Below are positions 1 through 64,000 of a stretch of DNA of 64,000 nt, piece after piece. The notes beneath the pieces were generated by a model. It saw only the letters and a list, made by a program, of their open reading frames with translations. It was not told where the DNA came from and did not search any database. Positions within the stretch are counted from its first letter, which is position 1. Every line of letters starts with the position of its first letter. The translations under genes and the position numbers were made by a program. The stretch is taken from NCBI GenBank assembly GCA_018266835.1, contig JAFDZP010000005.1:310001-374000 (forward strand), read 5' to 3'. This DNA comes from Bacteroidota bacterium. GTDB taxonomy: Bacteria > Bacteroidota > Ignavibacteria > Tepidaquicellales > Tepidaquicellaceae.

Positions 1-19
1 TTTGTTTATACAAAAGCTT

Positions 20-2068
20 ATGAGAAAATTTATTATAATAATTTTCCTCCTTGCCTCGGTTCCCTCTTTTGCGCAATGGACAAAAATCTCGGGATTATCT
101 GGAGGAAGAGTTTCAAAAGTAATAAAGACTTCACATTATTTATTTGCAGTCACCGATGGTAACGGTCTGTTCCGCTCATCTGATAACGGGCTTGACTGGG
201 AAGAATCTAATAACGGATTTTCGATAATTAATATACTTGATATCACTGAAATTGGAACCGACATTTATGCCGCGTCTTATGGCAAAGGAATTTTCCGTTC
301 GACTGATTTCGGAAGCAGCTGGAGTTCCTTTAGCCCGGCTTTAATAACTCCATTTGCAAATTGTGTCAGTTCAATAAACGGCAAGTTGCTCGTGGGAACA
401 TATATCGGCATTTTTATTCTACAAGGAAATCAATGGGTAGATATTACTTCAGGACTAAATTATCCGAATATTTCTGAAATTAAAAAATATAATAATATCC
501 TGTACGTTAAACTGACCGGAGTTTTGTATAAATCTACTAATGAAGGACAGAGCTGGAGCAGAATTGGTCATTCTTCCTACACTGACTATGCCGATTATTG
601 TTTCAAAGATAATTATATATATGCTCTGGATTTTAATGGAATATATAAATGCCATTTAGATTCTACTCACTGGGTTACTCTGCCAAAACCATATCCTTCT
701 GCCTATTATCCAATTACCATTTTTTCTGATTCCCTGAATCTTTTTGTAAGCTATCAGAATTTTATTTATAAAAGCACTAATTCCGGATTGAACTTTACTC
801 CTTCAACTTCTCCGATTACAAATAATATTTATCCGAGATATAGCTCATGCTCAGATGGAAATAATATATTTCTTGCAAATACTAATGGTATAATGTATTC
901 ATCTGACGGAGGTTCAACTTGGCAAAGCAGAAATAAGAACATCATTAATATTCTTTTTAACTCTGTTAACATTTACGGCAGCGAATTGTATTGCACTATT
1001 TACGGAATTATCTACAAAACTACAACTAACGGTGACCAATGGACACTAAACTTCGACGGCTATGCAAACAACGGATATTATCCTGCTAATTCATTAATCA
1101 AAAAAAACTCAAGCAGGATATTTATTCCTGTCAGTAATTCTTATTATACAATTTTACGAACTTCAAATGGCGGAGTGAACTGGTTTAACGGACTTCAGTC
1201 TTATTCGTATAGCACTTATCTCGGAGAAATAAATAACGAAGATATTTTATTTTTAAGCGATAATTATCTTCTTGTCTATCACGATGATAATACATTAAAC
1301 TTCTCTACATTTTATTTAAACTCTGTCTTAAACCATATTTATAAAAGCGGCAATGAATTTTTTATAAGCTCACAATCCGATGGAATTTATAAATGCTCCT
1401 CTTCATATATTTTAACTCAGATAAATAACGGTCTTACTAACCTGAATTCAAATGCTGTTACATCTGCAGGCGATTTTTTATTTGCTGCAACAAATTCCGG
1501 AATATACAGAACAAACAGAAACAGCATAAACTGGACAAAAGTTTTTCAGGAACAGTATAGTTCTCCATTCACAAAAATTATTTCATACAACAATTACATT
1601 TTTGCAAATTCAGGTACAGCTGTTTATAAATCTTCCGATTTCGGAAACACATGGATTTCAATTTATTCTGCCGCTGCAAACATAAACGTAAATAATATTT
1701 GGAATAATTCTGAATACATATTTGCTTCAATAGGCAATGCAGGCCTTATTCGAAGAAGTATATCAGATGCAATCGGTATTTCTCCGATTTCTTCACGTAT
1801 TCCCGATAAATTCTCTCTATCACAAAATTATCCCAACCCGTTCAATCCCAATACCACAATAAATTTTCAAATTCCGAAAAATAATTTTGTCAATCTTAAA
1901 GTCTATGATATAAACGGAAGAGAAGTATCTGAGCTTGTTAATGAAAATTTAAACGCAGGTGAGTACAAAATAAATTTCAACGCAACCGCATTACCAAGCG
2001 GAGTGTATTATTACAAGCTGACTTCAGATAATTTTTCTGAAACGAAAAAGATGATGCTAATTAAGTAA
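20..2068 (+). CDS. Secreted YCF48/Asp-box beta-propeller protein with T9SS type A sorting domain
   Basis: Predicted to be exported by Sec and then carried over the outer membrane by the T9SS. The first about 19 residues (MRKFIIIIFLLASVPSFAQ) form a signal peptide. About nine blades follow, carrying the Asp-box-like signature S-(T/S)-(N/D)-x-G-x-x-W (for example FRSSDNGLDW, YKSTNEGQSW). The last about 85 residues are a sorting domain with LSQNYPNPFNPNTTINF, a GREV core, LPSGVYYYKL and a basic KKMMLIK end. I chose the ATG at 20 because it places the signal peptide at the N-terminus; an in-frame TTG at 2 would add six residues. Only 19 bases of upstream DNA are visible. No catalytic residues are evident, so the substrate or partner is unknown. 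Confidence 0.85.
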   Translation: MRKFIIIIFLLASVPSFAQWTKISGLSGGRVSKVIKTSHYLFAVTDGNGLFRSSDNGLDWEESNNGFSIINILDITEIGTDIYAASYGKGIFRSTDFGSSWSSFSPALITPFANCVSSINGKLLVGTYIGIFILQGNQWVDITSGLNYPNISEIKKYNNILYVKLTGVLYKSTNEGQSWSRIGHSSYTDYADYCFKDNYIYALDFNGIYKCHLDSTHWVTLPKPYPSAYYPITIFSDSLNLFVSYQNFIYKSTNSGLNFTPSTSPITNNIYPRYSSCSDGNNIFLANTNGIMYSSDGGSTWQSRNKNIINILFNSVNIYGSELYCTIYGIIYKTTTNGDQWTLNFDGYANNGYYPANSLIKKNSSRIFIPVSNSYYTILRTSNGGVNWFNGLQSYSYSTYLGEINNEDILFLSDNYLLVYHDDNTLNFSTFYLNSVLNHIYKSGNEFFISSQSDGIYKCSSSYILTQINNGLTNLNSNAVTSAGDFLFAATNSGIYRTNRNSINWTKVFQEQYSSPFTKIISYNNYIFANSGTAVYKSSDFGNTWISIYSAAANINVNNIWNNSEYIFASIGNAGLIRRSISDAIGISPISSRIPDKFSLSQNYPNPFNPNTTINFQIPKNNFVNLKVYDINGREVSELVNENLNAGEYKINFNATALPSGVYYYKLTSDNFSETKKMMLIK

Positions 2069-2138
2069 GCGTTTCCCTTTGCTGCGAAGCTGTCAATTAT
2101 CAATTCCCACTGTAGGAAGAGAAAAGAAATAACTCCAC

Positions 2139-2534
2139 TCACCCAAACAAACGTGAAATAATCTCTCTGCTGAGCGGCTTTGAAATGAACCCTGTTACAA
2201 GTTCATTTGCTGCGGCTCTTTCCTTATCGGAATCATCTATAGAAGAGGACAGCATATAAATTGTGAACTGCGTTTTTATAAAATCCGGAAATTTTTCAAA
2301 CTCATCCAGAAATTCCCATCCGTTCATCAGCGGCATATTTATATCCAGAAAAATGTTTGAAGGATTTACCGCTGCGGCATCAGAATAATTTTCAGCAATA
2401 AAAACTAAACCATCCTCGGCTTTCAGAAATGATTTTATCTCCGCATCCGGATACACCCTTTTAATTATTGTCTTGCAGAGGAGATTGTTAGACGGATCGT
2501 CATCTACAATTATTACATTTTGTAAATTCTTCAT
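2139..2534 (-). CDS. CheY-like single-domain response regulator
   Basis: A stand-alone receiver domain of 131 residues with no output domain. The acidic pocket is D11-D13 (VDDDP), the phospho-acceptor is D64 (FLDINMP), the conserved Ser/Thr lies in S96-S98 (LSSS), and the conserved lysine is K119 (SKPL). The pattern and length match receivers that act by protein contact or phosphotransfer. It starts 35 bp after the stop of the hybrid kinase on the same strand, so it is probably co-transcribed and is the likely phosphorylation target of that kinase. The pairing is inferred from position only. No terminator hairpin is visible downstream. Confidence 0.93.
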   Translation of the reverse strand: MKNLQNVIIVDDDPSNNLLCKTIIKRVYPDAEIKSFLKAEDGLVFIAENYSDAAAVNPSNIFLDINMPLMNGWEFLDEFEKFPDFIKTQFTIYMLSSSIDDSDKERAAANELVTGFISKPLSREIISRLFG

Positions 2535-2569
2535 AAATATTATTAATAGAATTTTTTAAACGAAAGCTT

Positions 2570-5500
2570 TTATAAAGGAAGCTCAATTTCAAATGTTGTG
2601 CCTTCATTAATTTTACTGTGAACCTTTATACTTCCACCTAAATTTTCTACCTGTGATTTCACCATGAACAAACCCATTCCCTTGCCTTCTATATCCGGAT
2701 GAAATCTTTTATACAAACCGAACACCTGGTCACCTTTCCTGTCTAAATCAATTCCTGTGCCGTTATCACTAAACGTAAGAATCGCCTTCCCGTCCCTTAT
2801 CCCGGAGGTTATTGTTATTTCGGGAGTAACTCCCGGCTTTTTATACTTTATGCTGTTCACTATAAGATTCTGAAAAATACTGTAAAGGTAACTTTTTAAA
2901 GTATTTATCTTTTTTAAATCATGGAAGTTTGTTTTTATTTCGACTTGGTCCTTCGCTAAAAGATTAACAATACTAGTTTTTATTGAATGCACTAATTGAG
3001 ATAAAAATATTTCTTCTTTTTGAGAATCTGCTTCTTTGTTCAAATGAAGAATTTCATTGAGGTCTTTTATAACACGGTCAAGTCTTTTTACTCCCGAGAG
3101 CATTTCCTCCAGAAAGATTTTCTTATCCTCTTCGCCGTATGTTTCATCGCTAAGCTCTTCTGCAAATCCCAGTATATTGGCAACAGGCGCTCTGAGATTA
3201 TGAGAAATGATATAGGCGAATTGCTCAAGATTTTTATTGCGCTGAAAAATATCCTTGGTAAGCTTTTCCTTTTCTTCCTCGGCAAGAATTCTTTGCGTTA
3301 TATCCTGCGCAAAGCATGCAGTACCGATCACTTTGCCTGCATCCAGCATCGGATAAAATGAAATTTCCAGCCAGACTTTCTCAGGACTTTCAAAAAATTC
3401 TACCTCAGTAAATCTCTCTCCTGAAAATGCGCGCTCATAATGTTTTTTATAGCGTTTCATCATTCTTTCATTGGGAAAAACCTTCAGGATACTTTCTCCT
3501 AGTTTTAAATCCTTACCAAATATTTTCTTTACCGCTTCATCGTTTGTATAGTTTGAAGTGATTAATTTAAAGTTAGTATCTACACTCCACATTAAATTTG
3601 TTGTGCTGTTTATAAGCGCAGCAAGATTGTTTTTGGTAAACTCTTTTTCCTGCTCAGCTATATAGCGTTCCGTAATATCATGCACTACTCCCGTCACTGA
3701 AGTTATAGCTCCCTCTTCATTCAATGTGTACTGTAACTGTGAGAATAAATATCTTTCAGTTCGGTCCGGTCTTACAATTCTGAAACTCAAAGAGATATTT
3801 GTTAAAGTCGGCTCAACTTCGTCAAAAGTTTTTAACACAAATTCCAGATCATCCGGATGAATAAATGTTTTCCAAGTTTCAAATGTATGAACATTATTTT
3901 TGGGAGATACTCCGTAAATCCTGCAGCATTCCTCTGACCATATTGAAATTCCTTTTGCAACATCTATTTCCCAGCTGCCTACGTGAGCAATTGCCTGCGC
4001 CACTTTCAAAGTTTTTTCGCTGTCGGCAACTTTTTTCTCGGCAATTTCATGCAGCCTTTTCTTTTCCATCACATCCAGCGCAAAAGAAATATCACCGGCC
4101 GCCTCTGTGAGCAGATTTATTTCCGCCTCATCAAAATAATTCACTTCAGGATAATACAGACTGTAGATTCCTATTACCTGTCCCGATTTTTTTATTGGAA
4201 GTGTGATGGCTGAATTAAACTGCTCTTCCCTTCCGAAATTTTTCCATGCGCTTTTGTATTCTTTCTTAATGTCATTTATTACACTGTAGTCGGCGCCTTT
4301 CAATACTCTGTCTATAGGGCCGCCCGGACTGTACTTATACCTTGCTAAAATTTCGCGGGTATTTTGCGATGCCCCGCACTGTGCACGCATTTTTATAATT
4401 CCCTTTTCATTTTCTGTCAGTCCTATCCATGCCATTTTCAGTTTACCCTGATTGATTGCTATCTCGCACACTGCATCAAATAAGTCCTGCTCATTTTGAT
4501 TATGAATAATTGCCTGATTTATATGGCTTATGAAATAATAAAGCCGGTAGGCATTTGCAAGTTTTAGCTCTGCTTCCTTACGCTCAGTTATATCCCTGAA
4601 GTTTGCAACAATTGCTCTTATATTTTCATCATGAAGTTTATTTATTTTTATTCCTTCCAGCCATTTATAACTTCCGTCTTTATGCTGAATTCTGTGAATG
4701 CTGCTTATCTCTTTATCGGGAGCCTTTAGCAGTTCATCAAATATATCTCCCTTTTTTACTTCATCATCCGGATGCGTACTGAATGTAAAATTTTTACCAA
4801 TCAATTCCTTCGGCTCATAGCCGAGTATTTTTATTGAGGGACTTACATATTCTATAATTCCTTCAGCGCTTAATAATGCAATTATATCTCCTGCGTTTTC
4901 AACGAGTGTCTGATATTTTTTTTCTGTGCGTGTTAGTTCAAGCTCGGCAAATTTCATTTCAGATACATTCTGATGCATCACCATTGCTCCGTTTGAATTT
5001 CCAATTTTTAACGGAGAAACAATCAAACGAAACCATAATTTTTCTTTTGGAGTATTGCACGGATAGTCTAATGAAAATTTATCGATAGAACCTCCTAAAA
5101 TATTTTTTATTCCTTCGGCTGCTTTTTCTCCAATTTTTTTATCAGAGCCCAGCGCATTCTGTGAAATATGGATATAGTTTTTTCCTAAGCCGTAATTGAA
5201 ATCCTCTAATTTGTTTTGCTCTGCAAATTCTTTCCAGGCTTTATTTACAGCTATAATTGTTCCGTCACTATCAAGCAAAGCAATATGATTAGGTGAGGAA
5301 TCTATTATGGCTCCCATCTCCAGCTTAGAAAGAACATCCCTGTCATTTTCAATCTTTTCTTTAGAAATTTCTACTTCGATATAATCTGAAAGCTCTTTCT
5401 GTATTCTGTATTTTTCTAAAGCATTAGCTATAGCTGAGGGCAGCCTTGTTATTCTGTCCTTTATGATGTAATCAGTTCCGCCTTTTTTAATTATCTGAAT

Positions 5501-5803
5501 AGAAAAATCTTCACTGATAGCTCCCGTAATTAATATAAATGGAATCTTTAAATTTTTTTCCTGAACTATTTCCAGAGCTTCTATAGAATTGAAATCCGGA
5601 AGAGAGTGGTCACAAAGAATTATATCGGGAGGTTCTTTTAATTCATTTATATAATCAGCTTTAGTATGGACTACGCTGATAGTAAAGTTAAGTCCGCTTT
5701 TTTTAAGTTCACGCCCGATAATTTCTGCATCGGCAGGTGAATCTTCAACTAATAAAATTTTTATTTTTTTGTGATATAGATCGGATAATTTCTTAAGAGG
5801 CAT
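2570..5803 (-). CDS. Hybrid sensor histidine kinase: receiver, PAS, PAS, GAF, PAS, PAS, HisKA, HATPase
   Basis: A 1077-residue cytoplasmic kinase with no signal peptide or membrane segment. In order: receiver at about 14-130 (acidic ED at 20-21, phospho-acceptor D65 in LCDHSLPD, K115); PAS at about 165-285; PAS at about 293-410 ending in DITERK; GAF at about 430-575; PAS at about 600-715 ending in DITERY; PAS at about 725-845 ending in DITQR; HisKA with phospho-histidine H868 in ISHNLRAP; and a GHKL ATPase with N-box N979/N983, SDNGTGID at 1012-1019 and GKGMGL at 1040-1045. All kinase residues are intact. An N-terminal receiver before the sensors suggests the kinase itself is gated by another kinase. 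It heads a two-gene operon with the CheY-like protein. The signal is unknown; PAS and GAF domains commonly bind small ligands or cofactors. Confidence 0.95.
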   Translation of the reverse strand: MPLKKLSDLYHKKIKILLVEDSPADAEIIGRELKKSGLNFTISVVHTKADYINELKEPPDIILCDHSLPDFNSIEALEIVQEKNLKIPFILITGAISEDFSIQIIKKGGTDYIIKDRITRLPSAIANALEKYRIQKELSDYIEVEISKEKIENDRDVLSKLEMGAIIDSSPNHIALLDSDGTIIAVNKAWKEFAEQNKLEDFNYGLGKNYIHISQNALGSDKKIGEKAAEGIKNILGGSIDKFSLDYPCNTPKEKLWFRLIVSPLKIGNSNGAMVMHQNVSEMKFAELELTRTEKKYQTLVENAGDIIALLSAEGIIEYVSPSIKILGYEPKELIGKNFTFSTHPDDEVKKGDIFDELLKAPDKEISSIHRIQHKDGSYKWLEGIKINKLHDENIRAIVANFRDITERKEAELKLANAYRLYYFISHINQAIIHNQNEQDLFDAVCEIAINQGKLKMAWIGLTENEKGIIKMRAQCGASQNTREILARYKYSPGGPIDRVLKGADYSVINDIKKEYKSAWKNFGREEQFNSAITLPIKKSGQVIGIYSLYYPEVNYFDEAEINLLTEAAGDISFALDVMEKKRLHEIAEKKVADSEKTLKVAQAIAHVGSWEIDVAKGISIWSEECCRIYGVSPKNNVHTFETWKTFIHPDDLEFVLKTFDEVEPTLTNISLSFRIVRPDRTERYLFSQLQYTLNEEGAITSVTGVVHDITERYIAEQEKEFTKNNLAALINSTTNLMWSVDTNFKLITSNYTNDEAVKKIFGKDLKLGESILKVFPNERMMKRYKKHYERAFSGERFTEVEFFESPEKVWLEISFYPMLDAGKVIGTACFAQDITQRILAEEEKEKLTKDIFQRNKNLEQFAYIISHNLRAPVANILGFAEELSDETYGEEDKKIFLEEMLSGVKRLDRVIKDLNEILHLNKEADSQKEEIFLSQLVHSIKTSIVNLLAKDQVEIKTNFHDLKKINTLKSYLYSIFQNLIVNSIKYKKPGVTPEITITSGIRDGKAILTFSDNGTGIDLDRKGDQVFGLYKRFHPDIEGKGMGLFMVKSQVENLGGSIKVHSKINEGTTFEIELPL

Positions 5804-6013
5804 CGTTTCAATTTAGAGTTTGAAGCAGGATACTGATAGATGCAAAAAGTTTATAAATGTAAAAATATACGAGATGTATAATCGAAAGGATATTCTTTGC
5901 CCAATTTTCCCCTTCTTGCGGAAAGTAATACATCCTATATGTTAATACAATGTACAAACAGAGAATTTTGTGCGAATTTTCTCAAAAAATAAGTATTTTT
6001 ACGCACAAAAAAT

Positions 6014-6067
6014 GAATTTAATGGCAGCTCGTTGCCAGTCGGAGAGTATTATTACAAGCTGAATTTC
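6014..6067 (+). pseudogene. Relic of a T9SS sorting domain
   Basis: Translated in the frame starting at 6014, this stretch reads EFNGSSLPVGEYYYKLNF. That matches the penultimate sorting-domain block of intact genes here (FNAxSLPSGVYYYKL). No upstream open frame, cargo domain or KKMxLVK end is attached; the frame runs into repeat sequence and stops about 25 bases later. I read it as the decayed 3' piece of a lost cargo gene. The match is short, so confidence is moderate. Confidence 0.55.
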
Positions 6068-6170
6068 CCGCCGTTGTTGGTCTCCTGACCAGCAACCACA
6101 AGGATATGAAAATCACTTACCTTACGGGGATCCGCCAAGTAGGGACAGGCAGTTGGGAATGAGATAAACA

Positions 6171-6450
6171 AACTCTCCCCTTGAGGGGAGTCCGACCGAA
6201 GGTCGGGAGGGGTGTTTGAACGGACACCCACCGTCTCGCCGTAGGCTCGACACCTCCCTCAAGGGAGGAGTTTTTTCCCGCCGTTGTTGGTTCCCCCGTC
6301 CCGCTTTAGCGAGTCCTGAAAAACAACCATAAAGATTTGTACTAACACATCCCACGTTAAACCACCCCTCCCGCAAAAAAAACTGCGGGACAAGTACCCG
6401 CTCCTTGGTAAGCTACCAATTATCAAGTCCCGCTTTAGCGGGAGAGGGGA
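6171..6450. repeat. Cluster of REP-like palindromes
   Basis: Several nested perfect hairpins: CTCCCC/GGGGAG at 6175-6190, CCGACC/GGTCGG at 6192-6206, CCTCCC/GGGAGG at 6253-6268, and GTCCCGC/GCGGGA-type stems near 6427-6443. The segment from 6360 begins AACCACCCCTCCC, the same tag seen on the repeat elements at 9.3, 20.5 and 60.7 kb. The word CCCGCCGTTGTTGGT occurs at about 6067 and again at about 6277. Apparent reading frames across this stretch are repeat artefacts. Confidence 0.7.
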
Positions 6451-6479
6451 ACAGATTTAAACAAAATCCGGCCTTATAA

Positions 6480-6790
6480 ATTTGGAGCTTGTCCCGCACT
6501 TGATGCGGGATTAAGAAAATCACGAGAACAATCGCTAGCGAGAAGTTTGTTTGAGCGAGCGAAGCGAAGCGAGTTTACTTCGAGCGCGATTTTCGGAGTG
6601 ATTTTTAGGGAAATTTATAGTCCGCCTAAGCGGATTGATTTTTTTGGTTCTTTTTGTATCAAGACAAAAAGAATAATGAAACGAAGTTTCATTAAATGAT
6701 GAGACTCCGGATATATCAATCATACTTAATCAGTGTAATCCGCGATTGAAGTTTTTATCAGTATAATCAGTGATAAGTTTTCAATATCTT
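6480..6790. repeat. Composite palindromic intergenic element
   Basis: A run of palindromes without a credible gene: CTTGTCCCGC...GCGGGATTAAG near 6487, TCCGC/GCGGA at 6621-6634, a perfect 10-bp inverted repeat TTCTTTTTGT/ACAAAAAGAA at 6648-6673, and GAAAC/GTTTC at 6678-6690. The end (about 6725-6776) carries tandem words of the type ATCAGTGTAATC, which recur near 50030. Segments like TTTTTGTATCAAGACAAAAAG are, from memory, widespread in Bacteroidota genomes, but I could not check this. A 62-codon minus-strand frame (6535-6723) lies wholly inside it and I do not call it a gene. Confidence 0.55.
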
Positions 6791-6796
6791 TGATGT

Positions 6797-7300
6797 ATGA
6801 TTCGACTCTACTGGCTTACGAGAATTTATATTGTAATGGCATCGCTTTATTACGCCTGGTACATGACTGCATTTGCGCTCTCCGATAAGCTTCACTTGAC
6901 ATACGACCTCATTCCGTTTCTATCAGTCTATTGGTTCTTAGCCGTTATCTTATATTTTTATTTCAGATATATTTATCTTATTACGTTCAGGAGGTTCTTG
7001 CTTGTCTGCGGGTGGAGCTTTATAAATATCCTTCTTGTGAACTGGCTTCTGCAGGAAATTTATTTTTATTTTTATTATATCTCTATACCGCTGATTCCGT
7101 TTTCAATATTTGAAGTCTTCAGGATTTCCAGAAGGATGCAAACTAATATAAGCGGCTTTGACGCTAACGGAGAGGAATTTGAAATTGATGAAGAAGAGTA
7201 TCAGAAACGCCTGAAAGAAGAGGAAGAAGAACGCGCAAGGATGGAGGCGATAAGGCAGGAAGATGGGGATAAAGAAGAAGGTAAGAATTTATTAAAATAA
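6797..7300 (+). CDS. Small four-span membrane protein of unknown function
   Basis: I do not recognise this 167-residue protein. Hydrophobic segments at about 5-27, 38-60, 62-84 and 88-108 suggest four membrane spans. They are rich in Tyr, Phe and Trp. The C-terminal about 45 residues (from 122) are cytoplasm-like, very acidic and then mixed-charge (EEEYQKRLKEEEEERARME), probably a helix or short coiled coil. The start is the ATG that gives an immediate hydrophobic N-terminus; an overlapping out-of-frame ATG lies four bases upstream. It stands alone between a repeat island and the convergent TPR-type gene, with no visible terminator. Confidence 0.7.
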   Translation: MIRLYWLTRIYIVMASLYYAWYMTAFALSDKLHLTYDLIPFLSVYWFLAVILYFYFRYIYLITFRRFLLVCGWSFINILLVNWLLQEIYFYFYYISIPLIPFSIFEVFRISRRMQTNISGFDANGEEFEIDEEEYQKRLKEEEEERARMEAIRQEDGDKEEGKNLLK

Positions 7301-7457
7301 TTATGAAAAAGTCCGGTTTTCGTTCAAATAAATATTGTAAAATCAGTTAAATATTTTCAACTTTACATAATGCAGAAATAAATACAAGTATTAATAATTA
7401 TTTATTTTCACTTTCAAAATTTTCGCGTAACTTTTGCGATTTTGAGCCGGAATCGCA

Positions 7458-8516
7458 CTATCTGTACCTATCCCTTTTGAACCTCTCAGCCTGCTCTTTT
7501 AAACCTGCAAATCCGCTCTGATTTTGCACTTTATCGTAATAAATATCAGCCTTAGCCTTATCTCCCATTAAATCGTAAGTCATCCCAAGCTTTAGCCAGC
7601 CGTCCGCAGCGATTTCGGTCGACTCCTTATCCACTTTCCGGCTCAGTTCTTCAGCTTTGAGCAAATTCTTTTCAGCATCGGATAACTTCCTTTGACCTAA
7701 GTAACTTACGCCTAAGTAATAATGTGCTTCACGGCGGAGTTTTTCGTTAAATCCAAAGATATTGGAGTCACATAGCTGCACCACTTTTTCCCATCCGCTA
7801 ATTGCAGATTCCCAGTTTGAGAGTCCTATGAAGCTGCGGCAAAGCAGCTGTCTGAAAAAAGCGTTATTCGGGTATGAAATCACAAGTTCCTGTGAGTAAA
7901 ACTGAGATTCTGAGTAATTTTTTTCGTATATGGAGTAGAGGTAAGCTAAAATGAATTTTGCTTCCGTTCTGGCATATCTGGAGTTCATTGAAATTTCTTT
8001 TATCTGCGCAAGTCCCTTAAGCTTATCTCCCTTTGGAAAGATTATCATAAGCGGCTTAATTATAGGATACTTATCGGGTACGAACTCAGCAAAATAATTG
8101 TATATTCCAAGCCCGAATTTGACATCGGGGTTGTTCGGATTTATCTCATTTGCCTTATCTAAAAGATTAAGAGCCGTCTTGCCATCCTGCGCAGCTTTTA
8201 GCCAGCTATCCTTCAGGCTGTACACAAGTCCGCGATAGCCCACTGCTCCCCCTTTATAAAAGAGAGCATCAGCATCTTCATCATTTTTATCAAGAAGCTT
8301 ATCACATACTTCTTCAACTTTGTCAACCTTTTTGTAAAATTCGTCATACAATGCATCATTATCGCGGTCAATATTTATTGCCCACCAGGCAGTCATTGCT
8401 TTGAAAAAGTACCCTTCGGGTTTGTTCGGATTAGAGGCAATAACTTCATCGAACACTTTATGCGCGGAATCAAATTTTACATTATAGATATAGTTGATGC
8501 CCTGAAGAAGCTTCAC
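7458..8516 (-). CDS. TPR-type repeat protein, probably exported
   Basis: A 352-residue helical protein with tetratricopeptide-like pairs: FDSAHKVFDEVIASNPNKPE near the N-terminus, ALNLLDKANEINPNNPDVKF near 120, WESAISGWEKVVQL near 220 and KLSDAEKNLLKAEEL near 265. Such proteins act as scaffolds. The first usable start codon is GTG at 8516, but the frame stays open upstream and encodes a typical signal peptide (see the next entry). The mature protein is therefore probably periplasmic, and the true start probably lies further upstream. It is convergent with the 167-residue membrane protein gene. Confidence 0.75.
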   Translation of the reverse strand: MKLLQGINYIYNVKFDSAHKVFDEVIASNPNKPEGYFFKAMTAWWAINIDRDNDALYDEFYKKVDKVEEVCDKLLDKNDEDADALFYKGGAVGYRGLVYSLKDSWLKAAQDGKTALNLLDKANEINPNNPDVKFGLGIYNYFAEFVPDKYPIIKPLMIIFPKGDKLKGLAQIKEISMNSRYARTEAKFILAYLYSIYEKNYSESQFYSQELVISYPNNAFFRQLLCRSFIGLSNWESAISGWEKVVQLCDSNIFGFNEKLRREAHYYLGVSYLGQRKLSDAEKNLLKAEELSRKVDKESTEIAADGWLKLGMTYDLMGDKAKADIYYDKVQNQSGFAGLKEQAERFKRDRYR

Positions 8517-8606
8517 CTCAGTATTAGTCTGAGAGTAAGTATCAGTTACTGAAAATGTGAGAAGGAAAAGAAATATTAAGATGAGTGATTTGATATAACT
8601 ATTAAT
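8517..8606 (-). other. In-frame signal-peptide extension of the TPR gene with no standard start codon
   Basis: Reading upstream of the GTG at 8516 in the same frame gives INSYIKSLILIFLFLLTFSV followed by TDTYSQTNTE: a basic start, a hydrophobic core and a SQ cleavage site like those of neighbouring exported proteins. The first in-frame stop is at 8619-8621. Between it and the GTG there is no ATG, GTG or TTG; ATT (complement of 8604-8606) is the best placed candidate. Either a rare start codon is used or a base change removed the normal one. Confidence 0.6.
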
Positions 8607-8663
8607 AAATTCTATATATTAAAGTCTTTTATCTGAAAATAGTTCCGCGGGATAGTAAATAAG

Positions 8664-8714
8664 TATTTTCTTCCAAAACGCTTCCCAATAAAATTAACGT
8701 ATTGGAAGAAAATA
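8664..8714. other. 13-bp perfect inverted repeat in a gene-free stretch
   Basis: TATTTTCTTCCAA (8664-8676) and its exact complement TTGGAAGAAAATA (8702-8714) flank 25 bases. It lies upstream of the TPR gene on the minus strand and could be an operator or a transcript hairpin. Apart from this and the repeat units listed separately, I see nothing definable between 8620 and 9160. Confidence 0.45.
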
Positions 8715-9162
8715 AATAATGCAATCTATGTACTTAGTACTTTGAAGCCTTTGAAGCTTTCTTTTTAGTAAGCGCTTCCAGACATTTTATATACATTTGT
8801 CAGCATTGTTTATCCCCCTATGTTAATAAAAATTGGATAACATTGCTTATAACTAATGCAATTACTTTGCCAATTTATAAAATTCTGATTAAAATTTCAG
8901 TCCAAATTGGTAAAAAATTTCTGTTAAAAAATATCGGGAAAAATTAAAGAACTTACTTCAGCAATATCATCTTCCTTATTCAAGAAAATGAGGGAGTTTG
9001 TAGCTTATAGAAGTACGTATGGATTATCGGATTGGATTTAGAAAAGATTTTTCATAAAAAAACCTCATCCCGCTTAAGCAGGATAAGGCTAAAAAAAGAA
9101 TAACTGTAATAAATATTAGAATCCAACTTACATTTATACCGCTCCGCCACGGCGGACTTTCA

Positions 9163-9222
9163 GCCCCTCAATCCCTCCCTCCCGTCTTTAGCGGGACAGG
9201 CTCTTCTTGTAAATGAGGGAAA
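9163..9222. repeat. REP-like element
   Basis: CCCCTCAATCCCTCCCTCCC, then a hairpin around GTCTTTAGCGGGAC, then GTAAATGAGGGAAA. It has the same order of parts as the left arm of the next element: C-rich tag, GC hairpin, GAGGGAAA. A short CCGC/GCGG hairpin precedes it at about 9144. Confidence 0.6.
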
Positions 9223-9261
9223 CTTTGCAAAACTAATTTTAAAAAATTTATACTTGGTTGA

Positions 9262-9440
9262 TACCGCCCCCTCAGTCCCTCCCGCCTTAGGCGGGACAGG
9301 CTCTCCTTGTAAAGGAGGGAAAGACATATTTTTTACAAACCTTACAAACTTGCTACTTCACTACCACCATCTTCTTAACATCACTCAGTATTTTCAAAAA
9401 TCAACTCCCCTCCTTTTCAAGGAGGGGGCAGGGGGTGGTT
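9262..9440. repeat. MITE-like paired REP element (about 179 bp)
   Basis: The left end is TACCGCCCCCTCAGTCCCTC with an internal hairpin CCCGCC/GGCGGG. The right end is the hairpin CCCCTCCTT/AAGGAGGGG followed by GGGGGTGGTT, the inverse of the AACCACCCCC tag. The two arms are in opposite orientation. Inside it sits a relic of a T9SS gene end. Elements of similar length and ends occur at 60695-60867 and 60913-61083. Confidence 0.6.
9353..9388 (-). pseudogene. Relic of the last codons of a T9SS sorting domain
   Basis: On the minus strand this reads LSDVKKMVVVK followed by TAG, the same end as the intact genes ending at 9449 (FSDVKKMVVVK) and 15561. The flanking TTACAAACCTTACAAACTT also occurs next to the ends of the genes at 13127 and, in part, 15561. 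It lies about 60 bp beyond the stop of the intact gene at 9449 and has no upstream frame, so it is a leftover or recombination scar. Confidence 0.7.
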
Positions 9441-9448
9441 AATAAATT

Positions 9449-11272
9449 CTACTTCACTACCACCATCTTTTTAACATCGCTAAACTTATCCGTGCTGAGC
9501 TTATAAAAATATGTTCCGCTTGGCAGACTCTTCGCATCGAATGTTGCGCTGTGATTTCCTGCCTGCTGAATTTCATTCACAAGCTCCATTACTTCCATTC
9601 CCAGAACATCATAAATTTTTAGAGTTACAAATTCTCTGGCAGGAATTTCATAATTAATATTTGTTGTAGGATTAAACGGATTAGGATAGTTCTGAGATAA
9701 ATGATATCGCTCAGCTAATGTATTAGATGGATGTATGCCGATAACAGGTCCGCTGCATCCGCCCGATACATAAGAACCCATGCCCTGACTCCCGGACCAA
9801 ATGACTAAACATGAATCGTCATTCACATTTCTGAATCCCACATCCGGTAAGCCCAATGTAGTAGTTGCGGCAATATTATTGACCATCACCATTGTTGACT
9901 GAGCTCCTAATTGCCCGCCTTTAAAAGGTCTGATGTATATATTGCCTGAGATTTGATCAAATTTTTCGCTGAATGCAAATAAATAGGAACCCTTAGCTCT
10001 GTAATTCGCAGCTACTGAAACACCCATCGTTATAGATGCTGAAGGTTGAACATAACCATAATCAAATACAGGAGCTCCTATTGTTATATCCTGAGTGTAT
10101 GCATAAAGCGGATCCCAGTCGTTCCCATCGAACAAACTCCTTGATATAACCACAGCAGAATTATCCATGTAACCTGTAGCAGCAAATCTCGGACTTTCTT
10201 TTAAACTCACCGGAGTTGTCGCAAAAAATAAGATTGGCGCAAATGCTCCCAAATTAGCATCCTTTGTAAAATATAAACTTCTTCCATTATTAAATTCGTT
10301 CGGAACACCGCTTGCAATTGTAACAGTACATAATGTAGAAGCAGACTCCGTACTACTTACATATGCAATATCGGTTTCAAATTTAGCTGAATCAGGTACT
10401 GCGCCTGAAAAGCCATAACCATATTGTCCGGTGACGGGCTGTTGATATGATGATGTTACTGAGAGACCGCTAGAAAAAGGGTTCAGGACTCTTAATAGCT
10501 TGGATTTTAATCTTCTTGTTCCTCCACCGGTGGAATCTAAAGTAGCCGAAATATAAATGTACGTTGTAGTGGTAAACCTGGCATTATCACTTGTAATTCG
10601 GATATTGGTATATTTTTTTGTTGCATTAGAAAGTAAAATTATACCACTTTCCATATGCCCATCCTGCCGAACCCGTAAAATAGCCGAATTGGAAGTGCCT
10701 GTAGATGTGTATGTCATAGTTACGAATGCATATGAAGAGTCACCATTGGAAACCGCTTCAATATCTATACTATTATTGTGAATAGCCAGGCTTGGATTTG
10801 TATATTTAAGCAAGAGATTGAAAGTTATTCCGTTATCAGATGAACGGAAAATTTTCAAAGTGTCAGGAAGTGTATTTGTTCCATAAACTCCGACTGCAGC
10901 ATAAATATCTCCATGCACCCTCTCACGCGATATTGCATTAGCCACAATTTTATTTCCCGTTATAGTTGATAGATTTATAATCTGAGAAGCGCCTTGGTTT
11001 TCTTCTCCCCTTTTGAAATTAAACACACCTGTAGTTTCCTTTATTATCTGCGGTTTTGTTATTTCATTAAGCTTTCCTTCCCAATATAATTTAGATACCA
11101 CGTCATTATTATCTCTGGCTATATCAATATTTTTTACAATTTCAGTTATTACCGGGTCCGGCGCAGGAGCTTCAATTATTTGGGAGTATGAAGTTCCGGC
11201 TTTTTTATCTGTCTGGGAGAAGACTGATTGAATTGAGACGAACAGCAAAAAAAGTAATGTAAAGTGTTTCAT
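9449..11272 (-). CDS. Secreted T9SS cargo protein, sialidase-like fold possible
   Basis: A 607-residue exported protein. The signal peptide covers about 1-19 (KHFTLLFLLFVSIQSVFSQ). One clear Asp-box (FRSSDNGITF near 155) and alternating beta-rich segments suggest a propeller, but I cannot assign an enzyme activity. The last about 90 residues are a type A sorting domain (LSQNYPNPFNPTTNINY, LPSGTYFYKL, KKMVVVK end). At DNA level its last about 90 bases nearly match the end of the gene at 15561. It is divergent from the helical-protein gene at 11493, an arrangement repeated at 15561/18600. No intrinsic terminator is visible; the stop is followed directly by a REP-like hairpin. Confidence 0.8.
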   Translation of the reverse strand: MKHFTLLFLLFVSIQSVFSQTDKKAGTSYSQIIEAPAPDPVITEIVKNIDIARDNNDVVSKLYWEGKLNEITKPQIIKETTGVFNFKRGEENQGASQIINLSTITGNKIVANAISRERVHGDIYAAVGVYGTNTLPDTLKIFRSSDNGITFNLLLKYTNPSLAIHNNSIDIEAVSNGDSSYAFVTMTYTSTGTSNSAILRVRQDGHMESGIILLSNATKKYTNIRITSDNARFTTTTYIYISATLDSTGGGTRRLKSKLLRVLNPFSSGLSVTSSYQQPVTGQYGYGFSGAVPDSAKFETDIAYVSSTESASTLCTVTIASGVPNEFNNGRSLYFTKDANLGAFAPILFFATTPVSLKESPRFAATGYMDNSAVVISRSLFDGNDWDPLYAYTQDITIGAPVFDYGYVQPSASITMGVSVAANYRAKGSYLFAFSEKFDQISGNIYIRPFKGGQLGAQSTMVMVNNIAATTTLGLPDVGFRNVNDDSCLVIWSGSQGMGSYVSGGCSGPVIGIHPSNTLAERYHLSQNYPNPFNPTTNINYEIPAREFVTLKIYDVLGMEVMELVNEIQQAGNHSATFDAKSLPSGTYFYKLSTDKFSDVKKMVVVK

Positions 11273-11492
11273 TCAGATTTTTTTATTTTAAAAAATATTT
11301 CTATTAATTGTGCACAGTTTGCGCACTTTGTTTATTAACAGTGCAATTTACTATTTCTGAATGAGGTAATGCAAAGAGAAGTTTAATAAAGTAGCACGGG
11401 AAACTGAAATTTAAATCCTATCTAATCAAAATTAATAGATTGTTTTCTATAATATTTAAAAATATCTTTTTGCACAAAAAAAATAACAGCTT

Positions 11493-12956
11493 TTGAACGA
11501 AAAAATTATAAGTATCCTTAGAACATTCGATAAAAAAGATATAAAGAACTTTAAAAAATTTCTTGACTCCCCCATTTTCAGTACCGGAAGAGACCTTACG
11601 AAATATTATGACTGCATCATCAAATATTATCCGGAATTTGAAATTAACAAAGAAAAATTTTTAAAAAAATATTTCGGAAAATTAGATGATGCCGAAGGAA
11701 AACAATCGAAAATTTTAAGGGCTGCAAACTCCGATTTCAGTAAAGCTCTTGATGAGTACATTACTCTGATGGCAATGAAAAGTATGAAATTTTATTCCTC
11801 GTATCTTTTAATTGAAGGATATTCAAACCGCGGATTAAATGAACTGGGTGAAATGAAAACTGAGGAGGTATTACTGGAAGAAGAAAATTCTGATTCTTCA
11901 TTTACAAAAAAACTTCAGGTGATACTTCTGAAAAATTTATATAGTAATTTTAAAAGCTCAATAAATAAAAATTATGAAATATATAATGTGATTGAAAGCC
12001 AGAGCGAAGACCTTCTTTCCTTCCTGTTTAATTTTTCATCGCATTTGCTCAATAGTCTCAATGTAAATTCCATCATCTATAATATAGAGAGGAAAACCGA
12101 GCAGCTTTCACTTCTAATGAACAATTTTAATTTAGATGTATTTCTCGAAAATCTACGCACCGATTACCCCAACTATAAAAGAATTAAGCTGGATGTAATT
12201 CTGCTTTGCTCATTATTAAAAAATAAAAAATTTGAACATCTTTATATGAAGCTGAATGAAGTTTATTTTGATGCGTTCGATACTATGAATGATAGAAATA
12301 AAATGAATTATTTTACATTCGTTCTGAATTATTACACCCTGAATCTCAATGAAGATATCATACCTCTGAAATTTGAATTTATTAAGTTTGCTCTCTCGCA
12401 AGGACTTTTCTCGTCGGATGACGTAAAATACATCCATCCTTCTTCATATAAAGTTTTTATGCTTGCAGGTCTTCATGCAGGCGATACTGACTGGACTGAA
12501 AAATATATAGAGGAGTACTTGGAAAAAACCAATCCCGATATTAAAGAAAATATGCGCTTGTATTCCTATGCTTATCTTACGCATTACAGAGGTGAGTATC
12601 TGAAATCGATTGATTTTATTTCCGGCTTCAAATTTGAAAACGAGGTTTTTACCTATGATATGAAACTTATGATGCTCAAAAATTATTACGAGCTTGCAAA
12701 AAGTTCGGGTGCTTATCTTGAGAGTCTTAATTATTCAATTGATGCATTTTCTCATTTCCTCAAAGAAAATAAAAAAGTCTCTGAAAGCTATAAAACCGTA
12801 GGAAAGGAATTTATTGCAGGAATGAAACTGCTCATCAAGGCAGAGTTCTCGCCTTACTCCAAAGCGGAAAAAATGGATTTAAACTTCAGCATGGAAAAAT
12901 TTATATCAGAGACAAAAAACTTATGGCTCATAAGCAAGATGAAAGAGATTTTATAA
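11493..12956 (+). CDS. Cytoplasmic all-helical protein, paralogue of the gene at 18600
   Basis: A 487-residue protein with no signal peptide or membrane span; function unknown to me. It aligns with the protein at 18600 from the first residues: ISILRTFDKKDIKNFKKFLD against VEILRKLDKKELKRFGDFLS, then SPIF against SPYF and a YYPEF/EHPEF motif. I recall similar N-termini (KxE/DhxxhxxFLxSPYFN) in uncharacterised Bacteroidota proteins. The start is TTG at 11493; an in-frame stop lies three codons upstream and no ATG fits, and the paralogue alignment supports this start. Predicted helices with TPR-like spacing fill the C-terminal half. It is divergent from a T9SS cargo gene, with about 220 bp shared between them. 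Confidence 0.8.
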   Translation: MNEKIISILRTFDKKDIKNFKKFLDSPIFSTGRDLTKYYDCIIKYYPEFEINKEKFLKKYFGKLDDAEGKQSKILRAANSDFSKALDEYITLMAMKSMKFYSSYLLIEGYSNRGLNELGEMKTEEVLLEEENSDSSFTKKLQVILLKNLYSNFKSSINKNYEIYNVIESQSEDLLSFLFNFSSHLLNSLNVNSIIYNIERKTEQLSLLMNNFNLDVFLENLRTDYPNYKRIKLDVILLCSLLKNKKFEHLYMKLNEVYFDAFDTMNDRNKMNYFTFVLNYYTLNLNEDIIPLKFEFIKFALSQGLFSSDDVKYIHPSSYKVFMLAGLHAGDTDWTEKYIEEYLEKTNPDIKENMRLYSYAYLTHYRGEYLKSIDFISGFKFENEVFTYDMKLMMLKNYYELAKSSGAYLESLNYSIDAFSHFLKENKKVSESYKTVGKEFIAGMKLLIKAEFSPYSKAEKMDLNFSMEKFISETKNLWLISKMKEIL

Positions 12957-13038
12957 TGTAAAATGCAGAATGCAGAATGCAGAATATAGAATGTAAAATG
13001 TAGAATGCAAAATGTAGAATGTAGAATGTAGAATGTAA
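12955..13038. repeat. 12-copy heptanucleotide tandem repeat
   Basis: Twelve consecutive 7-base units of consensus AATG(T/C)A(A/G), one of them AATATAG. The array overlaps the last two bases of the stop codon of the helical-protein gene and runs directly into the terminator hairpin. Such arrays can change copy number by slippage; here this would alter only the 3' untranslated region. Confidence 0.9.
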
Positions 13039-13068
13039 AAGCCTCTTCCGGAAAGAGGCTTTAATTTT
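13038..13068. terminator. Bidirectional intrinsic terminator
   Basis: A perfect 10-bp stem AAAGCCTCTT/AAGAGGCTTT (13038-13047 and 13053-13062) with a 5-base loop, flanked by A-rich sequence on the left and TTTAATTTT on the right. It separates the convergent genes ending at 12956 and 13127. Confidence 0.85.
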
Positions 13069-13126
13069 ACGAACCTTACTATGATAAACTTTACAAACCT
13101 TACAAACTTTTAACTTTACGAACTTG

Positions 13127-15466
13127 CTACTTCACAACCACCATCTTTTTCACATCACTAAACTTATCCATGGTTAATTTGTAAAAATACGTTCCTGAAG
13201 AAATACCTGATGCGTTGAATAGAACCGAATAATACCCCGCATCTTTCACTTCATTTACCAATGAAGAAACTTCCTTGCCGCTAATGTCATATACTTTTAG
13301 TGAAACAAATCCGGCAACGGGCAACTGAAAGCTGAGAACTGTGCCGGGGTTAAACGGGTTCGGGTAATTCTGAGCCAAAGCAAATCTGCTTGGCACCCCT
13401 ATGATGACCTCACTCGTCAGCTCGTGATACTCATAATTACCGTTGTAATCTATCTGCTTTAACCTGTAATGATATGAACCCGTTGTTAGTCCTCGTTCTG
13501 TGAAAGTATAATTTTGCGGTGTGTTTATTGTTCCGTGTCCTTCTATATATCCTATCTTTTTCCATCCTATTACAAATGAATTTCTTTGAATTTCAAATCC
13601 TTTGTTGTTTTGCTCCTGTATGGTGCTCCAGTTAAGTGTGACATTATTTCCTTTAACAATTGAAGTAAATGAGGAAAGTTCAACGGGAAGAAGAACATCG
13701 GAGCGTAATATTACACCTGCGTTTCCGACAGCAGTTACATAAAATGAATTGAAGTCTATACCGTAAAGAGACTGATAGGTAGGAAGCTGATACATAGTCC
13801 AGTTTGTTCCTCCGTTTGTTGTATTTAATAACACTCCTGCAGAAGAACAAATTGAACCGGTATATCTGTCTTCAAATTTAACGTCATTCATAGGATAAGT
13901 AATTCCGCTAACTTGAGTATTCCAGTTTGTTCCTCCGTTTGTTGAAAGAAGAATAGTTCCGCCTGTTCCCACAGCATAAATAGTCAAACTATCTATCATT
14001 GTTATTGCATTTAATGCAGCAGAGCTTCCTGTGGAAATAGAAGTCCAGTTTATTCCCCCGTTTGTTGTTTTAAGAACTGTTCCGCCTGAACAGGAAATCA
14101 TTCCGGTTGCGGAAGAACAGAAATCTAAATCGTAAAATACGGCTGAACTTCCTGTAGCAACCGAGGTCCAGTTCACTCCGGCATTTGTTGTTTTTAAAAT
14201 ACTTCCGCCGTTTGACATCGTAACAATACCATTATTTACATCGGTAAAAACAACGGCAGTTAAACTAACTGCAGTTCCGCTGGTTTGTGATGTCCAGTTC
14301 GTTCCTCCGTTTGTTGTTCTTAATATTGTTCCTGTTCCTCCTACAGCGGTACCTGTATTGGCATCCATAAAAAACATTTCTGTTAAAAACTGTGTTGTAG
14401 GAGTGCTCTGTATTACCCAGTTTGTACCTGAGTTTGTAGTTTTTAATATTATTCCGTTACCGCCCGATGCGTAGCCGGTACTGTTGTTCACATACTTTAC
14501 ATCACCTAATTGCAGAGCAGGACCATTTCGCTGCGAAAACCAGTTTGTTCCTCCGTTAGTAGTTTTCATTATAGAACCGTATATACCTACAGCATATCCA
14601 GTGTTTGCATCAACAAATTTTACACTCAACATATTTTCTGTTGTTCCAAGCGTTAGCGTACTCCAGGTAGAACCGGCATTGGTTGTCTTTAACATACCAC
14701 CTGAAGCACCGCCGGAAAACCCTGTACTTGCGTTGATAAAAGATGTTCCGTATAAATAAGTCGAAATACCGGAAGTAGTTTCAGTCCAACTTCCGCCTGA
14801 GTTTACAGTTCTGTATATTTTTCCGCCAACTCCCACTAAAACTCCTGTAGTATTGCTTGCAAAACTAACGTTGTACATTGAAAATGACACCCCGGTCGAA
14901 ATACTTGTCCAATTGATTCCCCCGTTAGTTGTCCGCAAAACAGTGGTAGCTCCTGCGGCGTAACCTGTAGTTGCCGAAGGAAAATTCACCGAATTAAGCG
15001 AAGTAGTTGTTCCGCTTGAAACAGAAGCCCAGCTTGTTCCGCCGTTGGTGCTGCGTAAAATTGTTCCTGTAGTTCCTGCTATAATTCCCGTACTTGCATT
15101 TACGAAATAAATATCCATCAAATCTGTTGTTACCCCGGTATTCATTTCAACCCAACTGTTCCCGGCATTCGTTGTTTTAAAAGCCGTTCCTGTATCTCCG
15201 ACTATAAATGCTGTATTAGCATCCAGACAAAACACTGAATTTAAATCTTTATTTGTTATGTTGGTGATATTCCAGAATGAGCCGCCGTTAGTTGTGGAAA
15301 TGACTGTTCCCTCCCACCCTACTGCCATTCCATTATTTGCATCGGAAAAAGATACTTTGAATAAGCTCTCTGAGGTTGGATAGGGATTCTGCAGAGTCCA
15401 TGTTACCTGACTGAACAAAGATTGCGCGCTTAATATGAGCGCTATAATAAATATTATTTTTTTCAT
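13127..15466 (-). CDS. Secreted 13-repeat YCF48-like propeller with Fn3-like module and T9SS sorting domain
   Basis: A 779-residue exported protein with a signal peptide at about 1-19. Thirteen repeats of about 42 residues follow, each carrying TTNxGxxW (ISTTNGGSFW, LRSTNGGTSW, LKTTNSGTNW and so on) and a GxAVGxxGT strand, as in YCF48/Asp-box propellers. The number is enough for two seven-bladed propellers with one blade missing or merged. Then come an Fn3-like module (PVELSSFTS, GFEIQR, YRLKQIDYNG) and a type A sorting domain ending KKMVVVK. It lies 94 bp after the FG-GAP gene on the same strand and may be co-transcribed. About 150 bases of its Fn3 region are nearly identical to that gene, which suggests gene conversion. 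No catalytic motif is seen. Confidence 0.88.
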   Translation of the reverse strand: MKKIIFIIALILSAQSLFSQVTWTLQNPYPTSESLFKVSFSDANNGMAVGWEGTVISTTNGGSFWNITNITNKDLNSVFCLDANTAFIVGDTGTAFKTTNAGNSWVEMNTGVTTDLMDIYFVNASTGIIAGTTGTILRSTNGGTSWASVSSGTTTSLNSVNFPSATTGYAAGATTVLRTTNGGINWTSISTGVSFSMYNVSFASNTTGVLVGVGGKIYRTVNSGGSWTETTSGISTYLYGTSFINASTGFSGGASGGMLKTTNAGSTWSTLTLGTTENMLSVKFVDANTGYAVGIYGSIMKTTNGGTNWFSQRNGPALQLGDVKYVNNSTGYASGGNGIILKTTNSGTNWVIQSTPTTQFLTEMFFMDANTGTAVGGTGTILRTTNGGTNWTSQTSGTAVSLTAVVFTDVNNGIVTMSNGGSILKTTNAGVNWTSVATGSSAVFYDLDFCSSATGMISCSGGTVLKTTNGGINWTSISTGSSAALNAITMIDSLTIYAVGTGGTILLSTNGGTNWNTQVSGITYPMNDVKFEDRYTGSICSSAGVLLNTTNGGTNWTMYQLPTYQSLYGIDFNSFYVTAVGNAGVILRSDVLLPVELSSFTSIVKGNNVTLNWSTIQEQNNKGFEIQRNSFVIGWKKIGYIEGHGTINTPQNYTFTERGLTTGSYHYRLKQIDYNGNYEYHELTSEVIIGVPSRFALAQNYPNPFNPGTVLSFQLPVAGFVSLKVYDISGKEVSSLVNEVKDAGYYSVLFNASGISSGTYFYKLTMDKFSDVKKMVVVK

Positions 15467-15560
15467 AGGGGTAAAATTTTTATTCTGAGTATTTTTTTAA
15501 TTTTAATAATCGCTTCTATAAATAAGAAGCGGCATATCTACCTTACAAACTTTCAACTTT

Positions 15561-18428
15561 CTACTTCACTACCACCATCTTCTTCACATCACTGAACTTA
15601 TCCGTGCTCAGCTTATAAAAATATGTTCCGCTTGGCAGACTCTTTGCATCGAACTGCACTGAATAATATCCCGCATCCTTAACTTCATTTACCAATGATG
15701 AAACTTCTCTTCCGCTGATATCAAATATTTTTATTGATACAAAGCTGTTATTTGCTAACTGATAATTGATAATTGTAGAAGGATTAAACGGGTTCGGGTA
15801 ATTCTGAGCCAGAGCAAATTTGCTAGGCACCCCTATGATGATTTCGCTGTTTAACTCATGGTACTCATAATTACCGTTATAATCTATCTGCTTTAACCTG
15901 TAATGATATGAACCCGTTGTTAGTCCTCGTTCTGTGAAAGTATAATTCTGTGGTGTGTTTGTTGTTCCGTGTCCTTCTATATATCCTATCCTTTTCCATC
16001 CTGCGCCGAATGAATTTCTTTCAATTTCAAATCCCTTATTATTTTCTTCCTGCACAGTGCTCCAGTTAAGAGTTACATTTTGTTTATCTGTTAATGCAAC
16101 GAATGAAGTCAGCTCAACCGGAAGCGGAATTACAGTAGAGTTTAAATATACTCTAACAAACGCAGTAATTATGGAGGCTGAAATTAAATCATTTGTTCCG
16201 TCTAAGTTAATATCTCCAAATCCTATTGCAGAATTGCTGCTGCTCGTAGAAATTGTTGATTTTGAAAAAATTGGTGTTGTTGTGCCGGTTGAAGTTGTGT
16301 TCATAAGGCAGGACAGGCTTAGAGAACCGTTGCCCCCGCCTAATAAAATATCCGGTTTTCCGTCTCCATTGATATCTGTAATTTTTATTCTGCCGTTATC
16401 TACAAAGAAATCTGTTTTTGCCGGAAATGAAGGAGTAGTTGAGCCAATAGTAGTATTATTTAAAAATACTGAGCATACTCCTGTTTGATATACCGTTATA
16501 ATATCCGGCTTTCCGTCGCCGTTAATATCTCCGCTTGCTATATTTACCACTTTATTAGTAGTTGTAACTGTAGTTGCTGCGCTAAAGGTAGGAGTAGAAG
16601 CGCCGGGAGTTGTTGTGTTAAGAAAAATCTGCATCTCAAAAAAATTATTAATGCCTACTGCAATATCTACCTTGCCGTCTCCGTTAAAGTCAGCTACTGT
16701 TACATCATTCGGAAATGCATCGGTTGCGATATCTTTGCTTCCGAATGATGCAGTATTGCTGCCGGGAGTTGTAGTGTTCAGGCATACTGTTATATTGGAT
16801 GAGCCATTGTTTGCCACTACTACATCCGGTTTACCGTCTCCGTTGAAATCTCCTGTTGTAAGAAAACGCGGGTTTGTGCCCACCGTAAAATTTGCTGCAT
16901 TTCCGAATACTGCCGTTGTTGCTCCCGGAGCCATTGTATTCATAAAGACAGAAAAATTACCTGACGTATTATTGCTGCTTATAATATCACTTTGTCCGTC
17001 TAGATTAACATCGGCTAATACAATTCCGTATTGAGAAGTTAACCCAAGTTTCTCGTATGCAGCTGCAAATGTCGGCGTAGATGCACCTATCGGAGTAGTA
17101 TTTAAAAATGTTGCAATGCCCCAGATTGGCATAGAAACAACTACATCCGGTTTTCCATCTAAATTTAAGTCTGCAATATCAATCTGATTAGCCGAACTCG
17201 TTAAATTAACTACAGTAGCGCCTCCAAAGGATGCGGTAGCGCCGAGAGTCATCGTGTTTATTATTACTTTTACATCTGTAGTAGAAATACCTACAAAATC
17301 TAACTTCCCGTCTCCGTTTAAATCCACACATTCCCCGTATCGGACGGAAGACGCGGTTAAAAATTTCTTTGTATGAAAAGTTACAGAAGATGAGCCCGGA
17401 GATGTTGTATCTAAATACACAAAGACACTTCCCCCTCCGACAATATCAGGCAAGCCGTCATTGTTTATATCGGCTGCTTTGCCCCAGTAAATTTGAGGAC
17501 TTGCAGTAAAATCAGTCTTAGGAGAAAATACGGGAGTTGTTGCATTAACGGCAGTAGTATTCAGCAAAACTGAATACGTTCCGCTTGTGAAATTTGTAAC
17601 CAATAAATCGGTAAGCCCGTCATGATTAAAATCACCTGTGCTTACATCAATCGGATTTGTACCTGTAGTGAAATCAACTTTGGCAGCAAAAGATATAGTA
17701 GAGCTGTTTATTGTTGTTTTATTTAATAAAACTGAAACTGTGCTGCTCAGCTGATTGGTGACAATTATATCAGGTAAACCGTCATTATTTATATCGGCTG
17801 TTGTTAATCCTGATGAAAGAGAACCGGTTGCAAAAGTTACCTGAGTGGCAAAACTTGGTGTTGATGAACCGATGGAAGTTGTATTTCTTAATACTGAAAC
17901 CGTTGAGGCAGTAGAGTTTGCTACAACAATATCAAGCTTTCCATCGCAATTTATATCAGCATAGGTGAGATATGCCGGAAAACTTCCTGTTGTGAAAGTA
18001 GTGCCCGATGAAAATGTTGGAGTCGATGCCCCCGGAGTTGTTGTGTTAAAAAAAACTTTTACATAAGTGCTGGTTTGATGAGCAACTACAATATCAGGTT
18101 TTCCGTCACCGTTAAAATCTGCTGCAATTACCTGCTGCGGTACTGTTCCTGTATTGAAATTAGTTCCTGCTGTAAAAGAGGGAGTTGTTGAACCGGCTGT
18201 TGTTGTATTCAAACAGACGGTAATTGTATTATTTGTTGAACTTGTAAAAACTATGTCCTTTTTCCCGTCGCAGTTAAAATCAGCGCATGCAACGCCTAAG
18301 ATACTTGGGACAGAAGCTATAATTGTTTCATCTGTAAATGAAACCTGCGCATTAACTTTGCCGAAAATTACTAAAGATAAAAAAACTAAAACTGCAAACA
18401 GCCTTGGGGTTTTAAATGTCCTTTTCAT
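15561..18428 (-). CDS. Secreted FG-GAP/VCBS-repeat protein with T9SS sorting domain
   Basis: A 955-residue protein with a signal peptide at about 1-27. About fourteen calcium-loop repeats of the form (A/G)D(F/I/V/L)NxDGxxD(I/V/L) follow (ADFNGDGKPDIVV, GDFNHDGLTDLLV, ADINNDGLPDIVG), each followed by a TTxxxSTPxF segment. Such repeats build integrin-like propellers that bind calcium. The last about 190 residues are the Fn3-like module (PVELTSFVA...GFEIERN...YRLKQ) and a type A sorting domain (LAQNYPNPFNPSTIINY, KKMVVVK end). It is divergent from the helical-protein gene at 18600. A carbohydrate- or cell-binding role is plausible for this family, but nothing here proves it. Confidence 0.9.
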   Translation of the reverse strand: MKRTFKTPRLFAVLVFLSLVIFGKVNAQVSFTDETIIASVPSILGVACADFNCDGKKDIVFTSSTNNTITVCLNTTTAGSTTPSFTAGTNFNTGTVPQQVIAADFNGDGKPDIVVAHQTSTYVKVFFNTTTPGASTPTFSSGTTFTTGSFPAYLTYADINCDGKLDIVVANSTASTVSVLRNTTSIGSSTPSFATQVTFATGSLSSGLTTADINNDGLPDIIVTNQLSSTVSVLLNKTTINSSTISFAAKVDFTTGTNPIDVSTGDFNHDGLTDLLVTNFTSGTYSVLLNTTAVNATTPVFSPKTDFTASPQIYWGKAADINNDGLPDIVGGGSVFVYLDTTSPGSSSVTFHTKKFLTASSVRYGECVDLNGDGKLDFVGISTTDVKVIINTMTLGATASFGGATVVNLTSSANQIDIADLNLDGKPDVVVSMPIWGIATFLNTTPIGASTPTFAAAYEKLGLTSQYGIVLADVNLDGQSDIISSNNTSGNFSVFMNTMAPGATTAVFGNAANFTVGTNPRFLTTGDFNGDGKPDVVVANNGSSNITVCLNTTTPGSNTASFGSKDIATDAFPNDVTVADFNGDGKVDIAVGINNFFEMQIFLNTTTPGASTPTFSAATTVTTTNKVVNIASGDINGDGKPDIITVYQTGVCSVFLNNTTIGSTTPSFPAKTDFFVDNGRIKITDINGDGKPDILLGGGNGSLSLSCLMNTTSTGTTTPIFSKSTISTSSSNSAIGFGDINLDGTNDLISASIITAFVRVYLNSTVIPLPVELTSFVALTDKQNVTLNWSTVQEENNKGFEIERNSFGAGWKRIGYIEGHGTTNTPQNYTFTERGLTTGSYHYRLKQIDYNGNYEYHELNSEIIIGVPSKFALAQNYPNPFNPSTIINYQLANNSFVSIKIFDISGREVSSLVNEVKDAGYYSVQFDAKSLPSGTYFYKLSTDKFSDVKKMVVVK

Positions 18429-18599
18429 AGGGGTGAAAATTTTATTTAATAAATTTTATTTAATTAAATTTTATCAAAATTATATTTTTGCTATATTCGG
18501 TGCAAAAAGAAATTTTTTAAAATTCACGAGTAAAACCGGCATGATTTTTTTCATATCATTTTGTTTTTCAATAGTTTAACTATTCAATTATTCATCCTT

Positions 18600-20063
18600 A
18601 TGCTCCCCCTGCAATCTGTAGAAATACTTAGAAAACTTGATAAAAAAGAGCTGAAACGTTTCGGCGATTTTCTTTCCTCCCCTTACTTTAATAATTCCGA
18701 TTTAATTCTCAGGATTTTTGATGCTGTAAAAAAAGAGCATCCGGAGTTTGACGGAAAGTTTCTGCAAAGCGAAAAAATATTCAAAAAGCTTTATCCCGGT
18801 GAAGAGTTTAAAGAAACCAGAATTCAGAATCTGTACTCTGAGTTTGGCGGACTGCTTAAAAAATTTATGGGTTATGAAAGAATTGAATCAAAAAAATCAG
18901 AGCTTGATATTTTTATTGCTGAAGCCCTGACAAAGAGAGATTTGAATGATATTTCGAACAAAATCATTTTAAGAAGTTTAAGCAGTTATGAAGACGGCTC
19001 ACTTTATATTCCAAATTCTTTTGTCCGCCTCCACCGGTTAAACCAAAATTATTTACATAATCTGGACTCACTAAGGCAGCAGGATACGGAAGAATATCTG
19101 AACATACAGATAAACGGACAAAAAAATCTTCTTATATTTTTTCTGACATCTTTTCTGGAAATGTGTTTAACAAATTCAATAAATAACAGACTCTTCGACT
19201 GGAAAAAAAATAAAATAGAATCATTTCTGGAAGCAATTAATTTTGAAAAAGTTTTAGAATATATCGGCGATAATTTCCCTGAATACAAAACCTTTATCAA
19301 AACAATTTACCTTATATATTATTACACCGAACATCCTATAACTCCGGAACAATATTATGAACTGAAAAGCGGTGTTCTGGAAATTATGGATAAAGTACAC
19401 AGAAATGATAAATTGTTTTTTATTGTCAGAACAATTCAGATAATACTCGCTAAACTTGTTCAGATAGACAGAAGAACTTTCTACAGGGAAATATTTGAGC
19501 TGAGTAAAATATTCAGTGAGCAGCAGATTTTCCCCAATGAAGTTTTAAAAAATCTCGCAATCGGTCCCTTCCGCGATATGTTTACAGTTGCAATTATTTT
19601 AAATGAATATGACTGGGCTGAAAATTTTGTAAATGAATATTCGCAGTATCTGAATGAGGAAAAACGGGAGAACGAATTGAACTACTCTATGGGAGTTTTA
19701 AGTTTTAAAAGAAATGATTTTGAAGCCTCGCTGAGTTACTTCAATAAATTACAGCTTCACGATATTATAGAAAAAGTTAATGTGAGATTTTATTACATGA
19801 TGAACTATATAGAGCTAAAAGCTTATGAAAGCGCTCTGGCTTCATTAAATACTATCAGACAATTTTATACAGATAGAGCGGAAGAGATTCCGGAAATGTT
19901 TGCAGTGCTCATTCCCAATGCGCTGAAATATTTTGGAATAGTCATTAAAGCAGAAGAGAAGGACGAGAAGATTGAAAGATATTTAATTGATGAAGCAAAA
20001 AAAAGCGGAAGATTTTATCATGTGAAATATGTTCTGGATAAAATGGAAAAACGGGCTGGGTAG
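18600..20063 (+). CDS. Cytoplasmic all-helical protein, paralogue of the gene at 11493
   Basis: 487 residues from the ATG at 18600 (MLPLQSVEILRKLDKKELKR). An in-frame TTG 39 bases upstream would add 13 residues not present in the paralogue, so I prefer the ATG. The N-terminal block LDKKELKRFGDFLSSPYF, an HPEFD motif and IFKKLYPGEEF mark the family; the rest is predicted helix. No signal peptide or known catalytic motif is visible. Like its paralogue it is divergent from a T9SS cargo gene, here the FG-GAP protein, sharing about 170 bp. The repeated arrangement suggests a linked role or duplication of the pair, but the function is not known to me. Confidence 0.82.
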   Translation: MLPLQSVEILRKLDKKELKRFGDFLSSPYFNNSDLILRIFDAVKKEHPEFDGKFLQSEKIFKKLYPGEEFKETRIQNLYSEFGGLLKKFMGYERIESKKSELDIFIAEALTKRDLNDISNKIILRSLSSYEDGSLYIPNSFVRLHRLNQNYLHNLDSLRQQDTEEYLNIQINGQKNLLIFFLTSFLEMCLTNSINNRLFDWKKNKIESFLEAINFEKVLEYIGDNFPEYKTFIKTIYLIYYYTEHPITPEQYYELKSGVLEIMDKVHRNDKLFFIVRTIQIILAKLVQIDRRTFYREIFELSKIFSEQQIFPNEVLKNLAIGPFRDMFTVAIILNEYDWAENFVNEYSQYLNEEKRENELNYSMGVLSFKRNDFEASLSYFNKLQLHDIIEKVNVRFYYMMNYIELKAYESALASLNTIRQFYTDRAEEIPEMFAVLIPNALKYFGIVIKAEEKDEKIERYLIDEAKKSGRFYHVKYVLDKMEKRAG

Positions 20064-20328
20064 GATTTCCTGTTAATTTTAAGTGGAAAACTTTTTTATA
20101 AAATCGTATCAACCACTTTCTGAATTAATTTCTCAATTAGTACTAATAAAATAAATTTGATTTTTTGGGTACACCCTTCTTTATAAATTATTTCAGGAAA
20201 AAATCCCTTTCGGTGAGTTAAGATTTAAGATATGCATATCGTAATTGAGATTTCGAAAATAAAAAAAACTCCGACTTTTTTTAAAAAATTCTATACAGAA
20301 TTAGAATATTTTTACTTTATTCCTTTTA

Positions 20329-20480
20329 TTCTAAAAGCAGCAGGTGTAACAACTTTTGATACCGCCCCCTCAGTCCCCCTCCTTATAAAGGAGGGGGAAG
20401 TCCGGGGTTAAAAAGTTTATTTGTTAGGTGTACAGTAATTAGTGTTACCCCCTCCTGCGAAGGAGGGGGAAGGGGGAGGT
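20329..20480. repeat. REP-like pair, first copy of a 70-bp direct repeat
   Basis: 20329-20401 holds GCAGGTGTAACAACTTTTGA followed by TACCGCCCCCTCAGTCCCCC and the hairpin CCCCCTCCTT/AAGGAGGGGG. The same roughly 70 bases recur at 20515-20587. A second hairpin in inverse orientation ends at 20480 (CCTCC...GGAGG then GGGGGAGGT). The stretch 20064-20328 before it holds no recognisable gene or site. Confidence 0.7.
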
Positions 20481-20514
20481 CTTTTAGAGTTATAATGTTT
20501 TTGCTTTATCCTCA

Positions 20515-20625
20515 TATTCTAAAGCGGCAGGTGTAACAACTTTTGATACCGCCCCCTCAGTCCCCCTCCTTATAAAGGAGGGGGAAGTTCAGTTAAAAAG
20601 TTTTCAAGTAGGGGTTGGGGTGGTT
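20515..20625. repeat. REP-like element, second copy of the 70-bp direct repeat
   Basis: It repeats the unit at 20329-20401 almost exactly, then continues into GGGGTTGGGGTGGTT, the inverse of the AACCACCCC end tag. From TACCGCCC to GGTGGTT it spans about 79 bp and looks like a shortened version of the elements near 9.3 and 60.8 kb. Confidence 0.7.
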
Positions 20626-20667
20626 ATTTTTTTAAAAACAAACCCGACAAAAATCTGATTTTTTTTT

Positions 20668-20704
20668 ATAAAAAAAGCCCGCATGCATAGGGCAATACGG
20701 GCCT
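20668..20704 (-). terminator. Intrinsic terminator of the minus-strand cargo gene
   Basis: Read on the minus strand, GCCCG/CGGGC (20702-20698 with 20681-20677) forms a short stem around about 16 bases and is followed by a run of seven T. It lies 35 bp past the stop of the gene at 20739. Confidence 0.75.
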
Positions 20705-20738
20705 CGAGTTTAGGGTTAAAACAAAGAAAGAACAAAAT

Positions 20739-22910
20739 CTATTTTACCAAAATCATCTTCTTCGTATCTGAAAATGAATTCGTTTCAATCTTATAAAAAT
20801 ATGTACCGCTTGCAAGATTTGCTGCGTTAAATTCGGTTTCGTATTCACCTGCAGTCAGGTTTTCATTTACTATCTGCTGCACTTCTTTTCCGCTCAAATC
20901 AAATATTGTAATTTTTACAAACTCATTTTTCGGAAGAGCAAATTTTATTTTTGTAATCGGGTTAAAAGGATTCGGGTAATTCTGGCTAAGCTGATACTCA
21001 CTGACTACTTCAGTCCCCTTCGTAATATTTACAGGCGGACTAATGCCTATGTAAAATAGTCCTCCCTGATAGCCGCACATGTATCCGCCGTTTACAGTTA
21101 TCATTCTATATGCCCATAGATCGATTGTAGTTCCGTTCGGTCCTGTGACGTTGCTTTGTGAGAGAATCCAATTGAATGAAGGGTCCTGCAATCTGAATAC
21201 TTTTCCCTTTGTTCCTACGGCAATACCTCTGCCAAACTGGTAGTCAAAGCTGTAAACGTTAACACCACTCAGCCCTGTTGTATCGTTAACTAACGCCCAA
21301 GTCGCACCGCCGTTTGTTGAACCGTAAATGCAACCGTTCTGGCTGCCGGCATAAAATCGTGTATGGCTTATGTATTTCATTTCCCAGACATATTGAGTTG
21401 ATGGATGTGTAATGCCTGTGCTGTCCCATGTTGAGCGGTTTGTAGTCTTTGCAATTCTGCCAAGCTGTCCGCTGACGTATCCTGTATTGTTATCAATAAA
21501 AGTTATATCTTCAATATCGTTATTAGATGCTCCCCAGCTTAGCTGTGAAGTCCATGTTGTTCCGGCGTTTGTAGTATAATAGAGCTCGCCGTTGTCTCCG
21601 GCGCAGTAGCCTTCGTTAAGATTGAACCAGTACATTGTTCTGTTTGTAGCTCCTACTACCGGTGTGTTTCTATAGGTAAAGCTTATACCGCCGTTAGTTG
21701 TAATTCCGAAAGTACCGCCGCCGCCGCATATATAGAAGTTGTTCGCATCAAAGACCTTTACATCGTAAAGTTCAAATCCCTGAGCCGCTTTCATGAAAGT
21801 CCAGTTGCTGCCTGAGTTGGCTGATTTGATAATAGCTCCTCTCCAGCCGACTGCCACCATAAAAGTTGGTATTGAACCGTTGATATCTATAGAATGAAAA
21901 CGATTGGATGACTCAACGTAGTCCCAAACTGTTCCGCCGTTAGAGCTTTTCATAATTGTTCCCTGCTGTCCGCTTGCAAATATTTCAGTTGAGCTTTTAT
22001 AACATGCGCTGAAGAGAACCTGCGCACATAAAGTTGAGACTGCAAGCGAATCCCAGCTTGTACCGCCGTTAGATGTAATGTAGTTTACTCCGTTTGAGCC
22101 GACTATAAATCCTCTTAAGGAGTCAAGGAAATCTACTGAGTATAATGGCGATGGACCGTTATCTAAGGCAAGGGTGAATGTTAATCCCTGATTGGTTGAC
22201 TTATAAACAACCTGTGAATTTCCTACTGCCCAAACTGTACTGCTTCCGGCTTTTTTTAATCCGTTAAATGCCTGAGTACCGAAGCGAAGCGAATCCCATG
22301 TAGTTCCCCCGTTTGTTGAACGGATAATTACACCGCTGTTACCGGCGCAGACCAATGTCTGATTATTAAATACTTCTATCATTGAGCGTGAGCTTGTGCA
22401 ATTGGTATTAAGCATTGTCCAGTTCACTCCGCCGTTGACGGATTTGAATACAGTGTTTGTTGCCATGCCGGTTACACTTGCTCCGCATGCGTAGGCTGTA
22501 TCAGTACCTGAAAAAGTTATATCGGAAATATCGCCTGTATAGGGAGAGATATCAATTGTAGACCAGTTAGTTCCGCCGTTAGTAGTGCGGAGAATAAGTC
22601 CTGCATTACCTACTACAACACCTGTGTTGGCATTAATAAATTCAAGAGCAGTTAAGCCGCGGGTTAGTCCGGGAGGAGTAACAGTCTGCCAGGAGTTTCC
22701 TGCATCTGTGGTCTTTGCTATAAAGATATTTGTATTAAAGCTGATGTCATCGCCGCAGCAAAATCCTGTTGTTGAGTTGACAAATTTCATTTCACGGATT
22801 GCGCCGCCGAGCTTCCCTATTTTCAGGGTGGTGACGAAGGTAGAATCCGCAAATGAATCTGCAGAGCAGAAAAGCAGTGTTAGTAGAAAGAGGTAAACTA
22901 ATCTTTTCAT
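20739..22910 (-). CDS. Secreted 12-repeat YCF48-like propeller with T9SS sorting domain
   Basis: A 723-residue exported protein; the signal peptide covers about 1-21. About twelve Asp-box-type repeats follow (AKTTDAGNSW, LRTTNGGTNW, IRSTNGGTTW, MKSSNGGTVW, YGSTNGGATW). The sorting domain ends KKMILVK and has LSQNYPNPFNPITKIKF, GKEVQQIV and LASGTYFYKIETNSF. Its last block is almost the same as in the gene at 23312 (SGVYYYRIETNSFSDTKKM), although the cargo domains differ, which points to exchange of gene ends. It is divergent from 23312 with about 400 bp between them that contain a Fur-box-like site. There is no Fn3-like module here. Confidence 0.87.
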   Translation of the reverse strand: MKRLVYLFLLTLLFCSADSFADSTFVTTLKIGKLGGAIREMKFVNSTTGFCCGDDISFNTNIFIAKTTDAGNSWQTVTPPGLTRGLTALEFINANTGVVVGNAGLILRTTNGGTNWSTIDISPYTGDISDITFSGTDTAYACGASVTGMATNTVFKSVNGGVNWTMLNTNCTSSRSMIEVFNNQTLVCAGNSGVIIRSTNGGTTWDSLRFGTQAFNGLKKAGSSTVWAVGNSQVVYKSTNQGLTFTLALDNGPSPLYSVDFLDSLRGFIVGSNGVNYITSNGGTSWDSLAVSTLCAQVLFSACYKSSTEIFASGQQGTIMKSSNGGTVWDYVESSNRFHSIDINGSIPTFMVAVGWRGAIIKSANSGSNWTFMKAAQGFELYDVKVFDANNFYICGGGGTFGITTNGGISFTYRNTPVVGATNRTMYWFNLNEGYCAGDNGELYYTTNAGTTWTSQLSWGASNNDIEDITFIDNNTGYVSGQLGRIAKTTNRSTWDSTGITHPSTQYVWEMKYISHTRFYAGSQNGCIYGSTNGGATWALVNDTTGLSGVNVYSFDYQFGRGIAVGTKGKVFRLQDPSFNWILSQSNVTGPNGTTIDLWAYRMITVNGGYMCGYQGGLFYIGISPPVNITKGTEVVSEYQLSQNYPNPFNPITKIKFALPKNEFVKITIFDLSGKEVQQIVNENLTAGEYETEFNAANLASGTYFYKIETNSFSDTKKMILVK

Positions 22911-23311
22911 AGCATTTACTTTGTTTGTTTGGTGAATACTTTTATGTTAAAAAAGTTATACTTATAAGCTTTTTTATTCAATGTAATAGGACTGTACTAT
23001 TTTGATTTGTTTTCACTATTGTGTTTAGCTGTTTTACAAAAAATTGATATGAATAATTTAAAAACAGATTGTAATCGTGAAAAAAAGCGCTACAAAAATT
23101 ATTAATAATGATAATCATTTTAAAGTTCATAAATTTAATTAATTCAGATTTTCCTTATAAAAATAATTTTATGCCGGATTTAATCAAACTATACTAAACG
23201 TTTATTATCCATTATTATTTACCTATCTTATTGATAAATTCAATCCTATTTTGCACTACCACAAGAGAGAATGAAGTAATTATTAAGTCATTTAATAACG
23301 GAGAAAACTTT
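22911..23311. other. Divergent intergenic region
   Basis: About 400 AT-rich bases between two divergent cargo genes. They must contain both promoters. The only site I can define is the Fur-box-like palindrome at 23104-23122. GGAGAAAA at 23300-23307 is a plausible ribosome binding site for the plus-strand gene. Confidence 0.5.
23104..23122. promoter_or_regulatory. Fur-box-like palindrome
   Basis: AATAATGATAATCATTTTA matches 16 of 19 positions of the classical Fur consensus GATAATGATAATCATTATC, including the central TAATGATAATCATT. It lies about 190 bp from both divergent start codons. In AT-rich DNA chance matches are possible, and I see no iron-related gene next to it. Confidence 0.4.
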
Positions 23312-25099
23312 ATGAAATTTTTTCTTTTACTACTTTCATATTTTGTATTAACGCTTGGTTTACAGGCAAAGAGCAATTACACTCCTGAACAAATCAGAAT
23401 GTTGGCGAGCATTTCTGTAAAAATTAATTCTGACGGAGAGGTTGATAAAAGCGTTTTTAAAACAGGTATAGTTCCTGACTCAAGAATAATACAAAATTAC
23501 AATGAATCCCCTTCAACCATAGTTTTCATGAAGGAAATGAGTTCATTGCGCAATTATTACGACCTTGAAAGCAACGGCACACCTTTGCAAATCTGGCAGG
23601 ACCCTGCTAACCAGGATAATATACATGCCGTATATACTTATTCATCACAGGAAACCGGATGGAGTGACAGAACCATTCAGTATTTTTTCAGTTCCGATAG
23701 AGGACTAACCTGGAGCTTAATCTGCAACGTTCCTGCATCGGGAAGAGCAGGCTTTGGCACAATAACAGGAACAAGTAACGGCTGCGCATTAATCGGAGCG
23801 CATACTGCAATCGGCGCAAACACTAATGTAAGAGCAGTTTTTTTTGCTGATGCATTTCCCGGTTTAGGTTCATTCACTGCTTTGGACCCCGGAGCTTCTA
23901 CAAACAATAGAACTATCTGGCCAAGAGTAGCAGCTACTCAAAATGTATCACTAACTAATAAGTTTGTATTCTGTACATCAACAAGCGGAGCTGACTCAGC
24001 TTTTATTGGAATTGGTCTTTCATTGACATCTTCTAATTTTCTCAGTTACAGAGCATTCAATGCATCCCCTGCCGAGTGCTATACTATAGCCCGCGGAGCT
24101 GACGGCAGAATAGGCATTGCTTACATTGTTGACGGAACAAATGACCCTGCAAACTACGGCGATATTTATTTTATGGAATCAACCGATGCAGGTTCAAATT
24201 TTTCAGCGCCTACAAAAATTTTCGATGCAAACTTCAGCACAGATTCACTCGCAGGTTTACGCGGAATTTCCATGGCTTACAAATCAAATACACCTTGCGT
24301 CGTTTTTGAAACAATTAAACAAACAACTGCAGGAAATTTCTTCCCGGGAGCGCCTAGTAAAATAAGGTTCTGGACTTCAGGAGCACCTGTAAGTGTAGTA
24401 ATTGCTGACTCCAATAATATTCCATATGCACCTGCCGGAGGAACAAACGATGTACTTGCTCCGATTTGCAGACCAAGCATAGGTGTAACAGGCAACGTTC
24501 TATTTGTAACGACCATGGCAGCAAACTCAGCAACCGGAAGTACGGATACTACAAACTACGATGATATTTACCTGATACGTTCCAATAACTCAGGCGCAAC
24601 CTGGTCAGCACCTGAAAGAATTACACCAAGCTCACCTAGAAATGACTGGAGGTATGCAAGCATTTCACCATCCAATGATATAGTTGGTAATGTATATTTT
24701 GCCAATGTAGTAGTTCAGAAGGATACAGTTCCCGGCAGCAACGTAAACCTTGCAAATCCTTTAACCAATGCAAAGCCTTACTTTTTAAGATTATCATACA
24801 TAACCGGAATAGTAAACATTTCAAACGGAATTCCCGGAGAATATAAACTATACAATAATTATCCAAATCCGTTTAACCCGTCAACTAAGATAAGATTTGA
24901 TTTAGCAAAGAACTCAACTGTAAAAATAAACATATTCGATGTCAACGGAAGGCTTGTAAGCGACCTTGTAAATTCTGTTCTCGCAGCGGGAACCTACGAA
25001 ACAGATTTCAACGCATCGGCACTTTCCAGCGGAGTGTATTATTACAGAATTGAAACAAATTCATTCAGCGATACAAAGAAAATGATTTTGGTTAAATAA
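23312..25099 (+). CDS. Secreted sialidase-like (Asp-box) T9SS cargo protein
   Basis: 595 residues from the ATG at 23312, which follows GGAGAAAACTTT and starts a signal peptide (KFFLLLLSYFVLTLGLQAKS). A longer frame from TTG at 23231 would bury that signal peptide. The body is a propeller with Asp-boxes (SSDRGLTW, STDAGSNF, SNNSGATW), and the sorting domain ends KKMILVK. It is paralogous to the gene at 50162: both share NYYDLxSNG, IWQDPA, TGWxDR, KIFDANFSxDS and the RPSIGV block. No complete set of sialidase catalytic residues (RIP arginine, Glu/Tyr pair) is evident, so I do not call it an enzyme. A strong terminator follows. Confidence 0.85.
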   Translation: MKFFLLLLSYFVLTLGLQAKSNYTPEQIRMLASISVKINSDGEVDKSVFKTGIVPDSRIIQNYNESPSTIVFMKEMSSLRNYYDLESNGTPLQIWQDPANQDNIHAVYTYSSQETGWSDRTIQYFFSSDRGLTWSLICNVPASGRAGFGTITGTSNGCALIGAHTAIGANTNVRAVFFADAFPGLGSFTALDPGASTNNRTIWPRVAATQNVSLTNKFVFCTSTSGADSAFIGIGLSLTSSNFLSYRAFNASPAECYTIARGADGRIGIAYIVDGTNDPANYGDIYFMESTDAGSNFSAPTKIFDANFSTDSLAGLRGISMAYKSNTPCVVFETIKQTTAGNFFPGAPSKIRFWTSGAPVSVVIADSNNIPYAPAGGTNDVLAPICRPSIGVTGNVLFVTTMAANSATGSTDTTNYDDIYLIRSNNSGATWSAPERITPSSPRNDWRYASISPSNDIVGNVYFANVVVQKDTVPGSNVNLANPLTNAKPYFLRLSYITGIVNISNGIPGEYKLYNNYPNPFNPSTKIRFDLAKNSTVKINIFDVNGRLVSDLVNSVLAAGTYETDFNASALSSGVYYYRIETNSFSDTKKMILVK

Positions 25100-25114
25100 G
25101 ATACACCATTACAA

Positions 25115-25157
25115 AATCCCGGATTGGAGAGCATGGTCAGTCCGGGATTTTTTTTTT
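25115..25157 (+). terminator. Intrinsic terminator
   Basis: Stem AATCCCGGA/TCCGGGATT with a 17-base loop and a run of nine or ten T, 16 bp after the stop of the preceding gene. Confidence 0.9.
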
Positions 25158-25222
25158 ACCGATTTTTCCCGCAATAAACCTCTCCGCATATTTTTTTTTA
25201 ATTTCCCAAAAATTTCCGATTT

Positions 25223-25244
25223 TTGTTAGGATTTTGTTAGGATT
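25223..25244 (+). promoter_or_regulatory. Tandem 11-bp direct repeat, copy 1
   Basis: Two exact copies of TTGTTAGGATT in tandem, followed by a T-tract and a TATATATAAAG box starting 12 bases downstream. The identical pair occurs before four other T9SS cargo genes here (29616, 39390, 43116, 46206). The 11-bp period and place just upstream of a TATA-type -10 resemble direct-repeat operators of OmpR/PhoB-family regulators; that link is inference. If transcription starts here, the leader to 25601 is about 330 bases. Confidence 0.8.
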
Positions 25245-25261
25245 TTTTTTTAATTGTATAT

Positions 25262-25600
25262 ATAAAGTAATATACGGCGAAAATTTTTCCATAAACAGAA
25301 ATCCTGTTGTTCGCTTTTAAGCAAACTTAATTCGGGCAGCGGGATTTTTTAAAACCGACAAATCATTTTTTTCAAATGATTCAGATATATCAAACCTCCA
25401 ATTCCTGATATTTATATCTAAATCATACAAATTAATGTTAACTTTTTAGTTTCATTAAACTATATCTTTCATCCATTTCCGTAAACAAACATTTTAAAAA
25501 TTTTAATTAATTTCTAACTACTCCTTACATACAAATACATATTATTAAAGACTAAATTTTTTTTTAAAGAAATATTTTATTTAACCTCTAAAGAAAAGAA
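25262..25600 (+). other. Long untranslated leader
   Basis: AT-rich, with no convincing small gene. The inverted repeat AATCATTT/AAATGATT (25361-25381) is the clearest structure; GATATATC- and GATATTTATATC-type palindromes follow to 25420. AACCTCTAAAGAAAAG precedes the start codon. Confidence 0.45.
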
Positions 25601-28600
25601 ATGAAAAAAATCTTAGTACTTTTAGCTCTGGTATTGTTTATGACCACTAACGGTTATTCACAATATCTTACACAAGATTTCGAAGGCGCATGGTCAGGCT
25701 CACCTGAAGCACCTTCGGGCTGGACACAATCCAGACAAGTTTTAATCGGGAATGGTATTCCTGACGGTATTGGAACAACTTCCGGTGATAAAGACTGGCA
25801 AAAGAATACCAATACAGGAACTGCAACCTGGTCATTGACTCCGGGAACTCCGGGAACAATGCCAAACTCCGCTATCTCAGGTACAGGCGTTGCCTGGCTT
25901 CAGACAAGAGACTTTGGCGGCTCGGGACAAAACTGGGGCTCAAGAAGACTTGAATCCCCTTCCATAAATCTATCATCTTCAACTTCTCCGTATTTAAGAT
26001 TCTGGATGTTTAACTCAGACGGAAGTACATCTTTGCATATAAGAGTAGTAGGTTCTTCAGATGGCGGTACAACATGGCTTAACATTCAGCAGATTACACC
26101 GAACTTCACTGCAACGACTGTAACATCTGCTACTCCGTGGTCAAGAATTACCGTTGCCATACCTGCTGCTTTCAGAACGGCAAATATGAAAATCGGTATT
26201 GAAGTTGGTTCACCATGGGGAACAAATAACATGTTCGTGGACGATGTTTCAGTTGAAGAATATACACCTACAACCATTACATCTACAGGTGCAGGCGGTT
26301 TATGGGGAGATGTTGCAACATGGGTAGGCGGCGTAGTGCCTTCTTCTGATAACAACGTTGTTATCGCTTCCGGCGCAACTGTAAACCTTAATGTAAATAT
26401 AGCAAGATGCCAAAACTTACAGGTTGACGGTATTTTACAATATAACTCAACAACCACTACAATATTATTACAAACCTTTGGTGACTTTACAGTATCGGCG
26501 ACAGGAACTTATAATTCATTTAGCGGAGCAACAGGTAAAAGAACATACATAGGCGGTAATATAAATAACGCAGGTACAATTAACTTTGGTATCTCTGCAA
26601 CTTCTACTTCGGAAGCCGCTATGATTTGGCTCGGCTACGGACCTTACACATTTACAAATACAGGAACAATAAGCTTTAGTAAAATAAATACAATCTGGTG
26701 CGCAGTTACACAGGGAGTTACTTTCAACTCCCCTGTTGTAAACACATTCAGATTTGTATTAGCATTAGGTACAGTAAATCCAAACGGAAATCTTACACTT
26801 GGAAGCTCTGCATCTAACACAACGATGACAATCGAGAGATTAAAAGGTTCATTTACATCAGCTCCTACATTTGGCGCAGGTGTAACAAGAAGTGTTTCAT
26901 ATCTTGACGGAACAGGTGTTACTAGTACTCTGGCAGTACAGCCTTACACACCAAGCAAAGAAACAATTTCACCCGGTGAAGAAGTTGAACTTATTACCGG
27001 AGTTAGAACGGTTGCCGGTACCATGATTGTTGCTACACATGGAAGGCTGCAGCTTGCTTACCCGCTTACAGTAGGTACTGCAACAACAGGTGCTTTGACA
27101 TTAACAAGAGGTATTATAATGACTGATGCTGTTAACATATTAAGGACATCGGCATTTTTTGCACCGGGTGCAGGAACAGCACCAAGTACTGCAACTCCAT
27201 CTGTAACACATGGATGTTATGTTTCAGGTCCTATGAGAGTGGATTTCCCTACAACAACTGCATCAAGAAATTTTGCATTGGGTTCAGGAACGAGTTATAA
27301 TGATTCTATTCCAACATCAAACGTTCTGAAAACAGTTGTAATGGCTACAACAACTGCATGGAGCGCTAGCACATCTATTACAGGATCAATAGAAGCAAAA
27401 CCAACAGGTTCTGTAGTTGGTCCTTTACAGGGATTAATGGGTACAAGAAGTTACAGAATGAATTTGAACGGCGGTTCAGATATTCCGACAAACTCAACTA
27501 TAGCTTTAATAGGAAACAATTATAACTATGGTACAGGCGCAGGAAGCGACAGCTTACTTGGTAATCTTCAAAATTTATTTGTTGCTCAGTCAACAACAGG
27601 AACAGGAAGCTGGACTGTAAGATCAATAACAAGCGGCACCGGTTCATTCACTGCAAATACAAATTACACAAGAACTACAGCAACAGGCGCTCCGGGACCA
27701 ATATCTCCTCTTGCAACAAACGGTGAATACTTCTGTTTTGCAACAGATGCTTCATCTGCACCTAATGTAGGTCCCCAATCAATATCTCCATCAGGAAGTT
27801 CGTTTTATCCAAACGGAACAACTAATATTCCTATGACGGGAGTAATCATTAATTCAGGGTTATCTGCAACAACAAATCCTGTAACAGTTGTAAGACAAAT
27901 TATCGGAACAGCTTACATAAGTACAACAACTGTACCTGCAGGATTGGGAGTAAGTGCAACAGCAAATACAACTTTTGCTGATTTTACAGGTTTCACAACC
28001 GGAGTAACTTATCAGATCAAAGACTCAGTTTACATGGTTGGTGACGGAAGCCCTTCAAACGATACTTTATCAGCATTCTTCACACCGAATATTGCAAAGA
28101 AAATGCTTATCATCTGGAACGACCAGCCAAGCAGAGACTCGCTTATTATCCATTTGAACAATTCAGTTTATGCATCTCAGTATGATGTTGCTCCAACTTC
28201 AGGCGCATTGCCAAATGCAGCGCTCTCAAACTGGAAAACAATCTTTGCTCTATATGCAAGTGCTGCTAATATCAGCGCTATTACAAATTCAAGAGATTCT
28301 CTGAAAGTATGGCTTGACGGTTCTACAGGACCAAGCGATAAGAGAAGTCTTTTAATCTTTGGAAATGACTTAGGATATCAGTTAGACCCGAGAAGAAATA
28401 CATCTGCTACAGCAGCAGATACAATTTTCTACAGACAATACATGCACGCTCAATACTGGGCAGATGACTGGATTGATGCATTCACAGCAGCAGATAGTAC
28501 AGTTAAAGGAACTGCTTCACCATTTCTTTCAATCACAGGTCAGAGAATAAATGACCCGTATCCGGATTGCGTAGCACCTGCTACGTGGAATAACGGTACA

Positions 28601-29386
28601 GGTACAACCACAGGTATTTTGATTCCGACTACAGAGTCCGGTGACGGCGACTCTTGCGCTGCAGTCAGCTATGTCGGACCTACTTACAATATGTTCTACG
28701 GTACAAACGTTTATAAGAGTTATGTGCCTACAGTTACAGGCTTAGCTTCTCCGCAAGGCGCAATGATAAATCAGATTATTCAGTTCGTACAGCAGAATGA
28801 AGGTGTCGCTCCTGTTGAGCTTGCATCATTCACTTCATCTATCGATAAGAGAAATGTAACTTTAAGATGGAGTACAAATAACGAAGAGAACAACTCAGGA
28901 TTTAACATTGAAAGAAGAATTGCAGGAACAAACGAATGGACTAAAGTCGGCAACGTAACCGGCGCAGGAAATTCAAACACTATTAAGAACTACAGCTTTG
29001 AAGAAAGAAACCTTGCTACTGCAAGATATAACTACAGACTAAAACAAATGGACTTCAACGGTAACTTCAAATATTATGACTTAGCAAACGAAGTTATTAT
29101 CGGAGTGCCAAGCAAATTCGATATTTCACAAAACTATCCGAATCCTTTCAACCCGTCAACAAAGATTAATTTTGACTTGCCATTCGACAGCAAAGTACAA
29201 ATTAAAGTCTTTGATATGACAGGAAGAGAAATGTATCAGATAGTTAACGAAACAAGAACTGCAGGTTATTACACAGTACAGTTCAATGCTTCAGCTTTAG
29301 CAAGCGGTATTTATTTCTACCAGATCAATGCAGCCGGTGGAAATCAATCGTTTGTAAAAACTATGAAGATGGTTCTTGTAAAATAG
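25601..29386 (+). CDS. Large secreted multidomain T9SS protein with GATase-like domain
   Basis: A 1261-residue exported protein with a signal peptide at about 1-20. An N-terminal jelly-roll resembling cleaved-adhesin/choice-of-anchor J domains (QDFEG...GWTQS...MFVDDVSVEE) covers about 22-220. A stretch like a G8-type beta domain (LWGDVATWVGGVVPSSDN) starts near 230. About 830-1065 is a flavodoxin-like block (MLIIWNDQPSRDS, LLIFGNDLGYQLDPRRN, FYRQYMHAQYWADDW) also present in the gene at 46286; I compare it cautiously with glutamine-amidotransferase-like domains of secreted proteins. The Fn3-like module (PVELASFTS...YRLKQ) and a type A sorting domain (KKM-type end, MKMVLVK) finish it. It is preceded by the tandem-repeat operator and followed by a terminator. 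No enzymatic assignment is made. Confidence 0.85.
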   Translation: MKKILVLLALVLFMTTNGYSQYLTQDFEGAWSGSPEAPSGWTQSRQVLIGNGIPDGIGTTSGDKDWQKNTNTGTATWSLTPGTPGTMPNSAISGTGVAWLQTRDFGGSGQNWGSRRLESPSINLSSSTSPYLRFWMFNSDGSTSLHIRVVGSSDGGTTWLNIQQITPNFTATTVTSATPWSRITVAIPAAFRTANMKIGIEVGSPWGTNNMFVDDVSVEEYTPTTITSTGAGGLWGDVATWVGGVVPSSDNNVVIASGATVNLNVNIARCQNLQVDGILQYNSTTTTILLQTFGDFTVSATGTYNSFSGATGKRTYIGGNINNAGTINFGISATSTSEAAMIWLGYGPYTFTNTGTISFSKINTIWCAVTQGVTFNSPVVNTFRFVLALGTVNPNGNLTLGSSASNTTMTIERLKGSFTSAPTFGAGVTRSVSYLDGTGVTSTLAVQPYTPSKETISPGEEVELITGVRTVAGTMIVATHGRLQLAYPLTVGTATTGALTLTRGIIMTDAVNILRTSAFFAPGAGTAPSTATPSVTHGCYVSGPMRVDFPTTTASRNFALGSGTSYNDSIPTSNVLKTVVMATTTAWSASTSITGSIEAKPTGSVVGPLQGLMGTRSYRMNLNGGSDIPTNSTIALIGNNYNYGTGAGSDSLLGNLQNLFVAQSTTGTGSWTVRSITSGTGSFTANTNYTRTTATGAPGPISPLATNGEYFCFATDASSAPNVGPQSISPSGSSFYPNGTTNIPMTGVIINSGLSATTNPVTVVRQIIGTAYISTTTVPAGLGVSATANTTFADFTGFTTGVTYQIKDSVYMVGDGSPSNDTLSAFFTPNIAKKMLIIWNDQPSRDSLIIHLNNSVYASQYDVAPTSGALPNAALSNWKTIFALYASAANISAITNSRDSLKVWLDGSTGPSDKRSLLIFGNDLGYQLDPRRNTSATAADTIFYRQYMHAQYWADDWIDAFTAADSTVKGTASPFLSITGQRINDPYPDCVAPATWNNGTGTTTGILIPTTESGDGDSCAAVSYVGPTYNMFYGTNVYKSYVPTVTGLASPQGAMINQIIQFVQQNEGVAPVELASFTSSIDKRNVTLRWSTNNEENNSGFNIERRIAGTNEWTKVGNVTGAGNSNTIKNYSFEERNLATARYNYRLKQMDFNGNFKYYDLANEVIIGVPSKFDISQNYPNPFNPSTKINFDLPFDSKVQIKVFDMTGREMYQIVNETRTAGYYTVQFNASALASGIYFYQINAAGGNQSFVKTMKMVLVK

Positions 29387-29493
29387 TTATAACTATTTAG
29401 TTGTCAGTTGCCGGTAAAATGGCAATTCATAATTCTAAATTCTGAATTCATAATTAAAAACTCCTGTTGGTGAAAACTAGCAGGAGTTTTTTT
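29341..29493 (+). repeat. Duplicated gene end, copy 1
   Basis: The last coding bases, the 3' untranslated region (TTGTCAGTTGCCGGTAAAAT onward) and the terminator are repeated almost base for base at 35351-35505, after the next gene. The non-coding part differs by only a few bases, so the copying is recent or maintained by conversion. Confidence 0.85.
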
Positions 29494-29495
29494 TT
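29456..29495 (+). terminator. Intrinsic terminator, CTCCTG family
   Basis: Stem AAAAACTCCTG/CAGGAGTTTTT around TTGGTGAAAACTAG, followed by a T-run. The same stem occurs after five other genes in the window. Confidence 0.9.
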
Positions 29496-29615
29496 CGCTA
29501 ATTGATAATTGATAATTGATAATTGCAGGATTTACAGATAATTTTTATTATAATATTTGTTATGTTTTTAGCTGATTTCTGAACGATTTTGCCTGTAAAT
29601 AAAAGTTATCAATTT

Positions 29616-29637
29616 TTGTTAGGATTTTGTTAGGATT
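29616..29637 (+). promoter_or_regulatory. Tandem 11-bp direct repeat, copy 2
   Basis: Two exact TTGTTAGGATT units, a seven-T tract, then a TATCTATAG box 16 bases after the repeats. It lies 573 bp before the start of the beta-helix gene, so the leader is very long and contains the three-hairpin repeat array. Confidence 0.8.
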
Positions 29638-29685
29638 TTTTTTTAATTTGTTGTATCTATAGAAAAAGTAAAAAGTTAATTTAAT

Positions 29686-30181
29686 CTCTAAGAAAAAAAA
29701 ATAATCCCGTACAGCATTTTTGAAAAACCCCAAATTCTTTCAAAAATTTTACCGGATTATTTTTCATAAACAAAAAAAGTAAATTTCATTTTCCGGAAAT
29801 TCTAACTTGAGCCGGCGCTCAGTAAGATTTTAATGCGAATAATACTGTAAAGTATTATAGCTATGAAGAGCTGATTTTTTTCTCCTCTAAGAAAAAAAAA
29901 TAATCTTGATAAATCTTTTTTATAAGTACACCAAAATTCTTATAAAAAATTTACTGTCTATTTTTTTTTACATAATCAAAATTTAAAATAACAAACAGGA
30001 CTAAATATCTCATAATTCTTTCTGTAACGGCAAGTTAATGCGATATTTTTACTGTCAACAATACTGAAAAGCACTGATTTGTTTTTTTTCCTCTAAGAAT
30101 AAAAAATAATCTTGATGAATCTTTTCTGAAAGAACCCCAAAATTCTATCAGAAAATTTACTGTATAATTTTTTTCTTAAAC
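29686..30181 (+). repeat. Array of about 200-bp leader repeats with conserved-loop hairpins
   Basis: Two full units and a half unit start with CTCTAAGAA(A/T)AAAAAATAAT at 29686, 29885 and 30091 (periods 199 and 206). Each has a hairpin about 30 bases in: arms 29717-29725/29738-29746 (TTTTTGAAA), 29916-29926/29939-29949 (TTTTTTATAAG, 11 bp perfect) and 30122-30132/30145-30155 (TTTTCTGAAAG, one mismatch). Stem sequences differ but pairing is kept, while the 12-base loop stays close to AACCCCAAAATT. The second halves share TTAATGCGA and a GC(A/T)CTGATTT end. I read this as a structured leader RNA upstream of the beta-helix gene; function unknown. Confidence 0.7.
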
Positions 30182-30209
30182 AATCATTTAAAAAACAAAA
30201 AAAAATCTT

Positions 30210-33200
30210 ATGGCTAAACCCTTTAAGAAATTGGTTTTTCTCGCAGTGCTTTTAGCGTTGTTCTGCACGAAAAACTCCTTTGCCCAGGTAGATGTATCTA
30301 CCGGCGGCGGACCAACAACGTACACGACATTAAAAGCAGCTTTTGATGCAATTAATGCCGGTACGCACACAGGTGCAATTACAATTAGTATCACTGCTAA
30401 CACAACAGAAGCAGGTCCTTGCGTTTTAAACTCAAGCGGCGCAGGTTCTGCCTCTTATACATCTGTAAATATTCGTCCCACCACAGATGGCGTTACAATT
30501 TCGGGTCCTACAACTACAGGTCGCGGATTGATTGAATTAAAGGGTGCAGATAATGTTACCATTGACGGAGATAATCCGAATACAGGCGGCACAAACCGCA
30601 ACCTTACAATTACAAACACTGCTGCTGCAACAATTACATATACATCGGTCATCCGAATCTGTAATGCTGCAACAGTAGTAACAAGTTCAGATAACAATAT
30701 ATTCAGGAATTTAATCCTTAACGGAAGTGCAGCAGACAGAAACGCTGCTGCAAATACAAGCGTTACAGGCAGCGAAAATACCACATTCGGTATTTACGTC
30801 GGCGGTAACGGCGGGGCTTCAGCTACAGACGCTCCGACAGCTATCACAAGCGTTACAACAAATACAGCTCCTACAGGAACAACTGTAAATGCTTTACTTG
30901 TAGATAACAACACAGTGATGGCATGCGCAAGAGGTATCGTATTCAACGGTGCCGCAGTTGGTGTTTCTACAGGTGTTACAATTTCTAATAACATTATTGG
31001 AGACCAGAGCGCGCAGTCTTTTGCTTATCCTCAGACAACACCAACAAACACAGTTTATACAAAAGGTATTTATGCTTCAGGTACAACTGTACTTACAATT
31101 ACCGGAAACTCAATTAAAAATATCTTTTCATACGTAGCTGTTGGTACTACAAACGCAGCAGGTATAGATGTTGTAACTGCAATCGGTACAGGTCCCAATA
31201 CAATTTCAAACAATACTATAGCAGGTGTTGTTGTTAATAATGCAGCGACAACTTCTCCTGCAAGAGGTATCTCTCTTGCAAGTTCTGCCGGTGTTTATAC
31301 AGTAGCCGGAAATACAATTTCTAATGTTCAGAATAACTGCGGAAGCACAACTCAGACAAATCAGCCGACAGGTCTTTATATTTCAACCGCAGCAGCATCA
31401 GCAACTGTTGAAAGAAATATTGTTTCACAGGTTTACGATAGAAATGCAGGAACATTCGGTGTTGCAGGTGTATTCCTTGCAGCAGGAAACAATATTACTT
31501 TCAGAAACAACATGATTTATGATATCAACCAGGATATCACAGGCGGTGCAGCTTTCTCAACCCAATACGGTATTATTGGTTTAAGAATTTTAGGTACAGG
31601 CCACAAGATTTATTATAACTCAATTCATCTTTCAGGCGCAATGCTCGGTACTTCTACAACGACCATTATGACTGTATGCGCTACTATTAATACAACTTCC
31701 GTCACAGGCGTTGATATGAGAAACAATATTTTCTCAAACGTAATGACAGGCGGTACAACTTCAATTGCTCACGTTTCATTATTTCTTCCATCGGCAGCAA
31801 CGAGCACATTGAACTTAACTTTAAATAACAATGCTTACTTTTCAGGCTCAGATGCTTCAAGACAAGGTATCTTACAGGTCGGAACTACAGCAGGTTCAGG
31901 TTTCTATTTAGCTTCTAACTTTATTGCCAGTTCAACAACACCTTCAACAAACTCAAGAAGCTACACAAGCACTTTATCTGCCGCAGGAACAAACGATAAT
32001 GCATCAATTGCTTCAACCTCTGCAGCACCATTTACTTCAGCAACAGATTTGCACATCCCTGCTTTAACAGCCACACAGCTTGAATCAGGTGGTGTAATAG
32101 TTGCAGGTACAACAACAGATTATGATAATCAGAACAGATATCCGAATGCAGGATATCCTGATAATCCTTTAACTCCTGCTACTGCTCCTGATATCGGCGC
32201 AGATGAATTTGCAGGTACAATAGTAGATCTGACAGCACCTTCTATAGTTTATACAGCATTAGGCAATACTGCAAGCACAGCAGACAGAACTCTTACTGCT
32301 GCAATATCCGATGCTTCAGGTGTAGCAGGCGGAGCAAACGGTCCGAGATTATATTACAAAAAATCATCGGAAATAACATATCATTTTGATGACGCTCCAA
32401 TTGTTGCAGGTAGCAACTATACATTTACAATAAACGCAGCTGCAATGGGCGGCTTAGCTGCTAACGATGTAGTTCAATATTATGTTGCTGCTCAGGATGT
32501 AAACGCAAACGTAGCTACAAGCCCTGCCGGCGGTTCAGGAATAAATCCTCCCGGAACAGTAGCCCCGCTTGCTCCAAACTCTTATATAATTGCAGCAGCA
32601 CCTATGAGCGGAACTTACACAGTAGGTCTTGCTTTATTTAACAGAGTTACAGGTAAAAATATTTATTCAGTAGAAAAAGTAAGAACAGTTACAAGAGAAG
32701 TTTCAGTAACTGAAGATGCAGCAGTTGTAAATAAATCTGATAAAGAAGCATTTACAGCATCATTAAACGCTCCGAATGTAAAAACACAGACAGTTACCGT
32801 TGATGAAAAATATTCAGTGTTAATGGAAAACGGAACAGAATACAGAGGTTCATTATATCATGAATTATCTCAGTCTGACAGAAGCTCAAACGGAATTACT
32901 TCAGATATGGCAGGTGTTTATGCAACTATCACAGCAGCAGTTGCAGATGTAAACTTAAGAGGAGTATCAGGCAATACAGAGCTATCTTTAACAGATGCTT
33001 CATATCCGTCTGAAACATTCCCTATTACTTTCAACATTGGAAGTGATGCACAGCCAAGCGCTTCTGCAACAATTACAATGAAACCTGCGCTTGGTGTATC
33101 ACCAACCATTTCAGGTACATTAGCATCGAATGCTTTAATTAAAATATTCAGCAGCTATACAATTATAGATGGTTCAAACACTGTAGGCGGCTCAACAAAA

Positions 33201-35396
33201 GATATGACAATTACAAACATATCTGCTACATCACCGAGCGTACTTCAGATAGGTTCAAACGGAACAACTTACAATACAGCTTCAACTGTAAAAAATTGTA
33301 TTCTGATTAACGGTGTAAATACTGCTTCATGTTTAGTTGTCGGCGATGCAGGTACACTTGGAAATCCGGGTTATTTTGCAAACACAACAATCCAGAATAA
33401 CTCAATACAAAAATCTTATATCGGAATGTACATCAATGCAAATGCATCAAGTACATCATATGCAAATGTTAACGGTAATGACCTTACAACGTCGGGTGCA
33501 AACGCTATAAGATTTACAGGTATCTACATGCAGGCTGTAAACGGCTCAGTAATTTCTCAGAACAGCATTGCTAACTTTGAAACTACTTCTTCGGAAGACG
33601 ATAACGGAGTCTGGCTTGCAACAGGCACAATAAACACAACTGTTGAAAGAAATTCAATTTATACGTTAAAATATACAGGTACAAATGGATACGGGGCTCA
33701 CGGTGTTCAAGTCAGCTCAGGAACAACTTCATGTAATATTACAGTAAGAAACAACCAGATAGCCGATTTATCCGGTGACGGCTGGGTAAATACCACACTT
33801 GGTGATAATACACATGGTATTTATGTTTTCGGAACAACAACAGGCGTAAAGCTTTATAATAACTCAATTAACTTCAACGGTAACACTCTTAACCAGACAG
33901 GTGCAATGTCATACGGTATTACACTTGGTACAGGTTCTACCGCTGATATAAGAAACAACGTTATCTCTAATAACTTAGGACTCCTTGGAGCAACCGGTTT
34001 AGGTTCTACATGTATATTCTTACAAACAGATGCTACTCAGTTAGAAGCTTCTGATAATAATGTATACTATTGCAGCCCGACAGGTTCAGGTGTTAAAGAT
34101 ATTGCAAAAGTAGGAACAACAGATTACTCTACACTTTCTGCTTATGCTACAGTAACAGGAAAAGATAAAGGCTCATTCAACGGCAATCCGTCATTTGTAA
34201 ATTCCACAAGCGGCAGCATTGATATTACAAATGCAAACAGCTGGGTAGTAAACGGAAACGGTTATCCCGGGTTAGTAACTAATGATATCAACGGTACAGC
34301 AAGGTCAACATCTTTATCAACAGGTCCTTGCGATGTTGGTGCTTACGAAATTACTCCTTCAGTACCGGCTCCTTCGGCAACACAAACAGGTACAATCGGA
34401 GCAGGACAGACAACATCATGGTCAATATTCGGAAAGACTTTTGCATCCATTACATGGGGTGCAGCAGGTACTTATCCGGGTTCAATGACAGCAGCATTTA
34501 ATTCAGGCGCAACACCTCCAAATCCTCCTGTAGCTGCAAAATACGGTTACGGTTACTGGACATTAACACCTGATGTACAGCCTTCAGGCGGCGCAACTTA
34601 TGATATCACAGTATTCTTCAGTGATGCTCAGACAGGAACAATAACTGCTCCTGCCACAAACTTAATACTTGCTAAATATGATGGAGCAACATGGACAGAT
34701 TATCAGCCCGGCGTTGGCGCAGGTCAGTCAAATCTGAACTATGCAGCAAAATCAGTAACAGTAGCAGGCTTAACATCATTCTCAAGCTTCGCATTAACAG
34801 ATAAAGATGCACCGTTACCTGTTGAGCTTTCATCTTTCACATCAGCAATAGATAAGAGAAAAGTAACTCTTAACTGGTCAACAGTTTCAGAGGAAAACAA
34901 CTCAGGATTTGATATTGAAAGAAAGTTAAGCGGTACAGAAAATACATGGAGTAAAGTCGGTAACGTAGCAGGCGCAGGTAACTCAACAACTGCAAAAAGC
35001 TACAGCTTCTCCGAAAACAATCTGAACACAGGAAAATATAACTACAGACTGAAACAAATGGATTACAACGGTAACTTCAAATATTATGACTTATCAAATG
35101 AAGTTATAATCGGAGTTCCAAGCAAATTCGATATTTCACAAAACTATCCGAATCCTTTCAACCCGTCAACAAAGATTAATTTTGACTTGCCGTTCGACAG
35201 CAAAGTTCAGATTAAAATTTATGACATGACAGGTAAAGAAATGGCGCAGATAGTTAATGAATCAAGAACTGCAGGTTATTACACTGTTCAGTTCAATGCT
35301 TCAATGCTTTCAAGCGGAATTTATTTCTACCAGATAAATGCAGCAGGCGGAAATCAATCGTTTGTAAAAACTATGAAGATGGTTCTTGTAAAATAG
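30210..35396 (+). CDS. Giant secreted parallel beta-helix protein with T9SS sorting domain
   Basis: A 1728-residue protein, the largest in the window. The signal peptide ends near residue 25 (FCTKNSFAQ). Two right-handed beta-helix regions, about 30-620 and 900-1330, are built from short Asn-rich coils (NxTIxxNxI, NNxIYD, VERNSIY), the pattern of pectate-lyase-like/polymer-binding helices. A beta-sandwich (about 670-800, DLTAPSIVYTALGN...) sits between them. The Fn3-like module and a type A sorting domain ending MKMVLVK close it. I cannot identify catalytic residues, so adhesion and polysaccharide cleavage are both possible. The start follows a run of AAAAAATCTT with no clear Shine-Dalgarno. 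Its leader carries the tandem-repeat operator and the hairpin array. The 3' end matches the upstream gene closely. Confidence 0.87.
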   Translation: MAKPFKKLVFLAVLLALFCTKNSFAQVDVSTGGGPTTYTTLKAAFDAINAGTHTGAITISITANTTEAGPCVLNSSGAGSASYTSVNIRPTTDGVTISGPTTTGRGLIELKGADNVTIDGDNPNTGGTNRNLTITNTAAATITYTSVIRICNAATVVTSSDNNIFRNLILNGSAADRNAAANTSVTGSENTTFGIYVGGNGGASATDAPTAITSVTTNTAPTGTTVNALLVDNNTVMACARGIVFNGAAVGVSTGVTISNNIIGDQSAQSFAYPQTTPTNTVYTKGIYASGTTVLTITGNSIKNIFSYVAVGTTNAAGIDVVTAIGTGPNTISNNTIAGVVVNNAATTSPARGISLASSAGVYTVAGNTISNVQNNCGSTTQTNQPTGLYISTAAASATVERNIVSQVYDRNAGTFGVAGVFLAAGNNITFRNNMIYDINQDITGGAAFSTQYGIIGLRILGTGHKIYYNSIHLSGAMLGTSTTTIMTVCATINTTSVTGVDMRNNIFSNVMTGGTTSIAHVSLFLPSAATSTLNLTLNNNAYFSGSDASRQGILQVGTTAGSGFYLASNFIASSTTPSTNSRSYTSTLSAAGTNDNASIASTSAAPFTSATDLHIPALTATQLESGGVIVAGTTTDYDNQNRYPNAGYPDNPLTPATAPDIGADEFAGTIVDLTAPSIVYTALGNTASTADRTLTAAISDASGVAGGANGPRLYYKKSSEITYHFDDAPIVAGSNYTFTINAAAMGGLAANDVVQYYVAAQDVNANVATSPAGGSGINPPGTVAPLAPNSYIIAAAPMSGTYTVGLALFNRVTGKNIYSVEKVRTVTREVSVTEDAAVVNKSDKEAFTASLNAPNVKTQTVTVDEKYSVLMENGTEYRGSLYHELSQSDRSSNGITSDMAGVYATITAAVADVNLRGVSGNTELSLTDASYPSETFPITFNIGSDAQPSASATITMKPALGVSPTISGTLASNALIKIFSSYTIIDGSNTVGGSTKDMTITNISATSPSVLQIGSNGTTYNTASTVKNCILINGVNTASCLVVGDAGTLGNPGYFANTTIQNNSIQKSYIGMYINANASSTSYANVNGNDLTTSGANAIRFTGIYMQAVNGSVISQNSIANFETTSSEDDNGVWLATGTINTTVERNSIYTLKYTGTNGYGAHGVQVSSGTTSCNITVRNNQIADLSGDGWVNTTLGDNTHGIYVFGTTTGVKLYNNSINFNGNTLNQTGAMSYGITLGTGSTADIRNNVISNNLGLLGATGLGSTCIFLQTDATQLEASDNNVYYCSPTGSGVKDIAKVGTTDYSTLSAYATVTGKDKGSFNGNPSFVNSTSGSIDITNANSWVVNGNGYPGLVTNDINGTARSTSLSTGPCDVGAYEITPSVPAPSATQTGTIGAGQTTSWSIFGKTFASITWGAAGTYPGSMTAAFNSGATPPNPPVAAKYGYGYWTLTPDVQPSGGATYDITVFFSDAQTGTITAPATNLILAKYDGATWTDYQPGVGAGQSNLNYAAKSVTVAGLTSFSSFALTDKDAPLPVELSSFTSAIDKRKVTLNWSTVSEENNSGFDIERKLSGTENTWSKVGNVAGAGNSTTAKSYSFSENNLNTGKYNYRLKQMDYNGNFKYYDLSNEVIIGVPSKFDISQNYPNPFNPSTKINFDLPFDSKVQIKIYDMTGKEMAQIVNESRTAGYYTVQFNASMLSSGIYFYQINAAGGNQSFVKTMKMVLVK

Positions 35397-35505
35397 TTAT
35401 CAGTAATTAGTTGTCAGTTGCCGGTAAAATGGCAATTCATAATTCTAAATTCTGAATTCATAATTAAAAAACTCCTGTTGGTGAAAACTAACAGGAGTTT
35501 TTTTT
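35351..35505 (+). repeat. Duplicated gene end, copy 2
   Basis: Near-exact copy of 29341-29493 covering the last codons, 3' untranslated region and terminator; it has a 10-base insertion-type difference just after the stop codon (CAGTAATTAG against AACTATTTAG) and a compensating A-for-G change in the terminator stem. Confidence 0.85.
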
Positions 35506-35506
35506 T
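35467..35506 (+). terminator. Intrinsic terminator, CTCCTG family
   Basis: Stem AAAACTCCTGTT/AACAGGAGTTTT followed by T-run, 70 bp after the stop codon. Confidence 0.9.
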
Positions 35507-35651
35507 GTATTCCTGTTAATTGTTAATTACTAATAATTTCTGATTTGCGGAGCAGGCAGAAAGCCTGATGCAACATATTAATAGTAATAGGCTGAAAAAA
35601 ATATAGCGCAGTAAATGATTTTTAACATGAAGAAATAACAATAATTTATCT

Positions 35652-35679
35652 CAAAACTTACGAGGGGGCGTAAGTTTTG
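35652..35679. other. Perfect 11-bp hairpin upstream of the GH81 gene
   Basis: CAAAACTTACG/CGTAAGTTTTG with the 6-base loop AGGGGG. It is about 260 bp before the GH81 start codon and 145 bp past the previous terminator, so it is not an ordinary terminator. No other definable site is seen between 35507 and 35938; this gene lacks the tandem 11-bp operator of its neighbours. Confidence 0.5.
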
Positions 35680-35938
35680 CCCTTAGTTTTTGCAGTAGTT
35701 TATGACATAAAAAAGTTCTGCTCTTAATGTAAATTAAATTACAGCAATTGGAATTTTTTTACTAAGGCTTTTGTATTTTAGATATAGGTATAAACACTTA
35801 TATTGTCGTTAATTTTTTAAAAAAACTAATGTGAATTTATTTTAATTCGGACTACATTGCCTGATACTGCTTAACCCCCATAAAGCATTGTATTTAGAAA
35901 TGAAATGGATTCCAATAAACTTTTATTGGGAGATATTT

Positions 35939-38647
35939 ATGAAAAAGTTATACCCCCTTTTTCTTCTGATGTTCTTTATAACAAGCAATTCTTATTCTCA
36001 GTGGAACTACGGTTCTCCGTTCTCCACCGCTGCTGAGCAGTCAACATGGCAGCATGTGGTAAATCCATTGCCTATAGCCGGAAATTTTGTTTTAGATAGT
36101 ATAACCGGCGCTTACCCGACAAATGCCTGGTTCAATCAGTTCTATCTTTATGGTAATGCCTGGCCTAATATTTCAGGACCTTTAGGACAAAACAGTATTT
36201 ACACATACCCCTACCAAATTCGTTTTGGTACACAGTTAGATAGCAATCGATATCCCAATAAATATGCGTATCTTGGTATTAACTACAGACCATTTGGTAC
36301 ACAACAACTTGGCACACCGCAATTTCCAAAATATGCTTATGATGACGGACTTTATTTCGCAATGGGTACATCTGTTAATCCGGCAAATTATAAGCCTGCC
36401 ATATTGAATAACTATACTGAAATTTCTGCAACGATAAAATTTACAAACACAACAAATACCAACCAGTATTATTACGCGCCTCTTGTGAGAGGTATGCCTT
36501 ACATGACAATGATTTATAACAATGTAACTCCGGCTATTTATTTCCCGTCTCCTATTGTTCACTGGGTAAACGATACAGAGTTATTAACACCGGGACAGCA
36601 GTTTACCGGTACTGTATTTAAAATAAAAACTCTTGAGGGTGATCCGAATCTTTTCAGATCGCAGACATGGATGATTTACAGCTCTACCCCTATTACGCTT
36701 ACTTATAATCAGCAGCCATATAACGGAGCAACTCAGGACGGACTTATTGCAACTGCGCCTATTACCGGCTGGATAAGAATGGCTCATGTTACTTACACAG
36801 GTGACCCTAAAGCATCAGACTCTACTGCCCGTATAAATCTCTTAAATGCTTATTCAAAGTTTATTCCTGTCAAGGGTGATGTGCAGGTAAATGTTGCAAA
36901 CAGCAGCAGCACAACTGCAACTATGAATTTTAATTTTACAAGATACAACGAAGCTTCATTCGGCTCTAATGATTCATTATTAATGATGGCTCTTCCGCAT
37001 CACGTTGATATGCTTCCTGCAGGTTCAACTACACAATTAATGAACTATCAGGTCATAAAAGGAATACTGAGCGAGGTAAAGAAAAAGACATGGGTTATGA
37101 CGGAAAATCTTCCGCAATACACCTGGAATCCTGACAGAGGAACTCTTACCAACGTTCCGCTTAACTGGTGCGATTCAATTCAAAGATATGCTATAGGCGA
37201 TTCAGTTTATTTTATGGCTCAATATCAATGGTCAGATGTTTACGCCGCAGGAAAAACTCTTGCAAAGCAGGGACGCGTAATAACAATCTGTGATGAATTG
37301 TATGACCGTGATAATACACGCTACGCTTCAATGCAGACACTTGCAGCAAATTACAGAACCAAGCTTGCATCAAATTTATCAAGATGGCTAAACGGAAACA
37401 GCTCTGCAAATAATCCCCCTGCAAATGTCCGCGACTCCATTATGTACGATACTAAATTTAAAGGTTTGATTTCCAGCCAGTCATATAATGTACCCGGCAA
37501 TGACTTCGGAAGCGCGTTGTACAACGACCACCATTTCCATTACGGATATTATTTATATGCTGCGGCAGTAATCGCCAGAAAAAATCCGGGCTTCCTTACT
37601 GCAAACGGAAATTATTATCTTAACAGAGTAACTGAGCTTGCAAGAGATATTGCAAACCCAAGTAAGACTGACCAGTATTTTGCTCTGCAAAGATATAAAG
37701 ACTGGTTCGACGGAAACTCATGGGCAAATGGTATGGTGCCATATGGCGGCGGAAAAAATCAGGAAAGCTCATCCGAAGCTGCTAATGCCTGGTACGGATT
37801 GTATTTATTGGGTGTTGCTTCAGGAAATGATAATATGAAATATCAGGGAGCAGTAATGCTTCAACAGGAAATAAGAGCAGCGCAAAAATATTATCATATA
37901 AAAAATACAAATCCCACTTTTCCGACTTTTTATACAAGTCAGTTTAAAACTGTAACGAATTTGTATCAGGGAATAATAGATGCCAGTACATTTTTTGGTG
38001 ATCCTGTTCAAAAAAATTACTACTCTGAGGGAATTCAGATAGTCCCTGTTACGCCAGTTACGGAAAAACTTTGGGGCGATATTGCATTTGACCAGACGAT
38101 GTATGATTTTTCGCCCAACGGATGGAAATTTACGCAGTGCTTTACTCCGGGCAATACAGACCCCGATGCAACCAAATGGGGAACAATAGGAGTAGGTGTA
38201 CAGGCAATGGCATATCCCGATGTTGCTCTTTCTTTCTGGAATAACTATGGATTCACAAACAGCAATTTCGATAACGGTCAAAGCCAGACAAATACTCTTC
38301 ACTGGATTGTAACAAGAAAGTATAATACGCTTGGTATAAACGTGCATAATATTTCTGCTGATATTCCTAAATCATTTAATTTAAAACAGAACTATCCTAA
38401 TCCGTTTAATCCTGCTACAAAAATTGTTTATGACCTTCCATTCAACAGTAAGGTTACACTCAAAATTTTTGATGCATTAGGCAGAGAGGTTTCTGTTTTA
38501 GCAAGTAATGAAGTACAAAATGCAGGAAGCTACGCAGCTGACTTCAATGCAGCAAATCTTCCTAGCGGGATTTACTTCTATACTCTTAATGCCGAAAGCG
38601 GAAAACAAAATTATTTTAAAACGATGAAGATGGTACTTGTAAAGTAG
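35939..38647 (+). CDS. GH81 endo-beta-1,3-glucanase with T9SS sorting domain
   Basis: 902 residues from the ATG at 35939, which starts a signal peptide (KKLYPLFLLMFFITSNSYSQ); a longer frame from TTG at 35888 would hide it. The body matches glycoside hydrolase family 81: an N-terminal PLPIAGNF...AYPTNAWFNQF block and the catalytic region with YNDHHFHYGYYLYAAAVIA (D530) and GGKNQESSSEAANAWYGLYL (E609, E613). In this family an Asp and a Glu in these two motifs carry out inverting hydrolysis of beta-1,3-glucan (laminarin, callose, fungal wall glucan). The last about 85 residues are a type A sorting domain with MKMVLVK end, so the enzyme should be secreted or bound at the cell surface. It lies between two large cargo genes and has its own terminator. 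Confidence 0.92.
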   Translation: MKKLYPLFLLMFFITSNSYSQWNYGSPFSTAAEQSTWQHVVNPLPIAGNFVLDSITGAYPTNAWFNQFYLYGNAWPNISGPLGQNSIYTYPYQIRFGTQLDSNRYPNKYAYLGINYRPFGTQQLGTPQFPKYAYDDGLYFAMGTSVNPANYKPAILNNYTEISATIKFTNTTNTNQYYYAPLVRGMPYMTMIYNNVTPAIYFPSPIVHWVNDTELLTPGQQFTGTVFKIKTLEGDPNLFRSQTWMIYSSTPITLTYNQQPYNGATQDGLIATAPITGWIRMAHVTYTGDPKASDSTARINLLNAYSKFIPVKGDVQVNVANSSSTTATMNFNFTRYNEASFGSNDSLLMMALPHHVDMLPAGSTTQLMNYQVIKGILSEVKKKTWVMTENLPQYTWNPDRGTLTNVPLNWCDSIQRYAIGDSVYFMAQYQWSDVYAAGKTLAKQGRVITICDELYDRDNTRYASMQTLAANYRTKLASNLSRWLNGNSSANNPPANVRDSIMYDTKFKGLISSQSYNVPGNDFGSALYNDHHFHYGYYLYAAAVIARKNPGFLTANGNYYLNRVTELARDIANPSKTDQYFALQRYKDWFDGNSWANGMVPYGGGKNQESSSEAANAWYGLYLLGVASGNDNMKYQGAVMLQQEIRAAQKYYHIKNTNPTFPTFYTSQFKTVTNLYQGIIDASTFFGDPVQKNYYSEGIQIVPVTPVTEKLWGDIAFDQTMYDFSPNGWKFTQCFTPGNTDPDATKWGTIGVGVQAMAYPDVALSFWNNYGFTNSNFDNGQSQTNTLHWIVTRKYNTLGINVHNISADIPKSFNLKQNYPNPFNPATKIVYDLPFNSKVTLKIFDALGREVSVLASNEVQNAGSYAADFNAANLPSGIYFYTLNAESGKQNYFKTMKMVLVK

Positions 38648-38676
38648 TTTCAAGATACGAGTTTCAAGTTATTCAG

Positions 38677-38713
38677 ACTCCTGTTGGTGAAAAACCGGCA
38701 GGAGTTTTTTTTG
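38677..38713 (+). terminator. Intrinsic terminator, CTCCTG family
   Basis: Stem ACTCCTGTTGGT/ACCGGCAGGAGT (two G-T pairs) with GAAAA loop and T-run, 30 bp after the GH81 stop. Confidence 0.9.
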
Positions 38714-38924
38714 TCTTAAATGAAGGAAATTGACTTTGGAAATTGGGTACGTTCTATCTTATAAGCAAGTGTTTAATACAATTTTTGCCGATTATCACTT
38801 AAGAATAATAGCCAATTTATAAATATTTTGCACCTTTTAACTAAATAATTCAATTTTTCCATCCGATTTTAGCCAATAAATTTCTTTGCCAATGCTCATT
38901 TTAGTTATTAATTTAGTCTAAGAA

Positions 38925-39003
38925 AAAGGAAATACCGCTGTTTATGGTTCGCTTAGGGGGAGCGAGTTTTTTAGTTGCACCGGCGGTATTAAATTTTCCA
39001 CAT
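38925..39003 (+). promoter_or_regulatory. Candidate structured RNA before two miniprotein genes
   Basis: An outer stem AATACCGC/GCGGTATT (38931-38938 with 38983-38990) encloses an inner hairpin TCGCT/AGCGA (38949-38965, loop TAGGGGG), with GGAAA and TTTCC further out. It is preceded by TCTAAGAAAAA, like the leader repeats at 29.7-30.1 kb. It lies 55 bp before a miniprotein start codon. I do not recognise it as a known riboswitch class. Confidence 0.45.
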
Positions 39004-39057
39004 AACAGAATCTCACCATTTTCTTTGTGGAAAGATTAAAAAACTAAAATAAATAAG

Positions 39058-39219
39058 ATGCGAAAGTTAATTGTCTGGATTTTAATGTCCTTCATCTCCT
39101 TGATTTATTTTGCATTCAATGTTGTACTTTGGATTAAAGAGTTTAGTTTTAAGTCCCGTTTTAAAAAAATTGGTAATTCAATTAAGAATTTTTTTGAAAC
39201 ACTCACTCCCTACTTTTAA
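39058..39219 (+). CDS. 53-residue membrane miniprotein
   Basis: A short open frame (MRKLIVWILMSFISLIYFAF...) with one membrane span at about 4-27 and a basic cytoplasmic tail (FKSRFKKIGNSIKNFF). It follows the candidate RNA structure and precedes a second miniprotein by 33 bp, in a stretch of about 900 bp otherwise without genes. I do not know its family. Support is the start-to-stop fit, membrane topology and the paired neighbour; codon use looks similar to nearby genes. Confidence 0.5.
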   Translation: MRKLIVWILMSFISLIYFAFNVVLWIKEFSFKSRFKKIGNSIKNFFETLTPYF

Positions 39220-39252
39220 AGTAATATTTAAAAACTTTTAAAATTTTCAGCC

Positions 39253-39360
39253 ATGAAAACACTTTTAAAAGAATTCATTCAGATGCTCTTCCCTATTACT
39301 ACTTTGTTCCTTCTCTATGTTGTATTTTATTTAGTTATCAACAGCATTGCAAAACACTAA
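39253..39360 (+). CDS. 35-residue membrane miniprotein
   Basis: Frame MKTLLKEFIQMLFPITTLFL... has a short amphipathic N-terminus and one membrane span at about 12-31, ending NSIAKH. Size and form resemble small accessory subunits of membrane complexes, but no partner complex is encoded nearby. It could be the second gene of a two-miniprotein operon. It ends 30 bp before the tandem-repeat operator of the protease gene. Confidence 0.45.
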   Translation: MKTLLKEFIQMLFPITTLFLLYVVFYLVINSIAKH

Positions 39361-39389
39361 GAAAAATTCCGGCTCCCTTTTTCTTTAAA

Positions 39390-39411
39390 TTGTTAGGATT
39401 TTGTTAGGATT
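39390..39411 (+). promoter_or_regulatory. Tandem 11-bp direct repeat, copy 3
   Basis: Two exact TTGTTAGGATT units, then CTATTAGATTTATTACAG as a weak -10 region. It is 144 bp before the subtilisin-like protease start. Confidence 0.78.
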
Positions 39412-39554
39412 TCTATTAGATTTATTACAGAAATAGTTTTTTGAAGGAATTTCCCGGCACTCAGCCCCCATTGTCCGTTCAGGATGTATTAAACTACTCT
39501 ACAATTTTCCGGATTAAATATTTTTTTAATTTATTATAAACTATTATTCAAAAC

Positions 39555-42500
39555 ATGAAAAGTATTTTTATTGCTTTATTTTCTCTTATGTTCATCAGCG
39601 CAGCTTTGCCGCAGGATTATTATTATTACTTTGGAAAAAAGATTGAACTCAACAGACGTGAAGATAAAGCCGTCATTGTTACAAATGAGCTTGGACAGAA
39701 TAAAGCCTCAATGGAAAACGAAATTAAATCGGTTCTTGATGCAGGCGACGAATTAAAAAATTCTTACAACAACACATATGAAGTAATTTTCAAAAATAAT
39801 TTCGGAGCCCAAAAAGTTCAGAACTTTGTAAACAGATTTGCGGGAAGAGAAAACTTAATAAAATTTATTGCTCCTGCTTACTACACTGATAATCTGAAAA
39901 TAACAATTATCTGCGCAGATGAATTTATGGTAAAGCTTAAAAGTGAAAATGACAGAAACAAACTTGATCTGCTGAACATTCAAAACGGAGTTCAGATAGT
40001 TGAAAGCTTCCCCGGAAGCAGAATGTTCAATATGAAAACATTCAACGGTAACTCTAAAACTTCACTGGAGCTTTCCGATATTTACTTAGCAACCGGACTA
40101 TTTGAATACGCAGAGCCGAATTTTATTTATCCTGATTACTGCTTACTTAATTTTACACCCAACGACCCGTTATATACTTCACAATGGCATTTGAATAATA
40201 CATCACAAACAGTTACTCCAAACCCCGGCGGATATAACGGAGTTGACTCAGCCACTTACAAAGGAATTACCGGCTCTGATATGAAAGTTAATCTTGCATG
40301 GAATTTTACTACAGGAGATGCAAGCCTTGAGCTTGGAGTTGTAGATACAGGAATCGATTCGACACACCCTGACCTGCGCTTGAACTTACTTGCAGGATAC
40401 GACGGAGCATATAATGTAAACACCGTGCCAAGAGATTCCAACGGACATGGAACATGTACAGGCGGACTGGTAGCAGCAAGCGGTAACAACGCATTGGGTG
40501 TAACAGGAATTGCATACGGATGTAAGCTGCGTTCATACAGAATTTTTAACGGCGCAGGCTCTGCTGCAAACTCTTACATAACAAGAGTATTCCAGAGAGC
40601 AAAAACAAACGGTGCAGCAGTATTAAGCAATAGCTGGGGAGGCGGTTCACCTGCATCATCAGTTTCAAATGCAATTGATAGCTGCGCACTTTACGGCAAC
40701 AGCGGTAAGGGCTGCGTAATATTATTTTCATCAGGGAATGAAGGAAGAAATCCCCCGTCATATCCATCTTATTTAAGGAACGTTGTCTGTGTCGGCGCTT
40801 CAACAGCATCTGACCAGAAAAAAGCTCCCGGAAATGCGCAGCAATTCTGGTGGGGCGGCAACTACGGAAGCGCGATTCAGTCAGACGGCTCATCATCTTA
40901 CTTCGGAGATATTGACTGCGTGGCACCGACAATTACAGTTACAACTGATATTCAGGGAACAGGTGGTGATAATACTGCTGCAGGAACAGCCGGAGATTAT
41001 TATTATGCATTTAACGGAACGTCATGCTCATGTCCTAATGCAGCCGGTGTTGCAGGGCTTATATATTCAGTAAATACTTCGCAGACTGCTGCACAGGTAA
41101 AAGATGCGTTATTAAGAGGCTGCGATAAAATTGATAACATCAGTTACGATTCTGCTAAAGCATACGGTCAATGGAATGAATATTTCGGCTACGGCAGAGT
41201 AAATGCTTACAACTCGGTAAGACTTGCAGCAGGCGTGGATGTAATTCCTCCGACAATAAAACATGCCAATATAGAGTCAAGCAATTCAACTTATCCTTCT
41301 GCAGTTACAGCTGCAATTACAGATTTAGGCGGCGGAAGTGTTGATAACACTTCACCAAAAGTTATTTACAGAACAAATAAAAATAATGCAGGCTGGTCTG
41401 CATTCGATACTGTTTCGTATAGTTCACTGGCAGGAAGCGTATTCGCATTTAAAATTCCGGGCTACGGATGGGAAACACAAGTGCAATATTATTTAACAGC
41501 AAAAGATAACAGCGGAAATACAGCATACTTCCCTATTCACGCGCCGGATACAACAAATTTATGTTACTATGCAATTGGAAATATTCAGAGTGTTACACAG
41601 AAAATAACGGGACCGACTTCAATTCCGACATCATCGTATGTTTACACCGGAACAACAACATTTGCATCATTTAAAATCTTAAAAACAAAAGTTAGATTAT
41701 CATTAAGACACACAAGAGTCTCAGATATAAACGTTGCTCTTGTAAGTCCGTTGACAAGCATGAACGCAACCTTTGGTATGAAGTGTCTTTTCAGTGAAAA
41801 CAGTTCCGGCACAACTACAGGAATTTCAAATCCAACAATAACTGATTCCGCTTCATCATTCTGGAACGGGTTAACTCAACCATATACAAGCGGACTTGTA
41901 AAGCCGGATTATTCTTTTGCGGGATTTAACGGAACAAGTTCGGCAGGAGCATGGAAGCTATTAATTTATGATGGCGTTACAGGTACAGGCGGAACTTTTG
42001 ATAGCTGTTCAATAACTTTATATAAAACTTCAGGAACTACAAGCCCTTCAGCAGGATTTAATACTGCTTCAGATTCCATCTGTACATTTAACGGAACACA
42101 AACAGATACGATTAATTATTATTTAAAAAACAGAGGCACTGCATCACTTACAATTTCAGGCACAACTTTCAGCGGGACATATGCATCCAAGTTCTCATTG
42201 ATTTCATCTCCTGCTTCAATTGCTGCGGGAGACAGCGGGCTCTTTAAGATAAGATGTAATCCGCTTGCACCAAAACCTGTTAAAGGAAATGAACAGCAAT
42301 TTGATAACTCAGAAAACGCAACACTTGATATAACCACAAATGATCCAAGCAAACCAACATTAAAAGTATCGCTGCAGACACCTGACCCGCTGCCTGTAGA
42401 GCTTGCTAACTTTACATCATCTGTAGATAGAAATAACGTAAAGCTAAACTGGACAACTACGTTTGAGCAAAACAATTCAGGATTTGATATTGAAAGAAAA

Positions 42501-42968
42501 TTAGTATCAACTAATGAATGGGTTAAAGTAACGAACATTTCAGGAGCAGGAAATTCAAACACACAGATAAATTACTCATACAGCGATAACTTTATTTCAA
42601 CAGGAAAATATAATTACAGGTTGAAGCAGATTGATTTCAACGGCAACTATAAATATTATGAGCTTGCAAATGAAGTGAATGTAGGAATACCAACACAGTT
42701 CAGTTTATCACAGAACTATCCGAATCCTTTTAATCCTTCTACGAAGATCAATTATGATTTGCCGTTCGATAGCAAGGTAAGCATTAAGATATTTGATTTA
42801 ACCGGAAGAGAAATATCTTCAGTTGTAAATCAGGTGCAGCCGGCAGGTTATTACTCCTTAAATTTCAATGCATCAAATTTAGCAAGCGGGATTTATTTTT
42901 ATTCAATAATAGCTGAAGGCGGGAATAAATCTTTTGTGAAGAGTATGAAAATGGTTTTAGTCAAATAA
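39555..42968 (+). CDS. Secreted subtilisin-like (S8) serine protease with P-domain and T9SS sorting domain
   Basis: A 1137-residue protein. Signal peptide about 1-19; N-terminal pro-region to about 200 (DEFMVKLKSENDRNK...YAEPNFIYPDY is typical of subtilase propeptides). The catalytic domain is about 230-545 with D264 (VVDTGID), H298 (NGHGTCTGG) and S490 (NGTSCSCPNAAGVAG). The Ser motif has SCSCPN where most subtilases have SMATPH. A P-domain (proprotein convertase type) lies at about 680-825 (VRLSLRHTRVSDINVALVSP...GAWKLLIYD), then an ASPM/SPD-2-like beta domain (about 835-945), the Fn3-like module and a type A sorting domain (MKMVLVK end). It probably degrades or processes extracellular protein. 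It is preceded by the tandem-repeat operator and followed by a terminator. Confidence 0.93.
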   Translation: MKSIFIALFSLMFISAALPQDYYYYFGKKIELNRREDKAVIVTNELGQNKASMENEIKSVLDAGDELKNSYNNTYEVIFKNNFGAQKVQNFVNRFAGRENLIKFIAPAYYTDNLKITIICADEFMVKLKSENDRNKLDLLNIQNGVQIVESFPGSRMFNMKTFNGNSKTSLELSDIYLATGLFEYAEPNFIYPDYCLLNFTPNDPLYTSQWHLNNTSQTVTPNPGGYNGVDSATYKGITGSDMKVNLAWNFTTGDASLELGVVDTGIDSTHPDLRLNLLAGYDGAYNVNTVPRDSNGHGTCTGGLVAASGNNALGVTGIAYGCKLRSYRIFNGAGSAANSYITRVFQRAKTNGAAVLSNSWGGGSPASSVSNAIDSCALYGNSGKGCVILFSSGNEGRNPPSYPSYLRNVVCVGASTASDQKKAPGNAQQFWWGGNYGSAIQSDGSSSYFGDIDCVAPTITVTTDIQGTGGDNTAAGTAGDYYYAFNGTSCSCPNAAGVAGLIYSVNTSQTAAQVKDALLRGCDKIDNISYDSAKAYGQWNEYFGYGRVNAYNSVRLAAGVDVIPPTIKHANIESSNSTYPSAVTAAITDLGGGSVDNTSPKVIYRTNKNNAGWSAFDTVSYSSLAGSVFAFKIPGYGWETQVQYYLTAKDNSGNTAYFPIHAPDTTNLCYYAIGNIQSVTQKITGPTSIPTSSYVYTGTTTFASFKILKTKVRLSLRHTRVSDINVALVSPLTSMNATFGMKCLFSENSSGTTTGISNPTITDSASSFWNGLTQPYTSGLVKPDYSFAGFNGTSSAGAWKLLIYDGVTGTGGTFDSCSITLYKTSGTTSPSAGFNTASDSICTFNGTQTDTINYYLKNRGTASLTISGTTFSGTYASKFSLISSPASIAAGDSGLFKIRCNPLAPKPVKGNEQQFDNSENATLDITTNDPSKPTLKVSLQTPDPLPVELANFTSSVDRNNVKLNWTTTFEQNNSGFDIERKLVSTNEWVKVTNISGAGNSNTQINYSYSDNFISTGKYNYRLKQIDFNGNYKYYELANEVNVGIPTQFSLSQNYPNPFNPSTKINYDLPFDSKVSIKIFDLTGREISSVVNQVQPAGYYSLNFNASNLASGIYFYSIIAEGGNKSFVKSMKMVLVK

Positions 42969-42995
42969 TAATTGATAAAAAGTAATTTGTAAAAA

Positions 42996-43029
42996 AAACT
43001 CCTGTCGGGAAATCGGCAGGAGTTTTTTC
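42996..43029 (+). terminator. Intrinsic terminator, CTCCTG family
   Basis: Stem AACTCCTGTCG/CGGCAGGAGTT (one G-T pair), loop GGAAAT, then T-run. Confidence 0.9.
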
Positions 43030-43115
43030 TAACAACAGTTCGATAAATGATATAAAACTGTATTATAAGTGAACATTATCTGCGGAATAAATGGACAAAA
43101 TATTATTCCTTATTT

Positions 43116-43137
43116 TTGTTAGGATTTTGTTAGGATT
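43116..43137 (+). promoter_or_regulatory. Tandem 11-bp direct repeat, copy 4
   Basis: Two exact TTGTTAGGATT units with a TATATAG box 14 bases downstream. The distance to the start codon at 43564 is 427 bp; the stretch between holds no gene I can support. Confidence 0.8.
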
Positions 43138-43501
43138 TTTTTTACTTTTATTATATAGATTTTTTTAACAAAACCTTGAAAAGTTATGTACAAATATTTC
43201 AATTTTAGAATTAAAAAAAACTATCCAAAATCTAACGGAATTCAAAATACTAAAGGACATTTTGTTTTCTTCAAATTCCCCCTCTCGAAATATCTCGCAA
43301 GCTTAGTCTGATTACCAAATACTTTCATTTCTTTTTTACCTGATTCATTTTGATAATGAGATAATTCATTATTGTATCTGCCGATATTATATTTCAATTC
43401 GTTGATACCATTCTGTTAACTGAAGCTCATTTTCATTTCAGGTCAAAAGAACATTTTAATTTCAGCTTTCCAAAATTTTTTATTTACCATACACCATTTA
43501 A

Positions 43502-43520
43502 TTAACGGATATTCCGTTAA
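43502..43520 (+). other. Perfect hairpin just before a start codon
   Basis: TTAACGGA/TCCGTTAA with a 3-base loop, 43 bp before the start of the next gene and about 30 bp before its AAAAAGGAAAC ribosome binding site. It could influence mRNA stability or translation. Confidence 0.4.
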
Positions 43521-43563
43521 AATTTTAAATTTATTATTTAAACTATAAAAAAGGAAACAACAA

Positions 43564-45999
43564 ATGAAAAAGTTACTATTTTTTCTACTATCTATTGTTT
43601 TACTTGGAGCACTAGATTTGAATGCCCAAATTAAACTTCAGGAAGGATTTGAAAACATTACATTTCCTCCAACAGGATGGTCAACAAAAACTATTAGCGG
43701 AACTGTTAACTGGACTAGAAGTACAGGTCAGTTTCATAGCGGTACAGCAAGTGCTTTTATCAACTATGAAACTCCCGGGCACGAAAACTGGCTGGTTACA
43801 AAACAATTCAGCGTAGGTTCAAACGATACATTATCATTCTGGGTACGTAAGCAATATACTACTGATTACGGTGATCATATGGATATTTTGCTTTCAACAA
43901 CGGATACAGCAGTAGCAAGTTTTACAAATAATCTTGCAACAATTGATGTCGGCGCGCTGGCAAACTCAACATGGGTAAATTTTAAATATTACCTTGGAGG
44001 CACATTCAGTGGAAACGTATATGTTGCTTTCAACCACTATGATGTTGACGGTAACGGCTGCTGGTTGGATGATGTACAGGTTGGAAATGCAGTATTGAAT
44101 GACGCAGGAGTATCTGCCTATTCATCACCGCTTCCTCCATTCTGCCCGGGCTCAACAATCAGTCCGACTGTAACGGTTAAGAACTATGGCGAAGCTCCGC
44201 AGACAGTTATTCCTGTTTATTACACTTTAAACGGCGGTGCCCCTGTAGGACCTGTATCAACCGTAGGTCCAATTGCGCAAAACGGTACTGAGAACGTAAC
44301 ATTCACAGGACCTATGGCAGCAGTTGTGAATGCCGGAACAAACACTTTCAGATTTTATACAGTTTTACCCGGTGACCAGGATAATTCAAATGATACAGCA
44401 GTTACAATTGTAAATGTTACTTCAATTTCATCTTTCCCATATTTTGAATCCTTTACAAATCCTGCCAGCTGGACAACAACAGGAACGGCAATGTGGGGTT
44501 CATACGGCGGAGCCGGATTAATCAATCCGAGCGGTGCAACCGGCGATACAGCTGTATATGCAAATTTTTATAACGTATCATCAGGAACAGGAAATCTTGT
44601 TTCACCAATTTTTAATTTTTCCGGTTTAACAAAACCTGTTGTCAGCTTTTATGTTGCCTATCGTTCATATTCAGGAGATGATGATGCGCTGCAGGTACTT
44701 GTTTCTACAGATGCAGGAAATACATGGTCTGCACCTGTATATAGTAAATCAAGATTAAGTACTCCATCACTTTCTACAGTAGCTGATTCTACAGGAGCAT
44801 ATCTTCCAACGGTAAGCTCTCAATGGAGACATGAGACCATTGACCTTACTGCTTACGCCGGACAAAGTTGCGTGTTAATTGCTTTCTCTGCAATTACTGC
44901 TTACGGAAACAACTGCTGGGTTGATGACTTCAGCATTACAAACGCAACTGACTTCCAGACACAAACCATAAATGCTACGGGACCGGTTATATTTACAGGT
45001 TCATTTGATTTAGGAACAAATTATAATCTTACTGCAAATATGACTTCCATAGGACCGGCAGGTGGAAACATAAACTTTGAAAGAAGCAAAACTGCTCCAA
45101 CAACTCTTGTTTCCCCGGAAATTGCAGTGAATGCAGCAGCTACATCTCCAAGCGGCGCAGTATTACAGCCGACTCATGTTTCACCGGACGGATATTACAC
45201 TCTTTCCTATGACTACAGCAATCAGGCAACTTATGATTTGAGCATCGATATTACCGGTTATACAGGAGTAGCAGATGCAGATAAGTTATACATTGTAAAA
45301 AGAGCAGATGCAAATGCTTCCTGGGTTTGCTTAAATACAACAAGAGTAGGAAACGTTCTTACCGCATCAGGAATTACAGGATTTTCACAATTTGCAATTG
45401 CAGGAGATGTAGATAATCCTCTTCCTGTTGAACTTTCATCTTTTACATCTATCGTAAATGTAAGAAATGTAAACTTGAAATGGTCAACTGTTTTTGAACA
45501 AAACAATGCAGGGTTTGACATTGAAAGAAAAGCTGTAACATCTGAAGTATGGACAAAAATCGGAAATGTTTCAGGAAACGGAAACTCTACAATTGCAAGA
45601 AATTATTCTTACTCAGATAATAATCTTCAGACAGGAAAATATAATTACAGATTAAAACAAATTGACCATAATGGAAACTTCCAATATTACGGGCTTGCCG
45701 GTGAAGTTGTTGTTGGTGTTCCAAGCAACTTTGCTTTGAGCCAGAACTATCCAAATCCTTTCAATCCATCAACAAAAATTAATTACGACTTACCGTTCGA
45801 CAGCAAAGTTTCAATTAGAATCTTTGATATGACAGGAAGGGAAATGAGTCAGATAGTAAACCAGACTCAGCCTGCCGGATATTATACGGTGCAATTCAAT
45901 GCTTCATCACTTTCAAGCGGAATTTATTTTTATTCTATAAACGCTGAGGGCGGAAATAAATCTTTTGTGAAGAGTATGAAGATGGTTTTAGTCAAATAA
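43564..45999 (+). CDS. Secreted adhesin-type T9SS protein with two cleaved-adhesin domains
   Basis: An 811-residue protein with a signal peptide at about 1-22. A first cleaved-adhesin/choice-of-anchor J domain at about 24-175 (QEGFENITFPPTGW, HENWLVTKQF, DGNGCWLDDVQVG), a CARDB-like segment at about 178-285, and a second jelly-roll at about 290-465 (PYFESFTNPASWT, NNCWVDDFSIT) follow. A beta segment, the Fn3-like module (PVELSSFTS...YRLKQ) and a type A sorting domain (MKMVLVK end) complete it. The domain type is known from gingipain-haemagglutinin regions and related surface proteins, so binding to polymers or cells is plausible. AAAAAGGAAAC is a ribosome binding site. It belongs to the group with the tandem-repeat operator. 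Confidence 0.87.
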   Translation: MKKLLFFLLSIVLLGALDLNAQIKLQEGFENITFPPTGWSTKTISGTVNWTRSTGQFHSGTASAFINYETPGHENWLVTKQFSVGSNDTLSFWVRKQYTTDYGDHMDILLSTTDTAVASFTNNLATIDVGALANSTWVNFKYYLGGTFSGNVYVAFNHYDVDGNGCWLDDVQVGNAVLNDAGVSAYSSPLPPFCPGSTISPTVTVKNYGEAPQTVIPVYYTLNGGAPVGPVSTVGPIAQNGTENVTFTGPMAAVVNAGTNTFRFYTVLPGDQDNSNDTAVTIVNVTSISSFPYFESFTNPASWTTTGTAMWGSYGGAGLINPSGATGDTAVYANFYNVSSGTGNLVSPIFNFSGLTKPVVSFYVAYRSYSGDDDALQVLVSTDAGNTWSAPVYSKSRLSTPSLSTVADSTGAYLPTVSSQWRHETIDLTAYAGQSCVLIAFSAITAYGNNCWVDDFSITNATDFQTQTINATGPVIFTGSFDLGTNYNLTANMTSIGPAGGNINFERSKTAPTTLVSPEIAVNAAATSPSGAVLQPTHVSPDGYYTLSYDYSNQATYDLSIDITGYTGVADADKLYIVKRADANASWVCLNTTRVGNVLTASGITGFSQFAIAGDVDNPLPVELSSFTSIVNVRNVNLKWSTVFEQNNAGFDIERKAVTSEVWTKIGNVSGNGNSTIARNYSYSDNNLQTGKYNYRLKQIDHNGNFQYYGLAGEVVVGVPSNFALSQNYPNPFNPSTKINYDLPFDSKVSIRIFDMTGREMSQIVNQTQPAGYYTVQFNASSLSSGIYFYSINAEGGNKSFVKSMKMVLVK

Positions 46000-46025
46000 T
46001 ATTTTATTAAAAATAATTTGTTATA

Positions 46026-46062
46026 AAAAGCTCCTGTCGGGAAACCGGCAGGAGCTTTTTTA
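46026..46062 (+). terminator. Intrinsic terminator, CTCCTG family
   Basis: Stem AAAAAGCTCCTGTCGG/CCGGCAGGAGCTTTTT, with one G-T pair, around GAAA. Confidence 0.9.
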
Positions 46063-46205
46063 TTTCAAAATGTACAGTTTTGAAACTCATAATATATATG
46101 GAGTTTGTTCTTCACATAATTTGTTTGAAATTTTGGGTTAATTTTACAAAAGTTGGCTGATTAGTTTTATCAGCAATTTAATTAAAAAATAAACCTATTA
46201 GTTTT

Positions 46206-46227
46206 TTGTTAGGATTTTGTTAGGATT
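46206..46227 (+). promoter_or_regulatory. Tandem 11-bp direct repeat, copy 5
   Basis: Two exact TTGTTAGGATT units followed by TTTGTTTTAGTT and a TATATATT box 11 bases downstream. It lies only 59 bp before the start codon at 46286, which fits a promoter position best of the five. Confidence 0.85.
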
Positions 46228-46285
46228 TGTTTTAGTTTTATATATTAAAAATTTTAACTAAAACCTAAAACTAAAACGTCCTCTA

Positions 46286-48424
46286 ATGAAAAAAATTATT
46301 TTATTTTTTATTGTGATGCTGACTTTTATTTCCTCAATGGAATTGAAAGCTCAATATACAATTAACGAAGGATTTGAAGGAGTTACTTTTCCTCCGGCAA
46401 ACTGGACAACAAAGATGTATATTTCCGGAAGTGTTCAATGGGTGAGAAGCACTTCTCAGAAAAACTCAGGAACAGCCAGCGCATTTGCGAACTATGGTCC
46501 TGCTGCAGGAAATGAAGTTTGGCTTATTACACCGAAAGTTCTTGTAAGTACGGGAGATTCAATCTCCTATTGGGCAAGAAAACAATATACGTCAAATTAT
46601 GTACCTGACTCATTAACAATTCTTATTTCCACAACTGATACTGCAAGGTCATCATTTACAACTCTATACACCATTGACGTTAATACTCTTCCGGCTCCTC
46701 TTGCATTCGGTTACAGAGCTGCAAGCTTAAATGCTTATGCTGGTCAGCAGGTTTACATTGCATTCAAACATTACGACCAGGACGGAAACGGCGTATGGCT
46801 TGATGATGTAAAAGCAGGACAGCCTGCATCTGTTGATTGCGGAGTTTCATCAGTTGGAACCACAGGTACAGTATATTCAACCGGAAATAATACTGTTACA
46901 CCTTCAGGTACAGTTAATAACTACGGCGGTTCAACTGCAACCTTCACAGTAACAAGAAGAATTTCTCCGGGAGGCTATGTAGATACACAAACAATTACAA
47001 ATTTAGCATCAGGCGGCAGTCAGGTTGTTAACTTTACAAACTGGAGCTATACTGTAAATACATTATATACAATTAAAGATTCAGTTTATATTTCAGGTGA
47101 TGTAAATCATGCCAATGATACATTAACCGGATTTTTAACATATGCCACACCTAAAACAACATTGGTGTATAATGTTGACCAAAGAAGCAGAGACTCAATT
47201 GTTACTCATTTAAATGCTTCCGGTCTTTCCGGCCAATATAACGAAACCTCAACCTTTCCATCAATTAGTTTGTCAAACTGGACAACTCTTATCGTAGGAT
47301 TTGGAAATGGTTCATCATGGTCTGCTGCATTCAGAGATTCATTAAAAGCTTATCTTGATGGCTCAACTGCTCCGAATAAAAGAACTCTTATTATTTTTGG
47401 TAATGACTTAGGGTATGCTAACGACCCGAGAAGAAATGCATCTGCCTTAGCAGGTGATACAGTTTTCTACAGACAATATTTACATGCTCAATACTGGACT
47501 GATGACTGGGTAGATAACTTCACAGCTTCAGATAGTACATTAAAAGGTATTGTTTCACCTTTCACATCAATCACTGGACAAAGAGTTAACGATCCATATC
47601 CGGATTGTGTAGCACCGGCAACATGGAATACAGGCTCAGGTACATTAACATCTGCATTAATTCCTGTCACTGAATCCGGCGACGGAGATTCTTGTGCAGC
47701 TATTGCTTACAGCGGAACAAACTATAACGTATTCTACGGTTCAAATGTTTATTACGGATATGTGCCGACCGTCAGCGGAGCTCTTTCACCGCAGGGCGTT
47801 GTATTCAATATCATCAGAAATTATGTTGAAAATAACGGCGGTCAACTTCCAGTTGAGTTAGCTTCGTTCACATCTTCTATCGATAACAGAAAAGTAACAT
47901 TGAACTGGTCAACAACTAATGAAGAGAACAATGCAGGATTTGAAATCGAAAGAAAATTAACAAGCGCAACAGTATGGACAACTGCAGGACATGTAAACGG
48001 CGCAGGAAATTCCAACACTGTAAGAAGCTATTCATTCTCAGATAACAATCTTAGCACAGGAAAATATAACTACAGACTGAAACAAGTTGACTTCAACGGT
48101 AACTTCAAATATTATGATTTAGCAAATGAAGTAAACATCGGAGTTCCAAACAAATTCAATTTAGCTCAGAACTATCCGAATCCTTTCAACCCGACAACAA
48201 ATATTAATTACGACTTACCTTTCGATAGCAAGGTCGCAATCAAAATATTTGATATCACAGGCAGAGAGGTTGCTTCAATAGTAAACCAGGTTCAGCCTGC
48301 AGGTTTCTACTCTGTAAACTTTAACGCATCAGTACTTTCAAGCGGAGTTTACTTCTATCAGATAAACGCTGATGGCGGTAACCAGAACTTCGTTAAGACA
48401 ATGAAGATGATGTTAGTCAAATAA
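46286..48424 (+). CDS. Secreted adhesin-type T9SS protein with GATase-like domain
   Basis: A 712-residue protein. Signal peptide about 1-22; cleaved-adhesin domain about 25-175 (NEGFEGVTFPPANW, DGNGVWLDDVKAG), which parallels the preceding protein; CARDB-like segment about 185-285; then about 290-525 the flavodoxin-like block shared with the gene at 25601 (LIIFGNDLGYANDPRRN, FYRQYLHAQYWTDDW, NDPYPDCVAPATWN, ESGDGDSCAA). The two copies are highly similar although their N-terminal contexts differ, so it behaves as a movable domain. The Fn3-like module and type A sorting domain (MKMMLVK end) follow. Enzyme activity of the shared block is unknown; its FGNDLGY and HAQY motifs are the best candidates for functional residues. 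Confidence 0.87.
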   Translation: MKKIILFFIVMLTFISSMELKAQYTINEGFEGVTFPPANWTTKMYISGSVQWVRSTSQKNSGTASAFANYGPAAGNEVWLITPKVLVSTGDSISYWARKQYTSNYVPDSLTILISTTDTARSSFTTLYTIDVNTLPAPLAFGYRAASLNAYAGQQVYIAFKHYDQDGNGVWLDDVKAGQPASVDCGVSSVGTTGTVYSTGNNTVTPSGTVNNYGGSTATFTVTRRISPGGYVDTQTITNLASGGSQVVNFTNWSYTVNTLYTIKDSVYISGDVNHANDTLTGFLTYATPKTTLVYNVDQRSRDSIVTHLNASGLSGQYNETSTFPSISLSNWTTLIVGFGNGSSWSAAFRDSLKAYLDGSTAPNKRTLIIFGNDLGYANDPRRNASALAGDTVFYRQYLHAQYWTDDWVDNFTASDSTLKGIVSPFTSITGQRVNDPYPDCVAPATWNTGSGTLTSALIPVTESGDGDSCAAIAYSGTNYNVFYGSNVYYGYVPTVSGALSPQGVVFNIIRNYVENNGGQLPVELASFTSSIDNRKVTLNWSTTNEENNAGFEIERKLTSATVWTTAGHVNGAGNSNTVRSYSFSDNNLSTGKYNYRLKQVDFNGNFKYYDLANEVNIGVPNKFNLAQNYPNPFNPTTNINYDLPFDSKVAIKIFDITGREVASIVNQVQPAGFYSVNFNASVLSSGVYFYQINADGGNQNFVKTMKMMLVK

Positions 48425-48470
48425 CAATTAGTAATTTACAATTAACAGATCAATACATCTTTAATTTTAT

Positions 48471-48510
48471 AAAAACTCCCGATGGTGAATGCCATCGGGA
48501 GTTTTTTTTT
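48471..48510 (+). terminator. Intrinsic terminator
   Basis: Stem AAAAACTCCCGATGG/CCATCGGGAGTTTTT with a short loop and a long T-run. Same architecture as the CTCCTG family, but the stem has changed on both sides (CCCGATGG). Confidence 0.92.
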
Positions 48511-48654
48511 GTTAATTGATGAACCGGCAGGAGCATTTTTTTATTGAATACCCTCTTATAATCCACGCTTTATACCTATTATTTACCTATCTCTTTAATA
48601 AATTAGTCTTTAAATTTCATTTGCAGCTCAATTTATTTAAAAGGAAACTAGACT

Positions 48655-49953
48655 ATGAGATTTCTTTTCCTACTTTTCTTACCACTACTATTTATTACTC
48701 CTATTCAGGCACAAAACGGATGGATGCAGGTTTACAGCAAACCAGGACTTACTTTAAAAAAAGCATTCTTCATAAATCAAAGTACAGGCTGGATTTGCGG
48801 AGATTCTGGTAGAATTGTAAAAACAACTAACGGCGGATTTACATGGAGTCTGTACGAATCCGGCTCATCGCATGCTTTCAACGATATTTTCTTCATAGAT
48901 GAAAATAAAGGCTGGGCAGTTGGGGGGACAAAGAACAGTAGCGGTTTTAGTTATACTGTTGTGGCTTTTACAAATGATGGAGGTAATTTCTGGAACGTAA
49001 GTACCGGAATGAATTATAATAACGCAAATAAATTTGTGTATTTTTCAAACGCTTTGAACGGCTTTATACTTGCAGGAGGAAGCTCAGGAGGAAGCTTAAC
49101 AGGCGCAGTTACAAAGACAACAAATGCAGGGGTAAGTTGGAACACCTCAGAGACAATAACCTCTTATAATCTTCTTAAAAAAGGAAACAGTGAAACAATA
49201 TGGCTAGGTTATCAGAAATGGGCTGATGCAGGCTATTCCAACGGAGACTCTGTTTTTATTCAGACATCTACTAACGAAGGAAATACCTGGCAGACAAAAT
49301 CAAAGTTTAACGGTTATCAGATTTTTGAAGTAAGTATGCAAAATGAAAACAGTATTGATTTTATTGTACGACCTTATGTTTCAGGAGGAAATAAATTATT
49401 GCTACGCTCTACTAACGGTGGAGTGAACTGGTTTGCCGATTCGCTGAATTTCGGTTTTACTGTAAGCGGAGTATCATTCATAAATAATAATACCGGATGG
49501 ATTTCTGCAAACGGAAATTTATATAAAACTACAAATAACGGAGTTAACTGGATTAACCAGTTATCAGGATTTACAGGTACAGTTTTTATGAAAGACTCGG
49601 TAAATGGAATTTGCTATGGAAGTAACGGAAAAATTTTCATAACAGGGACAGGTGGTGTAACAAATATTATTTCCGGCAATGGGATGCCAAATGCTTTTTC
49701 CCTTTCACAAAATTATCCGAACCCGTTTAATCCATCTACAATTATCAGTTATCAATTAGCAATTAACAGCTTTGTACAATTTAAAATATATAATGCGCTT
49801 GGTAACGAAGTGCAGACTTTGGTAAACAAAAAACAAAATGCGGGAAGTTACTCTGTTGATTTCAACGCTACGTCGCTGCCGAGCGGAATTTATTTTTATA
49901 AACTTGTCACTGAAAAATTTTCAGAGACAAAGAAAATGATTTTAATAAAATAA
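48655..49953 (+). CDS. Secreted YCF48-like propeller T9SS cargo protein
   Basis: A 432-residue exported protein with a signal peptide at about 1-21 (LFITPIQAQ). Six Asp-box-type repeats (VKTTNGGFTW, TKTTNAGVSW, LRSTNGGVNW, YKTTNNGVNW and two weaker ones) fit a single propeller. The sorting domain has LSQNYPNPFNPSTIISY, YNALGNEVQTLV and LPSGIYFYKLVTEKF, with KKMILIK end. Its last 50 residues are nearly identical to those of the genes at 52145 and 53488, so these are recent paralogues or share converted ends. AAAAGGAAAC lies 5-14 bases before the ATG as a ribosome binding site. The downstream 200 bp to the next gene contain ATCAGTGTAATCAGTGGTT repeat words. Confidence 0.86.
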   Translation: MRFLFLLFLPLLFITPIQAQNGWMQVYSKPGLTLKKAFFINQSTGWICGDSGRIVKTTNGGFTWSLYESGSSHAFNDIFFIDENKGWAVGGTKNSSGFSYTVVAFTNDGGNFWNVSTGMNYNNANKFVYFSNALNGFILAGGSSGGSLTGAVTKTTNAGVSWNTSETITSYNLLKKGNSETIWLGYQKWADAGYSNGDSVFIQTSTNEGNTWQTKSKFNGYQIFEVSMQNENSIDFIVRPYVSGGNKLLLRSTNGGVNWFADSLNFGFTVSGVSFINNNTGWISANGNLYKTTNNGVNWINQLSGFTGTVFMKDSVNGICYGSNGKIFITGTGGVTNIISGNGMPNAFSLSQNYPNPFNPSTIISYQLAINSFVQFKIYNALGNEVQTLVNKKQNAGSYSVDFNATSLPSGIYFYKLVTEKFSETKKMILIK

Positions 49954-50161
49954 AGACTAAATCACAGATTGCGATGATTTGAAATGATTAATATTATTTA
50001 CAAAAATAGAATTTACTTTTCATTTGAATCATGATTCATCAGTGTAATCAGTGGTTAATACCACGAGTAAAGTAATTTTAATTAAGTAAGAATTGAGCTT
50101 TATATTCATAAATTTTATAACAAAATACTTTTTCCAAAAAGTTAAAACCGATGGAGGTTTT

Positions 50162-52132
50162 ATGAGAAAATTATCTTTTATTTTTTTAACAATTTTTATT
50201 TTTGTAAGTGCTGAATCATACAGTCAATCTTCCGATTCCCCTATTCTTACAAAAGTAGTTCAGGTTTCTTATGATAGGAACTATTACGACTTACAGTCTA
50301 ACGGCAGCCCTCAGCTTATCTGGCAGGATCCTGCTCATCCTTCAACGCTTTATACCGTTTATACAACTTCATCGCAGCTAACAGGATGGAATGACAGGTC
50401 CGTTAAATATTTTTATACTACCGATGGCGGTGATAACTGGTCAATAGCAGAAAGTGTTACATCAGGCGAAGTCAGCGATTACCCTGCAATCACCGGACTT
50501 AGCTCAGGTGCAATTATTATCGCATTAAATAAATACACTAATGGCATTGCGCAGACACAGATTTACCAGGAGCTTTTCCCTCAGATAGGAATTTTCTCAA
50601 ACGCAAACCCCGGCGGCGCAAACAATAAGTACTTATGGCCGCGGATTGCCCCCACGGTAAACGGCAATCCTAATCAATATGTTTTTCTTGCTTCATCATC
50701 TTTTGAAGACTCCAGTTTCTACAATATAAAACTGACAAACTCATTTAAAGGATATAAGCAGTTAAACGCAAAAGCCGGTGAGAGTTATGCAATAGGAACA
50801 AGTACAAGCGGTCTTATTGGTATTGCCTATGTAGCAGGTGGAAACAATTCTGCTAACTATGGAGATGTTTTTTTTATGGAATCAAGCGATAACGGAAATA
50901 CATTTTCAGTCCCGTTAAAAATCTTTGATGCAAATTTTTCAGGTGATTCGTTGGGAGGCTTCAAAGGAATTTCTATTACATACCAGGGTACTTTACCGCA
51001 GGTTGTATTTGAAACTGTAAAACAAAAAACAAACGGAGAGTATTTTCCGGAATCTCCGAGCAAAATAAGATACTGGTCAACAAATTTGCAGGGTGCAGAC
51101 CCTAACCGTTCTATCGTCATCGCTGATACTTCAAAAGTAACTTTTGCCCCTGCTAAAGGAACGCTGGACTTTGAAGCTCCGCTTTGCAGACCTAGCATCG
51201 GCGTATCAGGCAAATATATTTTCTGCGCTTTCATTGCGCAAAGCACTACACTTGGCGGAAGCAATAACACAAGCTATAACGATATCTATCTTACATACTC
51301 TACAAACAATGGAGTTAACTGGACAAATCCCTCTAAAATTGCCGGAGGAGGGACAGTCCCCTACAGATATGACTTCACCGCTCCCAGTATTGTGCCCAAT
51401 AATTATGTATCAGGCGCAGAGCCCGGAGGAGTTACATATTATCTGAACATGACTTTCCAGCGGGACAGCATTCCGGGAAGCAATGTGAATACAAATGATG
51501 CAGCAACCAATGCAAAACTATTTTATTATCAGAGGATGTTTATGTACGCGGCAGCTCCGGTGCTGGCTGCTCCGCCTAATAATAGTACAAATAATTCAGT
51601 CACTCCTGTTTTCAGCTGGAGCGGTGTTGGAGAGTACTATGTCCTGCAAGTTTCTCTTCAACCTGATTTTTCTTCAATCCTTCATGTACACTATGGGGAT
51701 TTTAATGACGGAAATACATATCAAATGCCTCCCGGTATATTACAAAATGAAACAACTTATTACTGGAGAGTTATGTCATATTCTCAGGGAATTGAAGGAC
51801 AATGGTCAACTATATTTAATTTCAGAACAGGAGTATCAGGGATAAATAATATTACATCCGAAATTCCAAAAGAGTATAAGCTTTATAATAATTATCCTAA
51901 TCCTTTCAACCCAACAACAAAAATAAAATGGGATTTACCATTTTCAGGATTTGTAAAATTAAAGATATATAATGCAGTAGGTATTGAAGTTGAATCAATA
52001 GTGAACGAGAAACAAAATGCGGGAAGCTACGCGGTAGATTTCAATGCTGCTTCCCTGCCAAGCGGAATTTATTTTTATAAGCTTGTTACTGAAAAATTTT
52101 CTGAGACAAAAAAAATGATTTTAATAAAATAA
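50162..52132 (+). CDS. Secreted sialidase-like T9SS cargo with Fn3 domain
   Basis: 656 residues from the ATG at 50162, preceded by GATGGAGG (good ribosome binding site) and starting a signal peptide (RKLSFIFLTIFIFVSAESYS). The frame also opens from a TTG at 50093, which would bury the signal peptide. The body is paralogous to the gene at 23312 (NYYDLQSNG, IWQDPA, TGWNDR, KIFDANFSGDS, CRPSIGV). An Fn3-type domain absent from the paralogue follows at about 485-575 (APVLAAPPNNST...TTYYWRVMSYSQG). The sorting domain has KEYKLYNNYPNPFNPTTKIK and KKMILIK. It heads a tight operon: 12 bp to the next gene. Confidence 0.86.
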   Translation: MRKLSFIFLTIFIFVSAESYSQSSDSPILTKVVQVSYDRNYYDLQSNGSPQLIWQDPAHPSTLYTVYTTSSQLTGWNDRSVKYFYTTDGGDNWSIAESVTSGEVSDYPAITGLSSGAIIIALNKYTNGIAQTQIYQELFPQIGIFSNANPGGANNKYLWPRIAPTVNGNPNQYVFLASSSFEDSSFYNIKLTNSFKGYKQLNAKAGESYAIGTSTSGLIGIAYVAGGNNSANYGDVFFMESSDNGNTFSVPLKIFDANFSGDSLGGFKGISITYQGTLPQVVFETVKQKTNGEYFPESPSKIRYWSTNLQGADPNRSIVIADTSKVTFAPAKGTLDFEAPLCRPSIGVSGKYIFCAFIAQSTTLGGSNNTSYNDIYLTYSTNNGVNWTNPSKIAGGGTVPYRYDFTAPSIVPNNYVSGAEPGGVTYYLNMTFQRDSIPGSNVNTNDAATNAKLFYYQRMFMYAAAPVLAAPPNNSTNNSVTPVFSWSGVGEYYVLQVSLQPDFSSILHVHYGDFNDGNTYQMPPGILQNETTYYWRVMSYSQGIEGQWSTIFNFRTGVSGINNITSEIPKEYKLYNNYPNPFNPTTKIKWDLPFSGFVKLKIYNAVGIEVESIVNEKQNAGSYAVDFNAASLPSGIYFYKLVTEKFSETKKMILIK

Positions 52133-52144
52133 AAAATTAAAGCT

Positions 52145-53476
52145 ATGAGAAAGCTGTTTTTATTTTTACTGTTAACCCTTTTTATTAGTGAAAGTTATGC
52201 TGTAAACGGATGGTTTGCCCTAAGTGTTCCTATACCTTACATTTCGGATATTCAGTTTATTAATTCTCAAACAGGATTTATAACCGGGCTATATGGCAAG
52301 TATGCAAAAACAACTGACGGCGGACAGACATGGACAGCTTTTACAATCGGAGATTCAACCATTTCACTTGGCTCAATAAATTTTATTAATGAGAATACAG
52401 GATGGATGAATGGTAATCAACCTAACGGCTTCCCTATCTGGCCAAATAGAAATTATATGTACTCGACTACTAACGGCGGAGTCAACTGGACAGTTCGCAG
52501 TCAGTCTGACGGCGATGTTTCTAGCTGTGATATTTACATGACGGGCAAAGATTCATTAGTGGTAGCAAGTTTAGGTTTTTCAGATTTTGGTTCTGTAGGA
52601 GGTTTATCTTACAGCTTTAACGGCGGAACATTATTTAATCCGGCAATAGTAAATACAAACGGAGCGCAATTTTACGGTCTTCAATTTTTAAATAATATTA
52701 CCGGCTATGTTGTTTCGTGCTACGATTCCGATACGGGTCCTTATTATAACAGAATTTATAAAACAACTAACAGCGGCGCTAACTGGAATCCCATTTATAA
52801 AGATAGTGTACAGCCTCCACGCCTGCTTGGTTGTTTTTTTGTCAATTCAAATAAAGGATATTTATGGGCAAGGAACTCAAAGCTGGCAGTTACAACAAAC
52901 TCAGGCGCTAACTGGAATTTTATCAATACTCCTATTTACAGTCAAATAAATTCAATGCACTTCTTTGACGAAAATACAGGTTATGCAGGTTTTACATTCA
53001 ATTCACAGGATACCATGGGACTAAAAAGAACAACTGACGGCGGCTTCACCTGGATAACTATGACTAACAGTTTATTAAAAGGTATAAGCAGAATAATTTT
53101 TGTTGATAATCTTACGGGATGGGCAACGGGATATTCATCTAACGGAGTCAAGTTGATGAAAACCGTTACGGGAGGTTTGACATCTGTAAATTCTATAGGA
53201 AATGTTGTGCCTGATAAATTTTCCCTTTCACAAAATTATCCGAACCCGTTCAATCCGATTACAAAAATAAATTACGAATTACCAATTACGAATTTCGTTT
53301 CTTTGAAAGTTTACGATGCTCTTGGTAACGAAGTGCAGACTTTAGTAAACCAAAAACAAAATGCGGGGAGTTATTCAGTAGATTTCAATGCGGCTTCACT
53401 TCCAAGTGGAATTTATTTTTATAAACTCGTTACTGAAAAATTTTCAGAGACGAAGAAAATGATATTAGTTAAATAA
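52145..53476 (+). CDS. Secreted YCF48-like propeller T9SS cargo protein
   Basis: A 443-residue exported protein with a signal peptide at about 1-19 (RKLFLFLLLTLFISESYA). Six repeats with Asp-box signatures (AKTTDGGQTW, YSTTNGGVNW, YKTTNSGANW, TTNSGANW, LKRTTDGGFTW, SFNGGTLF) suggest one propeller. The sorting domain is VPDKFSLSQNYPNPFNPITK...LPSGIYFYKLVTEKF, KKMILVK. It sits 12 bp behind the preceding gene and 11 bp before the next paralogue, with closely similar signal peptides, so the pair at 52145 and 53488 is a tandem duplication inside an operon. The function of the propeller is unknown. Confidence 0.87.
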   Translation: MRKLFLFLLLTLFISESYAVNGWFALSVPIPYISDIQFINSQTGFITGLYGKYAKTTDGGQTWTAFTIGDSTISLGSINFINENTGWMNGNQPNGFPIWPNRNYMYSTTNGGVNWTVRSQSDGDVSSCDIYMTGKDSLVVASLGFSDFGSVGGLSYSFNGGTLFNPAIVNTNGAQFYGLQFLNNITGYVVSCYDSDTGPYYNRIYKTTNSGANWNPIYKDSVQPPRLLGCFFVNSNKGYLWARNSKLAVTTNSGANWNFINTPIYSQINSMHFFDENTGYAGFTFNSQDTMGLKRTTDGGFTWITMTNSLLKGISRIIFVDNLTGWATGYSSNGVKLMKTVTGGLTSVNSIGNVVPDKFSLSQNYPNPFNPITKINYELPITNFVSLKVYDALGNEVQTLVNQKQNAGSYSVDFNAASLPSGIYFYKLVTEKFSETKKMILVK

Positions 53477-53487
53477 AAATACCTGCT

Positions 53488-54807
53488 ATGAGAAAGCTAA
53501 TTTTATTTTTATTGCTATCCCTGCTTAGTAATGAAAGCTATTCACAAAACGGGTGGGTGAGACAGTTTGCGCAAAATTCATTTATTAGAGATGTTGTTTT
53601 TTTGACAGGAGATACAGGATTTCTAGCAGGATCAAACTGTATTTTAAAAACTGTTAACGGAGGTGTAACGTGGGTTAATACTGCTCCAGATACTACAATA
53701 TCATATAACTTTATTTCATTTCTGAATCAAAATACCGGCTATGTTTCAGAAAGGCAAAGCTCTGATTTATATTCTCCTATCAGGATTTACAAAACAACAA
53801 ATGCAGGAGCACAATGGAGTTTAATCTCTACATCACAAACGTCATTTGGAATTACCGGAATACAACCAATAAATGAAAACGTATTTTATCTCTCAACCGG
53901 TTATACTATTTATGGCCCTATCGGTCCGCCTACTCATCTGGGAAGTTTACTAAAAACCACTAATGGAGGTGAATCGTATTCTACTTCATTTTATATTAAT
54001 GAATATCACAATTTTTACTCCACACAATTTATTAATGAAAATACAGGTTGGGGAATAGTAATGTATGACACTAGCACTACAAAAATGATAAAGACTACAA
54101 ACGGCGGGCAAAACTGGTTCCTCTCCGATCCAGGATTGCGATCAATTTCAAAGTATCAATTTGTTAATGAAAGTACCGGATATATAATTGGTTTCCCTGC
54201 CTCCGGCGGAGGAGTTTTTATTAAAACAATAGATGGTGGAACAAAATGGCAGGAATATAGAACACACGATTCTATTAATGACGGTCCAAGAGCACTTTAC
54301 TTTATAGATGCAAATACAGGATGGCTTTGCGGAAGGAATTTTTCAATTTCAAAAACTACAGATGGCGGCAATTCCTGGGCTTATAACAGAATTTATCCGC
54401 CCTCGTACGGAAATATTAATTTTGTCAAATTTAATAATGACGTAACAGGGTGGATAAAAGGAGACAACAGTTCACAAACAGTTGTTTACAGAACAACAAA
54501 CGGAGGATTATCTTTTGTAAGTCAGATAAATTCTACTATACCAGAAAACTTTTCCCTATATCAAAATTTCCCAAATCCCTTCAATCCTTCTACAATTATC
54601 AGTTATCAGTTAGCAATTAACAGCGATGTTCAATTGAAAATATACGATGCTCTTGGCAATGAATTGCAGACATTAGTAAATCAAAAACAAAATGCGGGAA
54701 CTTACTCCGTAGATTTCAACGCAGCATCACTTCCAAGCGGAATTTATTTTTATAAGCTAGTAACTGAGAAATTTTCAGTGACGAAGAAAATGATATTAGT
54801 AAAATAG
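53488..54807 (+). CDS. Secreted YCF48-like propeller T9SS cargo protein
   Basis: A 439-residue tandem paralogue of the preceding gene. Signal peptide about 1-19 (RKLILFLLLSLLSNESYS). Seven repeat signatures are visible (LKTVNGGVTW, YKTTNAGAQW, LKTTNGGESY, IKTTNGGQNW, IKTIDGGTKW, SKTTDGGNSW, YRTTNGGLSF). The sorting domain reads NFPNPFNPST rather than the usual NYPNPFNP; the remainder (GNELQTLV, LPSGIYFYKLVTEKF, KKMILVK) is typical. It lies 11 bp after the previous stop and about 80 bp before the orphan sorting-domain gene, with no terminator hairpin between, so transcription probably continues. Confidence 0.87.
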   Translation: MRKLILFLLLSLLSNESYSQNGWVRQFAQNSFIRDVVFLTGDTGFLAGSNCILKTVNGGVTWVNTAPDTTISYNFISFLNQNTGYVSERQSSDLYSPIRIYKTTNAGAQWSLISTSQTSFGITGIQPINENVFYLSTGYTIYGPIGPPTHLGSLLKTTNGGESYSTSFYINEYHNFYSTQFINENTGWGIVMYDTSTTKMIKTTNGGQNWFLSDPGLRSISKYQFVNESTGYIIGFPASGGGVFIKTIDGGTKWQEYRTHDSINDGPRALYFIDANTGWLCGRNFSISKTTDGGNSWAYNRIYPPSYGNINFVKFNNDVTGWIKGDNSSQTVVYRTTNGGLSFVSQINSTIPENFSLYQNFPNPFNPSTIISYQLAINSDVQLKIYDALGNELQTLVNQKQNAGTYSVDFNAASLPSGIYFYKLVTEKFSVTKKMILVK

Positions 54808-54885
54808 ATTAATAATTTTTTCTACTGCTATAATTTTTTTTAAAATATAATTTACGACTTTATTAATACTATCCAAATTTATTTT

Positions 54886-55287
54886 ATGTTAAAAATAATA
54901 ATTATAGCGGCGTTTCTTATATCTGCAGTAAATTCCGGTTATTCCAAAAATTTTAATATTATTAATACCGGTTCAGATAGTCTGAAAATAGAAAAGCAAA
55001 ACTCCCCTGTTCCCGATAAATTTGATATATACAGTCCGCGTGTTCCGCTTACTCCACAAAAATATATTTTGTTTGATGTTCCTGAAAATTCAGATGTATC
55101 TATTAAAATGTACGATTACGATAACAAATTCATTTCAGAGTTAATTAATAAAAATTTTGAAGCCGGTACGTATTATATTGATATGTACAATATCGCGAAA
55201 TTAAAGTCGTTGCCCAGCGGAGTTTATTTTCTTGAAATGAAGTCGGGAAATTTCAGCAAACAGAAAAAAATAATTTACGTAAAATAA
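54886..55287 (+). CDS. Orphan sorting domain: signal peptide plus degenerate T9SS C-terminal domain only
   Basis: A 133-residue protein with a signal peptide at about 1-20 and then, after about 20 linker residues, a divergent type A sorting-domain fold: PVPDKFDIYSPRVPLTPQKY in place of PDKFSLSQNYPNPFNP, VSIKMYDYDNKFISELI in place of VxLKxYDxxGxExxxLV, LPSGVYFLEM, and the end KKIIYVK. It has no cargo domain at all, and the YPNPFNP motif is lost. It could be a remnant of a cargo gene, a decoy or regulator of the T9SS, or a small surface protein. It sits between a T9SS operon and an outer-membrane barrel gene, 27 bp ahead of the latter. Confidence 0.75.
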   Translation: MLKIIIIAAFLISAVNSGYSKNFNIINTGSDSLKIEKQNSPVPDKFDIYSPRVPLTPQKYILFDVPENSDVSIKMYDYDNKFISELINKNFEAGTYYIDMYNIAKLKSLPSGVYFLEMKSGNFSKQKKIIYVK

Positions 55288-55314
55288 ACATTAATTTGTA
55301 AATAAAACTCCCTA

Positions 55315-56031
55315 ATGAAAAAAATACTCCTTCTCGCAGTAATATTTTTATTTTTAATAAATTTCAAACAAGCTATTTCTCAGAATGTTTCAGAAACTGA
55401 AATTACTAAAAAAAATGATAATGTGAAAAACTCTTTGGAAAAAAATAAATGGGCTTTGCAGTTCACCATTGACCAGAATTTCACTTTGTCAAATTTTGAA
55501 GGCAGTATAGCATCAGTGAAAAAGCAATTTAGCCCAAACAGAGCATTAAGATTGGGTTTATCAGTAGAATTCGGACACTCTAACCAAGAGCTAAATAAAC
55601 GGTCGCTGGTTGATACTACTCAGCCGGAGTTTAGTAAATACACAGACTTTTCAGTTTTTATATATCCTACTTATTTGTTTTATATAAATCCATCATCTGA
55701 GGTAAATGTTTATTTCGGCACAGGAATAACTACAGGTGGAAGTTATTACTGGAGGGAGTCGGAACAAAATCTGACAGAAGGCGGCGTCTACTATGCATGG
55801 AACAGAACTTACAGCTATGGAGGCGGATTAACAGGTACTGTAGGAGTTGAATTTTTTCCTATGAAAAGCTTCAGCATCATTGCTGAGTATTTTGTAAGTT
55901 TGCAATACTCTCACAATGTTGAAAAGTCAGTTTATGATGTTCCTCACCAATATGAAGTTCGTGAATCAACTTATGATGAGTATCAGTTTTTTGGCAAACG
56001 GGTGAACTTTGGCTTATCTGTTTATTTTTAA
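55315..56031 (+). CDS. Outer-membrane beta-barrel protein
   Basis: A 238-residue protein with a signal peptide at about 1-22 (LLAVIFLFLINFKQAISQ). About eight amphipathic strands alternate with turns (RALRLGLSVEFGHS, SDFSVFIYPTYLFY-type segments, VNVYFGTGITTGGSYYW, GGGLTGTVGVEFFP, FSIIAEYFVSLQYSH). It ends VNFGLSVYF, a terminal-aromatic end as expected for barrels inserted by the BAM machinery. It belongs to the broad outer-membrane beta-barrel type common in Bacteroidota. The gene follows the orphan sorting-domain gene by 27 bp and has its own terminator, so it is probably the last gene of that operon. The specific role is unknown. Confidence 0.75.
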   Translation: MKKILLLAVIFLFLINFKQAISQNVSETEITKKNDNVKNSLEKNKWALQFTIDQNFTLSNFEGSIASVKKQFSPNRALRLGLSVEFGHSNQELNKRSLVDTTQPEFSKYTDFSVFIYPTYLFYINPSSEVNVYFGTGITTGGSYYWRESEQNLTEGGVYYAWNRTYSYGGGLTGTVGVEFFPMKSFSIIAEYFVSLQYSHNVEKSVYDVPHQYEVRESTYDEYQFFGKRVNFGLSVYF

Positions 56032-56068
56032 AAAGTACATTAAGGTCTTTCTTATCTTCTTCTTAATT

Positions 56069-56100
56069 TCCCGGTTTATATTCAGCCGGGATTTTTTTTT
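56069..56100 (+). terminator. Intrinsic terminator
   Basis: Stem TCCCGG/CCGGGA around TTTATATTCAG with a T9 run, 38 bp after the stop of the barrel gene. The 300 bp that follow hold only the inverted repeat noted at 56315. Confidence 0.88.
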
Positions 56101-56314
56101 GCTTCGTAATTTTTACATCATCTAAAAAATTCCAAATATGTTTTATCCTCATACTTAGACAAACTTGATTTTATTCTGACAAGGGTGACATTATAAATCA
56201 GTCATTTTAAATAAATCCTGCAGTAATTTAGTTGTTAATAATTTTTTTGTCTTGCTCATTTTAACCCTGCCTTTCAATTATAATTATATTTTTACAGTAC
56301 TTACAATAAATTTT

Positions 56315-56340
56315 TAATGACATTCTGCTCTGCGTCATTA
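56315..56340. promoter_or_regulatory. Dyad upstream of the stress cluster
   Basis: TAATGAC/GTCATTA, a perfect 7-bp inverted repeat with a 12-base spacer, about 80 bp before the first gene of the cluster. The shape suits a dimeric transcription factor site. No second copy is seen in the window. Confidence 0.4.
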
Positions 56341-56420
56341 ATGGCATAAAATGTGGAATACAATGTAGCAGAAGTCAAAAACTATAAACTACTTTTAAGT
56401 GAACTTAAAATCAAAAAATC

Positions 56421-56600
56421 ATGAAAGAAAAATATTTATTACCATGTCTTTTAACTGTTGCAGCCACAGCACTAACAATTTTACCCGGATGCGGAGCAAT
56501 TGAAGGAATATTCAAAGCAGGATTATGGGTTGGTATTATCGGAGTAGTAGTTGTAATAGGTATTATCACATTACTATTTAAAAGTTTCGGCGGTAAATAA
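56421..56600 (+). CDS. 59-residue lipoprotein-like membrane miniprotein
   Basis: Frame MKEKYLLPCLLTVAATALTI followed by LPGCGAIEGIFKAG and a second hydrophobic stretch (LWVGIIGVVVVIGIITLLF) ending KSFGGK. LPGC is a lipobox (cysteine at 24), so it is probably a lipoprotein with a membrane helix. I recall small proteins of this CGxIxxIFKAGxWxGI type in Bacteroidota, without known function. It starts a cluster with the iron-permease-family and YciF genes (12 bp and about 40 bp spacing), so it is probably the first gene of a stress operon. Confidence 0.75.
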   Translation: MKEKYLLPCLLTVAATALTILPGCGAIEGIFKAGLWVGIIGVVVVIGIITLLFKSFGGK

Positions 56601-56612
56601 TGTCAATAAAAA

Positions 56613-57089
56613 ATGCCAGTAAAAAGAAAAGAAGATAAGGATAAAATTCCGGTGAAGAAGGCAAAGCCAAAAGAAAAAAAAGTTACTACTTTTGAAAAAG
56701 TTGCCGGAAAAATTACACAATTCAGCGGAAGCTCATACGCATTTGTAACAGCTGTTGTGCTGGTATTAGCTTGGGTAGTCACGGGACCCATCTTTGACTA
56801 CTCTGAGACCTGGCAGCTTGTAATTAATACAGGAACTACCATTATTACTTTCCTCATGGTGTTTATAATACAGCATAGTCAGAATAAAGATACATTGGCG
56901 CTACAGTTAAAACTCAATGAGTTAATTATTGCAGTTAGCGGTGCAAGCAATGAATTAGTAGATGTTGAAGATTTACGCGAAGATGATCTGAAAACACTGA
57001 GAGCACACTATGAAAAAGTTTCGGTATCCCCTATGAATAAAAATTCAAACCTTTTGAAAAAAAAGAGAAAGACAAATTCCAAGAATTAA
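56613..57089 (+). CDS. Low-affinity iron permease family protein
   Basis: A 158-residue protein of the low-affinity iron permease (Fet4-related) family. Lys-rich N-terminus (about 1-25), then two membrane spans at about 43-61 and 66-88. The signatures are GSSYAFVTAVVLVLAWVVTG, NTGTTIITFLMVFIIQHSQN and the DTLALQLKLNELI helix after them. In bacteria these short versions are not proven iron transporters and may have another membrane role. The C-terminal tail is again Lys-rich (LLKKKRKTNSKN). It is 12 bp after the miniprotein gene. Confidence 0.87.
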   Translation: MPVKRKEDKDKIPVKKAKPKEKKVTTFEKVAGKITQFSGSSYAFVTAVVLVLAWVVTGPIFDYSETWQLVINTGTTIITFLMVFIIQHSQNKDTLALQLKLNELIIAVSGASNELVDVEDLREDDLKTLRAHYEKVSVSPMNKNSNLLKKKRKTNSKN

Positions 57090-57132
57090 TCAACTAACAA
57101 CTAATTAATAATTAAATAAAATTAAAAACACT

Positions 57133-57738
57133 ATGGCTAAAATGAAAAATCTCGAAGATTTTTTAATGGACGAGCTTAAAGACATTTACAGTTCAGAAAA
57201 ACAAATCACAAAAGCTCTTCCTAAAATGGCAAAAGCTGCTACATCACCTGAGTTAAAAGAAACATTTCTAAACCACCTGAAAGAAACTGAAAATCAGATT
57301 ACAAGACTTGAAAAAATTTCCAAGCTTGCAGGCGGCAGAAGCTTATCAGGTAAAAAATGCGTTGCTACCGAAGGTCTGCTTGAAGAGGGCAAAGAGCTGA
57401 TGGAAGAAGATGCAACACCTGAAGTAATGGACGTTGCATTAATCTGTGCAGCGCAAAAAGTTGAGCATTATGAAATTGCAACGTACGGATGCGCAGCAAC
57501 ATATGCAAGACTTCTTGGATATACTGAAGTTGAAGAGTTATTGAATGAGACACTTGAAGAAGAAAAGAATGCTGATATAACTCTCTCAACAATTGCAGAT
57601 GAATTAAATCCTGAAGCAATGAACGGAGAAAGCGATTCAGATGATTCAAGCATTTCAGGCAAAAAATCATCTTCAAAAAGAACAGCTTCAAAAGGGTCTT
57701 CAAAAGGAAAAAAGAGTTCTGCAAAATCACGTAAGTAA
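57133..57738 (+). CDS. yciF: YciF/DUF892 ferritin-like stress protein
   Basis: A 201-residue protein. Residues about 1-160 match the DUF892 (YciF/YciE) family of four-helix, ferritin-like proteins induced by stress: MKNLEDFLMDELKDIYSSEK, KAATSPELKETFLNHLKETE and the VEHYEIATYGCAATYARLLG helix with its glutamates and histidine as likely metal ligands. The family is usually about 160-170 residues; here a Ser/Lys-rich tail (about 165-201, KKSSSKRTASKGSSKGKKSS) is added, which resembles histone-H1-like tails and could bind DNA or polyanions. It sits in a stress cluster with the iron-permease-family gene and precedes a good terminator. The gene symbol is by family resemblance only. Confidence 0.88.
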   Translation: MAKMKNLEDFLMDELKDIYSSEKQITKALPKMAKAATSPELKETFLNHLKETENQITRLEKISKLAGGRSLSGKKCVATEGLLEEGKELMEEDATPEVMDVALICAAQKVEHYEIATYGCAATYARLLGYTEVEELLNETLEEEKNADITLSTIADELNPEAMNGESDSDDSSISGKKSSSKRTASKGSSKGKKSSAKSRK

Positions 57739-57773
57739 AAATCAGCAGTAAAATATATTTGTACGTAATACAG

Positions 57774-57806
57774 AACCCGGGGATAAAACACTCCGGGTTT
57801 TTTATT
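57774..57806 (+). terminator. Intrinsic terminator
   Basis: AACCCGG/CCGGGTT with the loop GGATAAAACACT and T6 run, 35 bp after the YciF stop. Confidence 0.9.
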
Positions 57807-57949
57807 ATTAAATTGTCACGCCTGTCATTTCATTGCAAAAAATTTCATATCAACATTGTATTATTGCCATTTCCCTATTGATTTCTCTATTTTTTCATGG
57901 CATACGATTTGAGATAATAAATACTATTAATGAAATAAAATAAATCAAA

Positions 57950-58210
57950 ATGGAAAACACAAATAGAGGCACTCAGCAAGGAACACAAAACAATCAAAAT
58001 CAATCAGGACAAAATAAGACTCAACAAGATACACAGCATAGAAATGACACAATAACCGATAATCAAAGAAAAGGTTCAGATACCGGAAATACGAACGGCA
58101 GCGGCGGCAGAGGTGAGAATTCACAAGATGATATGAACAGAGAAAAGAATAGTGTTTCAGGAGACGAAAGCCGGCAAAATGTTGAGTCACCTTCAACAAG
58201 GCAGCAGTAA
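57950..58210 (+). CDS. Small disordered Asn/Gln/Gly-rich protein
   Basis: 86 residues without hydrophobic segments, rich in Asn, Gln, Gly, Thr and Asp (RGTQQGTQNNQNQSGQNKTQ, GSDTGNTNGSGGRGENSQDD). Such composition indicates an intrinsically disordered, hydrophilin-like protein of the kind made in osmotic or drying stress. It is not exported. The context between YciF and OsmC fits a stress role, but there is no direct evidence. It has its own strong terminator. Confidence 0.72.
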   Translation: MENTNRGTQQGTQNNQNQSGQNKTQQDTQHRNDTITDNQRKGSDTGNTNGSGGRGENSQDDMNREKNSVSGDESRQNVESPSTRQQ

Positions 58211-58263
58211 CACAAAAAGTTAAATTAGTATTTCCATGACTGGGGTAATGGAAATCTAAGTAC

Positions 58264-58312
58264 AAAACGGAACTTTCTGAAAAGAAGGTTCCGTTTTTTT
58301 TTTGGTACAAAT
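58264..58312 (+). terminator. Intrinsic terminator
   Basis: Long stem AAAACGGAACTTTCT/AGAAGGTTCCGTTTT (one G-T pair) around GAAA, then a T10 run. Confidence 0.95.
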
Positions 58313-58406
58313 GATAAATAAAATCAATGGTTTCCACTACAATAGAATTGTAAATAGAAAAACAATTATATACTTTTAAACTCCCCGAAATGTAAAATTA
58401 AATAAT

Positions 58407-58535
58407 ATGCTCCCAGATGATTCGAACTTTATCGTATTCGAAGTCTTATTTATTGTATTAGGTATTATAGGATTTGAAACTTTACGAAATTATTTGAAGA
58501 GGAAGAAGGAAAGAGAACATTACCACAAGCGTTAA
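58407..58535 (+). CDS. Single-span miniprotein, family member 1 (42 residues)
   Basis: Frame MLPDDSNFIVFEVLFIVLGI continued by IGFETLRNYLKRKKEREHYH. One membrane span (about 8-25) is followed by a basic tail. It aligns with the minus-strand miniprotein at 59503-59637: M(L/I)PDD at the start, EV in the span, GII, an E and RNY(L/F)KR. Conservation of the start, span and tail in an unlinked copy on the other strand supports translation. The function is unknown; its size and form resemble small stress-linked membrane peptides. Confidence 0.68.
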   Translation: MLPDDSNFIVFEVLFIVLGIIGFETLRNYLKRKKEREHYHKR

Positions 58536-58820
58536 AGGTTACTTTTCCGGTCTTTTATGTAATCATTCTTTTATCGTATTGTTAGGCAAGTTTGCTGAAA
58601 CAAAACAATACATTTTATTCAATTCATTTCTCACCATTAATTTACTTACTTATTAAGTAACGTATTTCATCTTGCCTTTTATTGTCACCATATTCTGAAT
58701 TGTCTTTGCATAATGGTGTTCTAATTCTAAATTTTTATTGTGTTATATTTGTTATATTGAACAACTGAAATAAAATTTATTAATCTTAATTATAATCAAC
58801 CTAAATAAATTTTAAAAATT

Positions 58821-59261
58821 ATGATGACAAGAAAATCTACCGCAGTCTGGCACGGCACCGGAGCCGAAGGAGACGGAATTTTATCAACACCAAGTGGAGT
58901 ATTAAGCGATACTCCATATTCATTCAAAGCAAGATTTGTAAGCAAGGACGGGGAAGAGACATGGACAAATCCCGAAGAGCTTATTGCAGCAGCGCATGCA
59001 GGATGCTTTTCAATGGCATTGAGCTTTCAGCTTACAGGAGCAGGATTTCCGCCGGATGAAATTCATACCGACGCGATTTTATCTATGGAGAAAGAAGATG
59101 CAGGATGGGCAATAAAAGGAATAAAGCTTGTTGTAGAAGCAAGCGTACCGAATATAGATGATGCAAAATTTCAGGAATTGGCAGGAAACGCAAAGGCAGG
59201 ATGCCCTGTATCAAAAGCTTTAGGAGCAATTGATATAACCATGGATGCAAAACTGAAATAA
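58821..59261 (+). CDS. osmC: OsmC/Ohr family peroxiredoxin
   Basis: A 146-residue enzyme that reduces organic hydroperoxides using two cysteines. The conserved residues are visible: R38 in FKARF, E53 in NPEELIAAAHAGCFSMALS, peroxidatic C62, and the second cysteine C128 in AKAGCPVSKAL. The length matches the OsmC subfamily (about 140). Two ATGs are adjacent at the start; I use the first. It is a solitary gene with a CTCCTG-family terminator behind it, in a cluster of other stress genes. The subfamily (OsmC against Ohr) is judged from GILSTPSGVLSDTPY, which is OsmC-like. Confidence 0.93.
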   Translation: MMTRKSTAVWHGTGAEGDGILSTPSGVLSDTPYSFKARFVSKDGEETWTNPEELIAAAHAGCFSMALSFQLTGAGFPPDEIHTDAILSMEKEDAGWAIKGIKLVVEASVPNIDDAKFQELAGNAKAGCPVSKALGAIDITMDAKLK

Positions 59262-59281
59262 TTTTTTTATATTTTGCAAAT

Positions 59282-59323
59282 AAAAAAACTCCTGCTGAAT
59301 ATTTTTCAACAGGAGTTTTTTAT
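59282..59323 (+). terminator. Intrinsic terminator, CTCCTG family
   Basis: Stem AAAACTCCTG/CAGGAGTTTT (extended by a few pairs beyond a mismatch) around CTGAATATTTTTCAA, then T-run. It follows OsmC by about 20 bp; it is outside the cargo genes, so the hairpin family is not tied to T9SS genes. Confidence 0.85.
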
Positions 59324-59342
59324 AGTGTTAAAATTTGTAATC

Positions 59343-59477
59343 TCAGTTATAAGGGAGATTAGTTGTTCGCTTCCCCTTTTTCCTTTTGATTCTGCTTCTG
59401 ACTAATTCAGTCAGGAGGACAACTATAACTCCAATAAGAATCAGGAAAAACCAAATTGAATTATTGTAAACGTACAT
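59343..59477 (-). CDS. Single-span miniprotein, family member 3 (44 residues)
   Basis: Minus-strand frame MYVYNNSIWFFLILIGVIVV continued by LLTELVRSRIKRKKGKRTTN. Same plan as the two PDD-type miniproteins: about seven residues, one span, then E-(L/I)-(V/I)-R and a KRKK tail. The N-terminus differs (no PDD). It lies 25 bp after the gene at 59503 on the same strand, so the two form a miniprotein operon. Confidence 0.6.
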   Translation of the reverse strand: MYVYNNSIWFFLILIGVIVVLLTELVRSRIKRKKGKRTTNLPYN

Positions 59478-59502
59478 AACGTTTTATTTAATTCAGAAAA
59501 TT

Positions 59503-59637
59503 TTAATTATCACTGTAAACTGCTTCTAATCTTATTTTTCTTCTTTTGAAATAATTTCTTATAATTTCTGCAGATATAATTCCCACGATTAAAATTCCAA
59601 CTTCAAGTAATATAAAACTCATATCATCAGGTATCAT
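59503..59637 (-). CDS. Single-span miniprotein, family member 2 (44 residues)
   Basis: Minus-strand frame MIPDDMSFILLEVGILIVGI continued by ISAEIIRNYFKRRKIRLEAV and YSDN. It clearly resembles the protein at 58407: MIPDD, EV, GII, E, RNYFKRRK. Span about 8-24, basic tail after it. The two are about 1 kb apart and on opposite strands. The function is unknown; a role in envelope stress would fit the cluster but is guesswork. Confidence 0.68.
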   Translation of the reverse strand: MIPDDMSFILLEVGILIVGIISAEIIRNYFKRRKIRLEAVYSDN

Positions 59638-59738
59638 CTCGATTGATAAAATTTAGTGCCATTATAAGGTAGGGTTTCACCCTGCCACTAACAATACCAA
59701 TCAAAAATATTTTATAGCTTTATGAACTAAAAGTATAT

Positions 59739-59781
59739 AAAAAAACGCGCCGGAACTACGGGACCATTATCCTCCGGCGCG
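59739..59781 (-). terminator. Intrinsic terminator of the lipoprotein gene
   Basis: Read on the minus strand, CGCGCCGGA/TCCGGCGCG is a perfect 9-bp stem with an 18-base loop, followed by T7. It lies 34 bp past the stop of the gene at 59815. Confidence 0.9.
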
Positions 59782-59814
59782 AAGGAGAAACAAATACCAG
59801 ATAACTACTTATTA

Positions 59815-60393
59815 TTAATTCATTTTTTTTATCACTTCAAAGATATCCTGTACTTCGGCTACCAGAACTGCCTCATAAATTTTCAGAGCTGCATCATCAA
59901 GGGAACCCGTAGGTCTTATTACTGTCTTTAAAATCTTTCCGTTGTTGAAATAAACTTCTATGCCGTCTTCACCCGTATCTTTGCCTTCATGTTTTTCACC
60001 TTTTTGTAAAAAAGCAAAAACAACAGTTCCGTTCTGTACATAAAATTCCTGTGTGTCTTCACCATAATTTTTCTTCGGATACAGCTGAATTCGTTTCAGC
60101 TTATCTCCGTCATAATACAGGTCAGCTTTATCCCAGTTCTTTTTTAGTTTTGGAGTTGTGTTCTCACCTTGCAGGTTAATTTCTTTCTTTGTGAATTTAT
60201 TGTCACGCAGCATGGCTTCACCCTGCTGTCTGAACTCAGAAATTTTATTAATAATTTGTTCTTCATTAAGCCCAACGTAGTTGCTCGTATCTGTCGTTAC
60301 GGTGGTTGAAGTTTTTATGGATGTCTTGCATGAATAAATCAGCAGACAAAAAATCATAAGCCCGAATATCAAGATAGTATTTTTCGGTTTCAT
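59815..60393 (-). CDS. Lipoprotein of unknown function
   Basis: 192 residues from the ATG complementary to 60391-60393, which gives a lipoprotein signal (KPKNTILIFGLMIFCLLIYS then C22; lipobox LIYSC). An in-frame ATG at 60477 adds 28 residues that do not look like a signal. The mature protein is about 170 residues, rich in Lys and Thr (KTSIKTSTTVTTDTSNYVGL), with a beta-rich middle (KADLYYDGDKLKRIQLYPKK, VQNGTVVFAFLQKGEK, EVYFNNGKILKTV) and a helical end. I do not recognise the family. It faces the miniprotein genes on the same strand, but its own terminator separates them. Confidence 0.7.
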   Translation of the reverse strand: MKPKNTILIFGLMIFCLLIYSCKTSIKTSTTVTTDTSNYVGLNEEQIINKISEFRQQGEAMLRDNKFTKKEINLQGENTTPKLKKNWDKADLYYDGDKLKRIQLYPKKNYGEDTQEFYVQNGTVVFAFLQKGEKHEGKDTGEDGIEVYFNNGKILKTVIRPTGSLDDAALKIYEAVLVAEVQDIFEVIKKMN

Positions 60394-60561
60394 ATATAGG
60401 AATTTGAATTTTGAGAAAATTGAGTTGCGTCTTTCAGTGGCGCCGGGTCGATATATTTCAGAAATAAATCGCGGCATTGTTGTGGTATTTGTGTATTACA
60501 AAGTTAATTTATCGGGTAAGCGAAAGAAATTCAAAAAGAAATCTCCATAGCAAATGTACTC

Positions 60562-60666
60562 ACGGGCGCCCTTTTCGCCGGAGGCGAAAAGGGTCAAAAA
60601 TATTTTCATGAAGAATTCATGAAAATATTTTTGCCGTGTCCCGATGGAATCGGGACAGGCGCCCGT
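60562..60666. repeat. Four-stem cruciform repeat element
   Basis: An outer perfect 9-bp inverted repeat ACGGGCGCC/GGCGCCCGT (60562-60570, 60658-60666) encloses three perfect hairpins in series: CTTTTCGCC/GGCGAAAAG (60571-60591, loop GGA), an 18-bp arm pair beginning CAAAAATATTTTC (60595-60612 and 60616-60633, centre GAA) and TGTCCCGAT/ATCGGGACA (60637-60657, loop GGA). Only a few bases are unpaired. It resembles a palindromic mobile element or a structured non-coding unit. Confidence 0.75.
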
Positions 60667-60694
60667 AACCCATCATTATTTTTTGCTTCCCATT

Positions 60695-60867
60695 AACCAC
60701 CCCCTTAATCCCCCTCCTTGAAAAGGAGGGGGAAATAAACGTCAATACAATTATACTATTTTCAAGTAAATCAAAATAAAATATCTCAGCCAAATATTTA
60801 ATAATTAAAATAAATGATCCGTGCCACAGAAGCCCCCTCCTTTTCAAGGAGGGGGTTGGGGGTGGTT
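60695..60867. repeat. MITE-like paired REP element (173 bp)
   Basis: The left end is AACCACCCCCTTAATCCCCC with hairpin CCTCCTTG/AAAAGGAGG; the right end is the hairpin CCCCCTCCTT/AAGGAGGGGG followed by GGGGGTGGTT. The two arms are in inverse orientation around about 95 AT-rich bases with no gene. Confidence 0.7.
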
Positions 60868-60912
60868 TACTTTTAAATAAGCTAGAAGTATGTTTTACTT
60901 TCTTCCTCCTTT

Positions 60913-61083
60913 TACCACCCAATTAATCCCTCCCGACTTTGTCGGGTCAGGCTCTCTTTTGTAAGGAAGGGAAACGTTATGATGCAAAATTCTCAACTAC
61001 AATTTACTAGTTTCATAACCCCCTCCTCCCGCTAAAGCGGGACTTGATAACTGATAGTTTTCAAGGAGGAGTTGGAGGTGGTT
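60913..61083. repeat. MITE-like paired REP element (171 bp)
   Basis: The left end is TACCACCCAATTAATCCCTC with a TCCCGAC/GTCGGGT-type hairpin; the right end has TCCCGCTAAAGCGGGAC and GAGTTGGAGGTGGTT. Same plan and almost the same length as the neighbouring element, with more divergent arms. It abuts the terminator of the PorV-like gene. Confidence 0.65.
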
Positions 61084-61121
61084 AAAAAAAAAGCCCGCAG
61101 GAAAACTTCCCCGCGGGCTTT
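61084..61121 (-). terminator. Intrinsic terminator of the PorV-like gene
   Basis: Minus-strand stem AAAGCCCGC/GCGGGCTTT with an AT-rich loop, followed by a T-run. Confidence 0.9.
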
Positions 61122-61160
61122 AGCGTTATTATTTATTAGTAAATGAGAACTACTACTACT

Positions 61161-62075
61161 TTATTTTAAACTGATTACAAATCCGAATTTATTAACTCCG
61201 CCTAAATCTTTATTCACGTTGTAACTGTAATCCAGATGTACGTCCATATAATTTATACCTACTCCGAATGAAGGCGAGGTCGAAACAGAATTATATCCGC
61301 CTCTCAATGAAATTATATCTTTGTAAACATTGTACTCTGCGCCTGCGGTGAACTGAACGCTCTTATCAAATGTGTAATTCATTTCAGGAGAAATTGTGAG
61401 AGCAGGAATTACCTTATAAGCTACACCCAATTTTATTTTTCCGGGATATGAATCCGAACGCGAGCCAAGACTTATTTTCGGAGCAACAACATCCTGCAAT
61501 ACAAGTCCTGCTGAAAACTGTTCGTTCAGCTTTGCAAGTACACCTAAATCTGCGCCGAAACCGGTTGCGCTTGCATCTGCAAGTGTATGGCTGATGAGCT
61601 TTAAGTTAGCGCCGACTCTTACGTTATCCGTTACAAGTCTTGAGTAAGATAAATAAAATGCTGTCTCGTTATCTGAGAAGTATGTTCCGTCTCCGCCTGT
61701 TAAGCTTGTTACATTCGGGATATCAGATACCTTTGAGTAAATTACTCCGAGTCCAAAAGTTCCTGCCTGAAAGCCTTTCGATACTCCAAAGTTACCGTAG
61801 TTTACTCCGTTCATATTGCCATATAGATTTGAATACATTCCCATGAACTGCAGTTTTGTATTGCTGCTCAAGCCTGCAGGATTGTAGAATATCGATGACA
61901 CATCATTGGCAATTGCAGTGAATGTGTTGCTCATTGCAGATGCTCTTGCGCCGTATCCGTTCTTAAGAAAAGCCCCCGCTTCTCCTCCTTCGCCCGTTTG
62001 AGCGAAGGAATTTTTTACTGTAGCCAGTGCTACTATTGCTGCTATTATTGGTATGATAAATATTATTTTTCTCAT
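61161..62075 (-). CDS. PorV/PorQ-family outer-membrane protein (T9SS-associated)
   Basis: 304 residues; signal peptide about 1-25. The mature start GEGGEAGAFLKNGYGARASAMSNT and the FxAIANDVSSIFYNPAGL motif are hallmarks of the PorV/PorQ (UPF0164) group, which are 14-strand FadL-like barrels. PorV shuttles T9SS cargo from the translocon to the attachment complex; PorQ has a related role. The rest alternates amphipathic strands, ending VNKFGFVISLK. Its ATG overlaps the stop of the upstream cargo gene by 4 bp (ATGA), so the two are translationally coupled, which suggests a dedicated partnership. The choice between PorV and PorQ is not possible from sequence alone. Confidence 0.85.
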   Translation of the reverse strand: MRKIIFIIPIIAAIVALATVKNSFAQTGEGGEAGAFLKNGYGARASAMSNTFTAIANDVSSIFYNPAGLSSNTKLQFMGMYSNLYGNMNGVNYGNFGVSKGFQAGTFGLGVIYSKVSDIPNVTSLTGGDGTYFSDNETAFYLSYSRLVTDNVRVGANLKLISHTLADASATGFGADLGVLAKLNEQFSAGLVLQDVVAPKISLGSRSDSYPGKIKLGVAYKVIPALTISPEMNYTFDKSVQFTAGAEYNVYKDIISLRGGYNSVSTSPSFGVGINYMDVHLDYSYNVNKDLGGVNKFGFVISLK

Positions 62076-64000
62076 CTTAAAACTCCTATTTTAGAATATT
62101 TAGTGTATTCGACGCCGCTGATAGTAGCTTTTACTATGTAGTAGTATGCGCCGTTGGCAACATCTTTGCTCTTATCATTTTTTAAGTTCCATGTAGTCTC
62201 ATAATAATTTCCGTTGCGTATGAAGTCAGATTTACTGAAAGTCTTTACAAGCTCGCCGCCAAGATCGAAGACAGTAATTTTTATGTCATCAATAACTGCA
62301 GGAAGTTCAGCTCTGAATAAAGTTGTTTCAGTTCTTACAGGATTTGGATAGTTAAACACTGCACCTAAATCCGTAACTGTTGTAACTGTCCCTTCAACTC
62401 CGTCGAATCTAGAGTTGCCTAAATCTTTTCCGAGTGACTGCCATTGGATTTCTGTTCCGCTGCCTGTACCCGGGAGTTCAAATGATTTAATTGTTTTATC
62501 GAATGAAGGCACTACCATATCCATTACTCCGTTGCCGTCTATATCCCCTATCGCAGATGAAGAAACTATCCACGATTTATATTGTGAGAATAACATCGTT
62601 GAGTTTGCATCCATGTTGCCTGTTTTATCGAGTACGTAAACTGCTCCGTTCATTGCTCCGTATGTGACTTCCTGATATCCGTCATTATTTACATCGGCAA
62701 CTACCGGTGATGAATTAATTTCAGAGACTGATTTGAATTCCCAGTTCAATGAAAGTGCTTCGTTAGCGTTTACATTAAATATTCTTCCGTCTGTGCTTGC
62801 AATAATTATTTCTCTTGTTCCGTCTGCATTTAAGTCAGCAATTACCGGTGAAGAAATGAATCCGTCTGCAAGTTTTGACTGAGCGTAAACAGTTCCGTTC
62901 GTATTCAAGATGTAAAGCGAACCGCTTGCGCTTGCTGCTACAATTTTATAAGATGTTGTGTTTAATTTTGAAATTATCGGTGAAGAGTAAATCATTCCGT
63001 CAAGCTTTACAGGGAAACCTGCTAACTGTGTTCCGTTTGTTTTTACTACGTTCACTGTGCTGTCTGATGTTCCGATTACAATTTCTTTTTTACCGTCGCC
63101 GTCAATATCACCGACTGCAGGTGAAGGAACAATTAAAAGATTTCCGAATGCATCAACTGTATTCTGTAATTTTACAGGGAAGCCTGATTTTATAAATCCG
63201 TCCATTCCGTAAACATAAAGCTTTCCGTTACCTGCAAACACAACTATTTCTTTATTACCGTCACCGTATAAATCAGTTATTATAGGTGATGATTTTATCG
63301 GAGTGTTTAAGAGTACCGGGAATCCGCTTAATGCTGTTCCGTTTTGATTTACTGCGTAAAGCTTTCCGTTATCTGTTCCGAATACTATTACTTTCGTTCC
63401 GTCTGATTTTTTATCTACTGCTGCTGTTGAACGGATAATTCCGCCTGTGTTTATCGGGAAGCCGCTAATTTGTGTTCCGTCTGATTTGAATGCATAGAAG
63501 TTATTATCTAATCCTCCGATAAGAACTTCAGCTTTGTTATCACCATCAAGATCAACTAATTTCGGTGATGCAAAGAATTTAGATACTGTATCCTGCAATG
63601 TAATTCTTGCAAGTCCCTGATTCATCGGTTCAATTCTGTTTTGTGAAGTCACTGCAAATAAAGGATTATCAGTAACAACATTTCTTCCTCTCCATACTTT
63701 GCTTGTATCAGGTGTTGTGTACCAGTTTGCATTTGTTGATTTACCTGATAAGATGTAATTATCAAAGTTTGGATATGCAAACCATATTGCTGTGTTCGGT
63801 CCTTCAAGCGGCCATTTGTAATCGAACGGAAGCTTGTATGATAAATCTAAATAGTATCCGTAAAGCGGCAATCCTGAGATTGCGCTGTTATCAACGTTCT
63901 GTGTATTGCCTGCGTTTCCGACAAGTGATGCAATGTGAATTTCGTTTCCGATTTCTGTTAAGATAAACGGATCTGAAATAGATGCATTGAATGCGCTGAG
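62072..64000 (-). CDS. Secreted FG-GAP-type propeller with YPNPV-type sorting domain (5' end off window)
   Basis: The frame has no start codon in the window and stays open to base 64000, so the 5' end is missing. A leftmost usable TTG at 63871 is internal. The visible 642 residues include about seven FG-GAP-like blades with calcium-type loops (VDLDGDNKAEVLIGG, GDIDGDGKKEIVIG, ADLNADGTREIIIA, ADVNNDGYQEVTYG, GDIDGNGVMDMVV). The end differs from the other cargo: FNYPNPVRTETTLFRAELPA, then DIKITVFDLGGELVKTF and YSKIGVLR, another sorting-domain variant, without KKM. It overlaps the PorV-like gene by 4 bp, so they form an operon. The upstream part could hold an enzyme domain, not visible here. Confidence 0.85.
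   Translation of the reverse strand, partial: LSAFNASISDPFILTEIGNEIHIASLVGNAGNTQNVDNSAISGLPLYGYYLDLSYKLPFDYKWPLEGPNTAIWFAYPNFDNYILSGKSTNANWYTTPDTSKVWRGRNVVTDNPLFAVTSQNRIEPMNQGLARITLQDTVSKFFASPKLVDLDGDNKAEVLIGGLDNNFYAFKSDGTQISGFPINTGGIIRSTAAVDKKSDGTKVIVFGTDNGKLYAVNQNGTALSGFPVLLNTPIKSSPIITDLYGDGNKEIVVFAGNGKLYVYGMDGFIKSGFPVKLQNTVDAFGNLLIVPSPAVGDIDGDGKKEIVIGTSDSTVNVVKTNGTQLAGFPVKLDGMIYSSPIISKLNTTSYKIVAASASGSLYILNTNGTVYAQSKLADGFISSPVIADLNADGTREIIIASTDGRIFNVNANEALSLNWEFKSVSEINSSPVVADVNNDGYQEVTYGAMNGAVYVLDKTGNMDANSTMLFSQYKSWIVSSSAIGDIDGNGVMDMVVPSFDKTIKSFELPGTGSGTEIQWQSLGKDLGNSRFDGVEGTVTTVTDLGAVFNYPNPVRTETTLFRAELPAVIDDIKITVFDLGGELVKTFSKSDFIRNGNYYETTWNLKNDKSKDVANGAYYYIVKATISGVEYTKYSKIGVLR

Follow-up and report, generated by a model that had tools for sequence, protein, structure and literature searches.

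A 22-bp box composed of two 11-bp direct repeats in tandem precedes five genes for type IX secretion system (T9SS) cargo proteins in the 64-kb window analysed in this study (C5:310001-374000 of the 4.0-Mb genome of an uncultured Bacteroidota-type bacterium, the source genome, G000), and its sequence features make it very probable that the box is an operator/promoter element defining a T9SS cargo regulon. The box is conserved, lies at a nearly fixed distance from a downstream TAnnTT sequence and stands before one class of genes. Its coupling to a single structural class of T9SS cargo, together with its position relative to a Bacteroidota-like core promoter, is the noteworthy feature of this element.

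The box (TTGTTAGGATTTTGTTAGGATT, consisting of 2 x TTGTTAGGATT) occurs in five exact copies in the window, starting at positions 25223, 29616, 39390, 43116, and 46206, as given in the initial annotation. The chance expectation was 0 (100 shuffles), no sixth copy was present in the window on either strand with up to three mismatches, and single exact 11-bp units were confined to the five pairs. All five boxes are on the plus strand, and behind each of them we found the large plus-strand cargo gene that had been claimed, with Por_Secre_tail detected in all five products by Pfam. Site A (25223..25244) is followed after 6 bp by a TAnnTT-type element (TAATTGTA, 25251..25258), likely a -7/-10 box, and by a gene (25601..29386) for a 1261-aa cargo protein with a signal peptide, a fibronectin type III (Fn3)-like module, Por_Secre_tail, and a weak match to G8. 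Site B (29616..29637) is likewise followed after 6 bp by a phased TAnnTT-type element (TAATTTGT, 29644..29651) and by the gene for a 1728-aa cargo protein with the Fn3-like module and the sorting domain (30210..35396). Phased TAnnTTTA elements are present after sites C (39390..39411; element, 39417..39424), D (43116..43137; element, 43143..43150), and E (46206..46227; element, 46233..46240), and the genes behind these three sites encode cargo proteins of 1137 aa with a subtilase (S8) domain and a P-domain (39555..42968), 811 aa (43564..45999), and 712 aa (46286..48424), respectively. The distances from the box end to the ATG at sites A to E are 356, 572, 143, 426, and 58 bp. The 572-nt leader of the gene at 30210 also contains three copies of CTCTAAGAA(A/T)AAAAAATAATC (29686-30111 of the window), which are spaced by approximately 200 nt and are each followed by similar sequence.

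A genome-wide search with one or two mismatches identified five further boxes outside the window (C1:192743, C1:200283, C2:1204020, C3:161656, and C5:214670; 1-2 mismatches each), located 42-220 bp ahead of a gene encoding a signal peptide and a sorting domain. Thus, all 10 boxes in the genome are upstream of a signal-peptide gene with a C-terminal T9SS sorting domain, a distribution that differs from the random scatter that would have argued against a regulon. Looser searches of the genome for a half-site plus the AT element yielded nothing above the reversed-pattern control, and matches to single half-site promoters beyond the known sites did not exceed the reversed-control number in the source genome. 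The listing of sorting domains in this genome comprises at least 150 entries, so that about 10 cargo genes in a total of 150 or more belong to the regulon; even so, cargo genes make up a minority of all genes, which adds weight to the 10/10 distribution of the boxes. The window is itself rich in further cargo genes without a box, which also indicates that the box marks a subset.

This subset is distinguished by the C-terminal build of its products. The Fn3-like module preceding the sorting domain was present in all 33 complete motif-driven cargo proteins (32 by pattern and one by eye) versus 22 of the 97 other cargo proteins sampled, which were drawn from the loci around motif sites and regulator genes rather than at random. 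In the source genome, the module was found in 10/10 motif genes versus 10/42 other cargo genes nearby (p 1e-5); in the relatives, it was found by pattern in 22/23 motif genes, the remaining one being recognized by eye, versus 12/55 others (p 7e-10). The Fn3-like module that had been reported as common to the five genes is therefore not only present but also linked to the box more tightly than is the subtype of the sorting domain. As to that subtype, for which an association between expression group and gene-end type had been proposed, we observed enrichment but not exclusivity. The DLPFDSKV-type sorting domain occurs in all five motif genes of the window and in 7/10 motif genes of the genome versus 4/42 others (p 2e-4), whereas three of the five additional boxes drive genes with another subtype, and three box-less genes elsewhere in the genome carry the DLPFDSKV type. 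A box-less GH81 glucanase gene (35888-38647) located between the motif genes has a nearly identical subtype, DLPFNSKV. The five motif genes (28800-48424 of the window) also have in common an approximately 590-nt 3' coding end that corresponds to the Fn3-like module plus the sorting domain, and their 5' likeness consists only of the box and the AT element, so that constant ends enclose a variable middle.

The box was searched for in 99 genomes (29 within the family, including the source genome, and 70 outside). With up to one mismatch, it was found in seven genomes, all belonging to the same family; none of the 70 genomes outside the family contained it at one mismatch, and the reversed-pattern control gave no matches at one mismatch in the 99-genome scan. 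When the search was widened to the variant half-site TTGTTAGAATT and to looser matches followed by the same type of gene, the number of genomes rose to 10, namely the source genome and nine relatives of the same family in which the box or the TTGTTAGAATT variant (TTAGA) precedes the same class of gene. Relatives carrying the box include Bacteroidetes bacterium SZAS-86, UBA9002, Ignavibacteriae HKST-UBA123, and an Ignavibacteria MAG. Nearly all boxes in the relatives precede genes for T9SS cargo with a signal peptide, and one (L195) is likely a chance site. Exact matches were also encountered in Bacteriovoracaceae, Verrucomicrobia, Zixibacteria, Spirochaetaceae, and Desulfamplus; these were single occurrences that lacked both the AT element and a gene for a secreted protein, and were taken as chance. 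In one relative (G024, L163:6102-6167), five tandem half-sites, TTGTTAGAAT(T/A), are followed by the usual TTTTTTAATTT element and stand before a signal-peptide gene. An alignment of 35 sites revealed that the 22 positions are nearly invariant while the upstream flank is random, which argues for selection rather than recent copying. Taken with the 10 genomic sites before cargo genes, the retention of the box across genera and the empty reversed control uphold the regulon that had been postulated from the window. No description of the 22-bp motif was found in the literature searched; therefore, we apparently have here an undescribed control sequence conserved within one family, although its kind, a direct-repeat activator site, is known.

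The same alignment showed conservation of TTTTA-n-n-TT downstream of the box. Among 47 sites from all genomes, TAnnnT starts at +5 after the box in 34 and at +6 in four, compared with a per-position maximum of 11 in the shuffled control; for TAnnTTTG, all 10 occurrences among the scanned offsets fall at +5. The TATA-type -10 box that had been described at a loose distance of 11-16 bp in four of the five window sites thus corresponds to a genuine element, but its spacing is not loose; it is better described as TAnnnT at an almost fixed distance (+5/+6 in 38/47 sites). This TAnnTT(T/A) element resembles the Bacteroidota -7 box, and its sequence and phasing suggest that it is part of a promoter. 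The assignment stays at this level because TAnnTTTG enrichment could not be demonstrated before the other genes of the lineage, where neither TAnnTTTG nor TTGACA/TATAAT enrichment was detected. The Flavobacterium sigma-A box, TAnnTTTG, is located at -12 to -5 (PMC9723704), and if the element found here is of this type, the 22-bp operator would span approximately -39 to -18. At several sites, the preceding gene has a terminator that stops just short of the box, so that transcription of the cargo gene probably begins after it. Nearly identical terminator hairpins (ACTCCTGTTGGTGAAAA..) were also seen after three neighbouring cargo genes (29456-29491, 35466-35503, and 38675-38707 of the window).

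These features also bear on the alternative that the box is no operator at all but either works at the RNA level or arose as a side effect of gene duplication. Duplication did take place, as the 3' coding ends of the five window genes are 70-85% identical, and AGGA repeats resemble the motifs bound by CsrA and other RNA-binding regulators. However, at the 5' side only the box and the AT element are alike, the flanks of the box are random, and the box lies anywhere from 37 to 572 bp from the ATG but at a nearly constant distance from TAnnTT. In addition, several genomes have the TTAGA variant, in which AGGA is disrupted, and a CsrA-type RNA site was rejected on this ground. We consider this alternative highly improbable.

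On the favoured reading of the box as an operator, the following mechanism can be proposed. A transcriptional activator would use the 22-bp tandem as its operator; bound as a head-to-tail dimer, it would contact both 11-bp half-sites from the same side of the helix, at about -39 to -18. The operator would abut a TAnnTT(T/A) core promoter that has no -33 box at the expected place; a -33 TTTG has been described in Bacteroides fragilis (PMC7366714). The bound activator would recruit RNA polymerase, and the subset of T9SS cargo in which an Fn3-like module precedes the C-terminal sorting domain would be turned on together. The promoter role of the box, activation instead of repression, and binding of a dimer are inferred from the arrangement of the elements, and the box could be a repressor site instead of an activator site. 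Among known systems, the PorXY-SigP circuit of Porphyromonas gingivalis similarly provides transcriptional control of type IX secretion, but it controls the T9SS machinery genes via an ECF sigma factor (PMC4800418, PMC7712824), in contrast to the cargo genes and the direct-repeat operator found here. The CGT -10 element of the SigP type was not present at the box sites, where TAnnTT was found instead. A further parallel is Flavobacterium psychrophilum, which has TAnnTTTG as its main sigma box and in which one promoter class is made up of certain T9SS genes (PMC9723704).

As for the protein that reads the box, the leading named candidate is a NarL/FixJ-type response regulator encoded at C5:523594-524208 of the source genome, although we regard it only as a tentative one. 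It lies beside a sensor kinase with a periplasmic propeller (Reg_prop, Y_Y_Y, and HisKA_3) and an FG-GAP gene for T9SS cargo whose product contains UnbV_ASPIC and a sorting domain. Every one of the 10 motif-bearing genomes contained a member of its ortholog group (support 100/100), compared with only two of the 19 remaining genomes in the family (Fisher p 3e-6, uncorrected for relatedness). The sensor kinase adjoins the regulator in 11 of 12 genomes, and the FG-GAP gene is adjacent to the regulator in six genomes and within about 5 kb in eight. In such a system, the kinase might sense something extracellular and the regulator activate the cargo promoters, a scheme that is conceivable but rather doubtful. 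Several observations do not fit. In G014, the motif is identical but the recognition helix of the regulator is changed (TVRSHLRN for TVRHHIKN). Conversely, the helix is kept in G004 and G022 within the family and in G041, G042, and G153 outside it, in none of which a convincing motif site was found; sites missed in fragmented MAGs could account for part of this mismatch, because the targets are long and repetitive. Moreover, the box is a direct repeat, whereas NarL-type sites are usually palindromic, and no box was found at the kinase-regulator operon itself. An operon-like run at L146:1693-7307, in which a propeller sensor kinase and a NarL-type regulator are encoded together with an FG-GAP/UnbV_ASPIC protein bearing a T9SS sorting domain, places a cargo protein beside a possible sensor and in this respect recalls PorA and PorXY (PMC7712824).

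The initial annotation had compared the box with operators of OmpR/PhoB-family regulators. PHO-box-like operators typically have a pair of 11-bp direct repeats close to the core promoter; the PHO box of PhoB/PhoP consists of two such repeats, each with about 7 conserved bases and an AT-rich spacer. The comparison holds for the promoter-proximal 11-bp direct repeat, which is the feature that would favour a reader of this type, but the box found here lies 5-6 bp from the core hexamer, as opposed to about 10 bp for the PHO box, and the distribution of the regulators does not favour an OmpR/PhoB-type response regulator. Only two OmpR-type regulators were detectable in the source genome with the Trans_reg_C model, KdpE and a PhoB-like protein. 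KdpE adjoins the kdp genes and, among the regulators examined, is present in the source genome only. The PhoB-like protein is the only OmpR type common to the motif-bearing genomes, but it does not track the motif, being found also in the motif-free genomes examined, and among these relatives its recognition helix is nearly invariant whether the motif is present or absent. No OmpR-family regulator tracked the motif, and a reader of this family is thus unlikely. A LytTR reader was rejected, the LytTR protein being missing from the majority of the motif-bearing genomes, namely six (G010, G012, G014, G018, G021, and G024).

We give somewhat less than an even chance to the possibility that the box is read by a winged-helix activator of the SARP/AfsR type that lacks a receiver domain, or by a protein from some other family. 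If TAnnTT starts at -12, the centre of the 22-bp box would lie at about -28.5. The Trans_reg_C model usually detects SARP/AfsR-like winged-helix domains, and its matches in the source genome are the PhoB-like protein and KdpE only, with no SARP protein among them, a point against a reader of the SARP type within the reach of this model. The afs box in AfsR/SARP promoters of Streptomyces is likewise a 22-bp double 11-bp direct repeat, centred at -29.5 over the spacer/-35 region (PMC10936776), a resemblance in favour of such a reader, but differs from the present box in its sequence, and the core here is the Bacteroidota-like TAnnTT. None of the regulators considered fits all of the observations, and comparison of the motif clusters in G000, G001, and G014 revealed no regulator gene common to them. 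A receiver-only protein and a receiver-GAF-PAS hybrid histidine kinase are encoded at 2139-5803 of the window, approximately 20 kb from the motif cluster. It may also be, though we hold this to be a minority prospect, that a dedicated regulator of an undescribed kind reads an operator fused to the -7 box and switches one cargo build as a class, with the promoter and the secretion-end class co-inherited and the middle of the gene free to change.

Control of the T9SS has been described mainly for the machinery, and the choice among at least 150 cargo proteins is little explained, above all in uncultured Ignavibacteria-like bacteria. The nearly invariant operator described here provides a tag for listing regulated cargo from sequence alone, and the 22-bp box is also usable as a DNA bait to fish out its regulator. 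The coupling of this promoter class to the Fn3-like C-terminal build suggests that the proteins concerned form one functional set.
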